NCBI RefSeq assembly: GCF_022008395.1
Contig: NZ_JAIRBB010000009.1
Span: 1 to 64,000 of the forward strand
From: Aequorivita xiaoshiensis
GTDB lineage: Bacteria > Bacteroidota > Bacteroidia > Flavobacteriales > Flavobacteriaceae
Length of the DNA stretch: 64,000 nt
Reading direction: 5' to 3'
Every line of letters starts with the position of its first letter. Within the stretch, counting starts at the first letter, position 1. A program made the position numbers and the translations under genes. A model generated the notes under the pieces. It saw nothing but the letters and a program-made list of their open reading frames with translations, was not told where the DNA came from and did not search any database. Below, one piece after another: positions 1 through 64,000 of this stretch.

Positions 1-270
1 TGCTTTTACGCACCAAAAAAAATCAGTTTCTTTTCGGCCTTCCATTTCGCCTAATTTTCAGGTTTTCACGATTTTTCTTAAATGCACCACAACGGCTCGT
101 ATAAGAAACGTAAGTGAATTCGACGCACTTACCTGTCAATATGCACTGAGCCAAATATGCGATTAGACACAAATTTAGTGTTATAAAACAAACCGTCAAA
201 TCGCAGATTTGGCGGAGCTGATTAAATGCACAAATGTTACGTAAACCGCTGAACCACTTATGTTTTTTAT
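1..270. repeat. Palindrome-rich intergenic element, no supported gene
   Basis: No gene is supported here. The stretch holds nested dyads: 15-bp arms at 150-164 and 199-213 with one mismatch, and TAAGTG/CACTTA arms at 111-116 and 126-131. An 86-codon reverse frame across it has no recognisable features and simply reads through the palindromes. The element directly adjoins the GTTACCACACGT end of the neighbouring gene unit, and resembles the cloverleaf-like spacer at 884-1026. Confidence 0.45.
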
Positions 271-275
271 ACATT

Positions 276-287
276 GTTACCACACGT
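276..287. repeat. Right inverted end of gene unit A
   Basis: GTTACCACACGT overlaps the stop codon of the reverse gene 277-876. It is matched in inverted orientation by ATGTGTGGTAAC at 884-895, just before that gene's start; 11 of 12 bases match. The gene is therefore bracketed almost exactly by an inverted repeat pair. Confidence 0.6.
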
Positions 288-876
288 TATTCCTTTCCAC
301 GTCATATTTATAAGGATTTTCAGAGTCTTGTTGTCCATCGTGATAAATTAGAAATTCAGCGTGTTTGTCGTCAAGCTTAACTGTCTCAATTCTGTTAATT
401 CCTATTAAGCATAAATTGTTAATATGGAAAACTTGTTTGTCAAAAATACCCAATCTTGTTTGTGTGATATTAATGATTTCTCCGCACGCTAAAAATCCAC
501 CTGTCGTAACAGATATTTTATTGGTTTCATCAATTTTCTTTTCATATACAACTTGTCCGAGTATAAGTGTCAAAATACTCAAGATAACTAAAGGTGTCAG
601 AAGAAAGCCTGTCAAAATTTTCTTTTTTGTGTTTCTGAATAAGGCAAAAAATAGGATTGTTGAAATTATGAATGTCCAACTGATTGTCGAAAAGGTATGA
701 AGTCCTTTTAGTTTGTATCCGCTAAATTCAAATACAACAAATATCAAAAACAAAATTGTCGTGACGATTAATAATCTAAGAACAATTTTCTCAATTCTCG
801 GAAATGTCATCTTAGTCAGAAGTGGAATGCAATTCAGTCCAATTATAAGTCCTATGAATATTATTATCGCTGTCAT
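277..876 (-). CDS. Hypothetical membrane protein, 199 aa
   Basis: I do not recognise this protein. The N-terminal half has about four hydrophobic segments (roughly residues 2-20, 32-52, 62-80 and 88-108) separated by short Lys/Arg-rich loops. The C-terminal half (about 110-199) is a soluble domain of mixed beta character that would lie on one side of the membrane. The gene is tightly bracketed by an inverted repeat (276-287 and 884-895), which suggests it belongs to an accessory gene unit rather than an operon with its neighbour at 1030-1488, whose own brackets differ. The start is the first ATG, 7 bp from the repeat. No catalytic motif is visible. Confidence 0.6.
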   Translation of the reverse strand: MTAIIIFIGLIIGLNCIPLLTKMTFPRIEKIVLRLLIVTTILFLIFVVFEFSGYKLKGLHTFSTISWTFIISTILFFALFRNTKKKILTGFLLTPLVILSILTLILGQVVYEKKIDETNKISVTTGGFLACGEIINITQTRLGIFDKQVFHINNLCLIGINRIETVKLDDKHAEFLIYHDGQQDSENPYKYDVERNNVW

Positions 877-883
877 TTTTTTA

Positions 884-1026
884 ATGTGTGGTAACGGTTT
901 GGCTATGGTTTCGTTGCGTGAAAATCCGCAAGGATTTTCCGCCGTAAACCGAAGATAGCAAATTTGCGAGGATTTTCCGTGAGGAAAATCAGAAGCAATG
1001 AACTATAGCCGGTGTTGTACGCTGGC
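884..1026. repeat. Cloverleaf-like palindromic spacer between two gene units
   Basis: The spacer begins with ATGTGTGGTAAC (884-895) and ends with GTGTTGTACGC (1012-1022), the inverted ends of the left and right gene units. Between them is a near-dyad: GGCTATGG...GTTGC (901-917) against GCAATG...TATAGCC (995-1010). Inside lie two small hairpins: GAAAATCC/GGATTTTC around 919-939, and GATTTTCC/GGAAAATC at 971-978 and 983-990. Folded, this gives a stem with two or more side hairpins, unlike a simple terminator. Confidence 0.6.
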
Positions 1027-1029
1027 TTT

Positions 1030-1488
1030 TTATTTTTTTTCCGTGTTTATTGATTCCAATATTTTTTTCATTTCAGAGTCCAATTCGTTCATCACAATTT
1101 CTTTGTTCAGTTCAGTTGCGTAATCCGATTTAATTCGACAAAATACTCTGTCATTTTCTTTATAAAAATCAAATTCTAAATGTTCATTTTTCGGGTCAGC
1201 TTTGTAAAGAACTAATTCTGTATAAACCAGATTTTCCAAGTAATTAATGACCAATGTGTAAATTCCTTTTTCTTTTGGAAAGTTATTTTCTACAATTTTA
1301 TTTTCTCGGAATAAGTCATAAAATGTAATATTCCAGCCAAATCCTTCGACAAGTTTTATTGTCAGCTTTTCTGTTTCTATATTTTGGTCAGTCGTAATAT
1401 TTATCATTTCGCTTTTAAATTCCGTTTGTGTTTGGGCAATCAGATTAAATGTCAAAAATAAAGTCAGAATTATTGTGTTGAGTTTCAT
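1030..1488 (-). CDS. Hypothetical exported protein, 152 aa
   Basis: The protein is unrecognised. It starts with a Sec-type signal peptide (hydrophobic residues about 5-18, followed by an Ala-Gln-Thr segment where cleavage is plausible), so it is probably periplasmic or cell-surface. The mature part is about 130 residues, rich in Glu, Asn and Lys, with predicted alternating strands and no cysteine cluster or catalytic motif. The gene is bracketed by an inverted repeat pair, GTGTTGTACGC at 1012-1022 and GCGTACAACAC at 1499-1509, 10 bp from its start. A cargo role in an accessory cassette is an inference from that bracketing only. Confidence 0.6.
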   Translation of the reverse strand: MKLNTIILTLFLTFNLIAQTQTEFKSEMINITTDQNIETEKLTIKLVEGFGWNITFYDLFRENKIVENNFPKEKGIYTLVINYLENLVYTELVLYKADPKNEHLEFDFYKENDRVFCRIKSDYATELNKEIVMNELDSEMKKILESINTEKK

Positions 1489-1494
1489 TTGTTA

Positions 1495-1510
1495 GCTTGC
1501 GTACAACACG
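1495..1510. repeat. Left inverted end of gene unit B
   Basis: The 11-mer GCGTACAACAC (1499-1509) is the exact reverse complement of GTGTTGTACGC at 1012-1022 on the other side of the reverse gene 1030-1488. The flanking bases (GCTT against GGCT) keep partial symmetry. Confidence 0.6.
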
Positions 1511-2068
1511 TAAATATACGCAATTTTAAAGACGCCTCTCCAAAATGTAAAAATTTTTAAAAATCCCCGTAAATACAAGGCATAACAGCGTATTCTTATT
1601 AATCATTTTGTATATCATTTGGTTGTATATCACTAATTTTTACAATTACTGATATACAAAATGACGAGTGTAATACATCACACTACTAATTATAATTTAC
1701 ACTTATAATTAAAAGGAATCATGCTTTAAAGATAAAATCGTCTTACTAGCTATACACTACAATAGTAACAAAATATTTAGAAGAAAGAGAGCATTATAAT
1801 TAGTAATATTTTAGAATAGTTTATATTCCTTACTACATCTTTGTTTAGTTGAATAAAAGTATGTTACATAGGATAAGTTGGTTAATTGACTTATCTCATA
1901 GTCTTGATGGGGATATAGGCTTATATTGCATCTATAGGTATTAATACTTGCAAATAGAGGGTAAACCCTGAAAAGATTTGATATATTGAATAGAGTTGTT
2001 ATTTTTAGAAAACGCTCTATTTTAAAGACATATAAATAGATTTAGAATTTTTAAAAGCTAATATAAAA
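1511..2068. other. AT-rich intergenic region with one strong dyad
   Basis: No gene is seen. The only clear structure is the perfect 15-bp inverted repeat at 1603-1617 and 1650-1664. No clean TAnnTTTG promoter was found for the downstream flavoprotein gene. Confidence 0.6.
1603..1664. repeat. 15-bp inverted repeat with internal third half-site
   Basis: TCATTTTGTATATCA (1603-1617) is perfectly complemented by TGATATACAAAATGA (1650-1664). A partial copy, TGTATATCA, recurs in direct orientation at 1624-1632. The 32-nt loop and lack of a T-run argue against a terminator. It could be a protein-binding site or the trace of an accessory element boundary. Confidence 0.5.
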
Positions 2069-3775
2069 ATGAAGGAAATGAAAAATATGGCCAATTTACT
2101 CGCAGTTAACACTGAGGTAGATATACTCATTGTGGGTTCAGGAACTGGAATTTCTGCAGCCCTATCTGCGCATGAACAAAAGTTAAAGAGTCTAGTTATA
2201 GAAAAAACTGAATACGTGGGTGGTTCTACGGCATTGTCGGGAGGTGCTTTTTGGATTCCTGCAAATCCTGTACTAACCGAAAATGGGTCTACCGATACAC
2301 TTGAAAAGGCAGAAGAATATCTTAAAACTCTTGTGGGGAATGATGCGCCGCGAGAAGTCTGGCAATCTTTTTTAAACAATGGATCGGAAACTGTAGAAAT
2401 GCTCCGCCGCACTACGCCAATGAAATTTTTTTGGTCCAAAGGGTATTCCGATTATCATCCAGAGCAAACAGGAGGAGATCCTTTAGGTAGAACGTGCGAG
2501 TGCGAACCTTTCGATTTAAACACATTGGGCGAGGAAACCCAAAGATTTAGACCAGGATTGATGGAAGCCTCATTACCCATGCCTGTAACAGGTTATGATT
2601 ATAAATGGGTAAACTTAATGATGCGTAAGCCTACTAAGGCTTTTCCTATTATTTTTAAAAGACTATTTCAAGGAGTGGGAGGTAAAATAATTGGAAAAAA
2701 TTTGGTTGCCGGAGGGCAAGCCATCGCTGCAGGTTTATTTGCAGGGGCAATTAAAAATAATATTCCCATAGCAACCAACACCAAGTTAGTGGAATTGCTT
2801 ATGGATGGTGAGCGTGTCGTGGGTGCAGTAGTAGAACATCAAGGCAAGAATATAGAAATAAATGTTAAAAAAGGAGTGGTATTGGCTGCGGGTGGATTTG
2901 ATCATAATATGCCCATGCGTCAAAAATACCAATCAAAATCGTTAGGTAATTATAGCCTAGGGGCAGAGGGAAATACAGGAGATGCTATTTTGCTGTCACA
3001 AAAAATTGGAGCCAATATAGATCTGATGAAAGAATCTTGGTGGTTCCCCGCGATTGCTCCGGTTAGAAAAGGTGAAAAGCCTATGGTACTCCTAGCAGAG
3101 CGCTCCTTGCCAGGAAGCTTTATGGTTAATTCTAAAGGGAAAAGATTTATAAACGAAGCTACCGATTATATGAGTTTTGGACAAAAATTATTAGAAAATG
3201 AAGAAAATGGAGATCCTATAGGGGATATGTGGTTGGTGTTCGATCAAACGTATCGCAACAGATATATTTTAGGAGGTTCAGTTTTCCCGAGAGCCAAATT
3301 ACCGCAAGAATGGTATGATGCAGGAATTGCTTTTACTGCAGATTCGGTTGAAGAACTTGCAAAATTAACAGGCTTACCCGTAAACGATTTTGCAGCCTCA
3401 TTTAACCGATTTAATATGATGGCCAAGGCTGGGAAGGACGAAGACTTCCATAGAGGAGAAAACGCTTACGACAGGTATTATGGCGATCCAACAGTTAAAC
3501 CAAACCCTAATTTATCCCCCCTTAACGGTAAACTATACGCCGTAAAAGTTGTGCTTTCAGATCTAGGAACTTGTGGCGGTTTGGTAGCAGATGAACTGGG
3601 GAGAGTATTGGGTGAGAATAATACGCCAATAGAAGGGTTGTACGCTATAGGAAATACTTCAGCAAATATTTTTGGAAGAGTATATCCAGGAGCTGGAGGT
3701 ACTATTTGTCAAGGATTAGTATTTGGCCATATCGTAGCCAAACATGCCGCAAATTCAAAACCTGTAGAGGCCTAA
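2069..3775 (+). CDS. FAD-dependent oxidoreductase, 3-ketosteroid dehydrogenase (KstD)-like
   Basis: A 568-aa flavoprotein of the fumarate reductase/succinate dehydrogenase flavoprotein-like superfamily, closest in look to 3-ketosteroid delta-1-dehydrogenases. The N-terminal dinucleotide fold has the phosphate-binding stretch VGSGTGISAA (residues 22-31) and the IEK...VGGST(A)LSGG signature that contacts FAD. The C-terminal GNTSANIFGRVYPGAGGT segment (about 528-545) is the family's FAD/substrate-closing motif. KstDs desaturate the steroid A ring, but related enzymes act on other substrates, and no steroid catabolism gene lies nearby, so the substrate is unknown. Starts at codons 1, 4 or 7 are all possible. 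The gene stands alone and ends in a strong terminator. Confidence 0.75.
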   Translation: MKEMKNMANLLAVNTEVDILIVGSGTGISAALSAHEQKLKSLVIEKTEYVGGSTALSGGAFWIPANPVLTENGSTDTLEKAEEYLKTLVGNDAPREVWQSFLNNGSETVEMLRRTTPMKFFWSKGYSDYHPEQTGGDPLGRTCECEPFDLNTLGEETQRFRPGLMEASLPMPVTGYDYKWVNLMMRKPTKAFPIIFKRLFQGVGGKIIGKNLVAGGQAIAAGLFAGAIKNNIPIATNTKLVELLMDGERVVGAVVEHQGKNIEINVKKGVVLAAGGFDHNMPMRQKYQSKSLGNYSLGAEGNTGDAILLSQKIGANIDLMKESWWFPAIAPVRKGEKPMVLLAERSLPGSFMVNSKGKRFINEATDYMSFGQKLLENEENGDPIGDMWLVFDQTYRNRYILGGSVFPRAKLPQEWYDAGIAFTADSVEELAKLTGLPVNDFAASFNRFNMMAKAGKDEDFHRGENAYDRYYGDPTVKPNPNLSPLNGKLYAVKVVLSDLGTCGGLVADELGRVLGENNTPIEGLYAIGNTSANIFGRVYPGAGGTICQGLVFGHIVAKHAANSKPVEA

Positions 3776-3793
3776 AATTTATTGTGCATGTGG

Positions 3794-3832
3794 TAGCGAC
3801 GCTAGTATTATATTAGCGTCGCTATTTATTTT
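3794..3832 (+). terminator. Rho-independent terminator after the KstD-like gene
   Basis: A perfect 11-bp stem, TAGCGACGCTA (3794-3804) and TAGCGTCGCTA (3814-3824), with a 9-nt loop, followed by TTTATTTT. Confidence 0.85.
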
Positions 3833-4437
3833 AACAATAGCTACAACCACATTCTCCTTAAAAAAAATTCATTGTGTTATTCTAAGGTGAATTGTTTTTA
3901 CCTTATTTAAACAGCCTAATGGACTTTTTACAGTATTCTAAAAAATTACGAACTGTTTTTTAAACTCTTTTAATAGTGTGTAATTTCGGGGTTGTATGAT
4001 TATTGTTATCTTGTTAGCATAACAATGCTAATAGCTGAAGTAAGAAATTCAGAATTTATTTTAATACATTTTTTAATTAAGAAAAAGATTCAACCTACTT
4101 CCCAAAAACATCATGCCAGCCAAGTATGGTTGCAACCGATTTAATTGAAGTGCCATCAGCTTTAATCGCAGAAAAAAACTAAAAAAAGCTTTTGGTGCAT
4201 TATGCAAAAAGAAGAAAGGATATTACACCAATGAAGCCGTACTTCACGCACCAGAAAGTCGAACATTATAAACTATTAGCGTGCCTAGAAGCCAATAATT
4301 TTAAAAACACGCCGAGGTTAGATGATAGAACCAAGAATCAAGAGCCAAGAGCCAAGAATCAAGAGCCAAGAGCCAAGAATCAAGAGTCAAGACCTAGAAC
4401 CTAGACTCTCACCACTCACGTTTAAAAACTTAACATT
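3833..4437. other. Intergenic region with dyad, possible gene remnant and low-complexity repeat
   Basis: At 4011-4031 two overlapping small dyads occur (TTGTTA/TAACAA and TTAGCAT/ATGCTAA). At 4126-4260 short open segments in two frames are separated by a stop at 4180 and a frame change. They read like a decayed small protein gene, but I could not assign a family. 4326-4404 is the low-complexity AAGAGCCAAGAATC array. No intact gene is supported. Confidence 0.4.
4326..4404. repeat. Low-complexity direct repeat array (AAGAGCC/AAGAATC units)
   Basis: Degenerate tandem units of 7 bp, AAGAGCC and AAGAATC, repeated about ten times and then decaying to CTAGAACC. A related array follows the next gene at 5110-5206. 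Units abut without unique spacers, so this is not a CRISPR array. Confidence 0.7.
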
Positions 4438-4480
4438 TGACATTTATCATTCTTAATTAATTACCTAAGGCTTATTTTTG
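4438..4480 (+). promoter_or_regulatory. Promoter with Crp/Fnr-type box for the thioredoxin-fold gene
   Basis: The box is TGAC-ATTT-ATCA (4438-4449) and the -7 element is TATTTTTG (4473-4480), a perfect TAnnTTTG match. Box centre to the last G is 36.5 bp, the same as at eight other promoters in the window. The predicted leader is about 14 nt, which supports the ATG at 4500 as the start. Confidence 0.7.
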
Positions 4481-4499
4481 CATTTATAAACAAAAAAAT

Positions 4500-5096
4500 A
4501 TGAAAACATTATTAGAAAAGTCGATAAATAAAGCAATGGATTATACACAGTATAACCTGCTTTTCAAACAATTGGTGAAAGAAGAAAGAACTACTGGTGA
4601 ATTCTCCCAAATGAAGGTCGATTACACAAAACTAAACTTCAGCCGAACTAAAAGATTGGATAAAACTGCTAAGGTTTCAGAAGAGGCTATGGAGGTATTT
4701 AAAAGTGTTTCTGATAAACAAACTTGGCTGGTTATTTCCGAACCATGGTGTGGAGATGCAGCGCAAACGCTTCCTTTCTTAAATAAAATTGCTCAAGAAG
4801 CAGATAATATCGATTTGAAAATTGTGCTTAGAGATGATAATCTTGAATTGATGAATCAGTTTCTTACTAATGGTTCGCAATCTATTCCTATAGTAATTAT
4901 GATTGATGAGGATATGAATGTGTTGCAAACCTTTGGTCCGCGTTCAAAAGCAGCTACTAAACTTGTTTCAGATTATAAAGAGGAGCACGGAAAAATTGAC
5001 GATGCTTTTAAAGAAATTATACAAGTTTGGTATAATAAAGATAAAGGTATTTCAATAGTAAACGACCTTGTAAATAGTTTGACTGTTAAAGCTTAA
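4500..5096 (+). CDS. Thioredoxin-family protein with single active-site cysteine
   Basis: A 198-aa cytoplasmic protein (no signal peptide) with a thioredoxin fold in the C-terminal two thirds. The active-site region reads SEPWCGDAAQ (residues 80-89), so the CxxC motif is reduced to Cys-Gly-Asp-Ala with one cysteine, C84. SIPIVIMID (about 127-135) supplies the cis-proline loop. A monothiol site favours peroxide, bacillithiol-type or glutathione-like chemistry, or a chaperone role, over dithiol exchange; that is inference. The N-terminal 60 residues are a helical extension typical of the flavobacterial relatives. Its promoter carries the shared Crp/Fnr-type box, which ties it to low-oxygen or NO conditions. 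The close-by promoter makes the first ATG the likely start. Confidence 0.75.
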   Translation: MKTLLEKSINKAMDYTQYNLLFKQLVKEERTTGEFSQMKVDYTKLNFSRTKRLDKTAKVSEEAMEVFKSVSDKQTWLVISEPWCGDAAQTLPFLNKIAQEADNIDLKIVLRDDNLELMNQFLTNGSQSIPIVIMIDEDMNVLQTFGPRSKAATKLVSDYKEEHGKIDDAFKEIIQVWYNKDKGISIVNDLVNSLTVKA

Positions 5097-5109
5097 GATA
5101 AGTAGGGAC

Positions 5110-5206
5110 ATCTTAGAACCAAGAGCCAAGAAACTAGAACCAAGAACCAAGAGCCAAGAAACTAGAACCAAGAAACTAGAGTCTAGAATCTAGAGTCTAG
5201 ATGGAA
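5110..5206. repeat. Low-complexity repeat array (AAGAACC/CTAGA units)
   Basis: Degenerate units AGAACCAAGAGCC and AAGAAACT grade into repeated TCTAGA-containing units (AGTCTAGAATCTAGAG). It resembles the array at 4326-4404 on the other side of the thioredoxin-fold gene, and the TCTAGA part recurs at 41825-41856. Confidence 0.65.
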
Positions 5207-5278
5207 TGGAATAAGACAAAGTATGCTTTGTCGAATTAATTTAACAGTTAAGCGGTCTAGGATTTTTAGAAAAAAATC

Positions 5279-5321
5279 TGACCTATATCATATCAAAAAT
5301 CCATTACATTCTCAATCTTTG
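5279..5321 (+). promoter_or_regulatory. Promoter with Crp/Fnr-type box for the acetyl-CoA hydrolase gene
   Basis: The box is TGAC-CTAT-ATCA (5279-5290) and the -7 element is AATCTTTG (5314-5321), one base from TAnnTTTG. Centre-to-G distance is 36.5 bp, so the ATG at 5339 would have a leader of about 12 nt. Confidence 0.65.
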
Positions 5322-5338
5322 TAACAAAATAAAAAACC

Positions 5339-6607
5339 ATGCAAATTGTATCTGCTCAAGAAGCTGTATCCATAGTAAAATCTAATAATCGCGTATTTTT
5401 TCAGGGCGCAGCAATGACGCCTAATTTATTGATAGACACTTTATGTGAGCGATACCACGAACTTAATAACGTTGAAATTGTTCAAATTCACACTCACGGT
5501 GAGGCAAAATACACCGTTGAACCTTATACGCAAGCCTTTCGCCTTAATAGTTGTTTTGTAGGTGATAATGTTCGCAAAGGAGTAAATACTATGTATGGCG
5601 ATTATACTCCAGTATTCTTAAGTGAAATACATTTGTTGTTCAGAAGAGGTATTCTTCCTTTAGACGTAGCGTTTATCCAAGTATCTCCTCCAGACAGACA
5701 TGGGTATTGCTCTTTGGGAGTTTCAGTAGATGTTACCTTACCCGCTATTCAAACTGCAAAACACGTGGTAGCCCTAATTAACCCAAATGTTCCAAGAACT
5801 CATGGAGATGGGATTATTCATATTAAAAAAATAGATTATGGCGTAGAGGTAAACACTCCAATTTATGCCGCTACCATAGGCGAGCCCTCTAAAATTGAAT
5901 CTATTATAGGTAGAAATGTAGCCGAATTGGTGGAAGATGGAGCAACCTTACAGATGGGAATTGGCAATATACCGAATGCTGTGCTGCACAATCTAACCAA
6001 TCATAAAAGACTAGGAATTCACACCGAAATGTTTAGCGATGGAATACTTCCTCTAGTTGAAAGAGGAATTATTACAGGCGAAGAAAAAGAAATAAAAACA
6101 GGCAAGATTGTTACGTGCTTTGCAATGGGGACTAAAAAATTGTACGATTTTATAGACGATAACCCGAATATCCACTTCAAAGAAGCTGCATATACCAACG
6201 ATACAGCTATTATTAGAAGGAATCCAAAAGTGACAGCTATTAATAGCGCGATTGAAATTGATTTAACAGGTCAAGTTTGTGCCGATAGTATTGGGATGTA
6301 TCAGTATTCTGGAGTTGGAGGACAAATGGATTTTATTCGCGGGGCATCACTCTCGGAAGGAGGGAAGCCAATTATAGCTATGCCTTCAATTACTACCAAA
6401 GGAATTTCAAAAATTACTCCATTTTTAAAAGAAGGCGCTAGTGTAACAACCACTCGGGCCCACGTGCATTATGTAGTCACCGAGTACGGGGTAGTTAATT
6501 TATTCGGAAAAGGTATCGAACAACGCGCCAAAGAACTTATTTCAATTGCTCACCCAGAGCATAGAGAAGCTTTAGAAAGAGAAGCTAGAAAAAGATTTAA
6601 TCATTAA
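5339..6607 (+). CDS. Acetyl-CoA hydrolase/CoA-transferase family protein
   Basis: A 422-aa class I CoA-transferase of the acetyl-CoA hydrolase/4-hydroxybutyrate CoA-transferase family. These enzymes move CoA between acetate and another acid through a glutamyl-CoA intermediate, or release acetate from acetyl-CoA. The candidate catalytic glutamate is E230 in HTEMFSDG, and the C-terminal half carries the GVGGQMDFIRGA glycine-rich CoA-binding loop. The length fits the family's two-domain form. It is a single gene, with a TAnnTTTG-like promoter and a Crp/Fnr-type box at the fixed distance, suggesting induction at low oxygen when acetate overflow or acyl-CoA exchange becomes useful. Substrate specificity (acetate, succinate, 4-hydroxybutyrate) cannot be read from the sequence. 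Confidence 0.85.
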   Translation: MQIVSAQEAVSIVKSNNRVFFQGAAMTPNLLIDTLCERYHELNNVEIVQIHTHGEAKYTVEPYTQAFRLNSCFVGDNVRKGVNTMYGDYTPVFLSEIHLLFRRGILPLDVAFIQVSPPDRHGYCSLGVSVDVTLPAIQTAKHVVALINPNVPRTHGDGIIHIKKIDYGVEVNTPIYAATIGEPSKIESIIGRNVAELVEDGATLQMGIGNIPNAVLHNLTNHKRLGIHTEMFSDGILPLVERGIITGEEKEIKTGKIVTCFAMGTKKLYDFIDDNPNIHFKEAAYTNDTAIIRRNPKVTAINSAIEIDLTGQVCADSIGMYQYSGVGGQMDFIRGASLSEGGKPIIAMPSITTKGISKITPFLKEGASVTTTRAHVHYVVTEYGVVNLFGKGIEQRAKELISIAHPEHREALEREARKRFNH

Positions 6608-6704
6608 GAATGAGATGATTAAATAAATTTAATTTAATATTTTTAATATATTTTTATAGAATAATCAGTTTATATTAACTAAATTAGGGGAAATAATAAA
6701 AAAT

Positions 6705-7133
6705 ATGTTTTCCAAGGCTTGTGAATATGGAATTCGTTCGGTTCTTTTTATCGCTGAGCAATCTGAACAGGATAAAAGATCGAATGTTACTGAAATATCC
6801 AAAGCAGTAGACTCCCCAGAACCATTTACTGCAAAGATATGTCAGCAAATGGCGCGCTCTGGAATCATCCTTTCCAAAAAGGGGCCTAGAGGTGGGTTTT
6901 ATATTGAAAAAGATTCTAAACTTACTCTAGCCGACATTGTGAGTTGTATTGATGGAGACAAAATTTTTAATGGCTGTTGCTTAGGTTTGCAATTTTGTTC
7001 ATCTGAAAATCCTTGCCCAGTTCACGATGAATATTTGGTGATTCGCGAGGGTTTAACCAGTATGTGTAAAAATAATACCGTTATTGAACTTGCTAGCAAA
7101 ATACGAAATGGCGAAACTTTCTTAAAGATGTAA
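6705..7133 (+). CDS. Rrf2-family transcriptional regulator (first paralogue)
   Basis: A 142-aa regulator with an N-terminal winged helix-turn-helix (about residues 1-65; KKGPRGGFY is the wing) and a cysteine cluster C92-x5-C98-x5-C104, plus an extra C91. This spacing matches the [2Fe-2S]/[4Fe-4S]-binding cysteines of IscR and NsrR, so it is probably a redox or NO sensor. It lies 110 bp upstream of a clear paralogue and just before hemerythrin and ric genes. That context resembles NsrR-type NO-stress control more than IscR, and no isc/suf genes are present. Its own upstream region shows neither of the two dyads seen elsewhere. Direct target assignment is not possible from sequence alone. Confidence 0.85.
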   Translation: MFSKACEYGIRSVLFIAEQSEQDKRSNVTEISKAVDSPEPFTAKICQQMARSGIILSKKGPRGGFYIEKDSKLTLADIVSCIDGDKIFNGCCLGLQFCSSENPCPVHDEYLVIREGLTSMCKNNTVIELASKIRNGETFLKM

Positions 7134-7177
7134 CTTTCTACTTCCCATACATCAACCGCAAATAAGAGATATTATAT

Positions 7178-7224
7178 TTAAATTCTGATAGCTTTATCAG
7201 AATTTAATTTTTTCTATACCTTTG
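7178..7224 (+). promoter_or_regulatory. 30-bp perfect palindromic operator and promoter of second rrf2 gene
   Basis: The arms TTAAATTCTGATA (7178-7190) and TATCAGAATTTAA (7195-7207) are perfect 13-bp inverted repeats around GCTT. The -7 element TACCTTTG (7217-7224) follows 9 bp later, so the palindrome covers the -33 region, a classic repressor position. Its core, TTCTGATA-N4-TATCAGAA, recurs before ric and before the nirK operon. Confidence 0.75.
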
Positions 7225-7242
7225 CATTTCTAAAAATCAACA

Positions 7243-7677
7243 ATGTTTTCAAAAGCCTGTCAATACGGAATTAAAGCATCAGTTTTTATTGCTTCACAAT
7301 CTGCCATTGGTAATCGTGTAAGTTTAAAAGAAATAGCGGCTGAAATTGATTCTCCAGAAGCATTTACAGCAAAAATTTTGCATCAATTAGCTAAAAATAA
7401 TATTCTTCAATCCCTTAAAGGTCCTACAGGTGGCTTTGAAATTCCAGAGGGGAAAGTACAGACTATTAAATTGAGTGATGTGGTTTCAGCGATAGATGGA
7501 GATTCAATATATAAAGGTTGTGCGCTTGGTTTTGAACAGTGCGATGCACTTCAACCATGCCCAATTCATGATAAATTTGTTGATATTAGAGACAACCTTA
7601 AAGACATGCTCGAAACCACCAGCCTGCACGAACTGGCAAATGGAGTAGACGTAGGGTTGTCGTTTTTAAAACGTTAG
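7243..7677 (+). CDS. Rrf2-family transcriptional regulator (second paralogue)
   Basis: A 144-aa paralogue of the preceding gene, sharing the opening MFSKAC-YGI, the SPE-FTAKI helix and the KGP-GGF wing. The cysteine cluster is C93-x6-C100-x5-C106, one residue longer in the first interval than in its neighbour, so cluster chemistry or ligand may differ. It has its own promoter with a 30-bp perfect palindrome across the -33 region, the expected design for an autorepressed regulator. The same core appears before ric and the nirK operon, so it is the best local candidate for the protein that reads that operator; this is inference. Confidence 0.85.
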   Translation: MFSKACQYGIKASVFIASQSAIGNRVSLKEIAAEIDSPEAFTAKILHQLAKNNILQSLKGPTGGFEIPEGKVQTIKLSDVVSAIDGDSIYKGCALGFEQCDALQPCPIHDKFVDIRDNLKDMLETTSLHELANGVDVGLSFLKR

Positions 7678-7831
7678 CTTTTTTAAAAAACTTGGTTGAA
7701 AAAAGCATTTGTTTATTTAAAATAAAATCGGTTTTACACCTATCAAATATTGATTACCTGAGGGTTGTAGCCGACTGTAACTATTAAAAAATTTTGGTAA
7801 AGACGTTATTGTCTTTAAACTCCTTAATTAT

Positions 7832-8296
7832 ATGGAAAAGAAAAAACCTATAAAACGTCATATTGCTTTGCAACCTTTAAGTAGACAACATCATTTTGGC
7901 TTGTTGTTTAGTTGGAAAATTCGAAAAGGATTTCAAAAAAATATTGAAATTGAACGGATGCAGGAATATGCAAAATGGTTTTATAAACACGAGATAACAC
8001 CACATTTTAATGATGAAGAAAAATACGTTTTTCCTATTCTAGATAAAGAAAATGAACTTGTTGAACGGGCTTTAAAAGAACACAGACGAATTAAACGTTT
8101 GTTTAATGATACAGAAGATCCTGAAAAATCACTCAGTAAATTAGAGGAAGAGCTAGATGCTCATATTCGTTTTGAAGAACGAATTCTATTTAACGAAATT
8201 CAAAAAGTGGCGACAGAAGCTCAACTTGCTAAAATTGAAGAAATCCATAGCGATTTAGAAAAATCACGCGACTATCACGACCCCTTCTGGGAGTAA
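7832..8296 (+). CDS. Hemerythrin-domain protein
   Basis: A 154-aa cytoplasmic four-helix protein with hemerythrin-type iron ligands in order: H20/H21 (SRQHHFGLL), H58 with E62/E63 (PHFNDEEKYVFP), H84 (LKEHRRIKR), and H111 with E115 (DAHIRFEERILF). The last two blocks match the HxxxE iron-bridging pattern of bacterial hemerythrins. Such proteins bind oxygen or NO at a di-iron site, or take part in iron handling. It sits between the Rrf2 pair and ric, consistent with NO or oxygen buffering. No Crp/Fnr-type box was found upstream, so it may be read from the rrf2 transcript or use an unrecognised promoter. Confidence 0.8.
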   Translation: MEKKKPIKRHIALQPLSRQHHFGLLFSWKIRKGFQKNIEIERMQEYAKWFYKHEITPHFNDEEKYVFPILDKENELVERALKEHRRIKRLFNDTEDPEKSLSKLEEELDAHIRFEERILFNEIQKVATEAQLAKIEEIHSDLEKSRDYHDPFWE

Positions 8297-8348
8297 AAAA
8301 TCACCCAGTAACTATCAATGATACAAGAAATTATAGCTTTATTTTATA

Positions 8349-8414
8349 TTCTGATAAATTTGTCATAATTATGATTTAAGTCATACTTTCTTCATTTTAT
8401 TCTACTGAAATTTG
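8349..8414 (+). promoter_or_regulatory. Dual operator promoter of ric
   Basis: An upstream dyad, TTCTGATA-AATT-TGTCATAA (8349-8368), matches the operator of the second rrf2 gene at most positions. Next comes a Crp/Fnr-type box, TGAT-TTAA-GTCA (8372-8383), with its centre 36.5 bp before the last G of GAAATTTG (8407-8414), a one-off TAnnTTTG element. The leader to the ATG at 8445 is about 25 nt. Confidence 0.65.
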
Positions 8415-8444
8415 TTTTATTAAATAAACATAAATAACAATGCC

Positions 8445-9167
8445 ATGACAACACTTCAAGATAAAACAGTAGCAGATGTAGTTACGGAAAATATTAAAGC
8501 CGCTCACGTTTTCAAAAAGTATGGAATAGACTTTTGCTGCGGTGGAGGAGTAAGTATTAAAAAAGCATGTGAAAAAGCTGAAATTGATCCTGTTTTAGTA
8601 GAAACAGAAATACTTAACCTAGAAAATATAAAAGACCGTGCATTAGATTTTAACAGTTGGAAACTTGACTTTCTAACCGATCATATTATAAATGTTCATC
8701 ACGGTTATGTGGAAGAAAATAGTCCTTTATTACTTCAGTATTCGCAAAGAGTAAACCACGTACACGGGCATCATTACACCGAATTGGCCGAAATAGAATC
8801 CTTGGTAAAACAAGTGGTTCAAGAATTGGCAGCACATATGAAGAAGGAAGAATTAATTTTATTCCCATTTATTAAAAAACTTGTAAAAGCAGAACGTGAG
8901 GGTACAGTAGTTCCTCCAATACATTTTGGAACTGTTGAAAACCCGATTAAAATGATGGAGGCAGAACACGAAGAAGCAGGTGAAATTCTGCGTAAAATAG
9001 CTAAACTGAGTAACAATTTTACCCCGCCGCAAGGGGCTTGTAATACCTATAAAGCGTTTTATTCAAAACTTGAAGAATTTGAACAAGACTTACACCAACA
9101 CGTACATTTAGAAAATAATATCCTTTTCCCAAAAGCCTTAAAATTGGAAAAGACATTAAAAAATTGA
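8445..9167 (+). CDS. ric: Iron-sulfur cluster repair di-iron protein Ric (ScdA/YtfE)
   Basis: A 240-aa protein with the full Ric layout: an N-terminal DUF542/ScdA_N domain (residues 1-70) with GIDFCCGGG (27-35, vicinal C31-C32), then a hemerythrin-like di-iron domain. Its ligands include H80/H85, H105-H110, H131 with E135 (AAHMKKEELILFP), H175 (EAEHEEAGE), and a final HQHVHLENNILFP block. Ric repairs iron-sulfur clusters damaged by NO or peroxide and may release iron or handle NO directly. The gene is monocistronic: its own promoter has both dyads found elsewhere in this island, and a strong terminator follows. Placement by Rrf2 and nitrite reductase genes fits NO defence. Confidence 0.92.
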   Translation: MTTLQDKTVADVVTENIKAAHVFKKYGIDFCCGGGVSIKKACEKAEIDPVLVETEILNLENIKDRALDFNSWKLDFLTDHIINVHHGYVEENSPLLLQYSQRVNHVHGHHYTELAEIESLVKQVVQELAAHMKKEELILFPFIKKLVKAEREGTVVPPIHFGTVENPIKMMEAEHEEAGEILRKIAKLSNNFTPPQGACNTYKAFYSKLEEFEQDLHQHVHLENNILFPKALKLEKTLKN

Positions 9168-9223
9168 TTGAGAAATTAGTAAAATAGAACTATCACTAAA
9201 AAATAATTAGTTTGTTTTTAATA

Positions 9224-9279
9224 CAGTTCGGAAGATTGACAAATAAGAATACTTAACGTCAAACTCCGAACTGTTTTTT
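9224..9279 (+). terminator. Terminator after ric
   Basis: The long stem CAGTTCGGAAGATTGAC (9224-9240) pairs with GTCAAACTCCGAACTG (9258-9273) with one bulge, and TTTTTTC follows. The next gene starts only 15 bp beyond, so its promoter must overlap this hairpin or it relies on readthrough. Confidence 0.75.
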
Positions 9280-9293
9280 CTTAATTTTACAGC

Positions 9294-10508
9294 TTGATAA
9301 ATTTAAAAAAACATATTAGCGTTGCGCTTGCTTATTTCCTACTGGTAGCTCTAATGGGAGTATTGTTGCGGCTATTCTTTGTTACCCCTGTTCAGCTTAA
9401 TTTTAAGTACATACTTCACGCACATTCTCATACAGCTCTGTTAGGTTGGATTTATTTAGGATTAACAACTTTAATCTATAAAATTTTTCTTTCCGAAGCC
9501 GATAAATCTAAATTGTATAAGCGCATTTTTATTTTTACCAATACTTGCATTTTAGGGATGCTTGTAACCTTTCCCTATCAAGGCTATGCATTGTATTCAA
9601 TTATATTCTCAACACTATTTTTGTTTGCTTCCTATTGGTTTACCTGGTTTGCGATAAAAAACATCCCCGAACATTTTAAGCATCGTTTTTCTTGGAAACT
9701 TGTTAAAGCTTCCCTTTGGTATTTGGTGTTTTCAAGTGTAGGTCCATGGGCTATCGGTGGCGTTATGGCAACCTTAGGTACAGAATCTATATGGTATAAA
9801 ACATCCATTTATTTCTACCTCCATTTTCAATATAACGGTTGGTTTATCCTAGCCCTTTTGGGAATTTTATTCTATATACTTGAAAAAAATGGTGTCGTAT
9901 TTAGAAGGGAACAGTTGAGATCATTTTTTTTCCTCCTGAATTTTGCTGTGATATTTACCTTATTCCTTTCAGTACTTTGGTTTGGGCCGCCTACAATTAT
10001 TTACGTGTTGGGCTTAATTGGTGCTGTGGCCCAAATCCTAGCCTTTTATGAGTTGTATATACTTCTTAAAAAGCCGTGGAGTTTCTTAATTAAAAGCATT
10101 TCTCCTCGAGGTCTGTTGCTTTTTAAAATTGCAGGAGTTTTATTAGTTGCAAAAGTATTAATGCAATTCTTTTCTGCTTTTCCCTATATGGCAGATTTGG
10201 CTTATCGGCTTAAGGATTTTGTAATCGGCTATTTACACTTAGTTTTCTTGGGGATCGTAGTTCCTCTGATGCTCGCTTTTTTAAATTACTTCCGTCTGCT
10301 TACTATTCCTAAAAGCTTTTTGTGGTTTTTCCTCTTGGCTTTTATCACAACAGAGGCTTTAATATTTTATAAAGCTTTTGCATTTTGGCTGGGCTTACCT
10401 TTTTTTCAGAATTATTATATTCTACTAGCCGCCTTCAGTTGTCTTTTTCCAATAGCCGTTGGGATTTTATTTTATAATCAAATTAAAAATTTTTATCTTT
10501 CTACCTAA
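9294..10508 (+). CDS. Multi-spanning membrane protein, haem-copper oxidase subunit I-like
   Basis: A 404-aa integral membrane protein with about 12 hydrophobic helices. KYILHAHSHTALLGW near residue 40 resembles the histidine-bearing helix of cbb3 CcoN (which here has RPLHTNAVIFAF). Further in-membrane histidines occur in YFYLHFQYNGW and IGYLHLVFLG. It looks like a shortened, diverged haem-copper subunit I or an NnrS-like haem protein; both fit a place between ric and the cbb3 cluster. Function is not established. The open frame begins at a TTG 15 bp after the ric terminator, and no good ATG lies close downstream, so a TTG start is likely. No Crp/Fnr-type box was found. Confidence 0.65.
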   Translation: MINLKKHISVALAYFLLVALMGVLLRLFFVTPVQLNFKYILHAHSHTALLGWIYLGLTTLIYKIFLSEADKSKLYKRIFIFTNTCILGMLVTFPYQGYALYSIIFSTLFLFASYWFTWFAIKNIPEHFKHRFSWKLVKASLWYLVFSSVGPWAIGGVMATLGTESIWYKTSIYFYLHFQYNGWFILALLGILFYILEKNGVVFRREQLRSFFFLLNFAVIFTLFLSVLWFGPPTIIYVLGLIGAVAQILAFYELYILLKKPWSFLIKSISPRGLLLFKIAGVLLVAKVLMQFFSAFPYMADLAYRLKDFVIGYLHLVFLGIVVPLMLAFLNYFRLLTIPKSFLWFFLLAFITTEALIFYKAFAFWLGLPFFQNYYILLAAFSCLFPIAVGILFYNQIKNFYLST

Positions 10509-10556
10509 ATCTTTCAAAATTGAATGATAATATGTATCAAGCCATAATTATTAAGC

Positions 10557-10599
10557 TGATAATTATCATTTAAAGAGAGATAAGGCTTTGCGATATTTG
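10557..10599 (+). promoter_or_regulatory. Promoter with Crp/Fnr-type box for ccoI
   Basis: The box is the perfect dyad TGAT-AATT-ATCA (10557-10568) and the -7 element is GATATTTG (10592-10599), one base from consensus. Centre-to-G distance is 36.5 bp. Confidence 0.7.
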
Positions 10600-10631
10600 C
10601 ACCTATAATTAATTCGTAAATTTTTATCCTA

Positions 10632-13043
10632 ATGGTTAACTGTTTCCACTGTGGCGATGCGTGTCGCGACGACGTGATTACATACGACGAAAAGCCCTTT
10701 TGTTGCCACGGATGTAAGACGGTTTACGACATTCTACACGAAAGCGACTTAGGTTACTACTACGATCTTGAAAAAACTCCAGGAATTTCTCCCAACGAAA
10801 TCGCGGGAAAATTCGATTTTTTAGACAACGAAACCATTGTTGAAAAACTACTGGAATTTAACGATGGTAACATGCAAATTGTCTCATTTGTAATTCCTTC
10901 AATACACTGTAGTAGCTGTATCTGGATACTGGAAAATTTAAATAAACTCAGCCCATCTGTAATTTCATCTCAGGTTAATTTCCCTGAAAAAACAGTGCGA
11001 ATTTCTTTCTCTTCTGGGGAAGATGCCCTTAAAAATCTGGTGATTTTATTAAGCCGAATTGGCTATGAACCCTATATCTCTTTAGACGATTCGGATAAAA
11101 AAGATAAAAACGTAGACCGCAGTTTAATTTTTAAACTCACAGTGGCTGGTTTCGCATTTGGAAATATAATGTTTCTTTCACTTCCTGAATATTTTGAAGG
11201 ATCTGAATTTTGGTTAGACAGATTTAAACCCTTCTTTCGATGGTTGATGTTCGCTTTCTCGCTTCCAGTAGTCTTTTACTCAGCAAGCGGATACTTTATT
11301 TCAGCTTATAAAGGACTTCGATCTAAAATCTTAAATATCGATGTACCCATTGCTCTAGGTGTTGCCGTGCTTTTTATTAGAAGTACTATAGATATTGTAA
11401 TGGACTGGGGAACTGGTTTCTTCGATAGCTTGGCAGGACTTCTTTTCTTTTTATTACTAGGGAAATTCTTTCAGCAAAAAACCTATAGCTACCTTTCCTT
11501 TGAACGTGATTATAAATCGTACTTTCCAATAGCAGTTACCCGATTGTTTAAAAACTCAAAAGGGAGTACTGTTGAAGAACAAGCCGAAGTATATAAAGTT
11601 GAAAAAGGGGATCGCTTGTTGATTAGAAACAATGAAATTATCCCTGTAGATGCCATTTTAATAAAAGGAAATGCCCTAATTGATTATAGTTTTGTTACGG
11701 GCGAAGCCGAACCAATTTCCAAACAAAGTGGCGACAAGCTTTTCGCTGGAGGAAAACAACAGGCAGGAATTATTGAAGTTGAGGTTTTAAAACCTGTTTC
11801 TCAAAGCTACCTAACGCAATTGTGGAGTAACGATGTTTTTAGTAAGGATAGAACAGGAGTTTTTGAATCGCTTACAGACAGTATAAGTAAACGCTTTACA
11901 GTAACGCTATTAACTATTGCATTTATTGCAACCATTTTCTGGATGGTTGTAGATCCTTCAAAGGCGTTTAATGTGTTTACTGCTGTGCTAATTGTAGCTT
12001 GTCCTTGTGCTATTGCCCTGGCTGCACCATTTACATTAGGGAATGTGTTGCGTATCTTCGGAAGAGAAAAACTGTATTTAAAAGAAGCTTCAGTAATCGA
12101 ACAAATGGCAAAGTTGGATACCGTAGTATTCGATAAAACGGGTACGCTAACTACCAATCAAAAAAACTTAATCACCTATGAAGGTGTAGCGCTCACTGAG
12201 GAAGAACAAAAATTACTTACAAGTACACTTCGAGCTTCTAGTCATCCCTTAAGTCGTTCCCTATACAGCATTCTAGATAAAAACGATATTCAAACCTTAG
12301 AAGAATTTGAAGAAGAAGTAGGCAAGGGAATTTCAGCGTCGTATAATGACAATTCTATAAAAGTAGGCTCTTATGAATTTGTTGGTGATTCTAGCGATTC
12401 TATAGACGAGATTAAAAATAAAACTACTGTTCATATAAGCACAAACAAAGTCTATAAAGGCTGCTATGTTTTTAATAGTGAATACAGAACTGGAGTAGCC
12501 GATGTATTTAAGCAAATAGGAAGGGATAAAGAAGTGATTGTTCTTTCTGGGGATAATGAAGGTGAACGTGAACGTTTGGAAGCCATGTTGCCGCAAGGTG
12601 TTAAGTTGTATTTTAACCAAAAACCGAACGATAAATTAAATTTTATAAAAGCATTACAACACCAAGGCAAACGAGTGTTAATGATTGGCGATGGATTGAA
12701 TGATGCTGGAGCGTTAAAACAGAGTGATGTAGGCTTTGTAATATCCGAAAATACCAACGTTTTTTCACCCGCTTGTGATGGTATCATCGATGCATCTAAA
12801 TTCGATAAAATTCCAGACTATCTTAATTTTTCGAAAAAAGGAGTGCAAGTGATTAAATGGGCCTTCGTGCTCTCCTTGTTTTACAACCTTATAGGAATTT
12901 CATTTGCAGTAACCGGACATTTGCTTCCCGTTGTTGCAGCTATTTTGATGCCTTTAAGCTCTATTAGTGTGGTAGTTTTTACAACCGTTACCACCCAATC
13001 TATAGGGAAGAAATTAAGAATGAGTATAAATAAGAAAAGCTGA
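10632..13043 (+). CDS. ccoI: Cu(+)-translocating P-type ATPase for cbb3 oxidase assembly
   Basis: An 803-aa P1B-ATPase of the CcoI/FixI group. The N-terminus carries a cysteine-rich metal-binding head (C4, C7, C11, C24, C25, C28). A heavy-metal-associated domain follows with IHCSSC (C93, C96). The membrane copper motif is C457-P458-C459, the phosphorylated aspartate is D501 in DKTGTLT, and GDGLNDAGAL forms the hinge. It exports copper to the periplasm for insertion into the cbb3 binuclear centre. Its promoter has a perfect Crp/Fnr-type box. The TGA stop overlaps the box of the next promoter (13041-13052), so ccoI and ccoS-NOQP are probably separate but co-regulated units. Confidence 0.93.
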   Translation: MVNCFHCGDACRDDVITYDEKPFCCHGCKTVYDILHESDLGYYYDLEKTPGISPNEIAGKFDFLDNETIVEKLLEFNDGNMQIVSFVIPSIHCSSCIWILENLNKLSPSVISSQVNFPEKTVRISFSSGEDALKNLVILLSRIGYEPYISLDDSDKKDKNVDRSLIFKLTVAGFAFGNIMFLSLPEYFEGSEFWLDRFKPFFRWLMFAFSLPVVFYSASGYFISAYKGLRSKILNIDVPIALGVAVLFIRSTIDIVMDWGTGFFDSLAGLLFFLLLGKFFQQKTYSYLSFERDYKSYFPIAVTRLFKNSKGSTVEEQAEVYKVEKGDRLLIRNNEIIPVDAILIKGNALIDYSFVTGEAEPISKQSGDKLFAGGKQQAGIIEVEVLKPVSQSYLTQLWSNDVFSKDRTGVFESLTDSISKRFTVTLLTIAFIATIFWMVVDPSKAFNVFTAVLIVACPCAIALAAPFTLGNVLRIFGREKLYLKEASVIEQMAKLDTVVFDKTGTLTTNQKNLITYEGVALTEEEQKLLTSTLRASSHPLSRSLYSILDKNDIQTLEEFEEEVGKGISASYNDNSIKVGSYEFVGDSSDSIDEIKNKTTVHISTNKVYKGCYVFNSEYRTGVADVFKQIGRDKEVIVLSGDNEGERERLEAMLPQGVKLYFNQKPNDKLNFIKALQHQGKRVLMIGDGLNDAGALKQSDVGFVISENTNVFSPACDGIIDASKFDKIPDYLNFSKKGVQVIKWAFVLSLFYNLIGISFAVTGHLLPVVAAILMPLSSISVVVFTTVTTQSIGKKLRMSINKKS

Positions 13044-13083
13044 CGATTGTCATATTTTCGTGATGATTGTGATAATATTTTTG
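13041..13083 (+). promoter_or_regulatory. Promoter with Crp/Fnr-type box for ccoS-ccoNOQP
   Basis: The box is TGAC-GATT-GTCA (13041-13052), overlapping the ccoI stop codon. The -7 element is TATTTTTG (13076-13083), a perfect consensus. Centre-to-G distance is 36.5 bp. Confidence 0.7.
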
Positions 13084-13100
13084 AATTTGATAGTTAAAAA

Positions 13101-13328
13101 ATGACGATAATTTACATGCTCTTGGCGCTCAGTCTTTTAGTTGCGATTATCTTTTTTGTACTGTTTATTTTTTCAGTAAGAAAAGGGCAATACGACGATA
13201 CCTATACGCCATCTGTACGAATGCTTTTTGACGATGAACTTGTAAAAGAAGATGCCGAACTAACAGGAGATAATACCGGAAAAAAACTGAATAAAACTAA
13301 AGTAAATTTAACCAATCCAGAAAAATAA
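13101..13328 (+). CDS. ccoS: cbb3 oxidase assembly protein CcoS
   Basis: A 75-aa protein with one N-terminal membrane helix (about residues 3-26) and the short cytoplasmic tail of the CcoS family, here containing YDDTYTPSVRMLFDDE, the acidic stretch conserved after the helix. CcoS is needed for cofactor insertion into the cbb3 catalytic subunit. It lies between ccoI and ccoNO, the usual flavobacterial order, 13 bp before ccoNO, and heads the transcript from the Crp/Fnr-type promoter. Confidence 0.9.
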   Translation: MTIIYMLLALSLLVAIIFFVLFIFSVRKGQYDDTYTPSVRMLFDDELVKEDAELTGDNTGKKLNKTKVNLTNPEK

Positions 13329-13341
13329 TTCTTTTACCATT

Positions 13342-15543
13342 ATGCAAACAGAACAGTTTTACTATGACAATCAGATTGTCAAAAAGTTTATCTATGCTAC
13401 CATCTTTTGGGGGCTTATAGGTATGAGCGTTGGCTTACTACTGGCTTATATGTTTATGTTTCCGAATATGACAGACGGAATTTCTTGGCTAAGTTTTGGT
13501 CGTTTAAGACCATTGCATACCAATGCCGTAATTTTCGCTTTCGTAGGAAATGCAATCTTTGCAGGGGTTTATTATTCCTCTCAACGTTTGCTTAAAGCTA
13601 GAATGTGGAGCGATTTTTTAAGTAACCTTAACTTTTGGGGATGGCAGGCAATTATAGTTGCAGCAGCCATTACCTTACCTTTAGGGTATACCACTTCAAA
13701 AGAATACGCAGAGCTAGAGTGGCCAATTGATGTTGCAATTGCAATAATTTGGGTGGCTTTTGGTGTAAACTTAATTATGACCATGGTAAAAAGACGTCAA
13801 CGTCACTTGTACGTTGCACTTTGGTTCTATTTAGGAACATGGGTAACTGTGGCAGTATTGCATATTGTAAATAGTATGGCAATTCCTGTAACAGCATTAA
13901 AGAGTTATTCAATGTATTCTGGAGTGCAAGATGCCCTGGTACAATGGTGGTATGGACACAACGCAGTAGCGTTTTTCTTAACTACACCTTTCCTTGGATT
14001 GATGTACTACTTTGTTCCTAAAGCTGCAAATAGACCTGTGTATTCATACAGACTTTCTATTGTTCACTTCTGGTCTTTAATTTTCATTTATATATGGGCA
14101 GGACCTCACCATTTGTTGTACACATCACTTCCAGAATGGGCGCAAAACTTAGGAGTTGCATTCTCTGTAATGCTACTTGCTCCATCTTGGGGAGGTATGA
14201 TTAACGGGCTTCTAACCTTGCGTGGTGCTTGGGATAAAGTACGAGTTGATCCTGTACTAAAATTTATGGTAGTGGCAATTACCGGTTACGGGATGGCGAC
14301 TTTTGAAGGACCAATGCTTTCACTTAAAAACGTGAATGCTATTGCTCACTTTACCGATTGGATTGTAGCGCACGTTCACGTAGGTGCACTAGCGTGGAAT
14401 GGGTTCTTAGCCTTTGGTATGATTTATTGGTTGGTACCACGACTGTTTAAAACCAAACTTTTCTCAGTTCAATTGGCAAACGCGCATTTCTGGATAGGTA
14501 CCTTAGGTATCATTATGTATGCGTTACCTATGTATGTAGCTGGATTTATGCAAGCTTCTATGTGGAACCAGTTTAACCCCGATGGAACGCTTACTTATGG
14601 TAACTTCCTTGAAACTGTTACCCAAATCATGCCAATGTATTGGATGAGAGCAATAGGGGGTAGCTTATATATTACAGGGGCTTTCATTTTGCTTTACAAT
14701 ATTATAATGACTGCGAGAAAAGGTAGTAAGGTTACAGACGAACTTGCTGAAGCGGCTCCATTAACTCCAGTTACTAAAAGACAAACTTCAGGTGAAGGAT
14801 GGCATACTTGGTTGGAGCGTCGCCCAATTAAATTGACGATTTATGCAACAATTGCAATTTTAATTGGTGGAATGGTGCAGATTATTCCTTCATTAATGGT
14901 AGACGATTATGTTCCTGCAATTTCTAGTGTAAAACCGTATACACCTTTAGAGTTAGAAGGTCGTGACATTTACATCCGCGAAGGTTGTGTGAACTGCCAT
15001 ACACAAATGATTAGACCATTTAGAAGTGAAGTAGAACGTTATGGTGAATATTCAAAATCTGGTGAATTTGTTTACGACCATCCATTCCTTTGGGGAAGTA
15101 AGCGTACGGGGCCAGACCTTCACAGAGTAGGAGGTAAGTATTCTGATAACTGGCACTTAAACCACATGTACGACCCGCAGAGTACTTCATCAGGATCTAT
15201 TATGCCTTCGTATAAATGGTTGATTACATCAGAACTAGATAAATCTGATACCGAATCAAAAATGCGTGCCCTATCTAAAATAGGTGTTCCGTATACAGAC
15301 GAAGAAATAGCAAGAGCACAAGAGTGGATGACGGAACAAGGAACTCAAATAGAAAAGAACCTATATAGCGACCCAGATTTTGCTTCATCATATGAGGCAG
15401 ATATGAAGTATGCTCAAGAAAACGGGGAAGAATTTATTGAGATGAAAGACCGAGAAATTGTTGCGATAATTGCTTATCTACAACGATTAGGAACCGATAT
15501 TAAAGTACAAAACGCCGAAGATGCATCGGCATTAAACGACTAG
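13342..15543 (+). CDS. ccoN: cbb3-type cytochrome c oxidase, fused subunits I and II (CcoN-CcoO)
   Basis: A 733-aa fusion protein. Residues 1 to about 470 form the CcoN 12-helix haem-copper core, with the low-spin haem histidine in RPLHTNAVIFAF (H59) and further haem/CuB histidines in YGHNAVAFFL, GPHHLLY and AHVHVGALAW. After a membrane anchor near 500-520 comes the CcoO-like monohaem domain, with C549-V-N-C-H553 and a distal methionine candidate in the following SGSIMPSYKWL stretch. The fusion is a known Bacteroidota trait. The enzyme reduces oxygen with high affinity and pumps protons. It is followed after 2 bp by ccoQ. Confidence 0.95.
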   Translation: MQTEQFYYDNQIVKKFIYATIFWGLIGMSVGLLLAYMFMFPNMTDGISWLSFGRLRPLHTNAVIFAFVGNAIFAGVYYSSQRLLKARMWSDFLSNLNFWGWQAIIVAAAITLPLGYTTSKEYAELEWPIDVAIAIIWVAFGVNLIMTMVKRRQRHLYVALWFYLGTWVTVAVLHIVNSMAIPVTALKSYSMYSGVQDALVQWWYGHNAVAFFLTTPFLGLMYYFVPKAANRPVYSYRLSIVHFWSLIFIYIWAGPHHLLYTSLPEWAQNLGVAFSVMLLAPSWGGMINGLLTLRGAWDKVRVDPVLKFMVVAITGYGMATFEGPMLSLKNVNAIAHFTDWIVAHVHVGALAWNGFLAFGMIYWLVPRLFKTKLFSVQLANAHFWIGTLGIIMYALPMYVAGFMQASMWNQFNPDGTLTYGNFLETVTQIMPMYWMRAIGGSLYITGAFILLYNIIMTARKGSKVTDELAEAAPLTPVTKRQTSGEGWHTWLERRPIKLTIYATIAILIGGMVQIIPSLMVDDYVPAISSVKPYTPLELEGRDIYIREGCVNCHTQMIRPFRSEVERYGEYSKSGEFVYDHPFLWGSKRTGPDLHRVGGKYSDNWHLNHMYDPQSTSSGSIMPSYKWLITSELDKSDTESKMRALSKIGVPYTDEEIARAQEWMTEQGTQIEKNLYSDPDFASSYEADMKYAQENGEEFIEMKDREIVAIIAYLQRLGTDIKVQNAEDASALND

Positions 15544-15545
15544 TT

Positions 15546-15743
15546 ATGTTGAAATTTGTAAAAGGAAACCTAGAGAACATAGACGATGTTCAAATATATC
15601 CATTGATATCACTATTAATATTCTTTTTCTTCTTTGTTGGGCTCTTTTATTGGGTGATTACAGCTAAGAAAGAGCACATTACCGAAGTGAGTAATATTCC
15701 ATTGGAAGACGATACTAATAACCAAAACGACCAAATACTATGA
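15546..15743 (+). CDS. ccoQ: cbb3 oxidase subunit CcoQ-like
   Basis: A 65-aa single-helix protein (membrane helix about residues 18-38, very Phe-rich) with an acidic hydrophilic tail, in the CcoQ/FixQ position between ccoNO and ccoP. The family stabilises the oxidase complex. It starts 2 bp after ccoNO and overlaps the start of ccoP by 4 bp (ATGA), so translation is probably coupled. Identification rests on size, topology and position more than on sequence motifs. Confidence 0.8.
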   Translation: MLKFVKGNLENIDDVQIYPLISLLIFFFFFVGLFYWVITAKKEHITEVSNIPLEDDTNNQNDQIL

Positions 15744-16660
15744 AAAACGTAATGTCATATTTAAGAGTCATAGGCTTTATGATTCTCGCCTTTTTCCTAC
15801 TAGAGTTTATAGTAGATTCTGGAGAGGAATGGGCAATCGTAAAATATCCAATTATCTGGGCTGTTTTAGGCGTGGTGTTTTTCTTTGCTGTTGCTTTCGA
15901 AATAGTTGCAGCTGCGCTACAGCGTGTTTTATACACAGGGTTAGACGATGAGGCTAAAAAGCGATATGCAACTATAGAAGAAAACCAATTCGGTTGGATT
16001 AAGAAAAAGTATAAGGAAATGCTCGATTCTAAACCGATAGAAAAAGAGCAAGAAATAGTTTTAGATCATAACTATGATGGCATTCGCGAGTTGGATAATA
16101 ACCTTCCGCCATGGTGGAAATACTTGTTCTATGCAACAATTGTTTTTGCAGGTGTATATCTAGTTTATTATGAAATCTTTGATGGTCCAAATCAAATTGA
16201 TGAACTTGAAACTGAAATAGCACAGGCTAAAATTGATATTGCGAAATATAAAGAAAACAACAAAGACCTTATCGATGCTAGTACCGTAGAGTTTTTAGAT
16301 TCTCCTTCAGATCTTGCTGCGGGTAAAGCTATATACACCGATAACTGTGTGGCTTGTCATAAAGACAGTGGAGGTGGCGGTATTGGCCCCAACCTAACCG
16401 ACGATTATTGGATTTTAGGCGGAGGTATTAAAAACATTTACAATACCATTAGCGAAGGAGGTCGTGCAGGAAAGGGAATGATTGCTTGGAAAACAGATTT
16501 AAAACCAAGTGAAATTGCCCAAGTATCAAGTTATGTAATGACCCTTCACGGTACAAATCCAGCAGATGGAAAAGAACCTGAAGGTGAAATTTGGAAAGAA
16601 GAAGACACATTGGAAGAGGCTGTTAAAGAGAATGAAACAGCAGACAATACTGAAGTCTAA
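15740..16660 (+). CDS. ccoP: cbb3 oxidase subunit III (CcoP), single-haem form
   Basis: A 306-aa protein with two N-terminal membrane helices (about 8-28 and 36-60), a cytoplasmic linker, a third helix around 125-145, and a C-terminal cytochrome c domain with one haem site, C203-V-A-C-H207, followed by GGGGIGPNLTDDYW. Proteobacterial CcoP usually has two haem c sites; here only one CxxCH exists, as in other Bacteroidota. It receives electrons from soluble or bc/alternative complex III donors and passes them to the CcoO part of the fused subunit. The acidic tail after the haem domain is lineage-typical and has no assigned role. Confidence 0.92.
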   Translation: MKNVMSYLRVIGFMILAFFLLEFIVDSGEEWAIVKYPIIWAVLGVVFFFAVAFEIVAAALQRVLYTGLDDEAKKRYATIEENQFGWIKKKYKEMLDSKPIEKEQEIVLDHNYDGIRELDNNLPPWWKYLFYATIVFAGVYLVYYEIFDGPNQIDELETEIAQAKIDIAKYKENNKDLIDASTVEFLDSPSDLAAGKAIYTDNCVACHKDSGGGGIGPNLTDDYWILGGGIKNIYNTISEGGRAGKGMIAWKTDLKPSEIAQVSSYVMTLHGTNPADGKEPEGEIWKEEDTLEEAVKENETADNTEV

Positions 16661-16684
16661 TTAGAGAAATTACTTGTGTCTATA

Positions 16685-16734
16685 GCTAGTAACTTAGGGG
16701 TAGCATTTAACCTAAACTCTAAGTTACTAGTAGC
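16685..16734 (+). promoter_or_regulatory. Stem-loop between ccoP and ccoG
   Basis: The perfect 12-bp inverted repeat CTAGTAACTTAG (16686-16697) and CTAAGTTACTAG (16719-16730) encloses a competing inner pairing, TTAGG with CCTAA. It lacks a T-run, so it is more likely an mRNA processing or stability element than a terminator, separating the abundant oxidase subunits from the assembly genes. Confidence 0.5.
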
Positions 16735-16766
16735 AATATTACGTTTCACATTAAAATATAATACCA

Positions 16767-18188
16767 TTGGAAACTCCAGAGAACGAAAGCTTTAGAGACA
16801 GCATCGGTACGATGAATGAAGAAGGGAAAAGAGCTTGGGTGTATCCTAAAAAACCTTCCGGTAAGTATTACGATTACAGAAAGTATGTAAGTTATGTTTT
16901 GCTTGCCTTTCTATTTGCTGCCCCGTTTATAAAAATTAATGGCAACCAGTTTTTACTTTTTAATGTATTAGAACGACGCTTTAATATATTTGGTTTTCCA
17001 TTTTGGCCACAAGACTTTTACCTGTTTGTTATAATGATGGTAATTGGGGTAGTTTTTATCCTATTGTTTACCGCCGCTTTCGGCCGAATATTTTGTGGGT
17101 GGATTTGCCCACAAACTATTTTTATGGAAATGGTTTTCCGCAGAATTGAATACTGGATTGATGGCGATAGAGGGGCTCAAATACGTTTGGATAAACAAAA
17201 GTGGGATGCCGAAAAAATTAGAAAGCGCGTTTTAAAGTGGACTATATTCTTTATTATTTCATTCTTAATAGCCAACATATTTCTAGCCTATCTAATAGGA
17301 AGCGATCGATTAATACAATACATTTTTGAAGGACCTTTTGAACATTTAAGTACCCTAATTTCGTTATTAATTTTCACAGGTGTTTTCTACTTTATATTCG
17401 CTTGGTTCCGGGAACAGGTTTGTATTATTGCTTGTCCGTATGGAAGACTTCAGGGTGTTTTACTAGATAACAAGTCTATAGTAGTAGCCTACGACCACAA
17501 ACGTGGGGAAAAAGAAAAAGGCCGTGCTAAATTCAGAAAAAATGAAGATCGCGAAGCCTCTGGAAAAGGTGATTGTATAGACTGTTTTCAATGTGTTCAT
17601 GTGTGCCCAACTGGAATTGACATCCGTAACGGTACACAGCTCGAATGCGTGAACTGTACCGCTTGTATGGATGCTTGCGACAGTATGATGGAAGCAGTTA
17701 ATCTTCCAAAAGGATTAATTAGATATGCTAGTGAAGAAAATATTGAAAAGAAAGCTCCTTTTAAATTCACACCCAGACTAAAAGGATATACAGCTGTTTT
17801 AGTAATTCTTATAGGTGTTCTTACAGGGATGTTATTCTTAAGAAGTGATGTAGAAGCAAATATTTTACGATTGCCAGGACAGCTCTATGAGCATAAAGAC
17901 AACAATATTATTAGCAATGTATTTACATACAAATTGTTGAATAAAACTACCAGAGATATTGAAGACATTCACTTTAAACTAAAATCGCCTAAAGGGGAAA
18001 TTAAGAGTGTAAAACAAGGGGAAATTATAGTTCCTGCTCAAGATTTAGCTGAGGGCACATTGTTTATCGAAATTAATGGCTCAGCCCTAAGCGGTGATAA
18101 AAACCGAGCAGTGATTGAAGTGTATAGTGGTGACAAATTGATAGAAACAACAAGTGTTACCTTTTTAGGCCCGCGTAGTTATAAGTAG
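16767..18188 (+). CDS. ccoG: cbb3 oxidase assembly Cu-reductase CcoG (FixG/RdxA)
   Basis: A 473-aa membrane ferredoxin-type protein. It has several N-terminal helices with FGRIFCGWICPQTIFME near residue 105-121, a lone pair of helices around 150-215, and REQVCIIACPYGRLQ. A soluble 2x[4Fe-4S] module follows, with GDCIDCFQCVHVCPTG and LECVNCTACMDACD near residues 268-310, then a final helix and a C-terminal Ig-like IG domain. CcoG supplies reduced copper during cbb3 maturation. The frame opens with TTG at 16767; no ATG lies nearby until residue 13, and the family starts close to this point, so a TTG start is preferred. Confidence 0.92.
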   Translation: METPENESFRDSIGTMNEEGKRAWVYPKKPSGKYYDYRKYVSYVLLAFLFAAPFIKINGNQFLLFNVLERRFNIFGFPFWPQDFYLFVIMMVIGVVFILLFTAAFGRIFCGWICPQTIFMEMVFRRIEYWIDGDRGAQIRLDKQKWDAEKIRKRVLKWTIFFIISFLIANIFLAYLIGSDRLIQYIFEGPFEHLSTLISLLIFTGVFYFIFAWFREQVCIIACPYGRLQGVLLDNKSIVVAYDHKRGEKEKGRAKFRKNEDREASGKGDCIDCFQCVHVCPTGIDIRNGTQLECVNCTACMDACDSMMEAVNLPKGLIRYASEENIEKKAPFKFTPRLKGYTAVLVILIGVLTGMLFLRSDVEANILRLPGQLYEHKDNNIISNVFTYKLLNKTTRDIEDIHFKLKSPKGEIKSVKQGEIIVPAQDLAEGTLFIEINGSALSGDKNRAVIEVYSGDKLIETTSVTFLGPRSYK

Positions 18189-18245
18189 TTCTTTTATTAG
18201 AAAAGGAAATTGAAATATAGAATTAATCATTAAATAATAATCGTA

Positions 18246-18692
18246 ATGAAGATAAATTGGGGTACAGGATTGGTGATTGGGATGGTGCTTTTTATATCAT
18301 TCATACTGTTTTTCGTTATAAAAATCAGTACTCAAAATAAATACGATTTTGATTTGGTAACTGAAGATTACTATCAAAAAGAATTGGTATTCCAAAAAGA
18401 AATGGACGATCAAACCAATTCACATACTTTAAAGTCTAAAGTTAAAGGAAAAAGAACAGCCGAAGGATGGTTAATTACCTTTCCCGAGGAAGTTGATTAT
18501 TCAAAGGTTTCTGGAACAGTATTGATGTATAGACCTTCCAACAAGAAATTAGATTTTAAGATGCCATTAAAGCTATCGAGTTCAACCCTACTTATTCCGG
18601 ATGAAAAGTTGGTAGGAGGCCGATGGAACACTATCGTACATTGGAGTATCGATGGTGAAGATTATCTGTTTAAAGATGAAATTATTTATTAA
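18246..18692 (+). CDS. ccoH: FixH family protein (CcoH)
   Basis: A 148-aa protein with a single N-terminal membrane helix (about residues 4-26) and a periplasmic domain. The EDYYQKELVFQKEMD helix after the anchor is the FixH family hallmark. FixH/CcoH assists assembly and stability of cbb3 oxidase. It stands 57 bp after ccoG and 69 bp before the SafE-type gene in the usual order, on the same strand. Confidence 0.88.
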   Translation: MKINWGTGLVIGMVLFISFILFFVIKISTQNKYDFDLVTEDYYQKELVFQKEMDDQTNSHTLKSKVKGKRTAEGWLITFPEEVDYSKVSGTVLMYRPSNKKLDFKMPLKLSSSTLLIPDEKLVGGRWNTIVHWSIDGEDYLFKDEIIY

Positions 18693-18761
18693 TAAGGATT
18701 GATTTTTTAAATAGTAAACCCTATTTAAATTGATTTATAAACTCAGAATCGAGTTCTTAAA

Positions 18762-19508
18762 ATGTTATACACCGCACTTTTATTTGGATTATTAGGTAGC
18801 TTCCACTGCGTGGGAATGTGCGGCCCTATTGCATTTTTATTACCTGTAGATAGAACTAACAACTTCAAGAAAATTGGGCAGATTTTTCTGTATCACTTTG
18901 GAAGGATACTAGCATATAGTATTATAGGCTTGGTCTTTGGGCTAGTAGGAAAAAGTTTAAACTTATTTGGGTTTCAGCAACAACTTTCAATTTTGATTGG
19001 AGTATTAATGATTGCTGTTATCTTCATTCCTATAAAAACCTTTAATAAATACAACTTCTCAAAACCTATATATAAAGCTGTTTCAAAAGTAAAATCTGCA
19101 TTAGGGAAAGAATTAAAAAAGAAAACCCCTGATACGTTTTTAACTATTGGGTTTTTAAATGGCTTTTTACCTTGTGGTTTAGTATATATGGCTGTTTTCG
19201 GAGCAATTGCTTCAGGAAACCCGCTTCAAGGAAGTTTGTATATGGCAATATTTGGGCTGGGTACAATCCCGCTAATGACCTCTGCTATATATCTTGGTAA
19301 TTTCTTAAATGGGCAAGTGCGCCAACGAATTCGTAAAGCAATTCCTGTATTGGTAGTTATTATAGGATGTCTCTTTATCGTTAGAGGATTGGGCTTAGGA
19401 ATACCCTATATTTCACCAAAACCAATGACAGATACTGTAGATTCAAATATAGACTGCGCGCCTACGCTATCAGAAAATAAACTAATTAATAACCAAAATA
19501 ATATTTAA
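18762..19508 (+). CDS. SafE/TauE-type membrane protein of cbb3 cluster (copper-import-like)
   Basis: A 248-aa six-helix membrane protein of the DsbD_2/urease accessory-like family, often labelled sulfite exporter TauE/SafE. The first helix bears GSFHCVGMCGPIAFLLP (residues 11-27) with an HCxxxC signature, and a second conserved loop, NGFLPCGLVYMA, is found near 140-151. Members in cbb3 clusters are thought to help copper delivery or act with CcoG and CcoI; a sulfite export role is unlikely here. The C-terminus ends in a short Asn-rich hydrophilic tail. Confidence 0.8.
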   Translation: MLYTALLFGLLGSFHCVGMCGPIAFLLPVDRTNNFKKIGQIFLYHFGRILAYSIIGLVFGLVGKSLNLFGFQQQLSILIGVLMIAVIFIPIKTFNKYNFSKPIYKAVSKVKSALGKELKKKTPDTFLTIGFLNGFLPCGLVYMAVFGAIASGNPLQGSLYMAIFGLGTIPLMTSAIYLGNFLNGQVRQRIRKAIPVLVVIIGCLFIVRGLGLGIPYISPKPMTDTVDSNIDCAPTLSENKLINNQNNI

Positions 19509-19511
19509 GCA

Positions 19512-19676
19512 ATGACAAATTCAATCTTACCATTAGCTAATTGGGGCATGGGTACCGCAATCATCATTTTCTTTGCAGTACTATGTGTTGTAATGGCTGC
19601 TATTGTACTAAACTTTGTTCTTAGAGGTAAAGGCAGTGGTGACCATAATAACAATACACACTCAGATAAAGAATAA
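19512..19676 (+). CDS. Small single-helix membrane protein, 54 aa
   Basis: A 54-residue open frame that starts with ATG 3 bp after the SafE-type gene and ends at 19676. Residues about 12-35 form one hydrophobic helix, followed by a short Lys/Gly/His/Asn tail (HNNNTHSD). The tight spacing and clean membrane anchor support a real small protein, translated with its neighbour. Its size and topology resemble cbb3 accessory peptides such as CcoM/CcoQ types, but the sequence gives no motif to confirm that. Confidence 0.65.
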   Translation: MTNSILPLANWGMGTAIIIFFAVLCVVMAAIVLNFVLRGKGSGDHNNNTHSDKE

Positions 19677-19739
19677 CAGCAGTAGGTAAATCTGCTTGCC
19701 GACGCATTTAAAATTTCTGGTTTCTTCTTTTGAAAATTA

Positions 19740-20360
19740 CTACCTCGCTAATTCAATTATAGCTTGGATAGTTTCTTTGTTATCTACACCAAGACCTTCT
19801 TGTTGATGTACAAGTTCACCCCCTTGATTAAAAACACTTATAATATTTGAGTGCGAAAAATCTATAGGGGAAATTTGTTTGTAATTAACTGCTAAAACTG
19901 CAGCAAATTCACGAGTATCTTCTTCGCTACCACGCAGGAAAAGCCATTTGTCATCTTCCATCTGGTTTTCTTTTGCGAAAGCTTTTAATCGCTCAGGAGT
20001 ATCAGTTTCTGGATCTATACTTACAAATACATATTGAACATCATCCTTTTTATCATTAGGAATTTGTTTTTCAATATTTCTCATATCGGCAACCAACCTG
20101 GGGCAAGCAGCTTGACACGAGGTATAAATCATAACCATAGCCAATACTTTTCCTTCGAGCTCCTTTAGTTCAATGCCTGCACCGTCTTGCGTTGTCCAAT
20201 GGGAAGGAAGGTTATAGATAGACATATCTGAAATAACATTACGCTTAGATTCTTCGGCGTTGTTTTCAGAAATATCTTTAGAATCATTAACTGCATTATT
20301 ACAGGACATTGCAACAAGTGAAATTGCAATTAAAATATATTTTAAGTTTTTCATAATCAT
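19740..20360 (-). CDS. SCO1/SenC-family copper chaperone lipoprotein
   Basis: A 206-aa lipoprotein (lipobox VAMSC, C20) with a thioredoxin-like SCO domain. The copper ligands are visible: C82 and C86 in TSCQAACP, and the histidine in PIDFSHSN. SCO proteins deliver copper to oxidases or, in this setting, to copper nitrite reductase. It is the last gene of the reverse porin-nirK-nirV-SCO unit, 36 bp after nirV, so NirK is the likely client, though the neighbouring cbb3 oxidase also needs copper. ATG at residue 1 or 3 is possible. Confidence 0.88.
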   Translation of the reverse strand: MIMKNLKYILIAISLVAMSCNNAVNDSKDISENNAEESKRNVISDMSIYNLPSHWTTQDGAGIELKELEGKVLAMVMIYTSCQAACPRLVADMRNIEKQIPNDKKDDVQYVFVSIDPETDTPERLKAFAKENQMEDDKWLFLRGSEEDTREFAAVLAVNYKQISPIDFSHSNIISVFNQGGELVHQQEGLGVDNKETIQAIIELAR

Positions 20361-20396
20361 GTTTAATTTTTATCATGATGAATTAAGAAGTAGAGC

Positions 20397-21164
20397 CTAT
20401 TCTTCTATATCCTTAACACATCTAAATCCAAGGTTTTGTGAACTGTAACGGGCCTTCATACTTCCGCGAAATGCATATCGCATAAATGCAGCATAATTCA
20501 TTAAATCTGAAGCGCCAATAGCTGCACTACCGCAGAAAAGATTAGAGTCTTTATCCTGATCTTTTCGTGATTCTCCCGAAATTAGAACCGTATTAAAATC
20601 TTGTGTCCACTCCCATACTAGGCCGTGTAAATCGTATATTCCATAATAGTTTTTATAGGATTCTCCTATTGGATTTACATAGGTTTTAGGGGTTTCGTAC
20701 CAACTTAAAATATATTGATTATAAGATTCAATTCTTCTAGCGTCGGGAACGTCTTCATTTGCCATGGCGGCAAACTCCCATTCGTCTACTGTTGGTAATC
20801 GTTTTCCTTGGCATTCGCAATATTTTTTTGCTGCAAACCAAGAAACACTTGTTATTGGAGCATTAGGAAGACCACTATAAGTAACATCATCCTCCCATTT
20901 ATTAAGATAGCTTTTATCTGCAAACAGACTTATAACGTTGCTTTTTTTCCATTTTGGATTTTCCTTTACAAAATTTAAGTATTCCTCATTTGTAACAGGA
21001 TATACGTCCATCATAAACGGATCAACTTTTACCAATTGGTCTGCCGTTCCATAGAGCGGTAAAAAAACACCGCCCTTTACTTTGGCCATTTTATCATTTT
21101 GAGCAGTAACCTTAACAAATAATAGTGAACAGAATAAGAAAAGGGCGATGTGATATAATTTCAT
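20397..21164 (-). CDS. nirV: NirV-like formylglycine-generating-enzyme/SUMF1-domain protein
   Basis: A 255-aa exported protein (signal peptide about residues 1-21) made of one SUMF1/FGE-sulfatase domain. Typical features are MMDVYPVTNEEYLNFV near 50-65, SVSWFAAKKYCECQGKRLPT around 110-130, GLVWEWTQDF near 185, and the closing LGFRCVK. Proteins of this family coded next to nirK are called NirV; the role is not settled, possibly in maturation of the copper enzyme or electron-transfer chain. It lies 14 bp downstream of nirK and is clearly co-transcribed. The symbol is based on family plus context. Confidence 0.8.
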   Translation of the reverse strand: MKLYHIALFLFCSLLFVKVTAQNDKMAKVKGGVFLPLYGTADQLVKVDPFMMDVYPVTNEEYLNFVKENPKWKKSNVISLFADKSYLNKWEDDVTYSGLPNAPITSVSWFAAKKYCECQGKRLPTVDEWEFAAMANEDVPDARRIESYNQYILSWYETPKTYVNPIGESYKNYYGIYDLHGLVWEWTQDFNTVLISGESRKDQDKDSNLFCGSAAIGASDLMNYAAFMRYAFRGSMKARYSSQNLGFRCVKDIEE

Positions 21165-21178
21165 TTTATATAACTTTA

Positions 21179-22648
21179 TTATCTATTTCTTACAGCTTTT
21201 ACCATCTCTGGAGTTACATCTGTCTTATTATTGCCCCAGCTGTTATATACATAGGTCAACACATTTGCAACATCTTCATCACTAAGAGCCTGAGCCGTCA
21301 TCACACTATTGTATTTTTTTCCATTAACTGTAATTTCACCAGACTTACCATTTAATACGATATCAATTGCGCGATCTACGTCTTCGTTTAAGTAGTCTGC
21401 TTTAGCTAAAGGAGGGAAGGCACCTTCAATTCCCTGCCCATTGGCTTGGTGACAAGCAACACAAGTAGCCATATATTTATCTTTACCAAACTTCATTTTT
21501 TCCTCAAAGCTCAAGGCTTTAACTTCTTCTTTTTTATCATCTTTTTTACCTAAACTAGGCATGGATTGGATTACACTCCCTTCTGGAAGGTAAATTCCTT
21601 CGTAAATCTCTCCTGCAAATACTTTTTCATTTTCTTCGCCCTCAACGTTTAATACGGCAAGCGCTCCTTTGTTGAATGCTCTAAAAATAGAGTGATCTAC
21701 CAATATAAATGAACCTGGAACATCTACTTTAAATTCAACGATTGCTGCACCTCCGGCAGGAATTAAAGTGGTTTGAACATTGTCGTTTACCAAATCGCCA
21801 CCCTCAACGTGAACTTTGTCAAAAATTTCTCCAATTACGTGAAAGGATGAAACTAGGTTAGGACCCCCATTCCCTACGAATAATCTTACAGTTTCACCTA
21901 CCTTTGCAGTAAGCGCATTATCGCCTGTCATTGCTCCTACGTGACCGTTAAACACTACATAATCTGCTTTTTCATCGATTGCTTTCTGCATATCGAATGC
22001 TTGTAAACCACGCTCACCGTACTTTCCTTCGGTGTAAAAATCACCCTGCATTATGTAATACTCTCTGTCTACAGGTTCTAAACCACCTTCTGGCTCAACT
22101 AGAATTAAACCATACATCCCGTTCGCGATATGCATCCCCACTGGAGCGGTCGCACAATGGTAAACATATAACCCCGGGTTGAGGGTTTTAAATGAAAAGA
22201 TTTTTTCGTGACCTGGAGCAACAAATGAAGATTCTGCTCCACCTCCTGGACCATTCACCGCATGAAGGTCGATGTTATGAGGAAGCTTATTGTCTGGGTG
22301 ATTTTTTAGTTTAAACTCAATTTCGTCACCTACACGAGTTCTAATAAAACTTCCAGGTACAGTACCCCCAAACGTCCAATAAACGTATTTTACTCCGTTT
22401 ACCATTTCGCCTTCTCTTTCTTGAATTTCAAGATCGACGATTAGCTTTTTAGCTTTACGTTTTCCCACTGGAGTAGGAACAAATGGTGGGTCTGTTAATT
22501 CAGCTATCATTTCTTGACTCACAGGGATATCCAAGGCATTTTCATAAGTTTTGCTGGATTGATCGTTAACGCATGCAGTTAGGAAAGCTGCAGCTCCAAA
22601 ACTAAATAACAGTTTTACTACATTTTTTCTCTTAAACTTAATAATCAT
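21179..22648 (-). CDS. nirK: Copper nitrite reductase with fused C-terminal cytochrome c
   Basis: A 489-aa lipoprotein or signal-bearing protein (LTACVND lipobox, C26). Two cupredoxin domains follow. Domain 1 has [13 protein letters not shown] and [20 protein letters not shown], giving the type 1 copper His, Cys, His and Met plus type 2 histidines; [14 protein letters not shown] supplies the second-domain histidine. After a Lys/Glu-rich linker near 385-395, a class I cytochrome c domain carries [11 protein letters not shown]. NirK reduces nitrite to NO; the fused haem domain can accept electrons directly. It is the second gene of the reverse operon, 24 bp after the porin, with SCO copper chaperone and nirV downstream. 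No NO reductase is present in the window. Confidence 0.94.
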
Positions 22649-22672
22649 AATGGTTGGTTTTTAAAAATTGAT

Positions 22673-23950
22673 TTATAATTTGGTTGTTTCATTTTTATTA
22701 TAAGTGAACAGTGTAGGATTTATTGTAACCATTGCCCAAGCCCAATAATTCGAATTGCCATCAAAGTTGTTTTTTACAATTTCGATACCTTTCGTAGCGA
22801 AATATTGAGAATAACCAAGATTTAACCCTACAAATTCATTCAATTTGTACGAAGTTAACAAATCCAATTCAAATCCTAAATTATTTGAATCATAGTTATT
22901 TATGTCTGCAGCAGCATAAAATTGATGAAGTGCTAAACTAAAATTTGTTGTAGTATTTAGGATGTACTTTACATTTCCGTAAATGTCTAATAGCCCTACA
23001 TTATTTATGTGGTTTCCTACGTAATAGTAATCCATGAGCCCATTAAACTTATGATTTGTTCCATAAAGAGGGGTAAAGGCTTTATTCTCCCCATTTGCTG
23101 GCGCACCATAAGTATTTCCACTTTGTAACTCGCTGCCTAATCCCAGATTTAGATTTGAAGTCGCAGCATAATTCGCTTCCAATGAGAATAAATATGCGCT
23201 TAAATCATTATCGGCTACATCTTTACCAAATTGATAGTAGAGATTTGAAGAAAAGTTGAAGTTATCAATTCTAGTTTTTAAGTGCATTCCAACAGTTTGG
23301 CTGTATCGAGTGTCATTATTAGCCGCATCAATTTCATCAATATATTGAAGTCCGTTGTTCAAAAACATAAAACTTGCAGATAGCTGTTCCCAATTCTTAT
23401 TTACCCAAATATATTGAAGGCTTTTATAGGTATTTACTGTAAGGAAGTTTCCAGTAAGGCTTTCATTGTCCTGATTATAAGCTGCACCAAAATGAAGTTT
23501 AAAATAACTTGGTTCATATTTCAAAATTGCAGCGTCGTGACTTCTTCCTTGTTGGGCCCAGCCAACATTCCCAAAGAAACGCTGATCGTCGTATACTATC
23601 TCCTGACGTCCAATTTTAAAATTAAAATCTTTAACCAAAAGTATTTCTGCCCAGGCCTGATGTAGTGAAAAGCCATTATTGTCTGCTACATTAAGTTGTG
23701 GCACATCTCCCCAAACTCGTACATCTTGCGGACTTAAATACAAGTGAAGTTTTTGAGTTTTATATTCAAAATTTAATCGTGTACGTTGTGAAACAAAGGC
23801 CGCAGGATCAACATTATTTGGGTAAAGTGTTTTATAACCGTGTCTAAGCTCAAATCTAGGACGTAGCTCTGCATCTAAAGTGAATTGCGAATAAACATTT
23901 ACAACCCCCAACATCAGGATAACAAATAATAGCTTTTTAGCAATACTCAT
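22673..23950 (-). CDS. Outer-membrane beta-barrel protein, alginate export family-like
   Basis: A 425-aa protein with a signal peptide (residues about 3-22) and a barrel of alternating strands. LDAELRPRFELRHGY opens the mature part, and KIGRQEIVYDDQRFFGNVGW is the conserved block of alginate-export (AlgE-like) porins. In denitrifying flavobacteria such porins occur next to nirK and may admit nitrite or other anions; actual substrate is inference. The frame extends 9 codons upstream to 23977, but that would place the start inside the operator and -7 element, so the ATG at 23950 is chosen. It is first in the porin-nirK-nirV-SCO operon. Confidence 0.8.
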   Translation of the reverse strand: MSIAKKLLFVILMLGVVNVYSQFTLDAELRPRFELRHGYKTLYPNNVDPAAFVSQRTRLNFEYKTQKLHLYLSPQDVRVWGDVPQLNVADNNGFSLHQAWAEILLVKDFNFKIGRQEIVYDDQRFFGNVGWAQQGRSHDAAILKYEPSYFKLHFGAAYNQDNESLTGNFLTVNTYKSLQYIWVNKNWEQLSASFMFLNNGLQYIDEIDAANNDTRYSQTVGMHLKTRIDNFNFSSNLYYQFGKDVADNDLSAYLFSLEANYAATSNLNLGLGSELQSGNTYGAPANGENKAFTPLYGTNHKFNGLMDYYYVGNHINNVGLLDIYGNVKYILNTTTNFSLALHQFYAAADINNYDSNNLGFELDLLTSYKLNEFVGLNLGYSQYFATKGIEIVKNNFDGNSNYWAWAMVTINPTLFTYNKNETTKL

Positions 23951-23966
23951 AACCGATAAAATTATT

Positions 23967-24017
23967 TTCTGACACAAATGTCTGAATATAAAATAAAAAG
24001 AAATATGACGGTTGTCA
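23967..24017 (-). promoter_or_regulatory. Dual operator promoter of porin-nirK-nirV-SCO operon
   Basis: Read on the reverse strand, a Crp/Fnr-type box (24006-24017; TGAC-GGTT-GTCA on the forward strand) lies 36.5 bp from the last G of GACATTTG (23982-23975). The -7 element sits inside a second dyad, TTCTGACA-CAAA-TGTCTGAA (23967-23986), the motif also found before rrf2 and ric. Activator box upstream and repressor-like dyad on the -7 region suggest dual control. Confidence 0.65.
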
Positions 24018-24040
24018 CAAAAACCTTATTAATAACTACT

Positions 24041-25405
24041 TTAAACAGTCATTGAAAACAGTTGTCTATCTGGTTGATTCCGTTGCAATAATACATCAAA
24101 TGCCATGCAGATATTACGCACAAAAGGACGGCCTTTTTCTGTTATATGTAGTTCTTTAGCGCCAATTTTCAACAAACCATCAGTCTCCATTTCCTTTAGG
24201 TTGTGAAGTACTTCTGGTAATTCTGGAAATTGAAGTGAGATGGCTTCCCAAGAAGTTTCTAAACTACACATCATATTTAAAATGTGTTTTCTAATAATTA
24301 GATCTTCTTCATTTAACATATGACCTCGATATACAGGAAGAACACCTTGTTCAACCAAATGTTGGTATTCCTCTACGTTTTTAGCATTTTGGGCAAAACT
24401 GTACCAGCTATCACCAATGGCAGAAATTCCAAGCCCAACCATTAACTGAGTTTTACTTTCGGTATATCCCATAAAATTTCTATGCAATTCTTTTTCTTCC
24501 ACTGCTTTGTATAAGCTATCCGATTTTAAAGCGAAATGGTCCATACCTATTTCAATATATCCAGCTTCTTCTAGCATTTTCTTACCAGCTTCATACATAT
24601 CTCTTTTTTCTGCAGGAGTAGGTAAGTCTGCTTCTTTAAAACCTCTTTGTCCGTTTCCCTTTATCCACGGCACGTGAGCATAGCTGTAAAACGCTATACG
24701 GTCTGGCATTAATTCTTTTGTTTTTTCTATTGAATAAATTACGTGCTCTTTTTTCTGAAATGGGAGTCCAAATATAATGTCGTGTCCTACCGAGGTATAA
24801 CCAATTTCCCGAGCACTTTCGGTTACTCGTTTTACATTCACAAAGGGTTGAAGTCTGTTAATCGCCACTTGAACCGTAGGATTATAATCTTGAACCCCAT
24901 AGCTCACTCTTGTAAAACCACAGTCGTAAAGAGTTTGTAAATGATCGCCTTTGGTGTTGTTTGGATGACCTTCAAAGCTGAATGATGGATTTTCTGCCAT
25001 TGTTGCATCTCGAAAAATACCTCTAATTAGAATTTTTAAGTTTTCTGCTGAAAAAAAAGTAGGTGTTCCTCCTCCTAAATGCAATTCCTTAATAATTGGT
25101 CTCTCATTAAATAGCGCAAGGTAAAGACGCCATTCTTTTAAAACAGATTCTAAATATGGGGTTTCAACAGCGTGATTTTTGGTGATGCGTTTATTACATC
25201 CACAAAAAGTACACAAGCTTTCACAAAAAGGCAGGTGTATATACACACTTATTCCTTCTTTCGAATTGCTTTCAGAAAAACTTTGTGATACATTTTTTTT
25301 CCATTCTTTTAATGAGAAGTTAGCCTCATTCCAATATGGAACAGTTGGATAACTTGTGTATCTAGGACCAGGAACATTATATTTTGAAACTAAATTGGAG
25401 GTCAT
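24041..25405 (-). CDS. hemN: Oxygen-independent coproporphyrinogen III oxidase
   Basis: A 454-aa radical SAM enzyme of haem synthesis. YIHLPFCESLCTFCGC (about residues 57-72) holds the CxxxCxxC cluster ligands and the extra cysteine typical of true HemN. GGGTPTFF, YGVQDYN and FGLPFQ are the next family blocks, and the C-terminal HemN domain is complete. It decarboxylates coproporphyrinogen III without oxygen, supplying haem for the cytochromes encoded here at low oxygen. A frame extension begins at TTG 25426 but overlaps the -7 element, so ATG 25405 is chosen. Its promoter has the Crp/Fnr-type box; it is divergent from the dihaem lipoprotein. Confidence 0.93.
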   Translation of the reverse strand: MTSNLVSKYNVPGPRYTSYPTVPYWNEANFSLKEWKKNVSQSFSESNSKEGISVYIHLPFCESLCTFCGCNKRITKNHAVETPYLESVLKEWRLYLALFNERPIIKELHLGGGTPTFFSAENLKILIRGIFRDATMAENPSFSFEGHPNNTKGDHLQTLYDCGFTRVSYGVQDYNPTVQVAINRLQPFVNVKRVTESAREIGYTSVGHDIIFGLPFQKKEHVIYSIEKTKELMPDRIAFYSYAHVPWIKGNGQRGFKEADLPTPAEKRDMYEAGKKMLEEAGYIEIGMDHFALKSDSLYKAVEEKELHRNFMGYTESKTQLMVGLGISAIGDSWYSFAQNAKNVEEYQHLVEQGVLPVYRGHMLNEEDLIIRKHILNMMCSLETSWEAISLQFPELPEVLHNLKEMETDGLLKIGAKELHITEKGRPFVRNICMAFDVLLQRNQPDRQLFSMTV

Positions 25406-25423
25406 AATTATTGTATTTGAGTT

Positions 25424-25466
25424 CAAAATTAGAGCTGTTTGTTTGTTTCCTAAATGATTAATATCA
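25424..25466 (-). promoter_or_regulatory. Promoter with Crp/Fnr-type box for hemN
   Basis: The box at 25455-25466 (forward reading TGAT-TAAT-ATCA, perfect dyad) and the reverse-strand -7 element TAATTTTG (25431-25424, perfect consensus) are separated by 36.5 bp centre to G. The leader to ATG 25405 is about 13 nt. Confidence 0.75.
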
Positions 25467-25519
25467 GTTTTTATTTTTTTAAACCTTTTATCTTTAATTC
25501 TGTAAACCTAAAGTTCTAC

Positions 25520-25563
25520 GTAACATTTGTTACTATATGAAATAATTTATTATTTTAATTTTG
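25520..25563 (+). promoter_or_regulatory. Promoter with Crp/Fnr-type box for the dihaem lipoprotein
   Basis: The dyad GTAACA-TT-TGTTAC (25520-25533; core TAAC-ATTT-GTTA) lies 36.5 bp centre to G from TAATTTTG (25556-25563, perfect TAnnTTTG). The TAAC half-site differs from TGAC/TGAT but matches the site before the gene at 31601. Confidence 0.7.
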
Positions 25564-25590
25564 GTTTTAGCGATTTAAGAATCATAGGTT

Positions 25591-26613
25591 ATGAAATTAT
25601 CACTATTATTTATTGCCATACTTTTATTATCGGCTTGTAAAAACAATCGAGACGAGTATTTAGGAACAGCACAAATGCATGCTGTGGAAGGTATGCCTAC
25701 ACAGGAACATCCTGGAAAGAAGTTGATGGAGAATAACTGTAATATCTGTCATAATCCAAAAACTGCAGAAGAAAGCATCATTGCTCCACCAATGGTAGCC
25801 GTGAAAATGCATTATATTTCTGAAGAAACTACCAAAGCGGAATTTGTAGATGCGATGGTAGCGTGGACAAAAGAACCTTCGGTAGCGAAGTCGAAAATGC
25901 CTGGTGCTATTAAAAAATTTGGTTTAATGCCTTATCAATTTTATCCCGAAAAAACCATTAGGCAAATTGCTGATTATATGTTTGATAATGAAATTGAAAA
26001 ACCCGTTTGGTTTGATGCACATTATAAGAAAATGCACGGTGACCGACCGAAAATGAAAGGTAAAAAAAGTAATAGTAGGGGTAAAGGGAAGCAAAAAGGA
26101 ATAGGAGAAAACAATCTATTTGAACAACATTCTTCCAAAGAGCGAGGTATGCAAATTGCGCAAACCACTAAAGCTGAGTTAGGTAAAAATCTCATGGGAC
26201 AAATACAAAAAAATGGCGTAATAGAAGCCTTAAATTTTTGCAACGTGCAAGCTATGCCCATTACAGATAGTATGGCAACAATACACAAAGCAACGATAAA
26301 GCGTGTAACAGATAAACCTCGAAATCCTAAAAACACAGCAAACTCACAAGAACTAGAATTTATTAATCAATTTAAGACTCAAATTGCAACAGGGAGGGAA
26401 GTTGAGCCTATACTTGTGAAAAAAGGTAACAATACAGAATTTTATTTACCAATTGTTACTAATACTATGTGCCTTCAATGTCATGGTACTCCAGGAAAAG
26501 AATTAGAAACTATTACATTAGCTAAAATAAAACAATTGTATCCTTTAGATATGGCCACAGGTTATTCCGAAAATGAGGTGCGCGGTATCTGGAGTATAAA
26601 CTTTAATAATTAA
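25591..26613 (+). CDS. Dihaem c-type cytochrome lipoprotein with DUF3365-type domain
   Basis: A 340-aa lipoprotein (lipobox LLSAC, C16). The N-terminal cytochrome c domain has CNICH near residue 50-54, with methionines in APPMVAVKMH and SKMPGAIKKF as possible axial ligands. A Lys/Gly-rich linker (about 150-172) leads to a C-terminal DUF3365 (Tll0287-like) sensor-type domain that includes its own CLQCHG haem motif near 294-299. Such proteins may bind NO or redox ligands at the haem. It is co-transcribed with a methyltransferase 3 bp downstream and driven by a Crp/Fnr-type promoter divergent from hemN. Precise role unknown; periplasmic electron transfer or gas sensing are both possible. Confidence 0.8.
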   Translation: MKLSLLFIAILLLSACKNNRDEYLGTAQMHAVEGMPTQEHPGKKLMENNCNICHNPKTAEESIIAPPMVAVKMHYISEETTKAEFVDAMVAWTKEPSVAKSKMPGAIKKFGLMPYQFYPEKTIRQIADYMFDNEIEKPVWFDAHYKKMHGDRPKMKGKKSNSRGKGKQKGIGENNLFEQHSSKERGMQIAQTTKAELGKNLMGQIQKNGVIEALNFCNVQAMPITDSMATIHKATIKRVTDKPRNPKNTANSQELEFINQFKTQIATGREVEPILVKKGNNTEFYLPIVTNTMCLQCHGTPGKELETITLAKIKQLYPLDMATGYSENEVRGIWSINFNN

Positions 26614-26616
26614 AAT

Positions 26617-27198
26617 ATGAATAACAATCAGTCGTATTGGGATGAACGCTATAAACAAGGTAAAACAGGTTGGGATATAGGTTATGTTTCCACTCCGATG
26701 GAAGATTATATCGACCAACTTACCGATAAAAATTTAAAAATATTGATTCCCGGCGGAGGGAATAGTTATGAGGCGGAATACTTATTTGAAAATGGTTTTA
26801 GAAATGTTTATATAGCAGACATTTCCTCAATTCCACTTAACAATTTGGCTGAGCGCGTTCCATCATTTCCAAAAGAAAATTTACTACACATAGATTTCTT
26901 TGATTTAGACGATTCGTTCGATTTAATATTAGAACAAACATTTTTCTGTGCGTTAGAGCCCATTTTAAGGAATCGATACGTCGATAAAGTATACGATTTG
27001 CTTAAACCTAATGGAAAAATAGTGGGATTGCTTTTTAATATTCCATTAAACAGTGACGAGCCACCATTTGGTGGAAATAAAGATGCCTATATTCCTTTGT
27101 TTGAAGATAAGTTTATAATCGATAAAATGGAGATGGCGTACAATTCTATCCCTCCCAGAGAAGGAAACGAACTGTTTATTAAATTGCAGAAAAAGTAA
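26617..27198 (+). CDS. TPMT-family SAM-dependent methyltransferase
   Basis: A 193-aa class I methyltransferase of the thiopurine S-methyltransferase-like family. YWDERYKQGKTGWDIG (about residues 6-21) is the family opening, LIPGGGNSYEAEYL is motif I binding SAM, and DFFDLDDSFDLILEQTFFCAL is the post-motif segment. Family members methylate thiols, selenols or tellurite-type substrates. It starts 3 bp after the dihaem lipoprotein and so is probably made at low oxygen. The native substrate is unknown; methylation of sulfur or halide species is a guess. Confidence 0.8.
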   Translation: MNNNQSYWDERYKQGKTGWDIGYVSTPMEDYIDQLTDKNLKILIPGGGNSYEAEYLFENGFRNVYIADISSIPLNNLAERVPSFPKENLLHIDFFDLDDSFDLILEQTFFCALEPILRNRYVDKVYDLLKPNGKIVGLLFNIPLNSDEPPFGGNKDAYIPLFEDKFIIDKMEMAYNSIPPREGNELFIKLQKK

Positions 27199-27207
27199 AT
27201 TTAAAAG

Positions 27208-27864
27208 CTATAACTTTTCGCCATAAGCTAAATCTCCTGCATCACCTAAACCTGGAATAATATAGCCACGACTGTCTAAACTGTCATCTACAGCAGCTAT
27301 CCATAGATGTGTATCGGCCGGGAAAATTTTTTCAACGTATTCAATCCCTGGTTTAGCACCTATAACAGATAATATGTGTATTTGCTTAGGTTTTCCGTGA
27401 TTTTTTAAAGCTTCTAATACATTTTCCAAGGTTTTTCCAGTTGCAAGCATAGGATCTACAAGTATCAAGGTTTTTCCTTCTATAGAGGGTGAAGCTAAAT
27501 AACTTACGATAACTTCAAAGTCGTCGTCATCATCATTTGGATGTTCTCTGTAAGCAGAAATAAAAGCGTTTTCAACCGAATCGAAATAATTTAAAACTCC
27601 GTTGTGAAGTGGAAGTCCGGCACGTAGAATTGAGCATAATACTATTTTGTTGTCAGGAACATATACTTCTTTTTCACCTAGTGGAGTAGTGACCTTAACG
27701 GTTTCATAGTTTAAAGTTTTACTAATTTCATAACTCATTATTTCCCCAATACGCTCTATATTCCGTCTAAAACGCATTGAATCTTTCTGAATTGAAACAT
27801 CGCGAAGCTCAAAAATGTATTTACTGATTAAAGAATTCTCTTTGCTGAAATCGTTTATTATCAT
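27208..27864 (-). CDS. upp: Uracil phosphoribosyltransferase
   Basis: A 218-aa salvage enzyme making UMP from uracil and PRPP. The PRPP loop LVDPMLATGKTLENVL (about residues 133-148) is diagnostic, and the uracil-binding region near the end reads SRGYIIPGLGDAGDLAYG. Residues 55-95 contain the family block with LCSILRAGLPLHNGVL. It is convergent with the methyltransferase gene and separated from tlpA by a terminator. The promoter TATCTTTG lies 44 bp upstream. No special regulatory site is visible. Confidence 0.93.
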   Translation of the reverse strand: MIINDFSKENSLISKYIFELRDVSIQKDSMRFRRNIERIGEIMSYEISKTLNYETVKVTTPLGEKEVYVPDNKIVLCSILRAGLPLHNGVLNYFDSVENAFISAYREHPNDDDDDFEVIVSYLASPSIEGKTLILVDPMLATGKTLENVLEALKNHGKPKQIHILSVIGAKPGIEYVEKIFPADTHLWIAAVDDSLDSRGYIIPGLGDAGDLAYGEKL

Positions 27865-27907
27865 AATAATTTAGATATGAGTACTAAGATAAAGCATCTC
27901 AAAAAAA

Positions 27908-27915
27908 CAAAGATA
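27908..27915 (-). promoter_or_regulatory. upp -7 promoter element
   Basis: Reverse-strand TATCTTTG, a perfect match to TAnnTTTG, 44 bp before the upp start. Confidence 0.6.
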
Positions 27916-27926
27916 CTAATCTAAGA

Positions 27927-27960
27927 AAAAGACCATCTACTTTTACGCGGATGGTCTTTT
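27927..27960 (-). terminator. Terminator after the TlpA-like gene
   Basis: Arms AAAAGACCATC (27927-27937) and GATGGTCTTTT (27950-27960) with a 12-nt loop. T-runs are present on both sides; on the reverse strand it ends the tlpA unit just before the upp promoter. Confidence 0.8.
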
Positions 27961-27983
27961 AAATTGGATGAATAATAAATGGT

Positions 27984-28580
27984 TTAAAGGCTATTCAAGA
28001 AATCCTTAAAATCTTGCCTATCGTAGTCGGCCATTCCTTTATGCGTAAACACCAATTCTCCTTTTGAATTTATAATATAGGTAGTAGGGATGCTTTGTGA
28101 CTCATACATTCTTGGCATTGCGGCTATTGGAGCATAAACTTCAAAGTCAAAATTGTTTCTCTTTTTGTAAGCTATTGCCTTTTCAAACTTACGATCAAAA
28201 GAAATCATAAGCACTTCAACTTTATCCTTATCGATGTCGTTGTACATTTTGTTTATGCTAGGCATTTCTGCTACACATGGCGGACACCAAGTAGCCCATA
28301 GGTTTATAAATATTACCTTCCCACGAAATTGTTCCATAGAAACCTTTTCCCCTTTAGAATTTACCAACTGTAAATTGAAATCGGCTTTGGTTGCCGTAGG
28401 GCCATTGTCTGTAATAGCTTCCTCTACTTTTTCAATATCTGGATTCATTGCGCCTGTAGCTAATAAACCGCGTTGAGCGAAACCGATAATTTCAGTGTGA
28501 ATCCCAGAAAAGTAAATTCCAAGTATTACCACTGCAAATACTCCGTATTCGATTAAATTTTTCTTTATTTTTTTGTTCAT
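27984..28580 (-). CDS. TlpA-like periplasmic thioredoxin
   Basis: A 198-aa membrane-anchored thiol-disulfide protein with one N-terminal helix (about 10-28) and a thioredoxin fold in the TlpA/ResA style. The active site is WATWCPPC near residues 92-99, and SIPTTYIINSKGE carries the cis-proline. It keeps cysteines reduced in the periplasm, for example for cytochrome c maturation or for sulfur enzymes. It is last in the reverse run after the SoxB-like gene (26 bp gap). The ATG at 28580 is preferred over an upstream TTG. Confidence 0.85.
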   Translation of the reverse strand: MNKKIKKNLIEYGVFAVVILGIYFSGIHTEIIGFAQRGLLATGAMNPDIEKVEEAITDNGPTATKADFNLQLVNSKGEKVSMEQFRGKVIFINLWATWCPPCVAEMPSINKMYNDIDKDKVEVLMISFDRKFEKAIAYKKRNNFDFEVYAPIAAMPRMYESQSIPTTYIINSKGELVFTHKGMADYDRQDFKDFLNSL

Positions 28581-28606
28581 ATTCAATTTCTTTAAAAGGT
28601 TGTATT

Positions 28607-30262
28607 TTATTTAAAAATGTAGTCTGTACCTGGCACTGTAGAAAACGAATTCACACCCAAATACTCACAATAGGCGCGACCGTCCATTTTAGGTGTGATA
28701 GGGGAGTGAAGCTTTAAGTATTCTTCTACCACTTCGTGAATGGTATAATCCTTAGTTTCAACATCAATCACATTAGGCATTCTACACAGTACGTGGTCTG
28801 GATCTCCAGGACGCTCACATGCAGAAATTGTGTAATATCTATTTTCATCAAGTGGTTCGCCATTTACTTCTATAGATATTATTCGTTCATTTTTATCATT
28901 CTGACTGTTAAACTCAACTTTCATCCCTGAAAATCGCACCAGCCATCCGCCAAATCGTTCAATAGCATTTTGTGCAAAAGCATTATGCATCTCTTTTTCC
29001 AACCACATTTTAATTTGCTTCCCTGTGGCTTTCCCTGTTTTTACCGGTTCGTTAACAGGCATTAAATTCCAAAGGTTTGCACGAGTTATCGCTGCTGGTT
29101 TACCATCTTTTGGAACGATAGGATTTCCAAATCTAAATCCGTTAGAAATTGAAATATCTGCCCCAGTTTTCCATCGTGCCGCGTCGGTTATTAAATTATC
29201 CATAGGATTTTCAACTGTAAGATATCGATACAATGGCTCCGTTGTGTACCCTACAATAGTTTCGAGATTTTCTTGATACGGAGCTTTGTTTTTGTTAATT
29301 ATAGCTTGTAGTTCAGGATCTGCTTTATATACTTCAGGATCTACATCTATAAGTTCATAATCGTCTTTTACCAACTTATTATTTACAAAATATAAGTTTA
29401 GCTTTCCTACAAACGATCCAAAAGCTCCCGGCTCGGTAACTTTTGCATAAGTACCTTGTATGGGCTGCCTAACGCGTTCGTGGGTGTCATTTCCTAGAAT
29501 ATAATCTACGTTTTCAGCAATTGGGCTATTGGCCAAGGTAACCTGCTTATAGATACCGATATGCGTAACTAAAAACATTACGTCAATTTTCTCATCTACC
29601 TTTACCTTGTCTATAAACTTTTTTACACTGTCGTCTATTTGACTAAAATTAATTCCTTTACTGAAAATAGGGTTCTGTCTTATAGGAACATCTGGGTCGT
29701 TTATGCCGATAAAGCCAAGACGAACGCCATCAATTTCCTTTACTAAATATGAAGGGTAAAGATTTTCATTACTCTCCTCATGTTTCATATTCTGAACAAT
29801 GGTAGGGGTTTCAAATTTTTCATAAACTTCAAGCATTTTTTGCTTGCCGTAAATTACTTCCCAATTGCCAGGAATTAACACATCGTAGTTCATGTTTTTA
29901 ATTACTTCAGACATTACTTCACCCTCAGAGAAAGCCACATAACCACTTCCTTGTATTAAATCACCGCCATCAACAATAACAGTCTTTCCTGGGTTTTTCT
30001 TTCTTTCTTCGTCAAAAAGCGTTTTTATATGCGCTAAACCGCCACGCTTTTTAAAGACAATCTCATTGTTTTCCCAAAATAACTCAGGGTGTGGGTCCAA
30101 TTGCCCGTGAATATCTGCAGTTTGTAAAATTGTGATTTTTAAAGTGTCTTGGATGTCACTGTTTGCTTGGGGACTTTTGTTAAAAGTAGGGCTGTTCCAC
30201 GCTATAAAAGTTGCAATACCCACAATTAAAGTTATATATGTATAAAAACGATTTGGTTTCAT
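28607..30262 (-). CDS. SoxB/5'-nucleotidase-like metallophosphoesterase
   Basis: A 551-aa exported enzyme (signal or anchor helix about residues 7-24). The N-terminal calcineurin-like domain has the dimetal motifs TADIHGQLDPH (49-59), DGGDLIQG, GNWEVIYG, a VTHIG histidine and GNDTHERV. The C-terminal half is the 5'-nucleotidase C domain ending in the GDPDHVLC region. The GNWE in place of GNHE and the overall length are reminiscent of SoxB thiosulfohydrolases, and it sits with two DsrE-like proteins, DoxX and TlpA. A nucleotidase role remains possible. No other sox genes are in the window, so a sulfur function is inferred from neighbours. Confidence 0.75.
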   Translation of the reverse strand: MKPNRFYTYITLIVGIATFIAWNSPTFNKSPQANSDIQDTLKITILQTADIHGQLDPHPELFWENNEIVFKKRGGLAHIKTLFDEERKKNPGKTVIVDGGDLIQGSGYVAFSEGEVMSEVIKNMNYDVLIPGNWEVIYGKQKMLEVYEKFETPTIVQNMKHEESNENLYPSYLVKEIDGVRLGFIGINDPDVPIRQNPIFSKGINFSQIDDSVKKFIDKVKVDEKIDVMFLVTHIGIYKQVTLANSPIAENVDYILGNDTHERVRQPIQGTYAKVTEPGAFGSFVGKLNLYFVNNKLVKDDYELIDVDPEVYKADPELQAIINKNKAPYQENLETIVGYTTEPLYRYLTVENPMDNLITDAARWKTGADISISNGFRFGNPIVPKDGKPAAITRANLWNLMPVNEPVKTGKATGKQIKMWLEKEMHNAFAQNAIERFGGWLVRFSGMKVEFNSQNDKNERIISIEVNGEPLDENRYYTISACERPGDPDHVLCRMPNVIDVETKDYTIHEVVEEYLKLHSPITPKMDGRAYCEYLGVNSFSTVPGTDYIFK

Positions 30263-30272
30263 TTTAGATATT

Positions 30273-30659
30273 TTAAAGGCTTAATAATTTATATCCTTTT
30301 TTCTGAAGTTGAAAAGCAGTTAAAAAGGCATTATCTACAACTTCCACTTCTTCAGGTAAATCTTTAGGGTCTACTTTTAGACGGTCTAAAGACATTTGGC
30401 ACACATTCAGACTTACGTTTTGCTTTATTGCCTGTATGCGGCTTTCTTCAGTTTCGGAAGTGGCTATCGGCAATACATTATTTCCGTAAAGAACAATTTT
30501 AAAGTCGCCAGAGGTATTTAATTCTTTAGCTGCGAGTAAGATGGGTTTTAGCTGTTCAGGGTTTGAAGTGAGCACCACAAAATCATCTGTAATTTGCTTT
30601 TGTTGAGCTGATACACTAAAACTTACTAGGGCGACAAGTACTATAAATATATTTTTCAT
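30273..30659 (-). CDS. Exported DsrE-like protein (first copy)
   Basis: A 128-aa protein with a clear signal peptide (residues 1-18, cut after VSA) and a small DsrE/DsrF-type alpha/beta fold. A single conserved-position cysteine lies in LNVCQMSLDRLKVDPKDLP near residue 90. DsrE-type proteins carry persulfide sulfur on such a cysteine, although most are cytoplasmic; here both copies are exported. It follows its paralogue by 11 bp and precedes the SoxB-like gene by 10 bp, so the three are one transcript. Confidence 0.75.
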   Translation of the reverse strand: MKNIFIVLVALVSFSVSAQQKQITDDFVVLTSNPEQLKPILLAAKELNTSGDFKIVLYGNNVLPIATSETEESRIQAIKQNVSLNVCQMSLDRLKVDPKDLPEEVEVVDNAFLTAFQLQKKGYKLLSL

Positions 30660-30670
30660 AATTTAAATTT

Positions 30671-31090
30671 TTAAAGTCCTAAGCTTAAATATCCTTTTTG
30701 TTGAAGCTTTAGGTTGTGTAAAATTCCATTATCTATTATTTCCACTTTCTTCGGAAGCTTTTTCGGATCGACATTAAATTTCTTTAATGAAAATCCACAG
30801 GCAACGATGTTTGCACCTACCTTTTTTGCTTCTTTCAGATGAGGTTTCATAGTTTCCAAATCGGTTAAATTGCCAATTTCCTTTCCACAAACAATTATTT
30901 CAAAATTCCCGAAGTTTTTCCCGTCTTCTTTTGAAAGTTCTTTCGCAGCCAAAAGGATTGGCTTGAGTTGTTGTACTTTTTTTGTGAGTACTACATAGTT
31001 TTGTTTTTCAGTTTCTTGTGCTATTGTGTTTTGTATATTCCCCAAAAGCATAAATAGGGAAAGCATAAAAGTTGAAAAGAGTGTTTTCAT
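30671..31090 (-). CDS. Exported DsrE-like protein (second copy)
   Basis: A 139-aa paralogue of the next gene, with a signal peptide (about residues 1-24) and the shared VVLT---QLKPILLAAKEL opening. The cysteine in IVACGFSLKKFNVDPKKLP aligns with that of the partner copy, and a further cysteine occurs earlier in IIVCGKEIG. The pair may act as a heteromer that binds sulfane sulfur in the periplasm; this is inference from family chemistry. Its start overlaps the end of doxX by 4 bp. Confidence 0.75.
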   Translation of the reverse strand: MKTLFSTFMLSLFMLLGNIQNTIAQETEKQNYVVLTKKVQQLKPILLAAKELSKEDGKNFGNFEIIVCGKEIGNLTDLETMKPHLKEAKKVGANIVACGFSLKKFNVDPKKLPKKVEIIDNGILHNLKLQQKGYLSLGL

Positions 31091-31494
31091 AGTTGTTGTA
31101 TTTTGTTGTTATTAAAGTCGTTTAGAATAAAAAAGAGTAGGCCTCCAGCAATTGCTATATTTTTAAAAAGTGGCCCTAAACTGTTTATTTGTCCTATCTG
31201 AATGGTAATAGTTATAGGAATAAGCACAGCGAGCAATACTATTGCTGCCCATCGGGTTTTAAAGCCAATTAAAAAGCTAATCCCCGCCGCCAACATTACA
31301 ATTCCTGATAGAATCACTAATAGTTCAAGGTGGCCAAAAAACTCGGCAAATCCCTTAAATTTAGCCATCTGAATGCGGTTTACTGTTTTTTCAATTTCAA
31401 TTAAGTGATTGGCTCCCGCCATTAAAAATATTCCGCTTACCATAATGCGTAATATCTGCACAGAGCGTTTGCCAACAGTTAGCGTTGGATTCAT
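31087..31494 (-). CDS. DoxX-family membrane protein
   Basis: A 135-aa protein with four membrane helices (about residues 10-30, 50-70, 76-96 and 104-124) and the DoxX opening LRIMVSGIFLMAGANHL. DoxX/DoxD relatives include the small subunit of thiosulfate:quinone oxidoreductase, but many have other or unknown functions. It overlaps the following DsrE-like gene by 4 bp (ATGA), so the two are translationally coupled. No separate promoter with a Crp/Fnr-type box was found; it may be read from the promoter upstream of 31951. Confidence 0.78.
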   Translation of the reverse strand: MNPTLTVGKRSVQILRIMVSGIFLMAGANHLIEIEKTVNRIQMAKFKGFAEFFGHLELLVILSGIVMLAAGISFLIGFKTRWAAIVLLAVLIPITITIQIGQINSLGPLFKNIAIAGGLLFFILNDFNNNKIQQL

Positions 31495-31600
31495 AAATAT
31501 GTATGTTAAAGATTGATAGATGTTTTATCGATAGCAAAATCTATTCACCTATAGAATCGGGTTTTCCTAAATCGATAAAAAATAAAATGCCTGAATATAA

Positions 31601-31951
31601 TTATGAAAGGCGAGGAGGAAGGTAGTTTCGTTCGTCAAACAAATTTAATTTGAGGAACTCTTTAAAAGTAATATTTTCATAATTGTCTTCACTGTAAACC
31701 AAGGTAAATTCAGGGTTTATAAAATCGACAAATGATGTGCACATAAGTGAAATTTGAGCCTGTTGTTCGTGCTGATGGTCGATAACTTCAGCCTTTGAAT
31801 CGGCAGCAGTAGAAATTTTGTTTTTACAATAAGGCTTTACAAAAGTGATGTTATCGGTAACGAAATGCGCGAAACCACTATAACTATTAAAAACCAGACT
31901 CATCAAGATAAGTCCGGCGAAGATATATGCTATTGTGCTCTTAGGTTTCAT
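31601..31951 (-). CDS. Small membrane-anchored protein heading the sulfur cluster, 116 aa
   Basis: An unrecognised protein with one N-terminal hydrophobic helix (about residues 5-27) and an extracytoplasmic domain containing two cysteines (KPYCKNK and SLMCTSF) and an HQHEQQ segment, a possible metal-binding patch. The frame opens at a TTG in the -7 element, so the ATG at 31951 is chosen; that leaves almost no leader and suggests leaderless translation. The promoter matches the regulon design exactly. A 106-bp gap separates it from doxX, so a common transcript is possible. Confidence 0.65.
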   Translation of the reverse strand: MKPKSTIAYIFAGLILMSLVFNSYSGFAHFVTDNITFVKPYCKNKISTAADSKAEVIDHQHEQQAQISLMCTSFVDFINPEFTLVYSEDNYENITFKEFLKLNLFDERNYLPPRLS

Positions 31952-31957
31952 TACAAG

Positions 31958-32002
31958 CAAATCTAAATATTACTTTATAATTAGAGTGTAACTTGGGTTA
32001 CA
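31958..32002 (-). promoter_or_regulatory. Promoter with Crp/Fnr-type box for the 116-aa membrane gene
   Basis: The dyad TGTAAC-TTGG-GTTACA (31987-32002; core 31989-32000) is 36.5 bp centre to G from the reverse-strand -7 element TAGATTTG (31965-31958, perfect consensus). The TAAC/GTTA core matches the site at 25521-25532. Confidence 0.7.
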
Positions 32003-32049
32003 TTGATTAGTGAAAGTTCAGATTAATCGACGGAATTTTATAATCCCCA

Positions 32050-32117
32050 CCCAAATAACTCATAACTCTTAACTCATAACTCAAAACTCTGAACTCATAA
32101 CTCACAACTCATAACTC
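32050..32117. repeat. Low-complexity AACTC array
   Basis: Eight or so degenerate units of AACTCATAACTC type lie just beyond the end of the DUF6048 gene. No coding content. Confidence 0.7.
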
Positions 32118-32121
32118 CCAA

Positions 32122-32850
32122 CTAATCACCCGCCACTTCCGAAGTTTTGTTTTTCTTAAAAACAGGAATTAAATAGGAAATAGAATAGCCATAACCTACG
32201 CCAAACTCGCTATAATCGTAGGTTCTGTTGTAACCTGGGATGTACAAATTGTCGAAGTTGCTGGGCTTGTCTTCGGCTACTTTTCTTTTTAGCTGAAGGT
32301 TTATAGACAGGTAGAGGTTGTTTAACACTTCGGTTTTTACTCCTACAATTAATTCTGCCCAATGTGCTGTTAGGCCAGTAAATTCTTGAGGGTCGTAAAT
32401 AGTTTCGTTGGGGTATGCTGGATTGTCGGTATAGATTCTGTAGCTGATTAACTTCTGCTTAAATGTTGAAAATCCGTAGCGTAAACCAATAGTAATAGCG
32501 TTTTCCATTCCAAGCCAATTTTCGTAGGCGTTGTAATCGAACCCAAGTTTGGCATAGCTACCGCTTGTTTTGGAAGATACATAAGGTTCTACCCAATCTT
32601 TCTTTTCGTTTCCTAATTCTGCGGCTGCATAGAATTTATCCGTAACCCTAAAATCTCCTATAATTTCAAAGCCAGAATATCCGTCTTCGAGTAAAGTTCT
32701 TATAGGTTTAGATAAATCTGCGCCAACACGCAATCCGTATTTTTCAATTTTCGGAATAGTATCGTTAGCATTTTTATTTTTCTGCGCCACCATAGATTGA
32801 GTGCCGCAAAATAGACTAATGCAGCAAAGTAAGGTGAGCGCTATTTTCAT
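32122..32850 (-). CDS. DUF6048-like outer-membrane barrel protein
   Basis: A 242-aa protein with a signal peptide (about 1-22) and an eight-strand-type beta-barrel pattern of alternating hydrophobic residues, ending in ISYLIPVF near the C-terminus. It matches the flavobacterial DUF6048 family in size and in its place after a DUF6452-like lipoprotein and rlmD. Function is unknown. It begins 35 bp inside the preceding gene in a different frame, so the pair is translationally coupled. Confidence 0.7.
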   Translation of the reverse strand: MKIALTLLCCISLFCGTQSMVAQKNKNANDTIPKIEKYGLRVGADLSKPIRTLLEDGYSGFEIIGDFRVTDKFYAAAELGNEKKDWVEPYVSSKTSGSYAKLGFDYNAYENWLGMENAITIGLRYGFSTFKQKLISYRIYTDNPAYPNETIYDPQEFTGLTAHWAELIVGVKTEVLNNLYLSINLQLKRKVAEDKPSNFDNLYIPGYNRTYDYSEFGVGYGYSISYLIPVFKKNKTSEVAGD

Positions 32851-33313
32851 CTTTTACAGTTTCTCGTTTTGGTATTACTTGTTCAATCCAATTCTCGTTG
32901 CCTTCTTCTTCTAAAGTAGCATTCAAATTATCGAATTCTGTTCTAAAGCCACAAGCACGATTTACGTAGCCATTCTCTCTACTATACGTAAACATCATTC
33001 TGTCAATGTTTACAATAGTATCTGTTTCAGTAATTGTGGTATTTATAAAAAGGTATTTTGTGGTATCTCGGTTTGTATTAAGCGGTAGTACTATAGAATC
33101 TGTACTGCTTCGCGGAATAACTTCGATGGAATCTGAATTATTTGTTTTTACAGTCAAAAACTTAACTTTCTTAAGCACCGTAGGGTTTGCGATATCGTTA
33201 AACGTGATCACTAAATTTGCCGTTGTCGCTGTGTCTGGTGGGCAGATATCATCTTTTGTACACCCTTTAAAGGCATATATTATAAGAAAGAGAAGTATAA
33301 TTCTTTTAAACAT
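32816..33313 (-). CDS. DUF6452-like lipoprotein
   Basis: A 165-aa lipoprotein (lipobox FKGC, C18) followed by a second cysteine in DDICPP and a beta-rich domain with a third cysteine in RACGFRTEF. The two latter cysteines could form a disulfide. It fits the DUF6452 family, found in flavobacteria between rlmD and a DUF6048 gene. Function unknown; a complex with the overlapping barrel protein is an attractive guess. The last 35 bp overlap the start of that gene. Confidence 0.7.
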   Translation of the reverse strand: MFKRIILLFLIIYAFKGCTKDDICPPDTATTANLVITFNDIANPTVLKKVKFLTVKTNNSDSIEVIPRSSTDSIVLPLNTNRDTTKYLFINTTITETDTIVNIDRMMFTYSRENGYVNRACGFRTEFDNLNATLEEEGNENWIEQVIPKRETVKDENSAHLTLLH

Positions 33314-33416
33314 AGTTTTTTAAAATTGTCCTAAACACTTTTTTTGACACAGAATCTAAAATTAAAGTAATCAAAATAGAAATCGAAAGTTTAAAATTGT
33401 TCTGCGTCTAATTTAT

Positions 33417-34826
33417 TTAGCGTTTCTCCAAAAGTACAACATTTTCTACGTGATGTGTTTGCGGGAACATATCTACTGGCTGTACTTTAATTACTTTATA
33501 CTTTTCATCTAAAAGTGCCAAATCGCGAGCTTGAGTTGCGCTATTACAGCTTACATATACTATTCGCTGCGCTTCTAAATTCAATAACTGCTGTACTACA
33601 TCGGCGTGCATTCCGTCTCGTGGTGGATCGGTAATTACAACGTCTGGCTTGCCGTGAGTATTAATAAACGCTTCATTGAATACCTTTTTCATATCGCCTA
33701 CATAAAACTCGGCGTTATCGATATTATTTAAAAGTGCGTTTTCTTTAGCAGCTTCAATAGCATCAGGTACAGCTTCAACTCCAACAACTTTCTTAGCTTT
33801 TTTTGCCACAAATTGCGCTATAGTTCCCGTTCCAGTATATAAATCGTAAACCAATTCATTCCCGCTTAATCCAGCAAAATCGCGGGTAATTTTATACAAT
33901 TCGTAAGCTTGTTCGCTATTCGTTTGGTAAAAAGACTTTGCATTAATCTTAAACTTTAAGCCTTCCATCTCTTCAAATATATGGTCTCTACCGTAGAAGA
34001 GTCCAATTTCTTGATCGTAAATGGTATCGTTTCCTTTTGAATTGATAACGTATAAAAGAGAGGTAATTTCGGGGAATTCTTCAGCAATTGCTTTTAGTAA
34101 TAACTCCCTGTTTTCCTTATCCTCGTAGTAAAACTGAATCAAAACCATTACTTCTTGCGTAGAAGAAGTACGAATCATCAAGGTTCGTAATAGCCCTTCT
34201 TGATTTCTGGTGTTGAAGAAAGGCAGATTTAACTCTTCGGCCTTTTCCTTAACAAAATCTCGAATAGCATTACTTGGGTCGGCTTGTAAAAAACACTTAT
34301 CTAAATCTAAAATCTTATCCCACATTCCAGGAATATGGAAGCCTAAAGCATTGCGGTTTTCAATTATTTCGCCACTTCGTATTTGATCGAGGGTAAGCCA
34401 TTTGCTATCACTAAATGAAAATTCCATTTTATTGCGATAGAAATATTGCTTTTCTGAACCTAAAATTGGTTCAAATTCGGGGAGCTCAATTTTGCCAATG
34501 CGCTTAAGGTTTTGTTCTACTTCTTTATGTTTGTAAAACAACTGATGCTCGTAGCCCATATTTTGCCATTTACACCCTCCACAAGTACCGAAATGCGGAC
34601 AAACGGGTTCAACTCTTTTTTCAGAATATTTTGAAAAAGAAATTGCCGAACCTTCAAAAAAGCCTTTTCTCTTTTTGGTAGTTTGCACATCTACAATATC
34701 GCCGGGAACTGCATTGTTAATAAAAACGATTCTGCCGTCCTCTGCCTTAGCAATTGCCTTGCCTTTAGCGCCAGCGTCTGTCACCTCTAAATTCTCAAGG
34801 ATTACCCTTTTATTTTTTCTCGCCAT
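33417..34826 (-). CDS. rlmD: 23S rRNA (uracil-1939-C5)-methyltransferase
   Basis: A 469-aa RlmD/TrmA-type RNA methyltransferase. An N-terminal TRAM domain (about 1-65) is followed by the [4Fe-4S] cysteines in CPHFGTCGGCKWQ (about 76-88), the methyltransferase fold with YDLYTGTGTIAQFVA, the DPPRDGMH motif, and the catalytic cysteine in YVSCNSATQARD. It methylates uridine in 23S rRNA. The reverse -7 element TATTTTTG ends 6 bp before the ATG, so the transcript may be leaderless. It is divergent from rocD. Confidence 0.93.
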   Translation of the reverse strand: MARKNKRVILENLEVTDAGAKGKAIAKAEDGRIVFINNAVPGDIVDVQTTKKRKGFFEGSAISFSKYSEKRVEPVCPHFGTCGGCKWQNMGYEHQLFYKHKEVEQNLKRIGKIELPEFEPILGSEKQYFYRNKMEFSFSDSKWLTLDQIRSGEIIENRNALGFHIPGMWDKILDLDKCFLQADPSNAIRDFVKEKAEELNLPFFNTRNQEGLLRTLMIRTSSTQEVMVLIQFYYEDKENRELLLKAIAEEFPEITSLLYVINSKGNDTIYDQEIGLFYGRDHIFEEMEGLKFKINAKSFYQTNSEQAYELYKITRDFAGLSGNELVYDLYTGTGTIAQFVAKKAKKVVGVEAVPDAIEAAKENALLNNIDNAEFYVGDMKKVFNEAFINTHGKPDVVITDPPRDGMHADVVQQLLNLEAQRIVYVSCNSATQARDLALLDEKYKVIKVQPVDMFPQTHHVENVVLLEKR

Positions 34827-34831
34827 AGGCG

Positions 34832-34839
34832 CAAAAATA
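34832..34839 (-). promoter_or_regulatory. rlmD -7 promoter element
   Basis: Reverse-strand TATTTTTG, a perfect TAnnTTTG match. Its last G is only 6 bp from the rlmD ATG, implying a leaderless or near-leaderless message. Confidence 0.6.
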
Positions 34840-34972
34840 GCACAATTGTAAGGTTTAAATCCTGTTAAGGCACTAAAAAAAGTGGTAATTATTTAGTAAT
34901 TTGCGCTCCAAGGATGATTTCTCTCCATTAAGTAGGAATCAAATCTATTTTATTTCAAAATATTACAAATTT

Positions 34973-36217
34973 ATGTCAGTTTTAGAACAAACAGCTTCAC
35001 AGAAAGCAATCGAATTAGAAAACAAATATGGAGCCCATAACTACCACCCACTTCCAGTAGTTTTAAACAAGGGAGAAGGTGTTTATGTTTGGGATGTAGA
35101 AGGCAAGAAATACTACGATTTTCTTTCGGCTTATTCTGCAGTAAACCAAGGACATTGCCATCCAAAAATTGTTGGTGCAATGGACGAGCAGGCTAGAACT
35201 CTTACACTTACATCACGTGCATTTCACAATGATATGCTAGGTAAATATGAAAAATTTGCTTGTGAGTATTTTAACTTCGACAAATTATTGCCGATGAATA
35301 CAGGTGCCGAAGCAGTGGAGACAGCTTTGAAAATTTGTAGAAAATGGGCTTACGAAAAGAAAGGCATCGATGAAAATGAAGCCGAAATAATAGTTTGTGA
35401 AAACAACTTCCACGGAAGAACAACTACAATTATTTCGTTTAGTAACGACCCAGTAGCTCGTGAAAATTTCGGTCCTTATACTAAAGGATTTATAAAAATT
35501 GAATACGACAATCTTGAAGCACTAGAAAAGCATTTAGAAAGCAATAAAAATATTGCTGGTTTCTTAGTAGAGCCAATTCAAGGTGAAGCAGGAGTTTATG
35601 TGCCTTCAGAAGGATATTTAAGCAAGGCGAAAGCTCTTTGCGAAAAGCACAATGTACTGTTTATTGCCGATGAGGTACAAACAGGAATTGCACGTACAGG
35701 AAAACTTTTGGCTGTAGATCACGAAAATGTTAAACCAGATCTGTTAATCTTAGGGAAAGCGTTAAGTGGTGGAGCTTATCCAGTATCGGCTGTTTTGGCA
35801 AACGATGAAATTATGAATGTAATTCAGCCAGGAAACCACGGGTCTACGTTTGGTGGAAACCCTGTAGCTGCTGCTGTAGCAATGGCCGCCCTAACCGTTG
35901 TAAAAGAAGAAAACCTTGCCGAAAATGCTGAAAAACTTGGAAAACTATTCCGTGACGAATTAAACAAGTTTATTGAAAACAGTAATATCTGTAAACTAGT
36001 ACGCGGAAAAGGATTGCTTAATGCTATCGTAATTAACGATTCTGAAGATGGTGATACGGCTTGGAATATCTGCTTAAAGCTTCGCGATAACGGACTTCTA
36101 GCAAAACCAACCCACGGAAACATCATCCGTTTTGCACCGCCACTTGTTATGAACGAAGAGCAATTACTAGACTGTGTGTCAATTATTACTGAAACTTTAA
36201 AAGAGTTTGAAAAATAA
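34973..36217 (+). CDS. rocD: Ornithine--oxo-acid transaminase
   Basis: A 414-aa class III PLP aminotransferase converting ornithine and 2-oxoglutarate to glutamate semialdehyde and glutamate. NYHPLPVVL and VWDVEGKKYYDFLSAYSAVNQGHCHP form the N-terminal signature. FIADEVQTGIARTGK supplies the aspartate contacting PLP, and the PLP lysine is in LILGKALSGGAYPVSAV near residue 260. The frame extends 24 codons further upstream, but the ATG at 34973 gives the normal family N-terminus. It ends at a strong terminator and is divergent from rlmD. Confidence 0.93.
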   Translation: MSVLEQTASQKAIELENKYGAHNYHPLPVVLNKGEGVYVWDVEGKKYYDFLSAYSAVNQGHCHPKIVGAMDEQARTLTLTSRAFHNDMLGKYEKFACEYFNFDKLLPMNTGAEAVETALKICRKWAYEKKGIDENEAEIIVCENNFHGRTTTIISFSNDPVARENFGPYTKGFIKIEYDNLEALEKHLESNKNIAGFLVEPIQGEAGVYVPSEGYLSKAKALCEKHNVLFIADEVQTGIARTGKLLAVDHENVKPDLLILGKALSGGAYPVSAVLANDEIMNVIQPGNHGSTFGGNPVAAAVAMAALTVVKEENLAENAEKLGKLFRDELNKFIENSNICKLVRGKGLLNAIVINDSEDGDTAWNICLKLRDNGLLAKPTHGNIIRFAPPLVMNEEQLLDCVSIITETLKEFEK

Positions 36218-36250
36218 TATACAACCTTAATAGGATTAAAAGTAAACCTA

Positions 36251-36283
36251 AACGGCTCCGGTATTTATCGGGGCCGTTTTTTT
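36251..36283 (+). terminator. rocD terminator
   Basis: Arms AACGGCTCCG (36251-36260) and CGGGGCCGTT (36269-36278) with one wobble, followed by a T-run. Confidence 0.85.
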
Positions 36284-36700
36284 ATGGGGTTAATTTGAGA
36301 GATTAAGAGGCTTGATAACGTAGCACCCAATGTCGGAAATGGTTTTAAACCCGACAGGTTTTGGAAACCTGTCGGGTTTGAGTAATGAATCAAAAATCAA
36401 AAACCTGTCAAGTTTTAAGGGTAAATTAAAACTAGCTTGATATTCAAGAGCTTATCTAGTTGTGGCATAAAATTTAAATAATTGACTTGTAATACTTTTA
36501 GTTTTTGTTGAATATTATGGCTAAGTTTAGAAATTATTAATAACATTATCGTTAAAAATGAAATGATTAAATAGGTATTGTTTAATTTCTAAATGTATCT
36601 ATTAGTATCGTGTTATTGATGTAATTGGATTGTTACAGTAGCAAGCCATCGCTTACTTAACTTAATTTTTAAATAAATTTTAATTTTAAACTAGTTTCTT
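36284..36700. other. Intergenic region with AACCTGTC-type palindromes
   Basis: Contains the palindromic repeat at 36347-36416, described separately. The remaining 285 bp are AT-rich, with no gene and no clear TAnnTTTG element for the secreted-protein gene that follows. Confidence 0.55.
36347..36416. repeat. Palindromic interspersed repeat, copy 1
   Basis: A perfect 15-bp inverted repeat AAACCCGACAGGTTT (36347-36361) and AAACCTGTCGGGTTT (36365-36379) is followed by GAGTAATGAATCAAAAATC and another AACCTGTCAAG unit. A second copy with the same GAGTRATGAATCAAAA core lies at 38211-38262 in the same orientation. Confidence 0.75.
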
Positions 36701-38137
36701 ATGAGAAAAAAATTACCCTTCTATCAATTATGGCTTTTTTCCTTGGCATTAGTCTTTGGGACATCCACCGCTGTTACAGCGCAGAGCCCATTTAAAACGC
36801 TAACTCAACTTAGAGCGGAACAAGCCTTACAGTCGAGTAGAAGTATGACCCAACAACCTAAAAGTAATCCAATCTCTATTAACGAGAGCAATGTTATCAC
36901 TGCCCATAACGCTACTGTACAAGGTTGTGACCAAGGTGACGACAGTAACGGATTTGAAAATGGATTTAATATTACTGCAGAAAGTGGCTATAGAAGTGCA
37001 GACGACTTTTATGTAGAGGCAAATGAAAGTTTGAATGTTCGCTCTATAGTATTCAACATATTTGCCAACTACCCTGTTTCCTCTGTAGATTTCAATTTTT
37101 ATGAAGACGATGGCGGGAAGCCGGGGGCGACCGTAGTAGCTTCTGAAACTGATCTTATCCCTTATGCTCAAGTACCAATTGGTGCGTCTTTCGGATATAC
37201 AGTTTATGCAATTTACGTTGAAGTTGATCTCAATTTTGATGGCGGAGCAACGGGTACATCGTACTGGATGCAACCTGAAGTTGCTTCACCTATGGCATTC
37301 TGGGAAGGAACTTCGGCAGGAACGCTGGGAGAAGTAATTCATATGAGTGAGTTTTCAGGACCATGGTTACCAGATGATGATGGCGGAATTCACCACGGAG
37401 TGTTTAAACTACATTGTGATGTAGTGGTAGCTGTAGATCCAATTTGCTTTGATATTTCTGATACTGTTGAACCTATAACGCGTGTTGTACTTGCAGATAT
37501 CGATAATACATCTAGTTCAACAATCGATGGTTCGCCAGCGCTTGAAGATTTTACAAATATTGAAGGGGTAATGGCTCAAGGAATATCCTACGATATTGCT
37601 CTGGAAGGAAATACGAATGGATTTGTTTCGTATTTTACTGTATGGATAGATTGGAATCAGAATGATGAGTTTGAAGCTGAAGAAATGTATGAAATTGGGT
37701 ACATTGAATACTCTACGGGTACCGATGGGCTACAAACTACCGGAACAATTACAGTTCCAACCGATGCCGTTCTTGGAGAAACTACTATGCGAGTGATTAA
37801 AAACTGGGATACTTCGCCAACAGACCCATGCGATGTGTACCTGTATGGACAGGGAGAAGACTATACTATTATAGTTGAAGATGAATTAGGAGTCGAGAGT
37901 CAAACGGCTACGACATTTTCATATTACCCGAACCCAAGCAGTGGCATTGTTAAGATTACAGCAAACAAGGAAATTAATTCAGTATCAGTTGTAAATATTC
38001 TTGGCCAACAAGTATCGGTAAAAGAAAACCTTGAAAACGGATTGGTTGATTTGTCTAACCTAGAAGCTGGTACTTATATTTTCCAAGTAGCATTCGAAGA
38101 TGGAAGTATAGAAAACTTTAAAATTCTTAAGGAATAA
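36701..38137 (+). CDS. Secreted protein with GEVED domain and type IX sorting domain
   Basis: A 478-aa exported protein with a signal peptide (about residues 1-27, ending in TAVTAQ). An unassigned beta-rich N-terminal region (about 60-240) is followed by a GEVED domain (about 265-395) with WIDWNQNDEFEAEEMYEIG and GQGEDYTIIVED. The last 75 residues are a T9SS type A sorting domain (YYPNPSSGIVKI...GTYIFQVAFEDG), which directs passage across the outer membrane and attachment or release. GEVED proteins are often adhesins or accompany peptidases; no catalytic motif is visible. It is monocistronic and ends at a strong terminator. Confidence 0.85.
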   Translation: MRKKLPFYQLWLFSLALVFGTSTAVTAQSPFKTLTQLRAEQALQSSRSMTQQPKSNPISINESNVITAHNATVQGCDQGDDSNGFENGFNITAESGYRSADDFYVEANESLNVRSIVFNIFANYPVSSVDFNFYEDDGGKPGATVVASETDLIPYAQVPIGASFGYTVYAIYVEVDLNFDGGATGTSYWMQPEVASPMAFWEGTSAGTLGEVIHMSEFSGPWLPDDDGGIHHGVFKLHCDVVVAVDPICFDISDTVEPITRVVLADIDNTSSSTIDGSPALEDFTNIEGVMAQGISYDIALEGNTNGFVSYFTVWIDWNQNDEFEAEEMYEIGYIEYSTGTDGLQTTGTITVPTDAVLGETTMRVIKNWDTSPTDPCDVYLYGQGEDYTIIVEDELGVESQTATTFSYYPNPSSGIVKITANKEINSVSVVNILGQQVSVKENLENGLVDLSNLEAGTYIFQVAFEDGSIENFKILKE

Positions 38138-38170
38138 GCAAATAATAAACTATCGCCTATAGTTTGAAAA

Positions 38171-38197
38171 AGCCGCCTATTTGGGCGGCTTTTTTTA
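38171..38197 (+). terminator. Terminator after the GEVED protein
   Basis: Stem GCCGCC (38172-38177) and GGCGGC (38184-38189), six-nt loop, then eight T residues. Confidence 0.9.
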
Positions 38198-38210
38198 TAG
38201 TAGTTGGTTA

Positions 38211-38262
38211 AACTTGACAGGTTTGAGTGATGAATCAAAATCTAAAACCTGAAAGGTTTTGC
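38211..38262. repeat. Palindromic interspersed repeat, copy 2
   Basis: A copy of the 36366-36416 repeat: AACTTGACAGGTTT, then GAGTGATGAATCAAAATC, then AAAACCTGAAAGG. The two copies are in direct orientation and flank the GEVED-protein gene. Confidence 0.7.
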
Positions 38263-38323
38263 TATAAATCAAAATGGCCCCGATTTTCATCGCAGCCATT
38301 TCTTTATTGGTTAGCTTGAAAGA

Positions 38324-38644
38324 TTACAATCCGTATTCTCTCATAAGTTCTTCGTTCATATTCATAATACCTTCCATTCCAAATGTTGAAAATAGATAGA
38401 TAACGTAGATTAGGTAAATTACACTTAACGCAATTCCTATATACGACAGTATCTTTCCAGTTTTTACGTTTTGGTATCCGGTGTAAAGCTCTGGATTTTC
38501 CATATACAACTTAGTTGCAGTGCCAGCCATTACAATAGCTACAATTCCGAAAACTAGACCTAGACCATAGCAACAACAAGTGACTATAGAAATAATTCCG
38601 AATACGAGAATTAAGGTTGAATTGGGTAATTTTTGTTGTTCCAT
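38324..38644 (-). CDS. CCC-motif small membrane protein (DUF4190-like)
   Basis: A 106-aa protein with two or three membrane helices. The first helix contains VTCCCYGLGLVFG, the triple cysteine that marks the family of flavobacterial CCC-motif membrane proteins. The stretch after it (ATKLYMENPELYTGYQNVKTGKILS) is a conserved cytoplasmic loop. It is commonly encoded beside a DUF2752 protein, as here. Function unknown; no enzyme signature is present. Confidence 0.8.
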   Translation of the reverse strand: MEQQKLPNSTLILVFGIISIVTCCCYGLGLVFGIVAIVMAGTATKLYMENPELYTGYQNVKTGKILSYIGIALSVIYLIYVIYLFSTFGMEGIMNMNEELMREYGL

Positions 38645-38707
38645 AAAAATTTTGTTTTTGGTTGGTTGTTTAAAAATACCAATTTTTTTTAAGCCAAAAT
38701 ATTTTAG

Positions 38708-39013
38708 CTAGATAAATTGATTCATTTTAATAAAATAACTGACCACTATTACAATGGCATTCAGTGCGATAAGGCCAATCTTAATTTGATAATCGAATTT
38801 AAACTTCACGAAAAAATTCACAAAAATCACGGCTAAAAGTAAGATTATGGTGTAAATAGCAGGATAAACTTTAAAGGCTGCAGCAAATTCACCTGTAAAA
38901 ACATGAACAAATGAACGTTGCATGCCACACCCCAAACATTCCACTCCAAAGATTTTCTTGTTTACACAAGGAATCATGTAGTCTTCAAATCCGGTTGATA
39001 ACACAGACAACAT
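38708..39013 (-). CDS. DUF2752-family membrane protein
   Basis: A 101-aa protein with two C-terminal membrane helices and the DUF2752 motif CLGCGMQRSFVHVFTGEF (about residues 27-44). Function of the family is unknown, though the CxGCG pattern suggests metal or redox chemistry. It lies 63 bp upstream of the CCC-motif gene and 3 bp downstream of the large secreted protein gene, so the three could share a transcript. Confidence 0.82.
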   Translation of the reverse strand: MLSVLSTGFEDYMIPCVNKKIFGVECLGCGMQRSFVHVFTGEFAAAFKVYPAIYTIILLLAVIFVNFFVKFKFDYQIKIGLIALNAIVIVVSYFIKMNQFI

Positions 39014-39016
39014 TTT

Positions 39017-40963
39017 TTACTTGTTGTGAACTATCGCCTTATAATCTATTGTAATATCGTCTTTGGTAGTGAGTTTTACCAAATACACCCCATCGCTTAA
39101 GCTGCCAGTATAGAAACTATAGCTATTGTTGGTTCCTAAGTTTTGCTTTTGAATTACCATTTTCCCGTTCATATCGTAAACAATGGCAGATTTAATGGTA
39201 TGGCCTTCAGGATTGCTAATTTCTAGTTGTTTTTGCGGATTGTTTTGGAACATCGCTACACTGCTAATAATTCTTTCCTGATCTTCGATAGAAGCGGTAG
39301 ATGAATTATTGCGGTACTCTGCTTTCTTAAAGACAATAAAAAATCTGTTGTCGTAATGTCCTGCATCCAATGTTAAACTAAAAGGGAAGGTAAGGCGTGT
39401 ACCTATACGTCTAAAAGAATTGTCTTGACGGTCGTACAGGTATATTTTCTCGTATGGCTTTTTAACTTCCTCAGCGATTAAAAGTTTAATTTCGGTAGTC
39501 TTGTTTAATTTGAAGTTAATAGGAATTTGCTTGTTTTCCTCGTAGTTAACTGCGTTAATTACATAAGGTAAACGCCCGCTATCGTTGCCAATCGGGAAAT
39601 AAGCATCGGTATTTACTCCCATAGGACTCAAGCCATCATATCCACGGTCGTACCCATCGGTTGCTAAATCGGAAAACACTAATAACATATCTCTTGTTAA
39701 GGCATCATCAAATACTGCATAAATACGGGTTTGAGGGTCACGGGTATCTAATTCTGAAGGTAGGGAAGCTGTAAGTTCTCCTATATCTCTTGTGTTACTA
39801 ATTGAAACATCATCTGATGGTCTTTGAAATTCAGAACCAGGTGCTCCTTCCTTTACAAATATTCTATGCGAATTTTTAATAGTGACATTCCCATCACTTT
39901 GCCCAACAAACATAATTCCTTGTCCGATTGGTGCATATCGCTTATTTTGATTACTCCCACCATTTCCAGCAGTTGTGCCAGTATGAGTTCCTCCTGCATT
40001 CCAAATGTAAAAAGATGCTTGAACATAATTACCTGCAGGGTTGTTATCAGCTAAATCTCCATCTGGGTCTTCTAATCCTGGAGTATAGACCCCATAACCG
40101 AATGGTTTATCCGTGTATAAATGTGAGGCTACCCCTCTATCTTCATCGTAATACCAAAATGCTCCTAATTCATTATTTCCAGTATCGTAAAAAAGCTGAT
40201 TTAAATCTAATGCAGAAGGATATGGATTTCCGGATAAGGTCATTTGTGATACTCCATCAACGGGTGCTGCTACAGGAATGGTAAAACTACCGCTGTTAGG
40301 GCGTCCTCTAAACTCATAAACTTGGTCATGGTTACTTCCAGTACCGGTTATTATATTACCAGGGTTACCTCCAGTGTTTACACCTTTCATGGTAAAGCCT
40401 AATCCTGCGCTAACAGTATTATCAGCGTTTATTCTCACATAGTTTCCTTCAGCTTCCGAACCGGGGGTGGGGTGGGTATAAATCCAACGCCTTGAAATAG
40501 TTAGTTGTGGAATTGTAAAACCATTTCTGGAACCTACATTGGCAGCCATTTGGGCATCTGTACCTAAAGCTCCATCTAACTCTTCGTAAATGCTATTTAT
40601 TCCAAAATGTGAATTATTTCCTACTGAAGTTGCGGCTGCTGGATTTCCTACTGGAGAGCACCAGTAATAATATGCAAAAGTATTGGTAGGGTTTGTGTTT
40701 TGTTTTACAGAAAGAAAACCGTCTCCTGTGTTGGTAGAAGTTGTACCACCCTGTATTAACTGCCCGTTATCGCGTAAGTAGATACTAGCTTCAGTACCAT
40801 TGGCGGTTGAGTTTCTCGTTAGGTTTATGTCGTTTTCAACATAAACTATTTGGTCTTTCACATAAATATAGGAGTCAGCAGTTCCATTCGGTTTTACTGT
40901 TAATTGTGCAAAAACCCCAGTAGCTATTAAAAGGAATGAAAGTAAGAGTAGTTGTTTTTTCAT
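39017..40963 (-). CDS. Large secreted protein with type IX sorting domain
   Basis: A 648-aa exported protein with a signal peptide (residues 1-19, ending GVFAQ). The main body (about 25-560) is beta-rich with many Gly, Asn and Thr residues, includes TFAYYYWCSPVG near residue 97, and resembles large flavobacterial surface proteins of unknown function. The final 80 residues form a T9SS type A sorting domain (SSVAMFQNNPQKQLEISN...GVYLVKLTTKDD). No catalytic domain was identified. Two small membrane proteins follow directly on the same strand. Confidence 0.78.
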   Translation of the reverse strand: MKKQLLLLSFLLIATGVFAQLTVKPNGTADSYIYVKDQIVYVENDINLTRNSTANGTEASIYLRDNGQLIQGGTTSTNTGDGFLSVKQNTNPTNTFAYYYWCSPVGNPAAATSVGNNSHFGINSIYEELDGALGTDAQMAANVGSRNGFTIPQLTISRRWIYTHPTPGSEAEGNYVRINADNTVSAGLGFTMKGVNTGGNPGNIITGTGSNHDQVYEFRGRPNSGSFTIPVAAPVDGVSQMTLSGNPYPSALDLNQLFYDTGNNELGAFWYYDEDRGVASHLYTDKPFGYGVYTPGLEDPDGDLADNNPAGNYVQASFYIWNAGGTHTGTTAGNGGSNQNKRYAPIGQGIMFVGQSDGNVTIKNSHRIFVKEGAPGSEFQRPSDDVSISNTRDIGELTASLPSELDTRDPQTRIYAVFDDALTRDMLLVFSDLATDGYDRGYDGLSPMGVNTDAYFPIGNDSGRLPYVINAVNYEENKQIPINFKLNKTTEIKLLIAEEVKKPYEKIYLYDRQDNSFRRIGTRLTFPFSLTLDAGHYDNRFFIVFKKAEYRNNSSTASIEDQERIISSVAMFQNNPQKQLEISNPEGHTIKSAIVYDMNGKMVIQKQNLGTNNSYSFYTGSLSDGVYLVKLTTKDDITIDYKAIVHNK

Positions 40964-41254
40964 TGGGATATATTGATTGTGAAACTGTTGCCTTGCTTTA
41001 GTACAGTTGCTTTTAGGTGTCTAATCGATTTTATATGCATGAATAGTAATTAGTTAAAACGCATTTTATATTTTTACATTTTAAAGCTTTTAACATGTGA
41101 AAATCAACGCATTTTTAAAAGGTTAAATTTAAAAAGAAAATTCTATATATTAACGCATATCCTACAAAATACCTAATTTTTTAGTTTATAGGTAGTTAAG
41201 ATAAGAAAAAAGTAGGATTTTTTTGAGTATTTTTTTAAAAAACATCCCGCTTTA

Positions 41255-41797
41255 ATGCAAATAGGAGATACAGTTTCGGTATTAGATGATGATATTTCAG
41301 GGGTTGTTACGGCCATCCGTGGCAATACGGTAACGCTTGAAACCACTGACGGTTTTGAATTGATCTATCAAAAAAACGAACTTATTGTGTTGGATGGATC
41401 GATTTCTAATAGAGATTTAATTCCTGAGGATGTTTTGGCTATCATTTCGGAGAAGGAAGAGAAAAAACCCGGAAAATCGAAACGTGTAAAACCCAAAGAA
41501 CGCAATGCTCCAGCCATGGAGGTGGATCTTCACATCCATCAACTCGTTCCCAATACTAGAGGAATGGATAATTACGATATGCTCACCATTCAGCTAGATA
41601 CTGCAAAACGCCAATTGGAGTTTGCCATTTCAAAAAGAATTCAAAAAGTAGTTTTTATTCACGGAGTAGGCGCTGGTGTACTTCGCACCGAACTCGAATA
41701 CCTTTTTAGACAATACGATAACATAAAGTACTACGATGCCGATTTCCAAAAATACGGAAGAGGCGCAACCGAGATTTATATTTATCAGAATGTTTGA
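41255..41797 (+). CDS. Smr/MutS-family domain protein with N-terminal DUF2027-like part
   Basis: A 180-aa protein. The N-terminal 55 residues form a small beta-barrel (QIGDTVSVLDDDISGVVTAI) of DUF2027 type. A basic linker (about 69-88) leads to a C-terminal Smr domain with EVDLHIHQLV (the LDxH-like motif) and FIHGVGAGVLRTEL (the HGxG motif) near 131-144. Smr domains nick branched or RNA substrates. Role in Bacteroidota is not defined. It is a single gene preceded by a very AT-rich leader. Confidence 0.85.
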   Translation: MQIGDTVSVLDDDISGVVTAIRGNTVTLETTDGFELIYQKNELIVLDGSISNRDLIPEDVLAIISEKEEKKPGKSKRVKPKERNAPAMEVDLHIHQLVPNTRGMDNYDMLTIQLDTAKRQLEFAISKRIQKVVFIHGVGAGVLRTELEYLFRQYDNIKYYDADFQKYGRGATEIYIYQNV

Positions 41798-41821
41798 TTG
41801 TAGTATGGGTAGACGTGAGAT

Positions 41822-41911
41822 TTGAGAATCTAGAATCTAGAATCTAGAGTCTAGACACTTCTCTTCTCTCTTGCCTCTTGTCTCTTGTCTCTCGCCTCTT
41901 GTCTCTCGCAG
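41822..41911. repeat. Low-complexity TCTAGAA and CTCTTGT arrays
   Basis: Tandem ATCTAGAATCTAGA units (41827-41855) are followed by pyrimidine-rich CTCTTGTCTCTTG units (41858-41910). They fill the gap between two convergent genes. The first part matches the array at 5170-5200. Confidence 0.7.
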
Positions 41912-41940
41912 TGAGTTTTGCTTTAAAATTGTACCGACGA

Positions 41941-42825
41941 CTAGGGCTGTGGGGTGATTGTTTTGGTTATAACTTCTACATTTTCAATGGTTCCCATGTC
42001 TAGAGTTTCAATTATAATTTGTTCGTCGCCTCTTACTAAAACCAAATCTTTTAGCGTGATTTGAACACTTTTAAAAATTTGATATTCGTGGGGTTGATGT
42101 TGAAAAACTTCGTAGGCGTTAGCTACTTCAGGGTTTAAATAGTCAGGACCCACAGTAGGGTCGGTGATATCGTTTCTCGGATCTAAGTCTAAGTTTTCAT
42201 CTTCAAAACGAGTAAGTACGCCATCGTTATCATCGTCATTGTCTAAAAAGTCTGGAATTCCATCTCCATCTGTATCTTTCGGATTGGTAAAAGGATCTTC
42301 ATCGTCATCTTCTAAATTGAGTTCAAAGACGGTTGGCACATTGTCGCCATCGTCGTCAAAATCGTACATATCGTCTAAGCCATCGCCATCGGTATCCCCG
42401 GCAAACTCAAATTCTCTTGGCACCCCATCGTTGTCTTCAATTAAGAAGGTAGTAGTAAACACGGCAGTTCCCGAACTCGCTACATATTCTACAGTAACAT
42501 TTGGGGAAGTAGGGGGAATACTACTGCAAAAATAATTGTTACCTAATGCTGCGTCGTAGGTTCTATAATCAACTACTATAGATGTTCCATTAAGGGCGTA
42601 ATTTACGATTCCTTCTTCGCGATAAAGACTATCTAAAACTTCCATTTTAAGCGATAAGCTTTCTTTTGAATCTGGATTTACTTTATAAAACACATAGTTC
42701 CCTACGTCACCGCAAGTTTTAAGCTCCGCATTGTCAAAGTTAAAAGACCTAACAATGATATCACCGTCATCACAACTTTGAAAAAATATAGTAGAAAATA
42801 TAAGAAGAAATAAAAACCGATTCAT
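41941..42825 (-). CDS. Lipoprotein with thrombospondin type 3-like calcium repeats
   Basis: A 294-aa lipoprotein (lipobox FFQSC, C18). After a beta domain of about 120 residues comes an acidic stretch (about 140-235) of repeats such as DTDGDGLDDMYDFDDDGD and DTDGDGIPDFLDNDDDND, the pattern of thrombospondin type 3 calcium-binding repeats. A 55-residue beta-type tail follows. It should be anchored at the outer membrane and stiffened by calcium. Function is unknown; many flavobacterial relatives are surface proteins. It is convergent with the Smr gene. Confidence 0.75.
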   Translation of the reverse strand: MNRFLFLLIFSTIFFQSCDDGDIIVRSFNFDNAELKTCGDVGNYVFYKVNPDSKESLSLKMEVLDSLYREEGIVNYALNGTSIVVDYRTYDAALGNNYFCSSIPPTSPNVTVEYVASSGTAVFTTTFLIEDNDGVPREFEFAGDTDGDGLDDMYDFDDDGDNVPTVFELNLEDDDEDPFTNPKDTDGDGIPDFLDNDDDNDGVLTRFEDENLDLDPRNDITDPTVGPDYLNPEVANAYEVFQHQPHEYQIFKSVQITLKDLVLVRGDEQIIIETLDMGTIENVEVITKTITPQP

Positions 42826-43107
42826 TTTATGATTTTTGGTAACATTTTTAACAACAGTAAGTTATCGGGATTAATCGCGATGCTTTAATGTACTATCAAT
42901 TAATTCTAATAAAGCGATAAAGATAAAAAAATTGAGTGGTAATTGTAATGAATCATTACTTTAAATAACGGTCTAATTTACGTCAAAAAAAGGGGAAGGT
43001 ATAACTATTACAATTTATTAATTGAGCATATAAAAGGAAGAGGTTATCCTTTTAAATAAATGGTTAGAATCAGTTGGAATTTTTGACTGTGTTTTAACAA
43101 AAAAAAT
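42826..43107. other. Intergenic region without gene
   Basis: AT-rich; apart from the fadE terminator just beyond it, I see no structured element, promoter match or open frame worth calling. Confidence 0.5.
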
Positions 43108-43130
43108 CCTGACAAGTAAAACTTGCCAGG
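43100..43130 (-). terminator. Terminator of the fadN-fadA-fadE operon
   Basis: Arms CCTGACAAGT (43108-43117) and ACTTGCCAGG (43121-43130) with a 3-nt loop and one wobble pair. Read on the reverse strand it is followed by eight U residues. Confidence 0.85.
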
Positions 43131-43163
43131 ACCTCTAAAAATCCTAATTATAAAAAAAACTAC

Positions 43164-44975
43164 TTAGAACGGATATGTGTTCTCCGCAATTACCTTATTA
43201 GAGATTGTCTTTCTAAGCTCAGCGATGTTTGGCATGTTTTGGTACTTAGTGAATCTCTTAAGTCCCATAAGCATTGCACGTTGTTCGTCACCTTCAGAGA
43301 AAGAAAGAATTGCTTCTTTTGCTTTTACAGTAATAATATCTACAGCGTGGTATAAGTATAGCTGAGACATTGCAATTTGTTCTTTTTGAGTGTCTTCCCC
43401 AAAGCGATTTACGTTCTTCTCAGTACGTAAAATAGCACTTTCAGCCATGTAGATTTCAATTAAGATATCTGCAGCAGCTATAAGTGTTTGTTGGTGTTCT
43501 TCAAGTTCAGTTCCATATTTTTGAGCTGCACTTCCTGCTACCATTAAGAATACTTTCTTCAACTTAGCAATCATTGCTTTTTCTTCTGAAAGTAGTTCAG
43601 AGTAGTCTGGAGTGTCGAAAGATGGGATTCCCATTAATTCGTCGGCTACTGCTTGGGCTGGGTTTAAAAGATCTACGTGACCTTTCATGGCTTTTTTCAC
43701 AAGCATTCCAACCGAAAGCATTCTGTTTATCTCGTTTGTTCCTTCGTAAATACGAGTGATACGAGCATCACGCCAAGCCGATTCCATTGGTGCATCTGCA
43801 CTGTATCCCATTCCTCCATAAATCTGGATTCCTTCGTCTGTACAGTTTTGAATGTCTTCTGAAACAGCTACTTTTAAAATTGAGCACTCAATAGCGTATT
43901 CTTCTACACCTTTAAGCTCAGCTTCTTGATGGCTATTTCCAGCTTCCAAACGAAGTGCAATTCTATCTTCGATATCTTTGGCAGCTCTATACGAAGCACT
44001 TTCATCTACATAGGCATTGGTTGCCATTTCAGCCAACTTAAGTTTTATAGCGCCAAACGATGAAATAGGCACGTCAAACTGAATTCTTTCATTAGCGTAT
44101 TCTACCGCTTTTGAAATCACTCTACGCTGTCCGTCAAGTCCTGCCCCGGCAAGTTTAATACGGCCTACGTTTAGGGCGTTCATCGCAATTTTGAAACCTT
44201 CGCCTCTTTCGCCTAACATATTTTCTACTGGAACTTTAGTTTCGTTAAAGAAAACCTGGCGAGTAGAAGAGGAGTGGATACCTAATTTCTTTTCTTCTTC
44301 ACCTAGTGAAATTCCGTTTGAAGGATCGTTTTCTACGATAAATCCAGTAATATTTTTGTCGTCTTCAATTCTAGCAAATACAATAAAGGTATTACAGAAT
44401 CCAGCATTCGAAATCCACATTTTCTGTCCTGAGATCGCGTAGTATTTTCCATCATCAGAAAGAACTGCTTTAGTTTTTCCGCTGTTTGCATCACTACCAG
44501 CACCTGGTTCAGTAAGTGCATAAGCCCCAAACCACTCACCAGTAGCTAATTTAGGAACGTATTTTTTCTTTTGTTCTTCAGTACCGTAAAGGGTAATAGG
44601 CATGGTTCCGATACCAGTATGGGCTCCAAAGGCTGTTGCTACAGAACCACTAGCTCCAGAAATATAGTCGCAAACTAACATAGTAGTTACGAATCCCATT
44701 CCCAATCCGCCGTATTCTTCAGGAACTGCTACACCAAGAAGTCCCATTTCACCAGCTTTACGCATAATTTCTTCGGTAAGGGCGTAATCGTGTTGCTCAA
44801 AGCGTTCTTTTTTCGGCCATATTTCGCGATCTACAAATTCTTTCACAGAATCGCGCATCATTTTTTGCTCTTCCGTAAAATCTTCAGGAGTGAAGACGTC
44901 TTCGGCTTTTGTTTCTTTAACTATGAATTGACCGCCGCGGAGAAGGTTGTCGTTGTTTTTTTCTGTTGTGCTCAT
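43164..44975 (-). CDS. fadE: Acyl-CoA dehydrogenase (long FadE type)
   Basis: A 603-aa acyl-CoA dehydrogenase, about 200 residues longer than the classic family because of a C-terminal extension, like Bacillus FadE. YALTEPGAGSDANS (about 149-162) and FIVFARI are flavin-binding blocks. The C-terminal core has QIYGGMGYSADAPMESAWRDARITRIYEGTNEINR, with the catalytic glutamate candidate in YEGTNE. It catalyses the first oxidation of beta-oxidation. It is the last gene of the operon; a four-helix-bundle element separates it from fadA. Confidence 0.92.
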   Translation of the reverse strand: MSTTEKNNDNLLRGGQFIVKETKAEDVFTPEDFTEEQKMMRDSVKEFVDREIWPKKERFEQHDYALTEEIMRKAGEMGLLGVAVPEEYGGLGMGFVTTMLVCDYISGASGSVATAFGAHTGIGTMPITLYGTEEQKKKYVPKLATGEWFGAYALTEPGAGSDANSGKTKAVLSDDGKYYAISGQKMWISNAGFCNTFIVFARIEDDKNITGFIVENDPSNGISLGEEEKKLGIHSSSTRQVFFNETKVPVENMLGERGEGFKIAMNALNVGRIKLAGAGLDGQRRVISKAVEYANERIQFDVPISSFGAIKLKLAEMATNAYVDESASYRAAKDIEDRIALRLEAGNSHQEAELKGVEEYAIECSILKVAVSEDIQNCTDEGIQIYGGMGYSADAPMESAWRDARITRIYEGTNEINRMLSVGMLVKKAMKGHVDLLNPAQAVADELMGIPSFDTPDYSELLSEEKAMIAKLKKVFLMVAGSAAQKYGTELEEHQQTLIAAADILIEIYMAESAILRTEKNVNRFGEDTQKEQIAMSQLYLYHAVDIITVKAKEAILSFSEGDEQRAMLMGLKRFTKYQNMPNIAELRKTISNKVIAENTYPF

Positions 44976-44987
44976 ATTTGTTTTGAT

Positions 44988-45492
44988 TTGACTTAGGACG
45001 GTAAGACATAAGACGTAGGACTTGCCGTCACCAATAATGTTTTTGTATATATTAAAATTAAATTTTACGAAATATTCTTTTCTAAATTTTCCATAAAACG
45101 TGTAATCATTCCTTGAATTGATTGAATTTTTATTTCCAAATGTTTAAATCTTTCATTAGAAATATAACCAACTTCTAACGCAATTATAAGTTGAGTTTCC
45201 CATTCGAAAGCTGAACCTAGAGCATTGCCCAAATATCGTAGGAAATGTTTATCAGTTCTTTTTGCTGTTCCTTCCGCAATATTTGAAGGAATGGAAATCG
45301 CTGCTCTTTGCAATTGACTAGTTAATGAATAAGTTTCGGACTTTGGAAATGTATTTGTAGTTAAATAAGTTTCTTTTGTTAATTCAATACCTTCTTTCCA
45401 AATTGTAAGTTTTCTAAAATTATGCTTCGCTGCCATATTGTATTGGTATTAAAGTTTTAGTCTTATGTCTTACGTCCTATTGTCTTAAGTCA
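44988..45492. mobile_element. Small element with inverted ends and a four-helix-bundle gene (copy 1)
   Basis: A 505-bp unit lying between fadA and fadE. Its outer ends, 44988-45020 and 45460-45492, are 33-bp imperfect inverted repeats built from TGACTTARGAC, TARGAC and RTARGAC modules. The right end abuts the fadA stop codon with no gap. The single gene inside is the four-helix-bundle protein at 45065-45436. A second unit with the same design lies in the next junction. No target-site duplication is evident. Confidence 0.6.
45065..45436 (-). CDS. Four-helix-bundle protein, 23S rRNA intervening-sequence (S23) family, copy 1
   Basis: A 123-aa protein of the S23/IVS four-helix-bundle family, related to the Avd accessory protein of diversity-generating retroelements. 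Features are the opening FRKLTIWKEGIEL, the central IPSNIAEGTAKRTDKHFLRYL, and SAFEWETQLIIALEVGYI. Homologues were first found in intervening sequences of 23S rRNA genes, and in Bacteroidota they are common in intergenic regions; the biochemical function is unknown. It is about three quarters identical to the copy at 46774 and lies between the same type of inverted ends. Confidence 0.85.
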   Translation of the reverse strand: MAAKHNFRKLTIWKEGIELTKETYLTTNTFPKSETYSLTSQLQRAAISIPSNIAEGTAKRTDKHFLRYLGNALGSAFEWETQLIIALEVGYISNERFKHLEIKIQSIQGMITRFMENLEKNIS

Positions 45493-46689
45493 TTATTTAA
45501 GAAACTCATAAACCCCAGCAGCTCCTTGTCCAGTTCCTACACACATAGTAACCATTCCGTATTTGCCTTGTAGGTCACGTTTGCGCATTTCATCGAACAA
45601 TTGCACCGAAAGCTTGGCTCCAGTACAACCTAGTGGGTGCCCTAAAGCAATTGCTCCCCCATTTACGTTTACAATTTCTTTGTCTAAATCTAGACCGCGA
45701 ATTACTGCTAACGATTGTGAAGCAAAGGCTTCGTTTAATTCGATTAGCGCTAATTGATCTTGTTTTAGTCCAGCTTGTTCTAAAGCCTTTGGGATTGCGT
45801 ATAATGGTCCGATACCCATAATACTAGGTTCTACACCTACAGCGGTATAACTCACCATTCTAGCAATTGGCTCAAGGTTTAATTCTTTCACCATTTCTTC
45901 GCTCATAACTACTGCGAAAGCAGCACCATCACTCATTTGCGACGAGTTACCAGCGGTTACACTACCGCCTTGAGCAAATACAGGACGCAATTTTGAGAGG
46001 GCTTCTACATTGGTGCCTTTTCTAGGTCCTTCATCTTTATTAACGGTATACGATTCAGTAACTTTTTTTCCTTCGTCATTTACATAAGTGCGTTCTACAT
46101 CGATAGGAACTATCTGATCTTGAAAACGATTTTCCTCTTGAGCCTTTAAAGCACGCATCTGACTCGTGTAGGCAAATTCATCTTGGTCTTCACGAGAAAC
46201 ATCGTATTTTTTAGCAACAGCTTCTGCCGTTAGTCCCATATTCCAGTAGTAATCTTCGTTGCCTTCTTTGGCTACTTTATAATCTGGAACAGGTTTGTAA
46301 CCTCCCATTGGGATATAGCTCATGCTTTCTGCACCACCAGCGATAATACAATCTGCCATCCCGTTTTGGATTTTAGCAGCTGCAATAGAAATAGTTTCCA
46401 ATCCCGAGGCACAATATCTATTTACTGTCATTCCAGGAATATCCACGATATCCAATCCCATTAACGAAATTAACCGACCTACATTAAGGCCTTGTTCGGC
46501 TTCTGGCATTGCGTTACCCACAATTACATCGTCAATTCGTTTTTTGTCGAGTTGCGGTAATTCGTTCATAATATACTTAATGGTTTCCGCCGCCAGTTCG
46601 TCTGGTCGCTTAAAGCGGAATACCCCACGAGGCGCTTTCCCCACCGCGGTTCTGTATGCTTTTACTATATATGCAGTTCGTTGTTTCAT
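45493..46689 (-). CDS. fadA: Acetyl-CoA C-acyltransferase (3-ketoacyl-CoA thiolase)
   Basis: A 398-aa thiolase. The acyl-accepting cysteine is in [12 protein letters not shown] (about residue 90), the active-site histidine in [16 protein letters not shown], and the second cysteine in [13 protein letters not shown]. It cleaves 3-ketoacyl-CoA to acetyl-CoA in beta-oxidation. The open frame runs 19 codons further to 46746, but those codons translate the inverted repeat of the neighbouring element, so the ATG at 46689 ([14 protein letters not shown]) is the true start. It is the middle gene between fadN and fadE. Confidence 0.93.
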
Positions 46690-46701
46690 AGTTTTAATTT
46701 T

Positions 46702-47221
46702 TGACTTAAGACGGTAAGACGTAGGACGTAAGACTAAACTATACAATCCTTTGTTTTAAGTCTTAAATTTATATTAGTGATTTGACAGACTTTCCATAAA
46801 ACGCGTTAACATTCCTTGGATTTTCTGAATTTTAGTTTCTAAATGTGTAAATAGTTCCTCCGAAATATACCCGATTTCATAAGATATAATTAGTTGCGTT
46901 TCCCATTCAAAGGCTGAGCCCAAAGCTGTTTCTAAATATTTAAGAAAATGTTTATCGGAGCTCTTAGAAGTTCCTTCTGCAATATTTGAAGGTACAGATA
47001 CTGCGCATCGCTGCATCTGATTAGACAATCCATAAGTTTCAGATTTTGGAAATATTTTAGTGGTGGCATATGTTTCTTTTGCCAATTCAATACCTTCTTT
47101 CCAAATAGTAAGTTTTCTAAAATTATGTTTTGCAGCCATATTTTCTATATTCAATAACAAATTAAACGTCAGTTTTAAAGGATTCTAAGTCCTATGTCTT
47201 ACGTCATATAGTCTTATGTCA
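46702..47221. mobile_element. Small element with inverted ends and a four-helix-bundle gene (copy 2)
   Basis: A 520-bp unit between fadN and fadA. The ends 46702-46734 and 47189-47221 are 33-bp imperfect inverted repeats, TGACNTAAGAC then TADGAC and RTARGAC modules, the same modules as in copy 1. The right end lies 2 bp from the fadN stop codon and the left end 12 bp from the fadA start. It encodes only the four-helix-bundle protein at 46774-47139. Confidence 0.6.
46774..47139 (-). CDS. Four-helix-bundle protein, S23/IVS family, copy 2
   Basis: A 121-aa paralogue of the protein at 45065, with identical first 19 residues and the same VPSNIAEGTSKSSDKHFLKYL and FEWETQLIISYEIGYI blocks. The frame extends 7 codons upstream, but the ATG at 47139 matches the start of the other copy. 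Substitutions between the copies are scattered and mostly conservative, so both appear to be maintained as proteins. Same unknown function as its paralogue. Confidence 0.85.
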   Translation of the reverse strand: MAAKHNFRKLTIWKEGIELAKETYATTKIFPKSETYGLSNQMQRCAVSVPSNIAEGTSKSSDKHFLKYLETALGSAFEWETQLIISYEIGYISEELFTHLETKIQKIQGMLTRFMESLSNH

Positions 47222-47223
47222 TT

Positions 47224-49632
47224 TTAATTACGCAACGGTTTTCCCTTCTGAATCATGTGTTGAAGCCTTTCTAAAGTTTTTCTTTCTCCGGTTAAACTTA
47301 GGAATGCTTCTCTTTCAAGGTCTAGTAAGTATTGCTCGCTTACATAGCTCGCTTCACTTAAATCGCCACCTGCCATAACGTATGCCAGTTTGTTTGCAAT
47401 CTTCTTATCGTGTTCACTAATGTAATTTCCAGCGTACATTTGGTCGGTTCCTACTAGGAACATACCCATGGCTTGCTTTCCAAGTACTTTAATATCTGTT
47501 CTTTGAATAGGCTTAGTATATCCTTGATCTGCCATAAAACGCGCCGTTGCTTTGGCTGCAGCAATTTGTCGGCTTTGATTTACAATTACAATATCTTTCC
47601 CTTTCTGAAGGATACCAGTATCAAAAGCTTCATAAGCCGAAGTAGATACTTTTGCCATTCCGATAGTCAAGAAGTAATCCTGAAGTCGGTTAAGCTCAAC
47701 ATCTCCCTTATGGAAAGTGTCACTTGCTCTAAGTGCCATTTCTTTAGAACCTCCACCGCCAGGAATCACTCCAACTCCAAATTCAACTAATCCCATATAG
47801 CTTTCTGCAGCGGCTACAACCTTATCGGCATGCAGTGCAAATTCACATCCACCACCTAATGTCATTCCGTGTGGTGCCACTACTACTGGAATAGAAGAGT
47901 AACGCAGGCGCATGCTTGTATCTTGGAAATACTTAACAGCAGCATTCAATTCGTCGTATTCTTGTTCTACAGCCATCATAAAAATCATCCCGATATTGGC
48001 ACCAACAGAGAAATTTTTCCCTTGATTGGCAATCACCAAACCGTCGAAGTCTTTTTCAGCAATATCTATCGCCTTATTAATTCCAGCTAAAACATCGCCT
48101 CCTACGGCGTTCATTTTACTTGTGAATTCCACATTTAAAATACCATCGCCAAGGTCTTCAACTACCACACCGCTGTTTTTGAAAACTTCTGAGGTCTTAC
48201 GAATGTTGTCTAGAATAATAAATGAATCCTGTCCTGGTACTTTTAAGTGTTTTTTCTGAGGGATATCGTAATAATATGTATTCCCTTCTTTTACGGTATA
48301 GAAAGAATCTACCCCAGCTTCTAGCATTTCGTTTACCCAAGCTGCTGGTTCTTTTCCTAAATCTTTAATTAATTCAATTCCTTTTTTAACACCTACGGCA
48401 TCCCAAATTTCGAAAGGACCGTTATCCCATCCGAAACCTGCTTTCATAGCATCGTCAATCTTGTATAGCTCGTCGGTGATTTCAGGAATTCTTTTTGAAA
48501 CATAAGCAAACATTGCTGCGAAGTTCTTACGGTAAAATTCACCAGCTTTATCTTCCCCAGCAATAAGAATTGGAAAACGATCGGTTACAGTACCAACCGA
48601 TTTGGTTTTTTCTAAAGTTGCAAAAGATGCTTTCTTTCTTTTCCTGTATTCGAGAGTATCTAAGTCTAGGGAAAGAATTTCGCTATTCCCTTTATCGTCT
48701 TTTACTTTTTTATAAAAACCTTGTCCGCTTTTGCTTCCAAGCCATTTCTTTTCCATCATGGTGTCGATAAAACCTGGAATTTGGAAGATTCCGTGCTCTT
48801 CGTCTTCCGGAGCATTCTCGTGAATACCTTTAGCAACGTGTACTAAAGTATCAAGACCAACAACATCCACAGTTCTAAACGTAGCCGACTTTGGACGACC
48901 AATCACTGGACCGGTTAGTTTATCAACCTCCTCAACAGTAAGTCCCATTTCCTTCACTTGGTGGAAAAGGCTTTGAATTCCGAAGATTCCAATTCTGTTT
49001 CCAATAAAAGCAGGAGTGTCTTTAGCGACTACTGTAGTTTTTCCAAGGAATTTTTCACCGTAACCATTTAAGAATTCTAATACTTCAGGAGAAGTTTTAG
49101 GGCCAGGGATGATTTCGAAGAGTTTTAAGTAACGCGGTGGGTTAAAGAAATGCGTTCCGCAGAAGTGCTTTTGGAAATCTTCACTACGACCTTCGCTCAT
49201 AAACTTAATAGGAATACCAGAAGTGTTTGAAGTAATAAGAGTACCTGGTTTTCTGTGCTTATCTAGATTTTCGAAAACTTGTTTCTTAATATCTAGACGT
49301 TCTACTACTACTTCAATAATCCAATCGGCAGTTTTTACCTTAGCAATATCATCTTCTAAGTTTCCTGTAGTAATACGTTTTGCAAAATCTTTGTGGTAGA
49401 GTGGGGCAGGCTTGCTTTTAATAGCTTTTTGTAAATCTGTGTTTACAATTCTGTTTCTTACCACCTTATCTTCTAGAGTAAGCCCTTTCTTCTTTTCGGC
49501 ATCATTAAGTTCACGCGGAACAATATCGAGCAATAGCACCTCTACACCAATATTGGCGAAATGGCAAGCTATACCGCTTCCCATAATTCCGGAACCGATT
49601 ACCGCTACTTTGTTAATTCTTCTTTTTGACAT
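47224..49632 (-). CDS. fadN: 3-hydroxyacyl-CoA dehydrogenase/enoyl-CoA hydratase fusion (FadN-like)
   Basis: An 802-aa bifunctional beta-oxidation enzyme. The N-terminal NAD-binding half starts with VAVIGSGIMGSGIACHFAN (residues 8-26), and the dehydrogenase histidine is in HFCGTHFFNPPRYL. A second dehydrogenase-type helical domain follows, and the C-terminal part (about 500-720) is an enoyl-CoA hydratase/crotonase fold with GLVIANQGKNFSVGAN and GGGCEFALHAD. This order, dehydrogenase first, is that of Bacillus FadN and not of E. coli FadB. It is the first enzyme gene of the operon, downstream of a MarR regulator. Confidence 0.92.
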   Translation of the reverse strand: MSKRRINKVAVIGSGIMGSGIACHFANIGVEVLLLDIVPRELNDAEKKKGLTLEDKVVRNRIVNTDLQKAIKSKPAPLYHKDFAKRITTGNLEDDIAKVKTADWIIEVVVERLDIKKQVFENLDKHRKPGTLITSNTSGIPIKFMSEGRSEDFQKHFCGTHFFNPPRYLKLFEIIPGPKTSPEVLEFLNGYGEKFLGKTTVVAKDTPAFIGNRIGIFGIQSLFHQVKEMGLTVEEVDKLTGPVIGRPKSATFRTVDVVGLDTLVHVAKGIHENAPEDEEHGIFQIPGFIDTMMEKKWLGSKSGQGFYKKVKDDKGNSEILSLDLDTLEYRKRKKASFATLEKTKSVGTVTDRFPILIAGEDKAGEFYRKNFAAMFAYVSKRIPEITDELYKIDDAMKAGFGWDNGPFEIWDAVGVKKGIELIKDLGKEPAAWVNEMLEAGVDSFYTVKEGNTYYYDIPQKKHLKVPGQDSFIILDNIRKTSEVFKNSGVVVEDLGDGILNVEFTSKMNAVGGDVLAGINKAIDIAEKDFDGLVIANQGKNFSVGANIGMIFMMAVEQEYDELNAAVKYFQDTSMRLRYSSIPVVVAPHGMTLGGGCEFALHADKVVAAAESYMGLVEFGVGVIPGGGGSKEMALRASDTFHKGDVELNRLQDYFLTIGMAKVSTSAYEAFDTGILQKGKDIVIVNQSRQIAAAKATARFMADQGYTKPIQRTDIKVLGKQAMGMFLVGTDQMYAGNYISEHDKKIANKLAYVMAGGDLSEASYVSEQYLLDLEREAFLSLTGERKTLERLQHMIQKGKPLRN

Positions 49633-49638
49633 CTCTTT

Positions 49639-49692
49639 AAATTATGAGTTATGAATTATGATTTCTGAATTAAGAAAACTGAAATCCTAATT
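49639..49692. repeat. Low-complexity ATTATGAGTTATG array
   Basis: A short run of degenerate ATTATGA/GTTATGA units between fadN and the MarR gene. Every junction in this operon thus holds repeats, though only two contain a gene. Confidence 0.5.
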
Positions 49693-49715
49693 CGGAATTA
49701 TTTATATTTTTAATT

Positions 49716-50168
49716 TTAAACTGAATCATAGACCTTTTTAGAGCTGATTAAGTCGTTAATGGTTTTTGCTACTTTCCTAAAAGTCTGTAAATCTTCTTCT
49801 GAAACATTTTCTCTTACAGCTTTGTCAAAGCCAAAGACTACATCTTTTGAAAAACTTCGCATTTCTTTACCAAATGGCGTTAGATGAATTAAAACCCCAC
49901 GGCCATCTTCTGGATTTGGTTTTCGTTCAATTAGTCCTTTTGTTTCCATTGCTTTTAAAGTGCGTGACAGACTTGTAGCTTCCATTCCCATCTTTGGCCC
50001 TAAAGCAGTACTAGGTGTGCCATTCTCAGGATCTATACTAATTAAAGCAAACCCGGTTGCCATAGTACTCCCTTTTTTTCCTGCTTCCTCATTGTACATT
50101 TTAGTAACATTCATCCATGTGGAACGCAATACATAATCTATGGTTTTCTCTTTTGTTTTTTCTTGCAT
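49716..50168 (-). CDS. MarR-family transcriptional regulator
   Basis: A 150-aa winged helix regulator. The DNA-binding core includes TSLSRTLKAMETKGLIERKPNPEDGRGVLIHLTPFG (about 81-116), with the wing at PNPEDGRGV. Its position at the head of the fadN-fadA-fadE operon, same strand with an 83-bp gap, suggests a fatty-acyl-CoA-responsive repressor of beta-oxidation, as FadR of Bacillus-type systems or FabT-like MarR proteins do; ligand is inferred. Its own promoter carries a TATGC-AC-GCATA dyad over the -33 region, consistent with autorepression. Confidence 0.85.
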   Translation of the reverse strand: MQEKTKEKTIDYVLRSTWMNVTKMYNEEAGKKGSTMATGFALISIDPENGTPSTALGPKMGMEATSLSRTLKAMETKGLIERKPNPEDGRGVLIHLTPFGKEMRSFSKDVVFGFDKAVRENVSEEDLQTFRKVAKTINDLISSKKVYDSV

Positions 50169-50194
50169 TGAGGATATTGAAAAAAGTATAGTAC

Positions 50195-50226
50195 CAAAGA
50201 TACAAAAAATTTATTATGCACGCATA
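50195..50226 (-). promoter_or_regulatory. Promoter and candidate MarR operator
   Basis: Reverse -7 element TATCTTTG (50202-50195), a perfect consensus, with the perfect dyad TATGC-AC-GCATA at 50215-50226 overlapping the expected -33 region. That placement suits a repressor. Confidence 0.6.
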
Positions 50227-50675
50227 GTATATTTAGTAGTTTTTTTATAATAAGTTGAGAGTGAGAGTCTCGGTACAATTTTGCAGATTATTTTGTATAA
50301 ATATCTTAAAAAAGTAGTAGCTAAAAAATCACTCGGCTGCCGCTTTTGGGGCTTATTTCTTTATGCCTTAGTACAGTTTTGTAGCTTATAATGTATCATT
50401 TTTACTTATAACATAGCTCCTGCAAAACCTCTTGGTAGCCATTTTAGGGTTTTTAAACGCTTTGCCTAATTCCAATTACATTTAAAAAGTACTTATATAT
50501 AGGTGAGTCAAAAATCACAAAAGGATTTTTACCAATCCTTATTCGAGCTTGATATCCATAATCACATAATACAGGATTCAATTAAGTTCAATTGAAATTA
50601 TTCGGCAATAACATTATAGCCTAATTAGTGTGTTAAGATTTAACAAAGAGCTAAAAAGGGTTGAGACAAATGATA
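50227..50675. other. Intergenic region without gene
   Basis: About 450 bp between the divergent MarR and deacetylase promoters. It is moderately AT-rich; I see no conserved structure, coding frame or dyad in it. Confidence 0.5.
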
Positions 50676-50683
50676 TAACTTTG
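50676..50683 (+). promoter_or_regulatory. -7 promoter element of the deacetylase gene
   Basis: TAACTTTG, a perfect TAnnTTTG match. It places the transcription start near 50689, so the open frame from 50699 would be nearly leaderless, while the ATG at 50747 has a normal leader. Confidence 0.55.
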
Positions 50684-50746
50684 AATTTTAATTAATAAAT
50701 GGATATTATATACACTTTAAGTGTTAACGCAAATCGATTAAGAATT

Positions 50747-52225
50747 ATGAAAAAAATAATGTACGTATTCATGCTTTCTGCATTTATCTTTAGTTGTAAA
50801 GACAATTCTAAAAAGGATGAAACTCAAAAACCTTCAACCGTTACCCTAGAAGAAAGCGTAGAGAACTTAACAGATAGTATTCAAGTAAAAAATATTCAGA
50901 TAGGCTCGGATACTGCAAACGATAAAAATAAGTTTCACTTATCTTATCCTAGTACGGTGTATGATTTCATCAATAAAAATGAAGATGAATTTGCGCAATC
51001 GTATTTATCCGAATTCAAAGACGCAGCAAAGAAGGTTAATGATGAAGCAGTAGCAGGCCTAGATTTTGGTCAGCATTTTGAAATTATTGAAAGCACACCT
51101 TCTATTATTGCTTTTTTAATTGAGCGTTACACTTCATACGGAAACAATTATAATTCTCAATACTTCACTCATATATATGACATAAAAGAAAAAAAGAAAC
51201 TTGAATTCTCAACAATCTTTTCTCCACAAGATAATTTTGATAAACTAGCTGAAGTTGTGAAATCTAAAACAAGTGAAATTTTAAGAGAGAAAATAAGCGC
51301 ATTGCAAGAGCTTACTGATGATGATAAAAAAGTACTTTGGAAAAACAGCCAAGAAATGATTGACGCCGGTACAAAAGCAAACGATAAAAACTATCACGCA
51401 TTTAGTTGGGATAAATCCGGAAACTTGACAATATATTTTGATAAGTACCAGGTTGCATCAGGAAATCACGGAAATATTGAAATTAAACTTGCTCCGGAAT
51501 CCTATAAGCACTTAGTAGCTAAGAAGTATCAGTTTATTTTTCACATTCAACCGCAAACACAAGAAGAAGATACCTCCACTACAGCATTTGAACCAGACCA
51601 ATCTTCTACAAAAACATATAAGATTGATTGTAGTAAAGAGCCTTGTGTAGCACTTACTTTCGACGACGGACCAGCAACGCATACAACGCAACTTTTAGAT
51701 ATTCTTAAAAAGCACGATGTGAAGGCCACATTTTTTGTGTTGGGGAAATCGGCAAAAGTTCAAAAAAACACCTTGTTAAGAGCGTATAAGGAAGGACATC
51801 AGATAGGAAATCACAGTTGGGATCATAAGGATTTAAAAAAACTGTCTGATGAAGAAATAGTAAATCAGATATTTAAAACCAATGATGTAATTTCAAATAT
51901 CACTGGAGAGGAAGTGAATGTTATGCGTCCGCCTTACGGTTCGTTTAACGACATTGTAAAAAACAAAGCGAATATGCCAATAATCTTGTGGAATTTAGAT
52001 CCACTAGATTGGAAAGACCGCAATGCCGAAACTGTCGCAAAAAGAATAAGTGAAGCCGATATAAATGGAATTGTTTTAGCTCACGATATTCATAAAACAA
52101 CAGTTGAAGCAATGCCAGAAGTGATTTCTAATCTCAAATCAAAAGGATATCATTTAGTTACTATAGATAACCTCTTTGCAGGGAAAGATCTTGTAAATGG
52201 TAAAACCTATAGCCGAAGAAAATAA
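50747..52225 (+). CDS. Polysaccharide deacetylase lipoprotein with DUF4163/DUF3298-type N-terminus (PdaC-like)
   Basis: A 492-aa lipoprotein (lipobox IFSC, C16). Residues about 50-275 resemble the DUF4163-DUF3298 pair found in PdaC and RsiV proteins. The C-terminal NodB deacetylase domain has TFDDGPATHTTQLLDIL (metal-binding and catalytic aspartates), GNHSWDHKDLKKL (H-S-x3-H motif), RPPYGSFND and an LAHDIH motif near the end. It probably removes acetyl groups from peptidoglycan or a surface glycan in the periplasm. The frame extends 16 codons upstream to 50699, but MKKIMYVF gives the proper signal peptide, so ATG 50747 is chosen. Confidence 0.87.
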   Translation: MKKIMYVFMLSAFIFSCKDNSKKDETQKPSTVTLEESVENLTDSIQVKNIQIGSDTANDKNKFHLSYPSTVYDFINKNEDEFAQSYLSEFKDAAKKVNDEAVAGLDFGQHFEIIESTPSIIAFLIERYTSYGNNYNSQYFTHIYDIKEKKKLEFSTIFSPQDNFDKLAEVVKSKTSEILREKISALQELTDDDKKVLWKNSQEMIDAGTKANDKNYHAFSWDKSGNLTIYFDKYQVASGNHGNIEIKLAPESYKHLVAKKYQFIFHIQPQTQEEDTSTTAFEPDQSSTKTYKIDCSKEPCVALTFDDGPATHTTQLLDILKKHDVKATFFVLGKSAKVQKNTLLRAYKEGHQIGNHSWDHKDLKKLSDEEIVNQIFKTNDVISNITGEEVNVMRPPYGSFNDIVKNKANMPIILWNLDPLDWKDRNAETVAKRISEADINGIVLAHDIHKTTVEAMPEVISNLKSKGYHLVTIDNLFAGKDLVNGKTYSRRK

Positions 52226-52229
52226 TTAA

Positions 52230-52754
52230 TTACTGATATTTCTTTGCGTAATTTAATTTACCATTTACTATTCTTGCGGGAGCAGTGTAGGGATGTTCAG
52301 TAGCTTTTTTTTCACTCATTATATGTAGTACTTTCCATTCATCAACTTTTAAGATATCTGAAATTAATGAGCGATGACAGCTCCACCACACAGCTTCGGC
52401 ACACATTATTGCTGTTTGCTGTTCTGTGGCAATTTCTTTTAGAGTGTTAAGAGCTTGTTTAAATGCTTCGGTAGCCATGTAATCTGCATATCCTTTAAAA
52501 GAATCTAATCGCCAAGCGTCGTTTTTGGAATTGGGATTTGGTTTTCTGCGTCCGCCTAAATCTATAAGATGGGTGTATATTATGTTGTTTTCGTGAAGTG
52601 ATTTTTCTAAACTGTCCTTATTAAATTGTGGAAATTTTCGAGAACCAGGATAATGCCGAACATCGACGAGAGATTTTATATTGAAGGCGTGTAACAATTT
52701 TAAAAATTCGTCGAGGGTACGGGTTGAGTGTCCGATGGTCCAAATAGTATTCAT
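52230..52754 (-). CDS. DUF488-family protein
   Basis: A 174-aa cytoplasmic protein with the family opening TIWTIGHSTRTLDEFLKLL and VDVRHYPGSRKFPQF (about 32-46), and a single-cysteine block IMCAEAVWWSCHRSLISD near 130-147. DUF488 proteins are widespread and lack a settled function; the Cys-Ala-Glu and Cys-His-Arg pairs are conserved and may be catalytic. It is convergent with the deacetylase gene, 4 bp apart. No operon partner. Confidence 0.85.
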   Translation of the reverse strand: MNTIWTIGHSTRTLDEFLKLLHAFNIKSLVDVRHYPGSRKFPQFNKDSLEKSLHENNIIYTHLIDLGGRRKPNPNSKNDAWRLDSFKGYADYMATEAFKQALNTLKEIATEQQTAIMCAEAVWWSCHRSLISDILKVDEWKVLHIMSEKKATEHPYTAPARIVNGKLNYAKKYQ

Positions 52755-52998
52755 TCTTATAACAATATATTACTACTAAATGTAAGAAATAGAGAGGGAG
52801 GGAAGAAGGAAAGCAATCGGTTTAACGTAACTTTATTAGGGTAGAGCTAATGGTTTTGTAAGTTGATAAGGAGTAAATATTGCGTGTTTTTTGTGTTTAA
52901 GTGACAATAGACCTACAAGGAAACCTCCGGTGATGTTTTGCATGTCAGGTTTTCGAAGACCTTGGCAAATTGTTGCCATTGTTAATATAGGTGTAAGG

Positions 52999-53325
52999 TT
53001 AATTCGTTACAAACTTTAATCCCACAATAGATAATATTAAGGTAGAAAGGAAGAATACACGCCAGAATGTAGCAGGTTCGTTAAAATAGAAGATGCCGAC
53101 AAGTACAGTTCCTACTGCTCCAATTCCAGTCCAAACGGCATAGGCTGTTCCAATAGGTAAGGTTTTGGTTGCTTGAATAAGTAGAAACATACTTATGGCT
53201 AAGCTAACTAAAAAGCCAAGAAACCAAAGCCTAGATTCTAGGCCTGTAGTTTCATTTACTTTTCCTAAGCAAGCCGCAAAACCGACCTCAAATAGACCAC
53301 CTATGATAAGTAGGATCCAATTCAT
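52999..53325 (-). CDS. Small multidrug resistance-family exporter, SugE/Gdx-like
   Basis: A 108-aa four-helix transporter of the SMR family. The conserved membrane glutamate is E13 in IIGGLFEVGFAACLGK, and LPIGTAYAVWTGIGAVGTVLVGI is nearly identical in pattern to E. coli SugE/Gdx, the guanidinium exporter subgroup. It likely works as a dual-topology dimer exchanging guanidinium for protons, but some relatives export quaternary amines. The frame extends 19 codons upstream with poor features; MNWILLI is the family start. No guanidine riboswitch could be recognised upstream. Confidence 0.85.
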   Translation of the reverse strand: MNWILLIIGGLFEVGFAACLGKVNETTGLESRLWFLGFLVSLAISMFLLIQATKTLPIGTAYAVWTGIGAVGTVLVGIFYFNEPATFWRVFFLSTLILSIVGLKFVTN

Positions 53326-53357
53326 ATTACGATGAGTTAATAATATAAAATGTATTA

Positions 53358-53422
53358 AAAAAAGTCTGACAAAGTTTATCAATCATTACTCTCCCTAATG
53401 AGTTACGATAAACTTTGTCAGA
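53358..53422 (-). terminator. fadD terminator with 16-bp stem
   Basis: TCTGACAAAGTTTATC (53365-53380) and GATAAACTTTGTCAGA (53407-53422) are perfect inverted repeats around a 26-nt loop. On the reverse strand seven U residues follow. The long loop is unusual for a terminator. Confidence 0.75.
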
Positions 53423-53461
53423 TTTAGAGCGTGTTTAAACTCGAATTTTTAGAAAATAAAA

Positions 53462-55243
53462 TTATGAAGTATGCTCATAAATTTTATCATAAAGATCTTT
53501 ATACTGCGCCTTAATAACTTTACGCTTCATCTTCATGGTAGGTGTTAGCTGTCCGTCCTCTATGCTCCATACATCAGGAGTCATTTCAAACCTTTTTACT
53601 CTTTCCCACTTTCCGAAACGCTCATTATAAAGATCTACTTCTTCTTGAATACGAGCAATTACTTCTTTATTCTTCACCAATTCTTTATTATCGGCAGGAA
53701 GGTCGTGGTTTTTCAATTTCCCCCAATCTCGAATAAAATCAAAGTCGGGCTGAATTAAGGCTGCAGGCATTTTTTCACCTTCACCTATTACCATTATTTG
53801 CTCAATGAAACGAGATTGTTTCATTTCGTTTTCAATAATTTGTGGAGCGATATATTTCCCACCACTTGTTTTAAACATTTCCTTTTTACGGTCGGTAATC
53901 TTGAGGAATCCTTCGCTATCAATTTCGCCTATATCCCCTGTATGAAAGTACCCGCCTTCCATTACTTTTTTAGTTTCATCTTCATTTTTAAAATACCCCA
54001 ACATTACTTGAGGACCCTTAACAAGTATTTCACCGTCTTCGGCGATTTTCACTTCGGTTTCTCGTAAAGGTTTTCCAACGGTTCCAATTTTAAACCCCTT
54101 ATTTCGCATATCGTTTACTGCTATTACAGGTGAAGTTTCGGTAAGACCGTAACCCTCCATTACCGGAATTTGAGCAGCGTTAAACACACGGGCAAGTCTT
54201 GGTTGTAATGGAGCACTACCTGAAGCAATAGCTTTGATGTTGCCTCCTAAGGCTTCTCTCCATTTACTAAAGATTAACTTGTTGGCAAGTTTAAGTTGTG
54301 ATTCGTACCACCAGCCATTCTCGCCGTATGGTTCATATTTTAACCCTAGGTCTATAGCCCAGAAGAATAATTTCTTTTTAATTCCCGTTAGTTCAGTTCC
54401 TTTGGTGTAAATTTTATCGTAAACTTTTTCAAGTACACGAGGAACAGCCGTCATTACCTCTGGCTTTACTTCATTTAAATTTTCACTAATCGTATCAAGC
54501 GATTCCGCAAAATACAGTTCTACACCACAATACTGATACATATAGTGTAACATTCTTTCGTACACGTGACATACGGGTAAAAAGCTAAGTCCTTTAGATT
54601 TTCCCATTACAATAGGAAGGCGTTCCGAACTAAATTTAGCGTTACTCGCAATATTTTTGTGAGAAAGCATTACACCTTTAGGTTTTCCTGTAGTTCCAGA
54701 AGTATATATTAAAGTAGCAAGATCATTTTCATCAATTGCTGCTTTTCTTTTATCTAATTCATCTTGATTGCTTTCATCTTTTCCTGCTTCAAGTACTTCC
54801 GACCAATTTTTTGCTCCTTTTATCTCATTAAAAGTATAGACTTCTTTCAGTTTAGGAACATTGTTTTTGATGGCCATCACCTTGTTGTATACCTCTTCAT
54901 CGGAAACAAAACAATAAACAGATTCACTATGATTTAAAACGTATTCATATTCGTCTTCAGAAATAGTTGGGTAAATTGGAACATCTTGCGCTCCAGTTTG
55001 CATAATACCGATGTCGCATATATTCCATTCGGTTCTGTTGGTAGAAGAAATAAGCGCAACCTTGTCATTTGGTTGAACTCCCATTTTTATTAAAGCACGG
55101 CTTATTGCATTTGCTTTATCGATATACTCTTGCGTAGAAGTTGATTTCCATACTCCATTATACTTAGTAACAAGAGCGTTTTCTTGTGGGTATTGTTTAA
55201 GTTGATAATATGGGAAATCAAAAAGTCTTTTTGGATCAGTCAT
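53462..55243 (-). CDS. fadD: Long-chain acyl-CoA synthetase
   Basis: A 593-aa AMP-forming acyl-CoA ligase of the long-chain type. LIYTSGTTGKPKGVMLSH (about 177-194) is the P-loop-like motif, GYGLTETSPV the AMP-binding motif, YFHTGDIGEID the hinge region, and the C-terminal domain lysine occurs in the LTPTMKMKRKVI segment. It activates fatty acids with ATP and CoA, feeding the FadN-FadA-FadE pathway encoded nearby though on a separate transcript. It ends at a long-stem terminator. Confidence 0.92.
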   Translation of the reverse strand: MTDPKRLFDFPYYQLKQYPQENALVTKYNGVWKSTSTQEYIDKANAISRALIKMGVQPNDKVALISSTNRTEWNICDIGIMQTGAQDVPIYPTISEDEYEYVLNHSESVYCFVSDEEVYNKVMAIKNNVPKLKEVYTFNEIKGAKNWSEVLEAGKDESNQDELDKRKAAIDENDLATLIYTSGTTGKPKGVMLSHKNIASNAKFSSERLPIVMGKSKGLSFLPVCHVYERMLHYMYQYCGVELYFAESLDTISENLNEVKPEVMTAVPRVLEKVYDKIYTKGTELTGIKKKLFFWAIDLGLKYEPYGENGWWYESQLKLANKLIFSKWREALGGNIKAIASGSAPLQPRLARVFNAAQIPVMEGYGLTETSPVIAVNDMRNKGFKIGTVGKPLRETEVKIAEDGEILVKGPQVMLGYFKNEDETKKVMEGGYFHTGDIGEIDSEGFLKITDRKKEMFKTSGGKYIAPQIIENEMKQSRFIEQIMVIGEGEKMPAALIQPDFDFIRDWGKLKNHDLPADNKELVKNKEVIARIQEEVDLYNERFGKWERVKRFEMTPDVWSIEDGQLTPTMKMKRKVIKAQYKDLYDKIYEHTS

Positions 55244-55495
55244 AGTGTAGAATTATTGTATGTGCAAAATAGTGAAATTATTCGAAATTCCATATTTACT
55301 ATTTTCAAAGTAAAAATAATTATAAAAAAAATCTATAAATCGAAGCAGAGGGTTTATTACTATCTTAGCAGATTCTTTGTTTGCTAAGTTATTTCAAATT
55401 TTTACAACATAAAAACTGAATCTTTTATAATACTAATAGCCGAGATAATTTAACGAACTACAATTAATATCTCACAAATTCTAATTTACTGAACT

Positions 55496-58324
55496 ATGAA
55501 GCTTTTTAAATATTTAGCTCTTAATTTATTTTGTTTAACTCTTTTAATATCCTGCGATAATTCTCAAGAAAAAGTTTCTGAAGACAAGGAATTTAAAGTC
55601 GATTTCGAAACGTACACGTTGGATAACGGTTTGCAAGTTATCTTTCATGTAGACCGTTCAGACCCTGTGGTTGCAGTAGCCTTAACAAGTCACGTAGGTT
55701 CAGCTAGAGAAAAAGAAGGTAGAACTGGTTTTGCACATTTATTCGAACATTTACTTTTCCTAGAATCAGAAAACCTAGGAAAAGGTGGACTGGATAAGTT
55801 GAGTGCTCGTATTGGAGGTTCTGGTGCAAATGGTTCTACCAGTAGAGATAGAACAAATTATTTCCAAACCGTGCCGAAAGATGCTTTAGAAAAAATGATT
55901 TGGGCAGAAGCTGATAAACTTGGTTACTTTATTAATACCGTTACAGAACAAGTCTTAGCAAAAGAAAAGCAAGTGGTGAAAAATGAAAAACGCCAAAGAG
56001 TAGACAACGCGCCATATGGTCATAATTTTTACGTGATTCATAAAAACCTTTATCCAGAAGGGCATCCTTATAGTTGGGAGGTAATCGGATCTTTAGAAGA
56101 CTTACAAAATGCAACCCTTCAGGATGTAAAAGATTTCTATAACCGCTGGTATGTTCCTAACAACGTAACACTTACCATTGCTGGAGATATTGATGTTGAT
56201 CAAGCAAAAAAATGGGTAGACAAATATTTTGGTGAAATTAAACGTGGCGAGGATATTCCTAAAATGGAAAAGCAAGCTGTTACGCTTTCTAAAACTAAAA
56301 AGTTATATTACGAAGATAACTTTGCCCGTGTACCGCAATTAACGCTTACATGGCCAGGGGTTTACCAATATCATCCAGATTCATATGCCTTAGAGGTTTT
56401 GGCGACGTATTTGGCAAAAGGTAAAAAAGCACCTTTATACCAAACGTTAGTGGAAAATAAGAAGCTAACCGACAAAGTGGAAAGTTACCAATACAACTCT
56501 GAAATTGCGGGTCAGTTTATGATGCAGGTTACAGCGTTTCCAGATACAAACTTGCAAGAGGTTTTAAATGGAATTGAAGAAGGATTTAGAAAGTTTGAAG
56601 CTGAAGGAATTTCTGAAACGGATTTAGATAGAATTAAAGCGGGGCAGGAAACTGCTTTTTATCAAGGACTTTCAAGTGTATTAGGTAAGGGGTTCCAGTT
56701 AGCGCAATATGAGATATTTGCTGGAGACCCTGGATTTGTAAACCAAGATGTAAAAAACATTCTTGCAGTTACGCCTGATGATGTAATGCGCGTTTACAAC
56801 CAATATATTAAAGGTAAGAATTACGTAGCAACGAGCTTTGTTCCTAAAAATCAGAAGGCACTAGCGATTGCTGATTCAAAATTGGCAGAGGTAGTGGAAG
56901 AGCCAATTGTTGAAGGTGCTGAAGAAAGTTTTGATGCAAGCGTGGTTGCGGAATATGAAAAAACACCTTCAAGTTTTGACAGAAGTGTAGAGCCGCCTTA
57001 CGGTGAAAGTCCAGATGTGAAAGTACCAGAAGTATGGAAAGACGAATTGTCTTCAGGTATTAAAATATTTGGAATAGAAAACAATGAAGTGCCTTTGGTG
57101 CAATACAGAATTCAACTCGATGGCGGAATGCTTTTAGAAAATTCAGAAAAAATTGGTGTTTCAAATTTACTAGCAGGTCTAATGACGCAAGGAACTGCTA
57201 CCAAAACTCCCGAAGAACTAGAAAATGCAATTGAAAGTCTCGGGGCAACTATAAATACTGTAGCTACAAAAGAAGCTATTATGATTTATGGAAATACATT
57301 GGCTAAGAACTATGATAAAACGATGAGCCTTATTGAAGAAATTCTACTTCAGCCAAGATGGGATGAAAAGGAATTTGAACTTCAAAAGCAAAGTGTTTTA
57401 AGTCAAATTGAACGTAAGAAGGCCAATCCAAATAGTATTGCAGGTATTGAATTTGACAAGTTGATTTACGGTGAAAACAATATCTTATCGCACGACAATT
57501 TTGGAACTAAGGAGTCTGTAGCGGCTATTACTTTAGATGATTTAAAAACTTATTACAACAACTATTTCTCACCGAGCATTACTAAATTTCACGTAGTGGG
57601 TGCTGTGTCACAAGCTGAGGTTTCACGCTCGTTAACTTCATTAAATAATAAATGGCCGTCAAAAGAAGTATCGTTTCCTGAAATAGCTGAAATTAAATAC
57701 CCAGAAACTTCAAAAATTTACTTTTATGATTTCCCTGGTGCGAAACAATCTATTCTTAAATTTGGTTATCCAGCTATAGCGGCTACACACACCGATTTTT
57801 ATCCAGCTAGTTTAATGAACTACCGATTAGGCGGCGGTGGTTTTGCGTCGCAACTTACTCAAGAATTACGCGAAGGAAAGGGTTACACCTATGGTGTTCG
57901 CTCTGGATTTACGGGTAGCAGTATTGAAGGGACCTTTATGATAAGCAGTGGCGTTCGCTCTAATGTTACCTATGAGTCTACAGCCTTAATAAAAGAGATT
58001 TTAGAAAAATATGGTGAGCGTTTCAATGAAAATGATTTGGAAATTACCAAAGGCTATATGCTAAAAAGTGGGGCAAGAGCTTTTGAAACATTAAATAGCA
58101 AGCTGTCTATGCTTTCAAATATTAGCAATTACAATTACCCAGTTGATTATGCAAAACAACGCGAAGCAACAGTAAAAGCCTTAACCGTAGAAGAAGTTAA
58201 AGCATTAGCACAAAAATATATTCGTCCAGATAAAATGATATATGTGATAGTAGGCGATGCAGCAACTCAATTGGATAAACTAGACCAACTAGGGTTGGGA
58301 AAACCAGTGCTGTTGAATAAGTAA
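55496..58324 (+). CDS. M16-family zinc metallopeptidase lipoprotein
   Basis: A 942-aa lipoprotein (lipobox LISC, C20) made of two M16 halves. The N-terminal half holds the inverted zinc motif HLFEH (about 82-86) with the distal glutamate region in EKQVVKNEKRQRVDN. The C-terminal half lacks an HxxEH and would be the inactive partner that closes the chamber, with RLGGGGFASQLTQELREGKGYTYGVRSG near 778-805 as the conserved R/Y substrate-binding block. It degrades small peptides in the periplasm or at the outer membrane. It is monocistronic, followed by a bidirectional terminator. Confidence 0.9.
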   Translation: MKLFKYLALNLFCLTLLISCDNSQEKVSEDKEFKVDFETYTLDNGLQVIFHVDRSDPVVAVALTSHVGSAREKEGRTGFAHLFEHLLFLESENLGKGGLDKLSARIGGSGANGSTSRDRTNYFQTVPKDALEKMIWAEADKLGYFINTVTEQVLAKEKQVVKNEKRQRVDNAPYGHNFYVIHKNLYPEGHPYSWEVIGSLEDLQNATLQDVKDFYNRWYVPNNVTLTIAGDIDVDQAKKWVDKYFGEIKRGEDIPKMEKQAVTLSKTKKLYYEDNFARVPQLTLTWPGVYQYHPDSYALEVLATYLAKGKKAPLYQTLVENKKLTDKVESYQYNSEIAGQFMMQVTAFPDTNLQEVLNGIEEGFRKFEAEGISETDLDRIKAGQETAFYQGLSSVLGKGFQLAQYEIFAGDPGFVNQDVKNILAVTPDDVMRVYNQYIKGKNYVATSFVPKNQKALAIADSKLAEVVEEPIVEGAEESFDASVVAEYEKTPSSFDRSVEPPYGESPDVKVPEVWKDELSSGIKIFGIENNEVPLVQYRIQLDGGMLLENSEKIGVSNLLAGLMTQGTATKTPEELENAIESLGATINTVATKEAIMIYGNTLAKNYDKTMSLIEEILLQPRWDEKEFELQKQSVLSQIERKKANPNSIAGIEFDKLIYGENNILSHDNFGTKESVAAITLDDLKTYYNNYFSPSITKFHVVGAVSQAEVSRSLTSLNNKWPSKEVSFPEIAEIKYPETSKIYFYDFPGAKQSILKFGYPAIAATHTDFYPASLMNYRLGGGGFASQLTQELREGKGYTYGVRSGFTGSSIEGTFMISSGVRSNVTYESTALIKEILEKYGERFNENDLEITKGYMLKSGARAFETLNSKLSMLSNISNYNYPVDYAKQREATVKALTVEEVKALAQKYIRPDKMIYVIVGDAATQLDKLDQLGLGKPVLLNK

Positions 58325-58376
58325 TTAGAAACTCTTAACCATGATAAAAAAACTCGTACTTACTTGTGTCAATAAA

Positions 58377-58410
58377 AAAACCGTTTACAAATTTTATGTA
58401 AACGGTTTTC
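58377..58410. terminator. Bidirectional terminator between M16 gene and purL
   Basis: AAAACCGTTTAC (58377-58388) and GTAAACGGTTTT (58398-58409), perfect 12-bp arms with a 9-nt loop and T-runs on both strands. Confidence 0.9.
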
Positions 58411-58429
58411 TATTATTTATAGAATAGAT

Positions 58430-61400
58430 CTACTTCTTTTCAATCCATTTTCTTGCATTAACTAAGGCTTCAACCCAAGGAGAAACTTTGTCATCCTTTC
58501 TATCTTGTGGGTAGTATGCCCAGTTCCAAGGGAACGTAGAACGCTCTAAGTGAGGCATCATTACTAAATGGCGACCTGTTTTATCAGTCATCATTGCAGT
58601 GTTGAAATCACTTCCGTTTGGGTTTGATGGCAATTTATCATAACCGTATTTTGCAACAATATTGTAGTGGCTTTCCGCTTTTGGGAAACTGAATTTTCCT
58701 TCTCCGTGAGCCGACCAAATTCCTAATGTACTTCCTGCCATTGAAGATAGCATCACAGAATTATTCTCCTGAATTTTTACCGAAGTAAACACACATTCAA
58801 ATTTATTGGTATCGTTATGAAGCATTTTTGGTTTTTCTTCATCTTCAGGATTAAGTAATCCTAACTCCACAAATAACTGGCATCCGTTACAAACACCTAA
58901 GGATAATGTATCGTCTTTAGCAAAGAAATTCTTTAATGCTTTATTCGCTTTTTCGTTGTAAAGAAAAGCTCCAGCCCAACCTTTAGCACTTCCTAAAACA
59001 TCACTGTTACTAAATCCACCAACAGCAACTAAGAATTTTATATCCTCAAGATCTTCACGACCTTCAATAAGGTCGGTCATATGCACATCTTTTACATCAA
59101 ATCCTGCCAGGTGCATCATATAAGCCATTTCGCGCTCACTGTTACTTCCCTTTTCACGGATAACAGCTGCCTTAGGGCGTTGGCCACCGAGCGGAGCCGA
59201 TGGTTGGTCACCGAGCGGAGCCGAGGTGGAGAGGTTGCCTGTGAAATTCTTGGGAAACACAAATTTTAATGGCTGGTTTTTATAATTGTCAAAACGTTCT
59301 TTAGCTAGTTTTGAACCGCTTTGATTTCTGTCTAATAAATATGAAGTTTCATACCAAGCATCACGCATTTCAGGAATGCTGAATGAAAGTTCTTCACCGT
59401 TATTTTTAATGGCTAGTGTTTCATTAGAAGTAACCGTTCCAATCTTTTTGAAATCGATATTGTTTTCAGATAGAAGTTTTTCAACGGAAGTATCTTCAGA
59501 AGCTTGAATTACTATTCCTGAGTTTTCAGCAAAAAGAACTTTTACCATATCACTTTCACCTAAGTTTGAAAGATCTAAATCTGCGCCAAGATTAACGTTG
59601 GCAAAGCACATTTCTAATAAAGTAGTAATCAATCCACCTGATGCAACATCGTGCCCAGCAAGAATTTTACCGTCTTTAATGAGTTCTTGTAATGTATTGA
59701 AAACTATTTTTACGTATTCCGCACTTTTAACATTTGGCGCTTCGTTTCCGATAGCATTTAAAATTTGTCCAAAAGAAGATCCGCCTAGTTTAAAGTTGTC
59801 TTGAGAAACATTGATGTAGTAAATACTACCACCACCGGTCTGAAGAACAGGCTCAACTACTTTTTGAATGTCGTTACAGTTTCCTGCAGCCGAAATAATT
59901 ACTGTTCCTGGAGAAATAACTTCTTCATTTTTGTATTTCTGTTTCATTGAAAGGGAATCTTTTCCGGTTGGAACGTTGATTCCTAAATCAATTGAAAAAT
60001 CTGAAACAGCTTTAACAGCTTCGTATAGTCTTGCGTCTTCACCTTCGTTATTACAAGGCCACATCCAGTTGGCTGAAAGAGAAACACTTTTTAAACCATC
60101 TTTTAATGGAGCCCAAACAATATTGGTTAGAGACTCGGTAATAGCATTGCGCGATCCTGCCGCTGGGTTTATTAAGGCTGTTAATGGTGAATGCCCAATA
60201 GAAGTGGCTACACCCTCTTTTCCTTGATAATCCAAAGCCATTACACCGCAGTTATTTAATGGTAATTGTAATTGCCCTACAGTTTGTTGTATTGCAACAC
60301 GACCTGTTACACAACGGTCAACTTTATTGGTAAGCCAATCTTTACAAGCTACAGCTTCTAATTGTAACACCTGTGTTACGTATTCCTTAATTTTTAAAGT
60401 ATCGTAAACAGCGTTATTATAGTTTCTATTTACGGTTTTGTCTTTCATTATTGTTTTTGGTGAACTACCAAACATATCTTCAAGCGCAAAATCCATAGGT
60501 TTTTTGCCGTCTTTGTTTTCAAAACAGAAGCGTTGGTCGCCTGTAACTTTCCCTACTTCGTACATAGGAGAGCGTTCGCGGTCTGCAACTCTTTTAAGGT
60601 TTTGGATGTCTTTATCCCCAATAACCAAGCCCATTCGCTCCTGGCTTTCATTCCCCATTATTTCTTTGTCGGATAGGGTAGGGTCGCCAATAGGAAGTTT
60701 GTTTATTTCTATATGTCCTCCAGTTTCTTCAACTAATTCACTTAAACAGTTTAAGTGTCCACCTGCACCGTGATCGTGAATAGAAACAATTGGGTTGTGG
60801 TCGCTTTCTACCATTGCTCGAATGGCATTGGCAGCGCGTTTTTGCATTTCTGGGTTACTACGTTGAATTGCGTTAAGTTCAATTCCGCTGCTAAATTCAC
60901 CTGTATCTGCCGATGAAACTGCAGCACCACCCATTCCAATTCGGTAGTTATCACCACCTAAAATTACAATATTATCACCTTCTTGAGGTTTGTCTTTGAT
61001 GGCCTGACTTGCTTTTCCGTAACCGATACCACCAGCAAGCATAATCACTTTATCGAAACCTAATTTACGAGCCTCTTCTTCGTGTTCGAATGTAAGAACA
61101 GATCCAGCGATTAATGGTTGTCCGAATTTGTTTCCAAAATCGGAAGCTCCATTACTAGCTTTAATTAAAATATCTAAAGGCGTTTGGTAAAGCCAATCGC
61201 GTTCTTTCATTCCTTTTTCCCAAGGCCTGTCCTGAGCAGAGTCGAAGGACCCTTCGTTTAAACGTGAATAAGAAGTCATATAAACCGCTGTTCCAGCAAG
61301 CGGTAATGAACCTTTTCCTCCTGCCAAGCGATCGCGGATTTCACCACCACTACCAGTTGCAGCACCGTTAAAAGGCTCTACTGTAGTTGGGAAGTTGTGC

Positions 61401-62155
61401 GTTTCAGCTTTTAATGAAATAACACTGTCGAAATCTTTTTCTTCGTACCAATCTGGTTTATCGGCACTTTTTGGAGCCCACTGTTTTACTTTAGGTCCTT
61501 TTACAAAGGCTACGTTATCCTTGTATGCCGAAACAATATCGTTCGGATTTTCTGATGATGTCTTTTTAATAAGTTTGAATAGGGAAGAAGGCATTTCTTT
61601 TCCGTCTATTTCAAATACACCGTTAAAAATTTTATGACGGCAATGTTCACTGTTTACCTGACTAAAGCCAAAAACTTCACTATCGGTAAGCTTTCTCCCT
61701 ATCTTTTTTGATAAGTTTTCAAGGTATTCAACTTCTTCAGCATTTAGCGCTAAACCTTCTTTTTCATTATATTCAGAAATGTTTTCGATTTCTAAAATTG
61801 GTTCAGGTTGTACATCAATATCAAATATGTCTTGATTTAATTCCTGAAATTTCTGAGAAATCATAGGGTCGAAAGCCTCTTTTACAACTGAGCTGTTGTG
61901 AAACTCCTCGATACGAATTACGCCTTCAATCCCCATGTTTTGAGTGATTTCAACGGCATTAGTACTCCAAGGAGTAATCATAGCTGCGCGAGGACCAATA
62001 AAAAAATCCGACGTGTTTGTGGACAGGACGGATTCCTCTAACTTAACCTGATTGCCAAAAAGCCATTCCAGTTTTTTCGTGTTTTCTTCTGAAATTATTC
62101 CGTGGGTTTGAACTGCAAAAACAGTGTTTTCTACGTTACCAAAAAAGTGAATCAT
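58430..62155 (-). CDS. purL: Phosphoribosylformylglycinamidine synthase, large fused type
   Basis: A 1241-aa single-chain FGAM synthase for the fourth step of purine synthesis. The order is an N-terminal PurS-like domain, a linker, two synthetase halves (SEHCRHKIFNG, VGSGGEIRD-type GAATGSGGEIRDRL, GMGGAAVSS), and a C-terminal glutamine amidotransferase with the nucleophile in SLGVCNGCQLFVELGLL and the HGEGKF histidine. Two in-frame insertions resemble interspersed repeats: FDSAQDRPW near residue 305, and the doubled SAPLGDQP/SAPLGGQR near residues 978-993. The frame stays open throughout, so the enzyme is presumably functional. Confidence 0.95.
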   Translation of the reverse strand: MIHFFGNVENTVFAVQTHGIISEENTKKLEWLFGNQVKLEESVLSTNTSDFFIGPRAAMITPWSTNAVEITQNMGIEGVIRIEEFHNSSVVKEAFDPMISQKFQELNQDIFDIDVQPEPILEIENISEYNEKEGLALNAEEVEYLENLSKKIGRKLTDSEVFGFSQVNSEHCRHKIFNGVFEIDGKEMPSSLFKLIKKTSSENPNDIVSAYKDNVAFVKGPKVKQWAPKSADKPDWYEEKDFDSVISLKAETHNFPTTVEPFNGAATGSGGEIRDRLAGGKGSLPLAGTAVYMTSYSRLNEGSFDSAQDRPWEKGMKERDWLYQTPLDILIKASNGASDFGNKFGQPLIAGSVLTFEHEEEARKLGFDKVIMLAGGIGYGKASQAIKDKPQEGDNIVILGGDNYRIGMGGAAVSSADTGEFSSGIELNAIQRSNPEMQKRAANAIRAMVESDHNPIVSIHDHGAGGHLNCLSELVEETGGHIEINKLPIGDPTLSDKEIMGNESQERMGLVIGDKDIQNLKRVADRERSPMYEVGKVTGDQRFCFENKDGKKPMDFALEDMFGSSPKTIMKDKTVNRNYNNAVYDTLKIKEYVTQVLQLEAVACKDWLTNKVDRCVTGRVAIQQTVGQLQLPLNNCGVMALDYQGKEGVATSIGHSPLTALINPAAGSRNAITESLTNIVWAPLKDGLKSVSLSANWMWPCNNEGEDARLYEAVKAVSDFSIDLGINVPTGKDSLSMKQKYKNEEVISPGTVIISAAGNCNDIQKVVEPVLQTGGGSIYYINVSQDNFKLGGSSFGQILNAIGNEAPNVKSAEYVKIVFNTLQELIKDGKILAGHDVASGGLITTLLEMCFANVNLGADLDLSNLGESDMVKVLFAENSGIVIQASEDTSVEKLLSENNIDFKKIGTVTSNETLAIKNNGEELSFSIPEMRDAWYETSYLLDRNQSGSKLAKERFDNYKNQPLKFVFPKNFTGNLSTSAPLGDQPSAPLGGQRPKAAVIREKGSNSEREMAYMMHLAGFDVKDVHMTDLIEGREDLEDIKFLVAVGGFSNSDVLGSAKGWAGAFLYNEKANKALKNFFAKDDTLSLGVCNGCQLFVELGLLNPEDEEKPKMLHNDTNKFECVFTSVKIQENNSVMLSSMAGSTLGIWSAHGEGKFSFPKAESHYNIVAKYGYDKLPSNPNGSDFNTAMMTDKTGRHLVMMPHLERSTFPWNWAYYPQDRKDDKVSPWVEALVNARKWIEKK
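59182..59227. repeat. Tandem 24-bp repeat inside purL
   Basis: Two copies of GGYCACCGAGCGGAGCCGA (59182-59200 and 59206-59224), period 24 bp, so exactly eight codons. They encode the doubled SAPLG segment just before the amidotransferase domain. The GC-rich unit contrasts with the surrounding AT-rich gene. Confidence 0.75.
61224..61252. repeat. Interspersed palindromic repeat inside purL
   Basis: The segment GTCCTGAGCAGAGTCGAAGG (61229-61248) and its flanks match the style of a repeat common between genes in Bacteroidota. Here it is in frame and encodes FDSAQDRPW, near residue 305 of PurL. Confidence 0.7.
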
Positions 62156-62175
62156 CTAATTTTATTTTGAAGCTG

Positions 62176-62183
62176 CAAAGTTA
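62176..62183 (-). promoter_or_regulatory. purL -7 promoter element
   Basis: Reverse-strand TAACTTTG, perfect TAnnTTTG, 21 bp before the ATG. Confidence 0.6.
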
Positions 62184-62290
62184 ACTATTTTAAAGGATAA
62201 TCTATTTATCTAAAAAGCTTCAAAATGCTCTAATTATCATTTTTAATTAACAACAATTCGATTTTTTGAAGTTCTAGAGGTGTAAAACAG

Positions 62291-62318
62291 AAAAGAGCAG
62301 ACATTTGCCTGCTCTTTT
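62291..62318. terminator. Terminator between rsmB-like gene and purL
   Basis: AAAAGAGCAG (62291-62300) and CTGCTCTTTT (62309-62318), perfect 10-bp arms with an 8-nt loop and T-runs on both strands; for the reverse strand it ends the RsmB-like gene. Confidence 0.88.
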
Positions 62319-62339
62319 CTTATATATATTCAGTCTTTT

Positions 62340-63551
62340 TTATGCCTTCTTTTGTAATAAAGAGATGTAAAAACCATCAAAACCACTTTTGCTTGGCAAG
62401 ATTCTCTCTTCATTTAATAACGTAAAATCCTTGCCAGCTTCACTAGCTAAAAATGCTTTTACTTGTAGTTCATTTTCTGAAGGCAGGATAGAGCAAGTAG
62501 CATATACTAAATCACCACCTGGTTTTACCATTCTAGAGTAGCTTTCTAATAAATCCTTTTGTGTAGCTCTAATCTTATCTAAAAACTCAGGCTGAAGTTT
62601 CCACTTAGCATCAGGGTTTCTTCTTAAAACACCCAATCCAGAACAAGGAGCGTCAATTAAAACCTTATCGGCCTTTTCTATCAACTTCTTTATAACTTTA
62701 GTGGAATCAATTACTCGAGTTTCAATATTAAAAATATCATTTCTTCGAGCTCTACGCTTAAGTTCGTTAAGTTTATTCTCGTAAATATCCATTGCGATCA
62801 GCTGGCCTTTATTTTCCATCATTGTTGCAATATGAAGGCTTTTTCCGCCTGCCCCTGCACAAGCGTCAATAACGCGCATTCCAGGTTTTGGGTCTAGCAT
62901 AGCCGCTACTTTTTGTGAAGAAGCATCTTGTACTTCAAACAAACCATTTTTAAAAGCATCGGTAATAAATACGTTTGAACGCTCTTTGAGTTTTAATGCA
63001 TCTGGATATCCTTTTATTGTTTCTGTTTCAATTTCAAGGTCCGCTAATTCATTTTGTAACGCGTCAACCGTAGTTTTTAAAGTATTTACCCGTAAAACAA
63101 CGTCGGCCTGTTCGTTTAAAGCTGCAATTTCCTTATCCCACTTCTTACCCAATTCTTTTACACCTAACTCATCCATCCAATCTGGAATAGATTCACGGTA
63201 TTTTCTAATTTTAGAAAGTTCGTCGAATCTTCCTTTGATTCGGCGGGTAGGAGTATCTTCAAATTGTTTCCATTCTGGAATTTTAATTCCGTTTAAGGTT
63301 GCCCAAACCGTAAATAATCTAAATAGATTAGGACGATCAAAAGGTTCGCGTACATCAGCAATTTCTGAATATAGGCGTTTCCACCTTACAATGTCGTAAG
63401 TGGTTTCTGCAATAAATGCTCTGTCTCGTGCACCCCAACGCTTATCACGTTTTAAGGTGCTTCTCAACACTTTATCGGCTTGTTTATTTTCGTTGAAAAT
63501 AAGGTGAAGGGAATCAATAGTAGCGAATACTAGGTTTCGGTGTAATTTCAT
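62340..63551 (-). CDS. RsmB-family 16S rRNA (cytosine-C5) methyltransferase
   Basis: A 403-aa RNA m5C methyltransferase of the NOL1/NOP2/Sun group. An N-terminal NusB-like helical region (about 1-130) is followed by the SAM site VIDACAGAGGKSLHIA (about 226-241), the motif with the first catalytic cysteine LIDAPCSGLGVLRRNP, and the second in YATCSILPSENE. It modifies a cytosine in rRNA, most likely in the small subunit, in the manner of RsmB; the exact position is not certain for this lineage. The promoter TACCTTTG lies about 112 bp upstream. Confidence 0.87.
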   Translation of the reverse strand: MKLHRNLVFATIDSLHLIFNENKQADKVLRSTLKRDKRWGARDRAFIAETTYDIVRWKRLYSEIADVREPFDRPNLFRLFTVWATLNGIKIPEWKQFEDTPTRRIKGRFDELSKIRKYRESIPDWMDELGVKELGKKWDKEIAALNEQADVVLRVNTLKTTVDALQNELADLEIETETIKGYPDALKLKERSNVFITDAFKNGLFEVQDASSQKVAAMLDPKPGMRVIDACAGAGGKSLHIATMMENKGQLIAMDIYENKLNELKRRARRNDIFNIETRVIDSTKVIKKLIEKADKVLIDAPCSGLGVLRRNPDAKWKLQPEFLDKIRATQKDLLESYSRMVKPGGDLVYATCSILPSENELQVKAFLASEAGKDFTLLNEERILPSKSGFDGFYISLLQKKA

Positions 63552-63839
63552 TTAAAAGGGTATTCAATTTATATAACACAAAACCAGAGAAAAAAATAAA
63601 ATTACTCCTGATTTTTGTGCTTGACTTTAAGGCTTTCAATTAGTTGAAAACTTTTGCGAGTGCAAAGGTATCTCTTTGAAACTGAAATTGAAACTTAAAT
63701 CGAAATCAAAAAAAATATTTTATAAATTATTTTTTACACTTAACTCGCATAAGAGGTAAAAGTTGAAAAATGTTTTGAATTTACCTGATGTTCCCAAGCA
63801 TTTATAAATAGTATATGATATTTGATATTTTAGATTGTT
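63552..63839. other. Intergenic region between divergent genes
   Basis: About 290 bp, AT-rich. It holds the rsmB-like gene promoter at 63663-63670; nothing else is recognisable. Confidence 0.5.
63663..63670 (-). promoter_or_regulatory. -7 promoter element of the rsmB-like gene
   Basis: Reverse-strand TACCTTTG, perfect TAnnTTTG, giving a leader of a little over 100 nt. Confidence 0.5.
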
Positions 63840-63847
63840 TACTTTTG
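63840..63847 (+). promoter_or_regulatory. -7 promoter element of the final lipoprotein gene
   Basis: TACTTTTG, perfect TAnnTTTG, 15 bp before the ATG at 63863. Confidence 0.55.
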
Positions 63848-63862
63848 CCAAAAATTTTAAAA

Positions 63863-64000
63863 ATGCGATTTCTTTTTATTCTATTAGCTGCATTAACACT
63901 AATTTCTTGTAACTCTAAACCTGAAGTAGAATTTAATTCTGTAGAAATTACACCAGTTTTTATAGACAGTTTGAGTATTCGCGCTATTCAACCCCTAGAT
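63863..64000 (+). CDS. Lipoprotein, partial (runs off the window)
   Basis: The first 46 codons of a forward gene. It has a signal peptide with lipobox LISC (C16) and a mature start SKPEVEFNSVEITPVFIDS. The piece is too short to assign a family, though this style of N-terminus occurs in flavobacterial beta-propeller proteins annotated as oxidoreductases; that is a weak guess. It is divergent from the rsmB-like gene and has a good TAnnTTTG promoter. Confidence 0.7.
   Translation, partial: MRFLFILLAALTLISCNSKPEVEFNSVEITPVFIDSLSIRAIQPLD

Follow-up and report, generated by a model that had tools for sequence, protein, structure and literature searches.

Nine Crp/Fnr-type promoter sites of invariant spacing in Aequorivita xiaoshiensis: probably two regulons, with a receiver-Crp fusion as candidate regulator of the larger

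To our knowledge, the control of low-oxygen respiration and of nitrite and N2O reduction is poorly mapped in the Bacteroidota. A 64,000-nucleotide stretch of the Aequorivita xiaoshiensis genome (contig NZ_JAIRBB010000009.1, positions 1 to 64,000; here, the window) carries genes for these functions, and a sequence-only reading had proposed that nine of its promoters form one Crp/Fnr-type regulon, each with a TRAY-N4-RTYA dyad whose centre is 36.5 bp away from the final G of a TAnnTTTG or one-off element. Hence, we asked whether this spacing is real, whether the nine sites belong together and which protein would read them.

The nine dyads were found at every coordinate and strand claimed (Table 1). 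Dyads alone occur in the window at chance frequency (29 seen, 31.7 expected), and this is what speaks for the spacing being a chance outcome of choosing nine dyads from 29. When a TAnnTTTG box with at most one mismatch was sought 36.5 bp away, exactly the nine named sites were recovered out of 58 dyad orientations; five boxes are exact and four have the first T changed and no other mismatch. The 36.5-bp bin held nine and every other bin at most three of the 40 spacings tested in the window. In 200 dinucleotide-preserving shuffles of the window, this bin held 0.69 on average and never more than 3, with at most seven at any spacing; the claim of an invariant spacing beyond chance is thereby borne out, and equal frequency in shuffled sequence, the check proposed with that claim, is ruled out. 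These shuffles, the genome-wide spacing counts and the family counts against a backwards control, both given below, have already refuted the chance explanation, to which we attach practically no weight. The geometry is plain in the DNA itself.

The last G of the box lies 7 to 33 nt upstream of the ATG of an open frame at all nine sites. By mapped start sites in Flavobacterium psychrophilum, the TAnnTTTG -7 box occupies -12 to -5 (PMC9723704). With the last G placed at -5 as in that species, the 36.5-bp spacing centres the dyads at -41.5, the class II activator position, in 9/9 cases, in agreement with the position first proposed. A tRNA scan of the window returned none.

Table 1. Dyads, -7 boxes and target genes in the window
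Feature	Position	Strand	Remarks
Dyad, TGAY type	4438..4449	+	upstream of thioredoxin-fold gene
-7 box TATTTTTG, exact	4473..4480	+	36.5 bp from centre of 4438 dyad
Thioredoxin-fold gene	4500..5096	+	Pfam Thioredoxin_9; ATG 20 nt past -7 G
Dyad, TGAY type	5279..5290	+	upstream of CoA-transferase gene
-7 box AATCTTTG, first T changed	5314..5321	+	belongs to 5279 dyad
Acetyl-CoA hydrolase/transferase	5339..6607	+	
Dyad, TGAY type	8372..8383	+	upstream of ric
-7 box GAAATTTG, first T changed	8407..8414	+	belongs to 8372 dyad
ric, iron-sulfur cluster repair di-iron protein	8445..9167	+	NCBIfam TIGR03652, over cut-off
Dyad, TGAY type	10557..10568	+	upstream of ccoI; type and spacing same in sister species
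-7 box GATATTTG, first T changed	10592..10599	+	belongs to 10557 dyad
Cation P-type ATPase, putative CcoI	10632..13043	+	assignment from domains and place
Dyad, TGAY type	13041..13052	+	upstream of cbb3 oxidase operon; kept in sister species
-7 box TATTTTTG, exact	13076..13083	+	belongs to 13041 dyad
cbb3 operon	13101..19508	+	putative ccoS-like 75-aa first gene, fused ccoNO (COX1+FixO), ccoP, ccoG, ccoH, DsbD_2 gene
Dyad, TGAY type	24006..24017	-	upstream of porin-nirK; kept in sister species
-7 box GACATTTG, first T changed	23975..23982	-	belongs to 24006 dyad
Porin-nirK genes	19740..23950	-	alginate-export-type porin, NirK with C-terminal cytochrome c domain, FGE-sulfatase-type protein, SCO1/SenC
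Dyad, TGAY type	25455..25466	-	upstream of hemN; kept in sister species
-7 box TAATTTTG, exact	25424..25431	-	belongs to 25455 dyad
hemN, oxygen-independent coproporphyrinogen III oxidase	24041..25405	-	TIGR00538, over cut-off
Second-motif dyad, TAAC-N4-GTTA(C)	25521..25532	+	upstream of haem-motif lipoprotein gene; TAAC type kept in sister species
-7 box TAATTTTG, exact	25556..25563	+	belongs to 25521 dyad
Lipoprotein-like protein	25591..26613	+	cytochrome c and Tll0287-like domains
Second-motif dyad, TAAC-N4-GTTA(C)	31989..32000	-	upstream of sulfur-type gene run
-7 box TAGATTTG, exact	31958..31965	-	belongs to 31989 dyad; ATG just 7 nt downstream
Sulfur-type run	27984..31951	-	small membrane-type gene, DoxX, two DsrE-like (one below Pfam cut-off), 5'-nucleotidase C-terminal protein, thioredoxin-fold protein

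Genome-wide, the 36.5-bp spacing accounts for 17 of the 73 TGAYN4RTCA...TTTG pairs, while 30 other spacings have 1.9 pairs each on average. The spacing tally rests on all 73 genome pairs and on 150 rows among the matches listed of another search; dyads matching both strands or with two TTTG runs appear repeatedly in the 73-pair listing, and the site at 10557 is given there with a nearer TTTG and so does not count towards the 36.5-bp spacing. A start codon lies 16-29 nt past the -7 G at 10/10 exact TGAY composites of this genome; among the 17 exact rows, however, C1:29580 and C32:201106 may be chance matches, as the stretch scanned shows no start codon there that opens a 60-aa frame. In 149 family genomes, 1154 exact TGAY composites were counted against 21 for the backwards pattern; the geometry is widespread in the family. 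Outside it, with one genome per family, at least one site was present in 41 of 48 genomes tallied (174 matches against 4 controls), and in the full set of 247 genomes to which these 48 belong, 199 had a match. The canonical box TTGAY-N4-RTCAA, with 21 occurrences in this genome compared with 17 of its backwards control, is not clearly enriched. Among openly licensed PMC papers searched by titles and abstract starts, none on the -41.5 rule of these promoters was found; PMC8510549 describes a search of MAGs with five known motifs, in which Flavobacteriales homologues are treated as MalR-like.

The respiratory and denitrification targets originally named hold, with the cbb3 oxidase, NirK, HemN and RIC genes standing behind TGAY sites. 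The single motif does not: the nine dyads split into seven of the form TGAY-N4-RTCA and two (25521 and 31989) of the form TAAC-N4-GTTA(C). Dyad type and spacing are retained at 5/5 promoters with an orthologue in the sister-species stretches compared, where four of the nine targets have no orthologue; the stretches were picked for holding exact composites, the ccoI and porin sites there not being among those.

The TAAC type leads to a second Crp/Fnr gene (C54:143780-144412) with sulfur-type neighbours. Five of the six TAAC composites in this genome have the exact spacing, and three exact ones lie at most 1.6 kb downstream of this gene. Near the genes of the best 20 C54-type matches, own included, 18/19 TAAC composites are at the exact spacing and 19/19 read GTAACnnnnGTTAC. 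Among the matches listed in 149 genomes (150 rows), the exact spacing is seen in 48 TAAC composites and, where the motif reads GTTAC, in 39 of 53. When all spacings are pooled over the 149 genomes, TAAC composites do not exceed their controls (661 vs 693); the signal is confined to the exact spacing, and to GTTAC above all. All 20 of these best-matching proteins carry the recognition helix SRVV(I/V)SR and three cysteines, which suggest thiol-based sensing of reactive sulfur, and all have Val at the CRP-181 position when aligned to CRP by eye.

One regulator and one regulon for all nine sites, as first proposed, would agree with the like spacing, the like -7 box and the neighbouring genes. Against it, the TAAC composites cluster by another regulator's gene together with sulfur-type genes, the 5/5 sister-species promoters compared each keep their own dyad type, and the C54 protein has Val where CRP has Glu181 (alignment by eye), a position at which a change is reported to track the differing site base (PMC1274295). 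We regard a single regulon as very unlikely; the nine composites look like two regulons sharing one geometry, and the C54 protein would govern the two TAAC-N4-GTTAC sites as part of a sulfur-linked regulon.

The earlier statement that the window holds no regulator of the required kind is upheld, the best candidates for the seven TGAY sites and the two TAAC sites lying on contigs C4 and C54, respectively. On C4, adjoining nosZ, is a gene for a 352-aa fusion of a receiver with cNMP_binding and HTH_Crp_2 domains (REC-Crp), directly preceded by a kinase gene. The best PDB match of the kinase PAS domain is FixL (E 7.9e-20), with the haem-ligand His and the distal Arg aligned. A kinase is directly upstream of the REC-Crp gene in 77/80 named loci; among 78 aligned kinases, own included, the His is kept in 72 and the Arg in 64, and the haem-ligand position is Phe in four and Ala in one. 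The receiver Asp and the Glu and Arg of the recognition helix are present in 81/81 REC-Crp proteins. Around these loci, 147 composites are exact, while no other spacing between 8 and 44 has more than 16; in the 67 long loci, the 500-bp bin where the REC-Crp gene ends contains 54 sites. At the 147 sites, drawn from REC-Crp loci only and rich in one orthologous site, the outer bases of TTGAT-N4-ATCAA are rare (outer T 3%, outer A 1%, T instead 97%). The promoter of the kinase/REC-Crp pair itself breaks the spacing rule, with 38.5 bp in Aequorivita loci and 37.5 bp in Aquimarina loci. REC-Crp is the best regulator candidate for the seven TGAY sites. The reading of the sites as Crp/Fnr-type stands, the likely regulator of the seven being no plain Fnr but a response-regulator/Crp fusion that follows a FixL-like kinase. 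Among openly licensed PMC titles and abstract starts, no paper was found on such a pair of FixL-like kinase and receiver-Crp fusion in Bacteroidetes.

Two other proteins have to be weighed for this role. If the seven sites were read by the protein of C83:80276-80908, REC-Crp would control something else; this gene is on the same contig as the window, 16 kb past its end, and its helix VETVIR contains the Glu and Arg that a protein reading TGA should have. However, that helix is unlike the TES.IR of REC-Crp and FNR-type proteins, and genome scans gave no exact-spacing TGAY composite near the gene, whereas REC-Crp has exact ones in many genera; we consider this assignment unlikely. A canonical 4Fe-4S FNR as the oxygen sensor of this genome draws on FNR-type matches in 88 of 149 family genomes with the same sites, the six such proteins read, from other genera, having an N-terminal CxxC and a later CFIP. 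In this genome, however, the FNR query returned a single match (5.0e-28), of a strength like that of REC-Crp matches elsewhere, and the N-terminal CxxC is present in 0/7 cNMP-fold proteins, REC-Crp included. A plain FNR here was rejected on both grounds and is highly improbable.

The probable reader of these TGAY sites in other genera is a cysteine-bearing FNR whose recognition helix is nearly identical to that of REC-Crp. TES.IR is present in REC-Crp as well as in all six FNR-type proteins examined, and in one of the latter aligned with a solved FNR both CxxC and CFIP line up. Sites occur in 31/31 genomes with REC-Crp only (counted down to 40% identity), 35/35 with both, 53/53 with FNR only and 15/30 with neither, i.e. 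in 119/119 with either protein, while 15 of the 30 with neither have none, a count that ignores phylogeny. Taken together, the 30 'neither' genomes have 37 exact sites and 1 control match. Three of these genomes (G048, G147 and G138; completeness 82, 73 and 99%) have 5-9 sites, and there must therefore be another reader or a missed gene there.

In rhizobia, the FixL-FixJ-FixK cascade controls targets such as the cbb3 oxidase and nos/nir genes. The present system resembles it, by sequence only, in a FixL-type PAS kinase of haem type, a phospho-receiver step, a Crp/Fnr-family output and cbb3 and nos/nir-type targets. It differs in that receiver and output (cNMP_binding and HTH_Crp_2) are one protein, whereas the output of FixJ is a LuxR-type HTH; with the two fused, neither a FixJ-type LuxR output nor an intermediate transcription step is needed. 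With 4Fe-4S FNR/Anr it shares the half-site type, four-base spacer, class II position and low-oxygen targets; unlike them, the fusion has a receiver domain and no N-terminal CxxC, and the outer T/A of TTGAT-N4-ATCAA is avoided near REC-Crp genes. The motif of HcpR2 is likewise GTAACnnnnGTTAC (PMC1274295). Both TAAC sites match it, and neither HcpR2 nor the C54 protein has Glu at CRP-181; the C54 protein differs in having Val, not Pro, at that position and sulfur-type neighbours.

We therefore propose class II promoters at which a Crp/Fnr-family dimer would sit at -41.5 and help the housekeeping polymerase at the TAnnTTTG -7 box, activation of the nine composite promoters being what we infer. 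The seven TGAY-N4-RTCA sites would form a low-oxygen/denitrification regulon: the FixL-like PAS kinase would respond to low oxygen and phosphorylate the receiver of REC-Crp, which would then bind and activate directly, without a separate FixJ-to-FixK step. With the predicted binding, phosphorylation and oxygen sensing, the pair would be a FixLJ-FixK-like cascade compressed to two proteins. We hold it likely, with good confidence, that the seven TGAY promoters are under REC-Crp and the FixL-like kinase and the two TAAC promoters under the sulfur-linked C54 protein.

At a wider scale, we lean towards a view in which interchangeable sensors, a cysteine-bearing FNR in some genera and a one-step pair of FixL-like kinase and receiver-Crp fusion in others, would run one flavobacterial low-oxygen regulon of invariant class II layout. 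A second, sulfur-sensing Crp/Fnr regulator would share the plan, and the spacing would then be imposed by the housekeeping polymerase of the Bacteroidota and not by one regulator. A fixed promoter ruler makes the regulon readable from sequence in many genomes, with regulators named for testing, and together with the motif type it separates the sulfur regulon from the oxygen regulon. The common ruler also makes testable how activators contact a polymerase using TAnnTTTG promoters. The exchange of sensors, if true, would be a clean case of an input rewired with the target sites unchanged.

All nine Crp/Fnr-type dyads (TRAY-N4-RTYA) listed in the sequence-only reading are present in the window, which lies inside C83, a 113.6-kb contig of the source genome (3.06 Mb in 83 contigs). 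The dyad alone occurs at chance frequency, with 29 seen against 31.7 expected in the window. A TAnnTTTG-type -7 box at 36.5 bp from the dyad centre accompanies 9 of 58 dyad orientations, precisely the nine named, and shuffled sequence yielded a mean of 0.69 and a maximum of 3 such pairs; the count of nine and the class II position at -41.5 were right. Five of the boxes are exact and four have a mismatch at the first T only, and the ATG of an open frame lies 7-33 nt downstream of each site. The fixed-spacing feature is real, strong and widespread; like the division into two motifs, the neighbouring genes and the co-occurrence described below, it and its distribution are read from sequence. The proposal of a single nine-site regulon was not borne out, since the sites comprise two motifs, TGAY-N4-RTCA (seven sites) and TAAC-N4-GTTA(C) (two sites).

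Features of the window and of contigs C4, C54 and C65 of the source genome
Location	Feature	Observation
Window 5314, 8407, 10592, 23975	Inexact -7 boxes	AnnTTTG invariant across all nine sites
Window 6705-7677	Two Rrf2-family regulators, side by side	Between CoA-transferase and ric
Window 7832-8296	Hemerythrin-like protein	Also between CoA-transferase and ric
Window 13342-15543	ccoN-ccoO fusion	One open frame (COX1 + FixO)
Window 21179-22648	NirK	C-terminal cytochrome c domain
Window 25521, 31989	TAAC sites	TAAC-N4-GTTA(C)
C4:21123-28539	Universal-stress-like and ATP-cone-like protein runs	Around the regulator (by eye)
C4:29901-30959	REC-Crp	Response_reg + cNMP_binding + HTH_Crp_2
C4:32203-32247	TGAY site of kinase/REC-Crp operon	38.5 bp, off the rule
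C54:143780-144412	Crp/Fnr gene	Neighbours: TauE/SafE permease, metallo-beta-lactamase/rhodanese protein
C65:74412-74455	TGAY composite at 37.5 bp	Upstream of small membrane-type gene

The Rrf2 pair and the hemerythrin-like protein could provide extra NO or Fe-S control.

In Flavobacterium psychrophilum, TAnnTTTG spans -12 to -5 relative to mapped start sites (PMC9723704), and the dyad centre would lie at -41.5 provided that this placement holds here. Around REC-Crp genes, G is scarce at positions 15-17 counted from the start of the dyad, where it occurs in 3-7% of 147 sites. These positions are where a -33 TTG would put G, and the scarcity is as expected if an activator replaces that contact. 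We infer that an activator stands in for the -33 contact and that the sites activate rather than repress.

In the source genome, 17 of 73 TGAYN4RTCA...TTTG pairs are on the one spacing, and a start codon lies 16-29 nt past the -7 G in all ten exact TGAY composites. Three of the ten belong to targets in the window. Downstream of the remaining seven lie a cytochrome-c-like gene at the head of the nosZ-nosL run, an unprofiled lipoprotein-like gene, and genes for two universal stress proteins (one identified by profile, the other by resemblance), a ribosome-hibernation-type protein (Ribosomal_S30AE), a pyridine nucleotide-disulphide oxidoreductase and an outer-membrane efflux protein. The family (149 genomes) holds 1154 exact TGAY composites against 21 backwards controls, and among the matches listed 86 of 150 TGAY family rows have the exact spacing, the next commonest having 10. 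Beyond the family, 174 matches were found against 4 controls (48 other families of the class, one genome each). Composites of 44 bp, the length of that on C65, also occur in the sister species (G027) and in G115, length alone being compared. In the sister species, dyad type and spacing are kept at all five sites compared (ccoI, ccoS, porin-nirK, hemN and haem lipoprotein), with three exact -7 boxes, two with one mismatch, and diverged spacer sequences.

Seven cNMP-fold proteins are encoded in the source genome, and the candidate regulator of the seven TGAY sites is REC-Crp, a receiver/cNMP-fold/HTH_Crp fusion 96% identical to an Aequorivita sinensis protein, an identity that points to an Aequorivita or a very near relative as the source. 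Its gene is flanked by the nos run and by stress-protein genes, exact composites lie nearby, and a kinase gene ends 1 bp ahead of it. The best match of the PAS domain of this kinase is FixL (E 7.9e-20), and both the haem-ligand His and the distal Arg are aligned. A kinase is immediately upstream in 77 of 80 named REC-Crp loci (one of the other three is truncated by a contig end); the His is present in 72 and the Arg in 64 of 78 aligned kinases, and the receiver Asp and Lys in all 81 REC-Crp proteins. These loci hold 147 exact composites, every other spacing from 8 to 44 having at most 16. The operon's own TGAY site, at 38.5 bp in Aequorivita loci (L057) and 37.5 bp in Aquimarina loci (L147-L226, near 4700), has a conserved spacing offset and an ATG a few nt past the -7 box, making it nearly leaderless. 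The protein runs around the regulator resemble an anaerobic-stress island.

FNR-type proteins of other genomes (six read) are 225-246 aa long and carry a CxxC near the N terminus and a CFIP further along; their helix reads GTATES.IR, that of the source-genome REC-Crp GIATESLIR. In one that was aligned with a solved FNR, the two cysteine positions coincide. The third N-terminal cysteine is displaced or absent. Counting full-length REC-Crp (identity down to 40%) and FNR-type proteins with E at most 3.8e-57, we found the former in 66 and the latter in 88 of 149 family genomes. Sites number 276 in 31 genomes with REC-Crp only, 486 in 35 with both, 355 in 53 with FNR only and 37 (control 1) in 30 with neither; siteless genomes include none with either protein and 15 of the 30 with neither. 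The difference persists when the comparison is restricted to genomes of 2.5 Mb or more, 11 of which have neither protein (p <1e-5 per group, kinship ignored), and the exceptions with neither protein are G048 (9 sites), G147 (7) and G138 (5). Several sites of G033 (FNR only) read RTCAAAA instead of RTCAT, a hint that some FNR-type proteins prefer a different outer base. REC-Crp and FNR-type proteins probably bind these sites, and phosphotransfer, haem and oxygen sensing would be involved. A low-oxygen reading fits the rise of cbb3 oxidase and haem-synthesis genes reported in oxygen-limited F. psychrophilum (PMC9723704), in the main text of which neither 'crp' nor 'fnr' was found.

Six TAAC composites occur in the source genome, five at exact spacing: 25521, 31989 and three at most 1.6 kb downstream of the C54 Crp/Fnr gene. 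Around the 20 best matches to its protein (C54-type, counting that of the source genome), the exact spacing is seen in 18 of the 19 TAAC composites; at least one composite is present at 14 of the 20 loci, and at 11 a site lies about 35 bp or less from the regulator gene's 3' end (ends per locus layout). A TauE-like permease is downstream of 11 of the 18 exact sites (by eye). All 20 proteins have the helix SRVV(I/V)SR and retain three cysteines, and the CRP/FNR Glu (position 181) is Val in the C54-type protein (alignment by eye); Rodionov et al. report an HcpR2 motif, GTAACnnnnGTTAC, linked to a change of that Glu (PMC1274295). With all spacings pooled, TAAC composites are not above control in the 149 family genomes (661 vs 693); among the matches listed, the exact spacing is found in 48 of 150 family TAAC rows and in 39 of 53 GTTAC-reading rows. 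In the sister species the haem lipoprotein keeps the TAAC type and is located immediately next to the C54-type regulator gene. At L135 (G123) an exact TAAC composite lies in front of the regulator gene, hinting at self-control.

The genes after 31989 (DoxX, DsrE-like, 5'-nucleotidase C-terminal, thioredoxin fold) look sulfur-related. Because of these genes and the TAAC/C54 evidence, the 25521 and 31989 promoters are most likely part of a reactive-sulfur regulon, in which the C54-type protein would sense sulfur.
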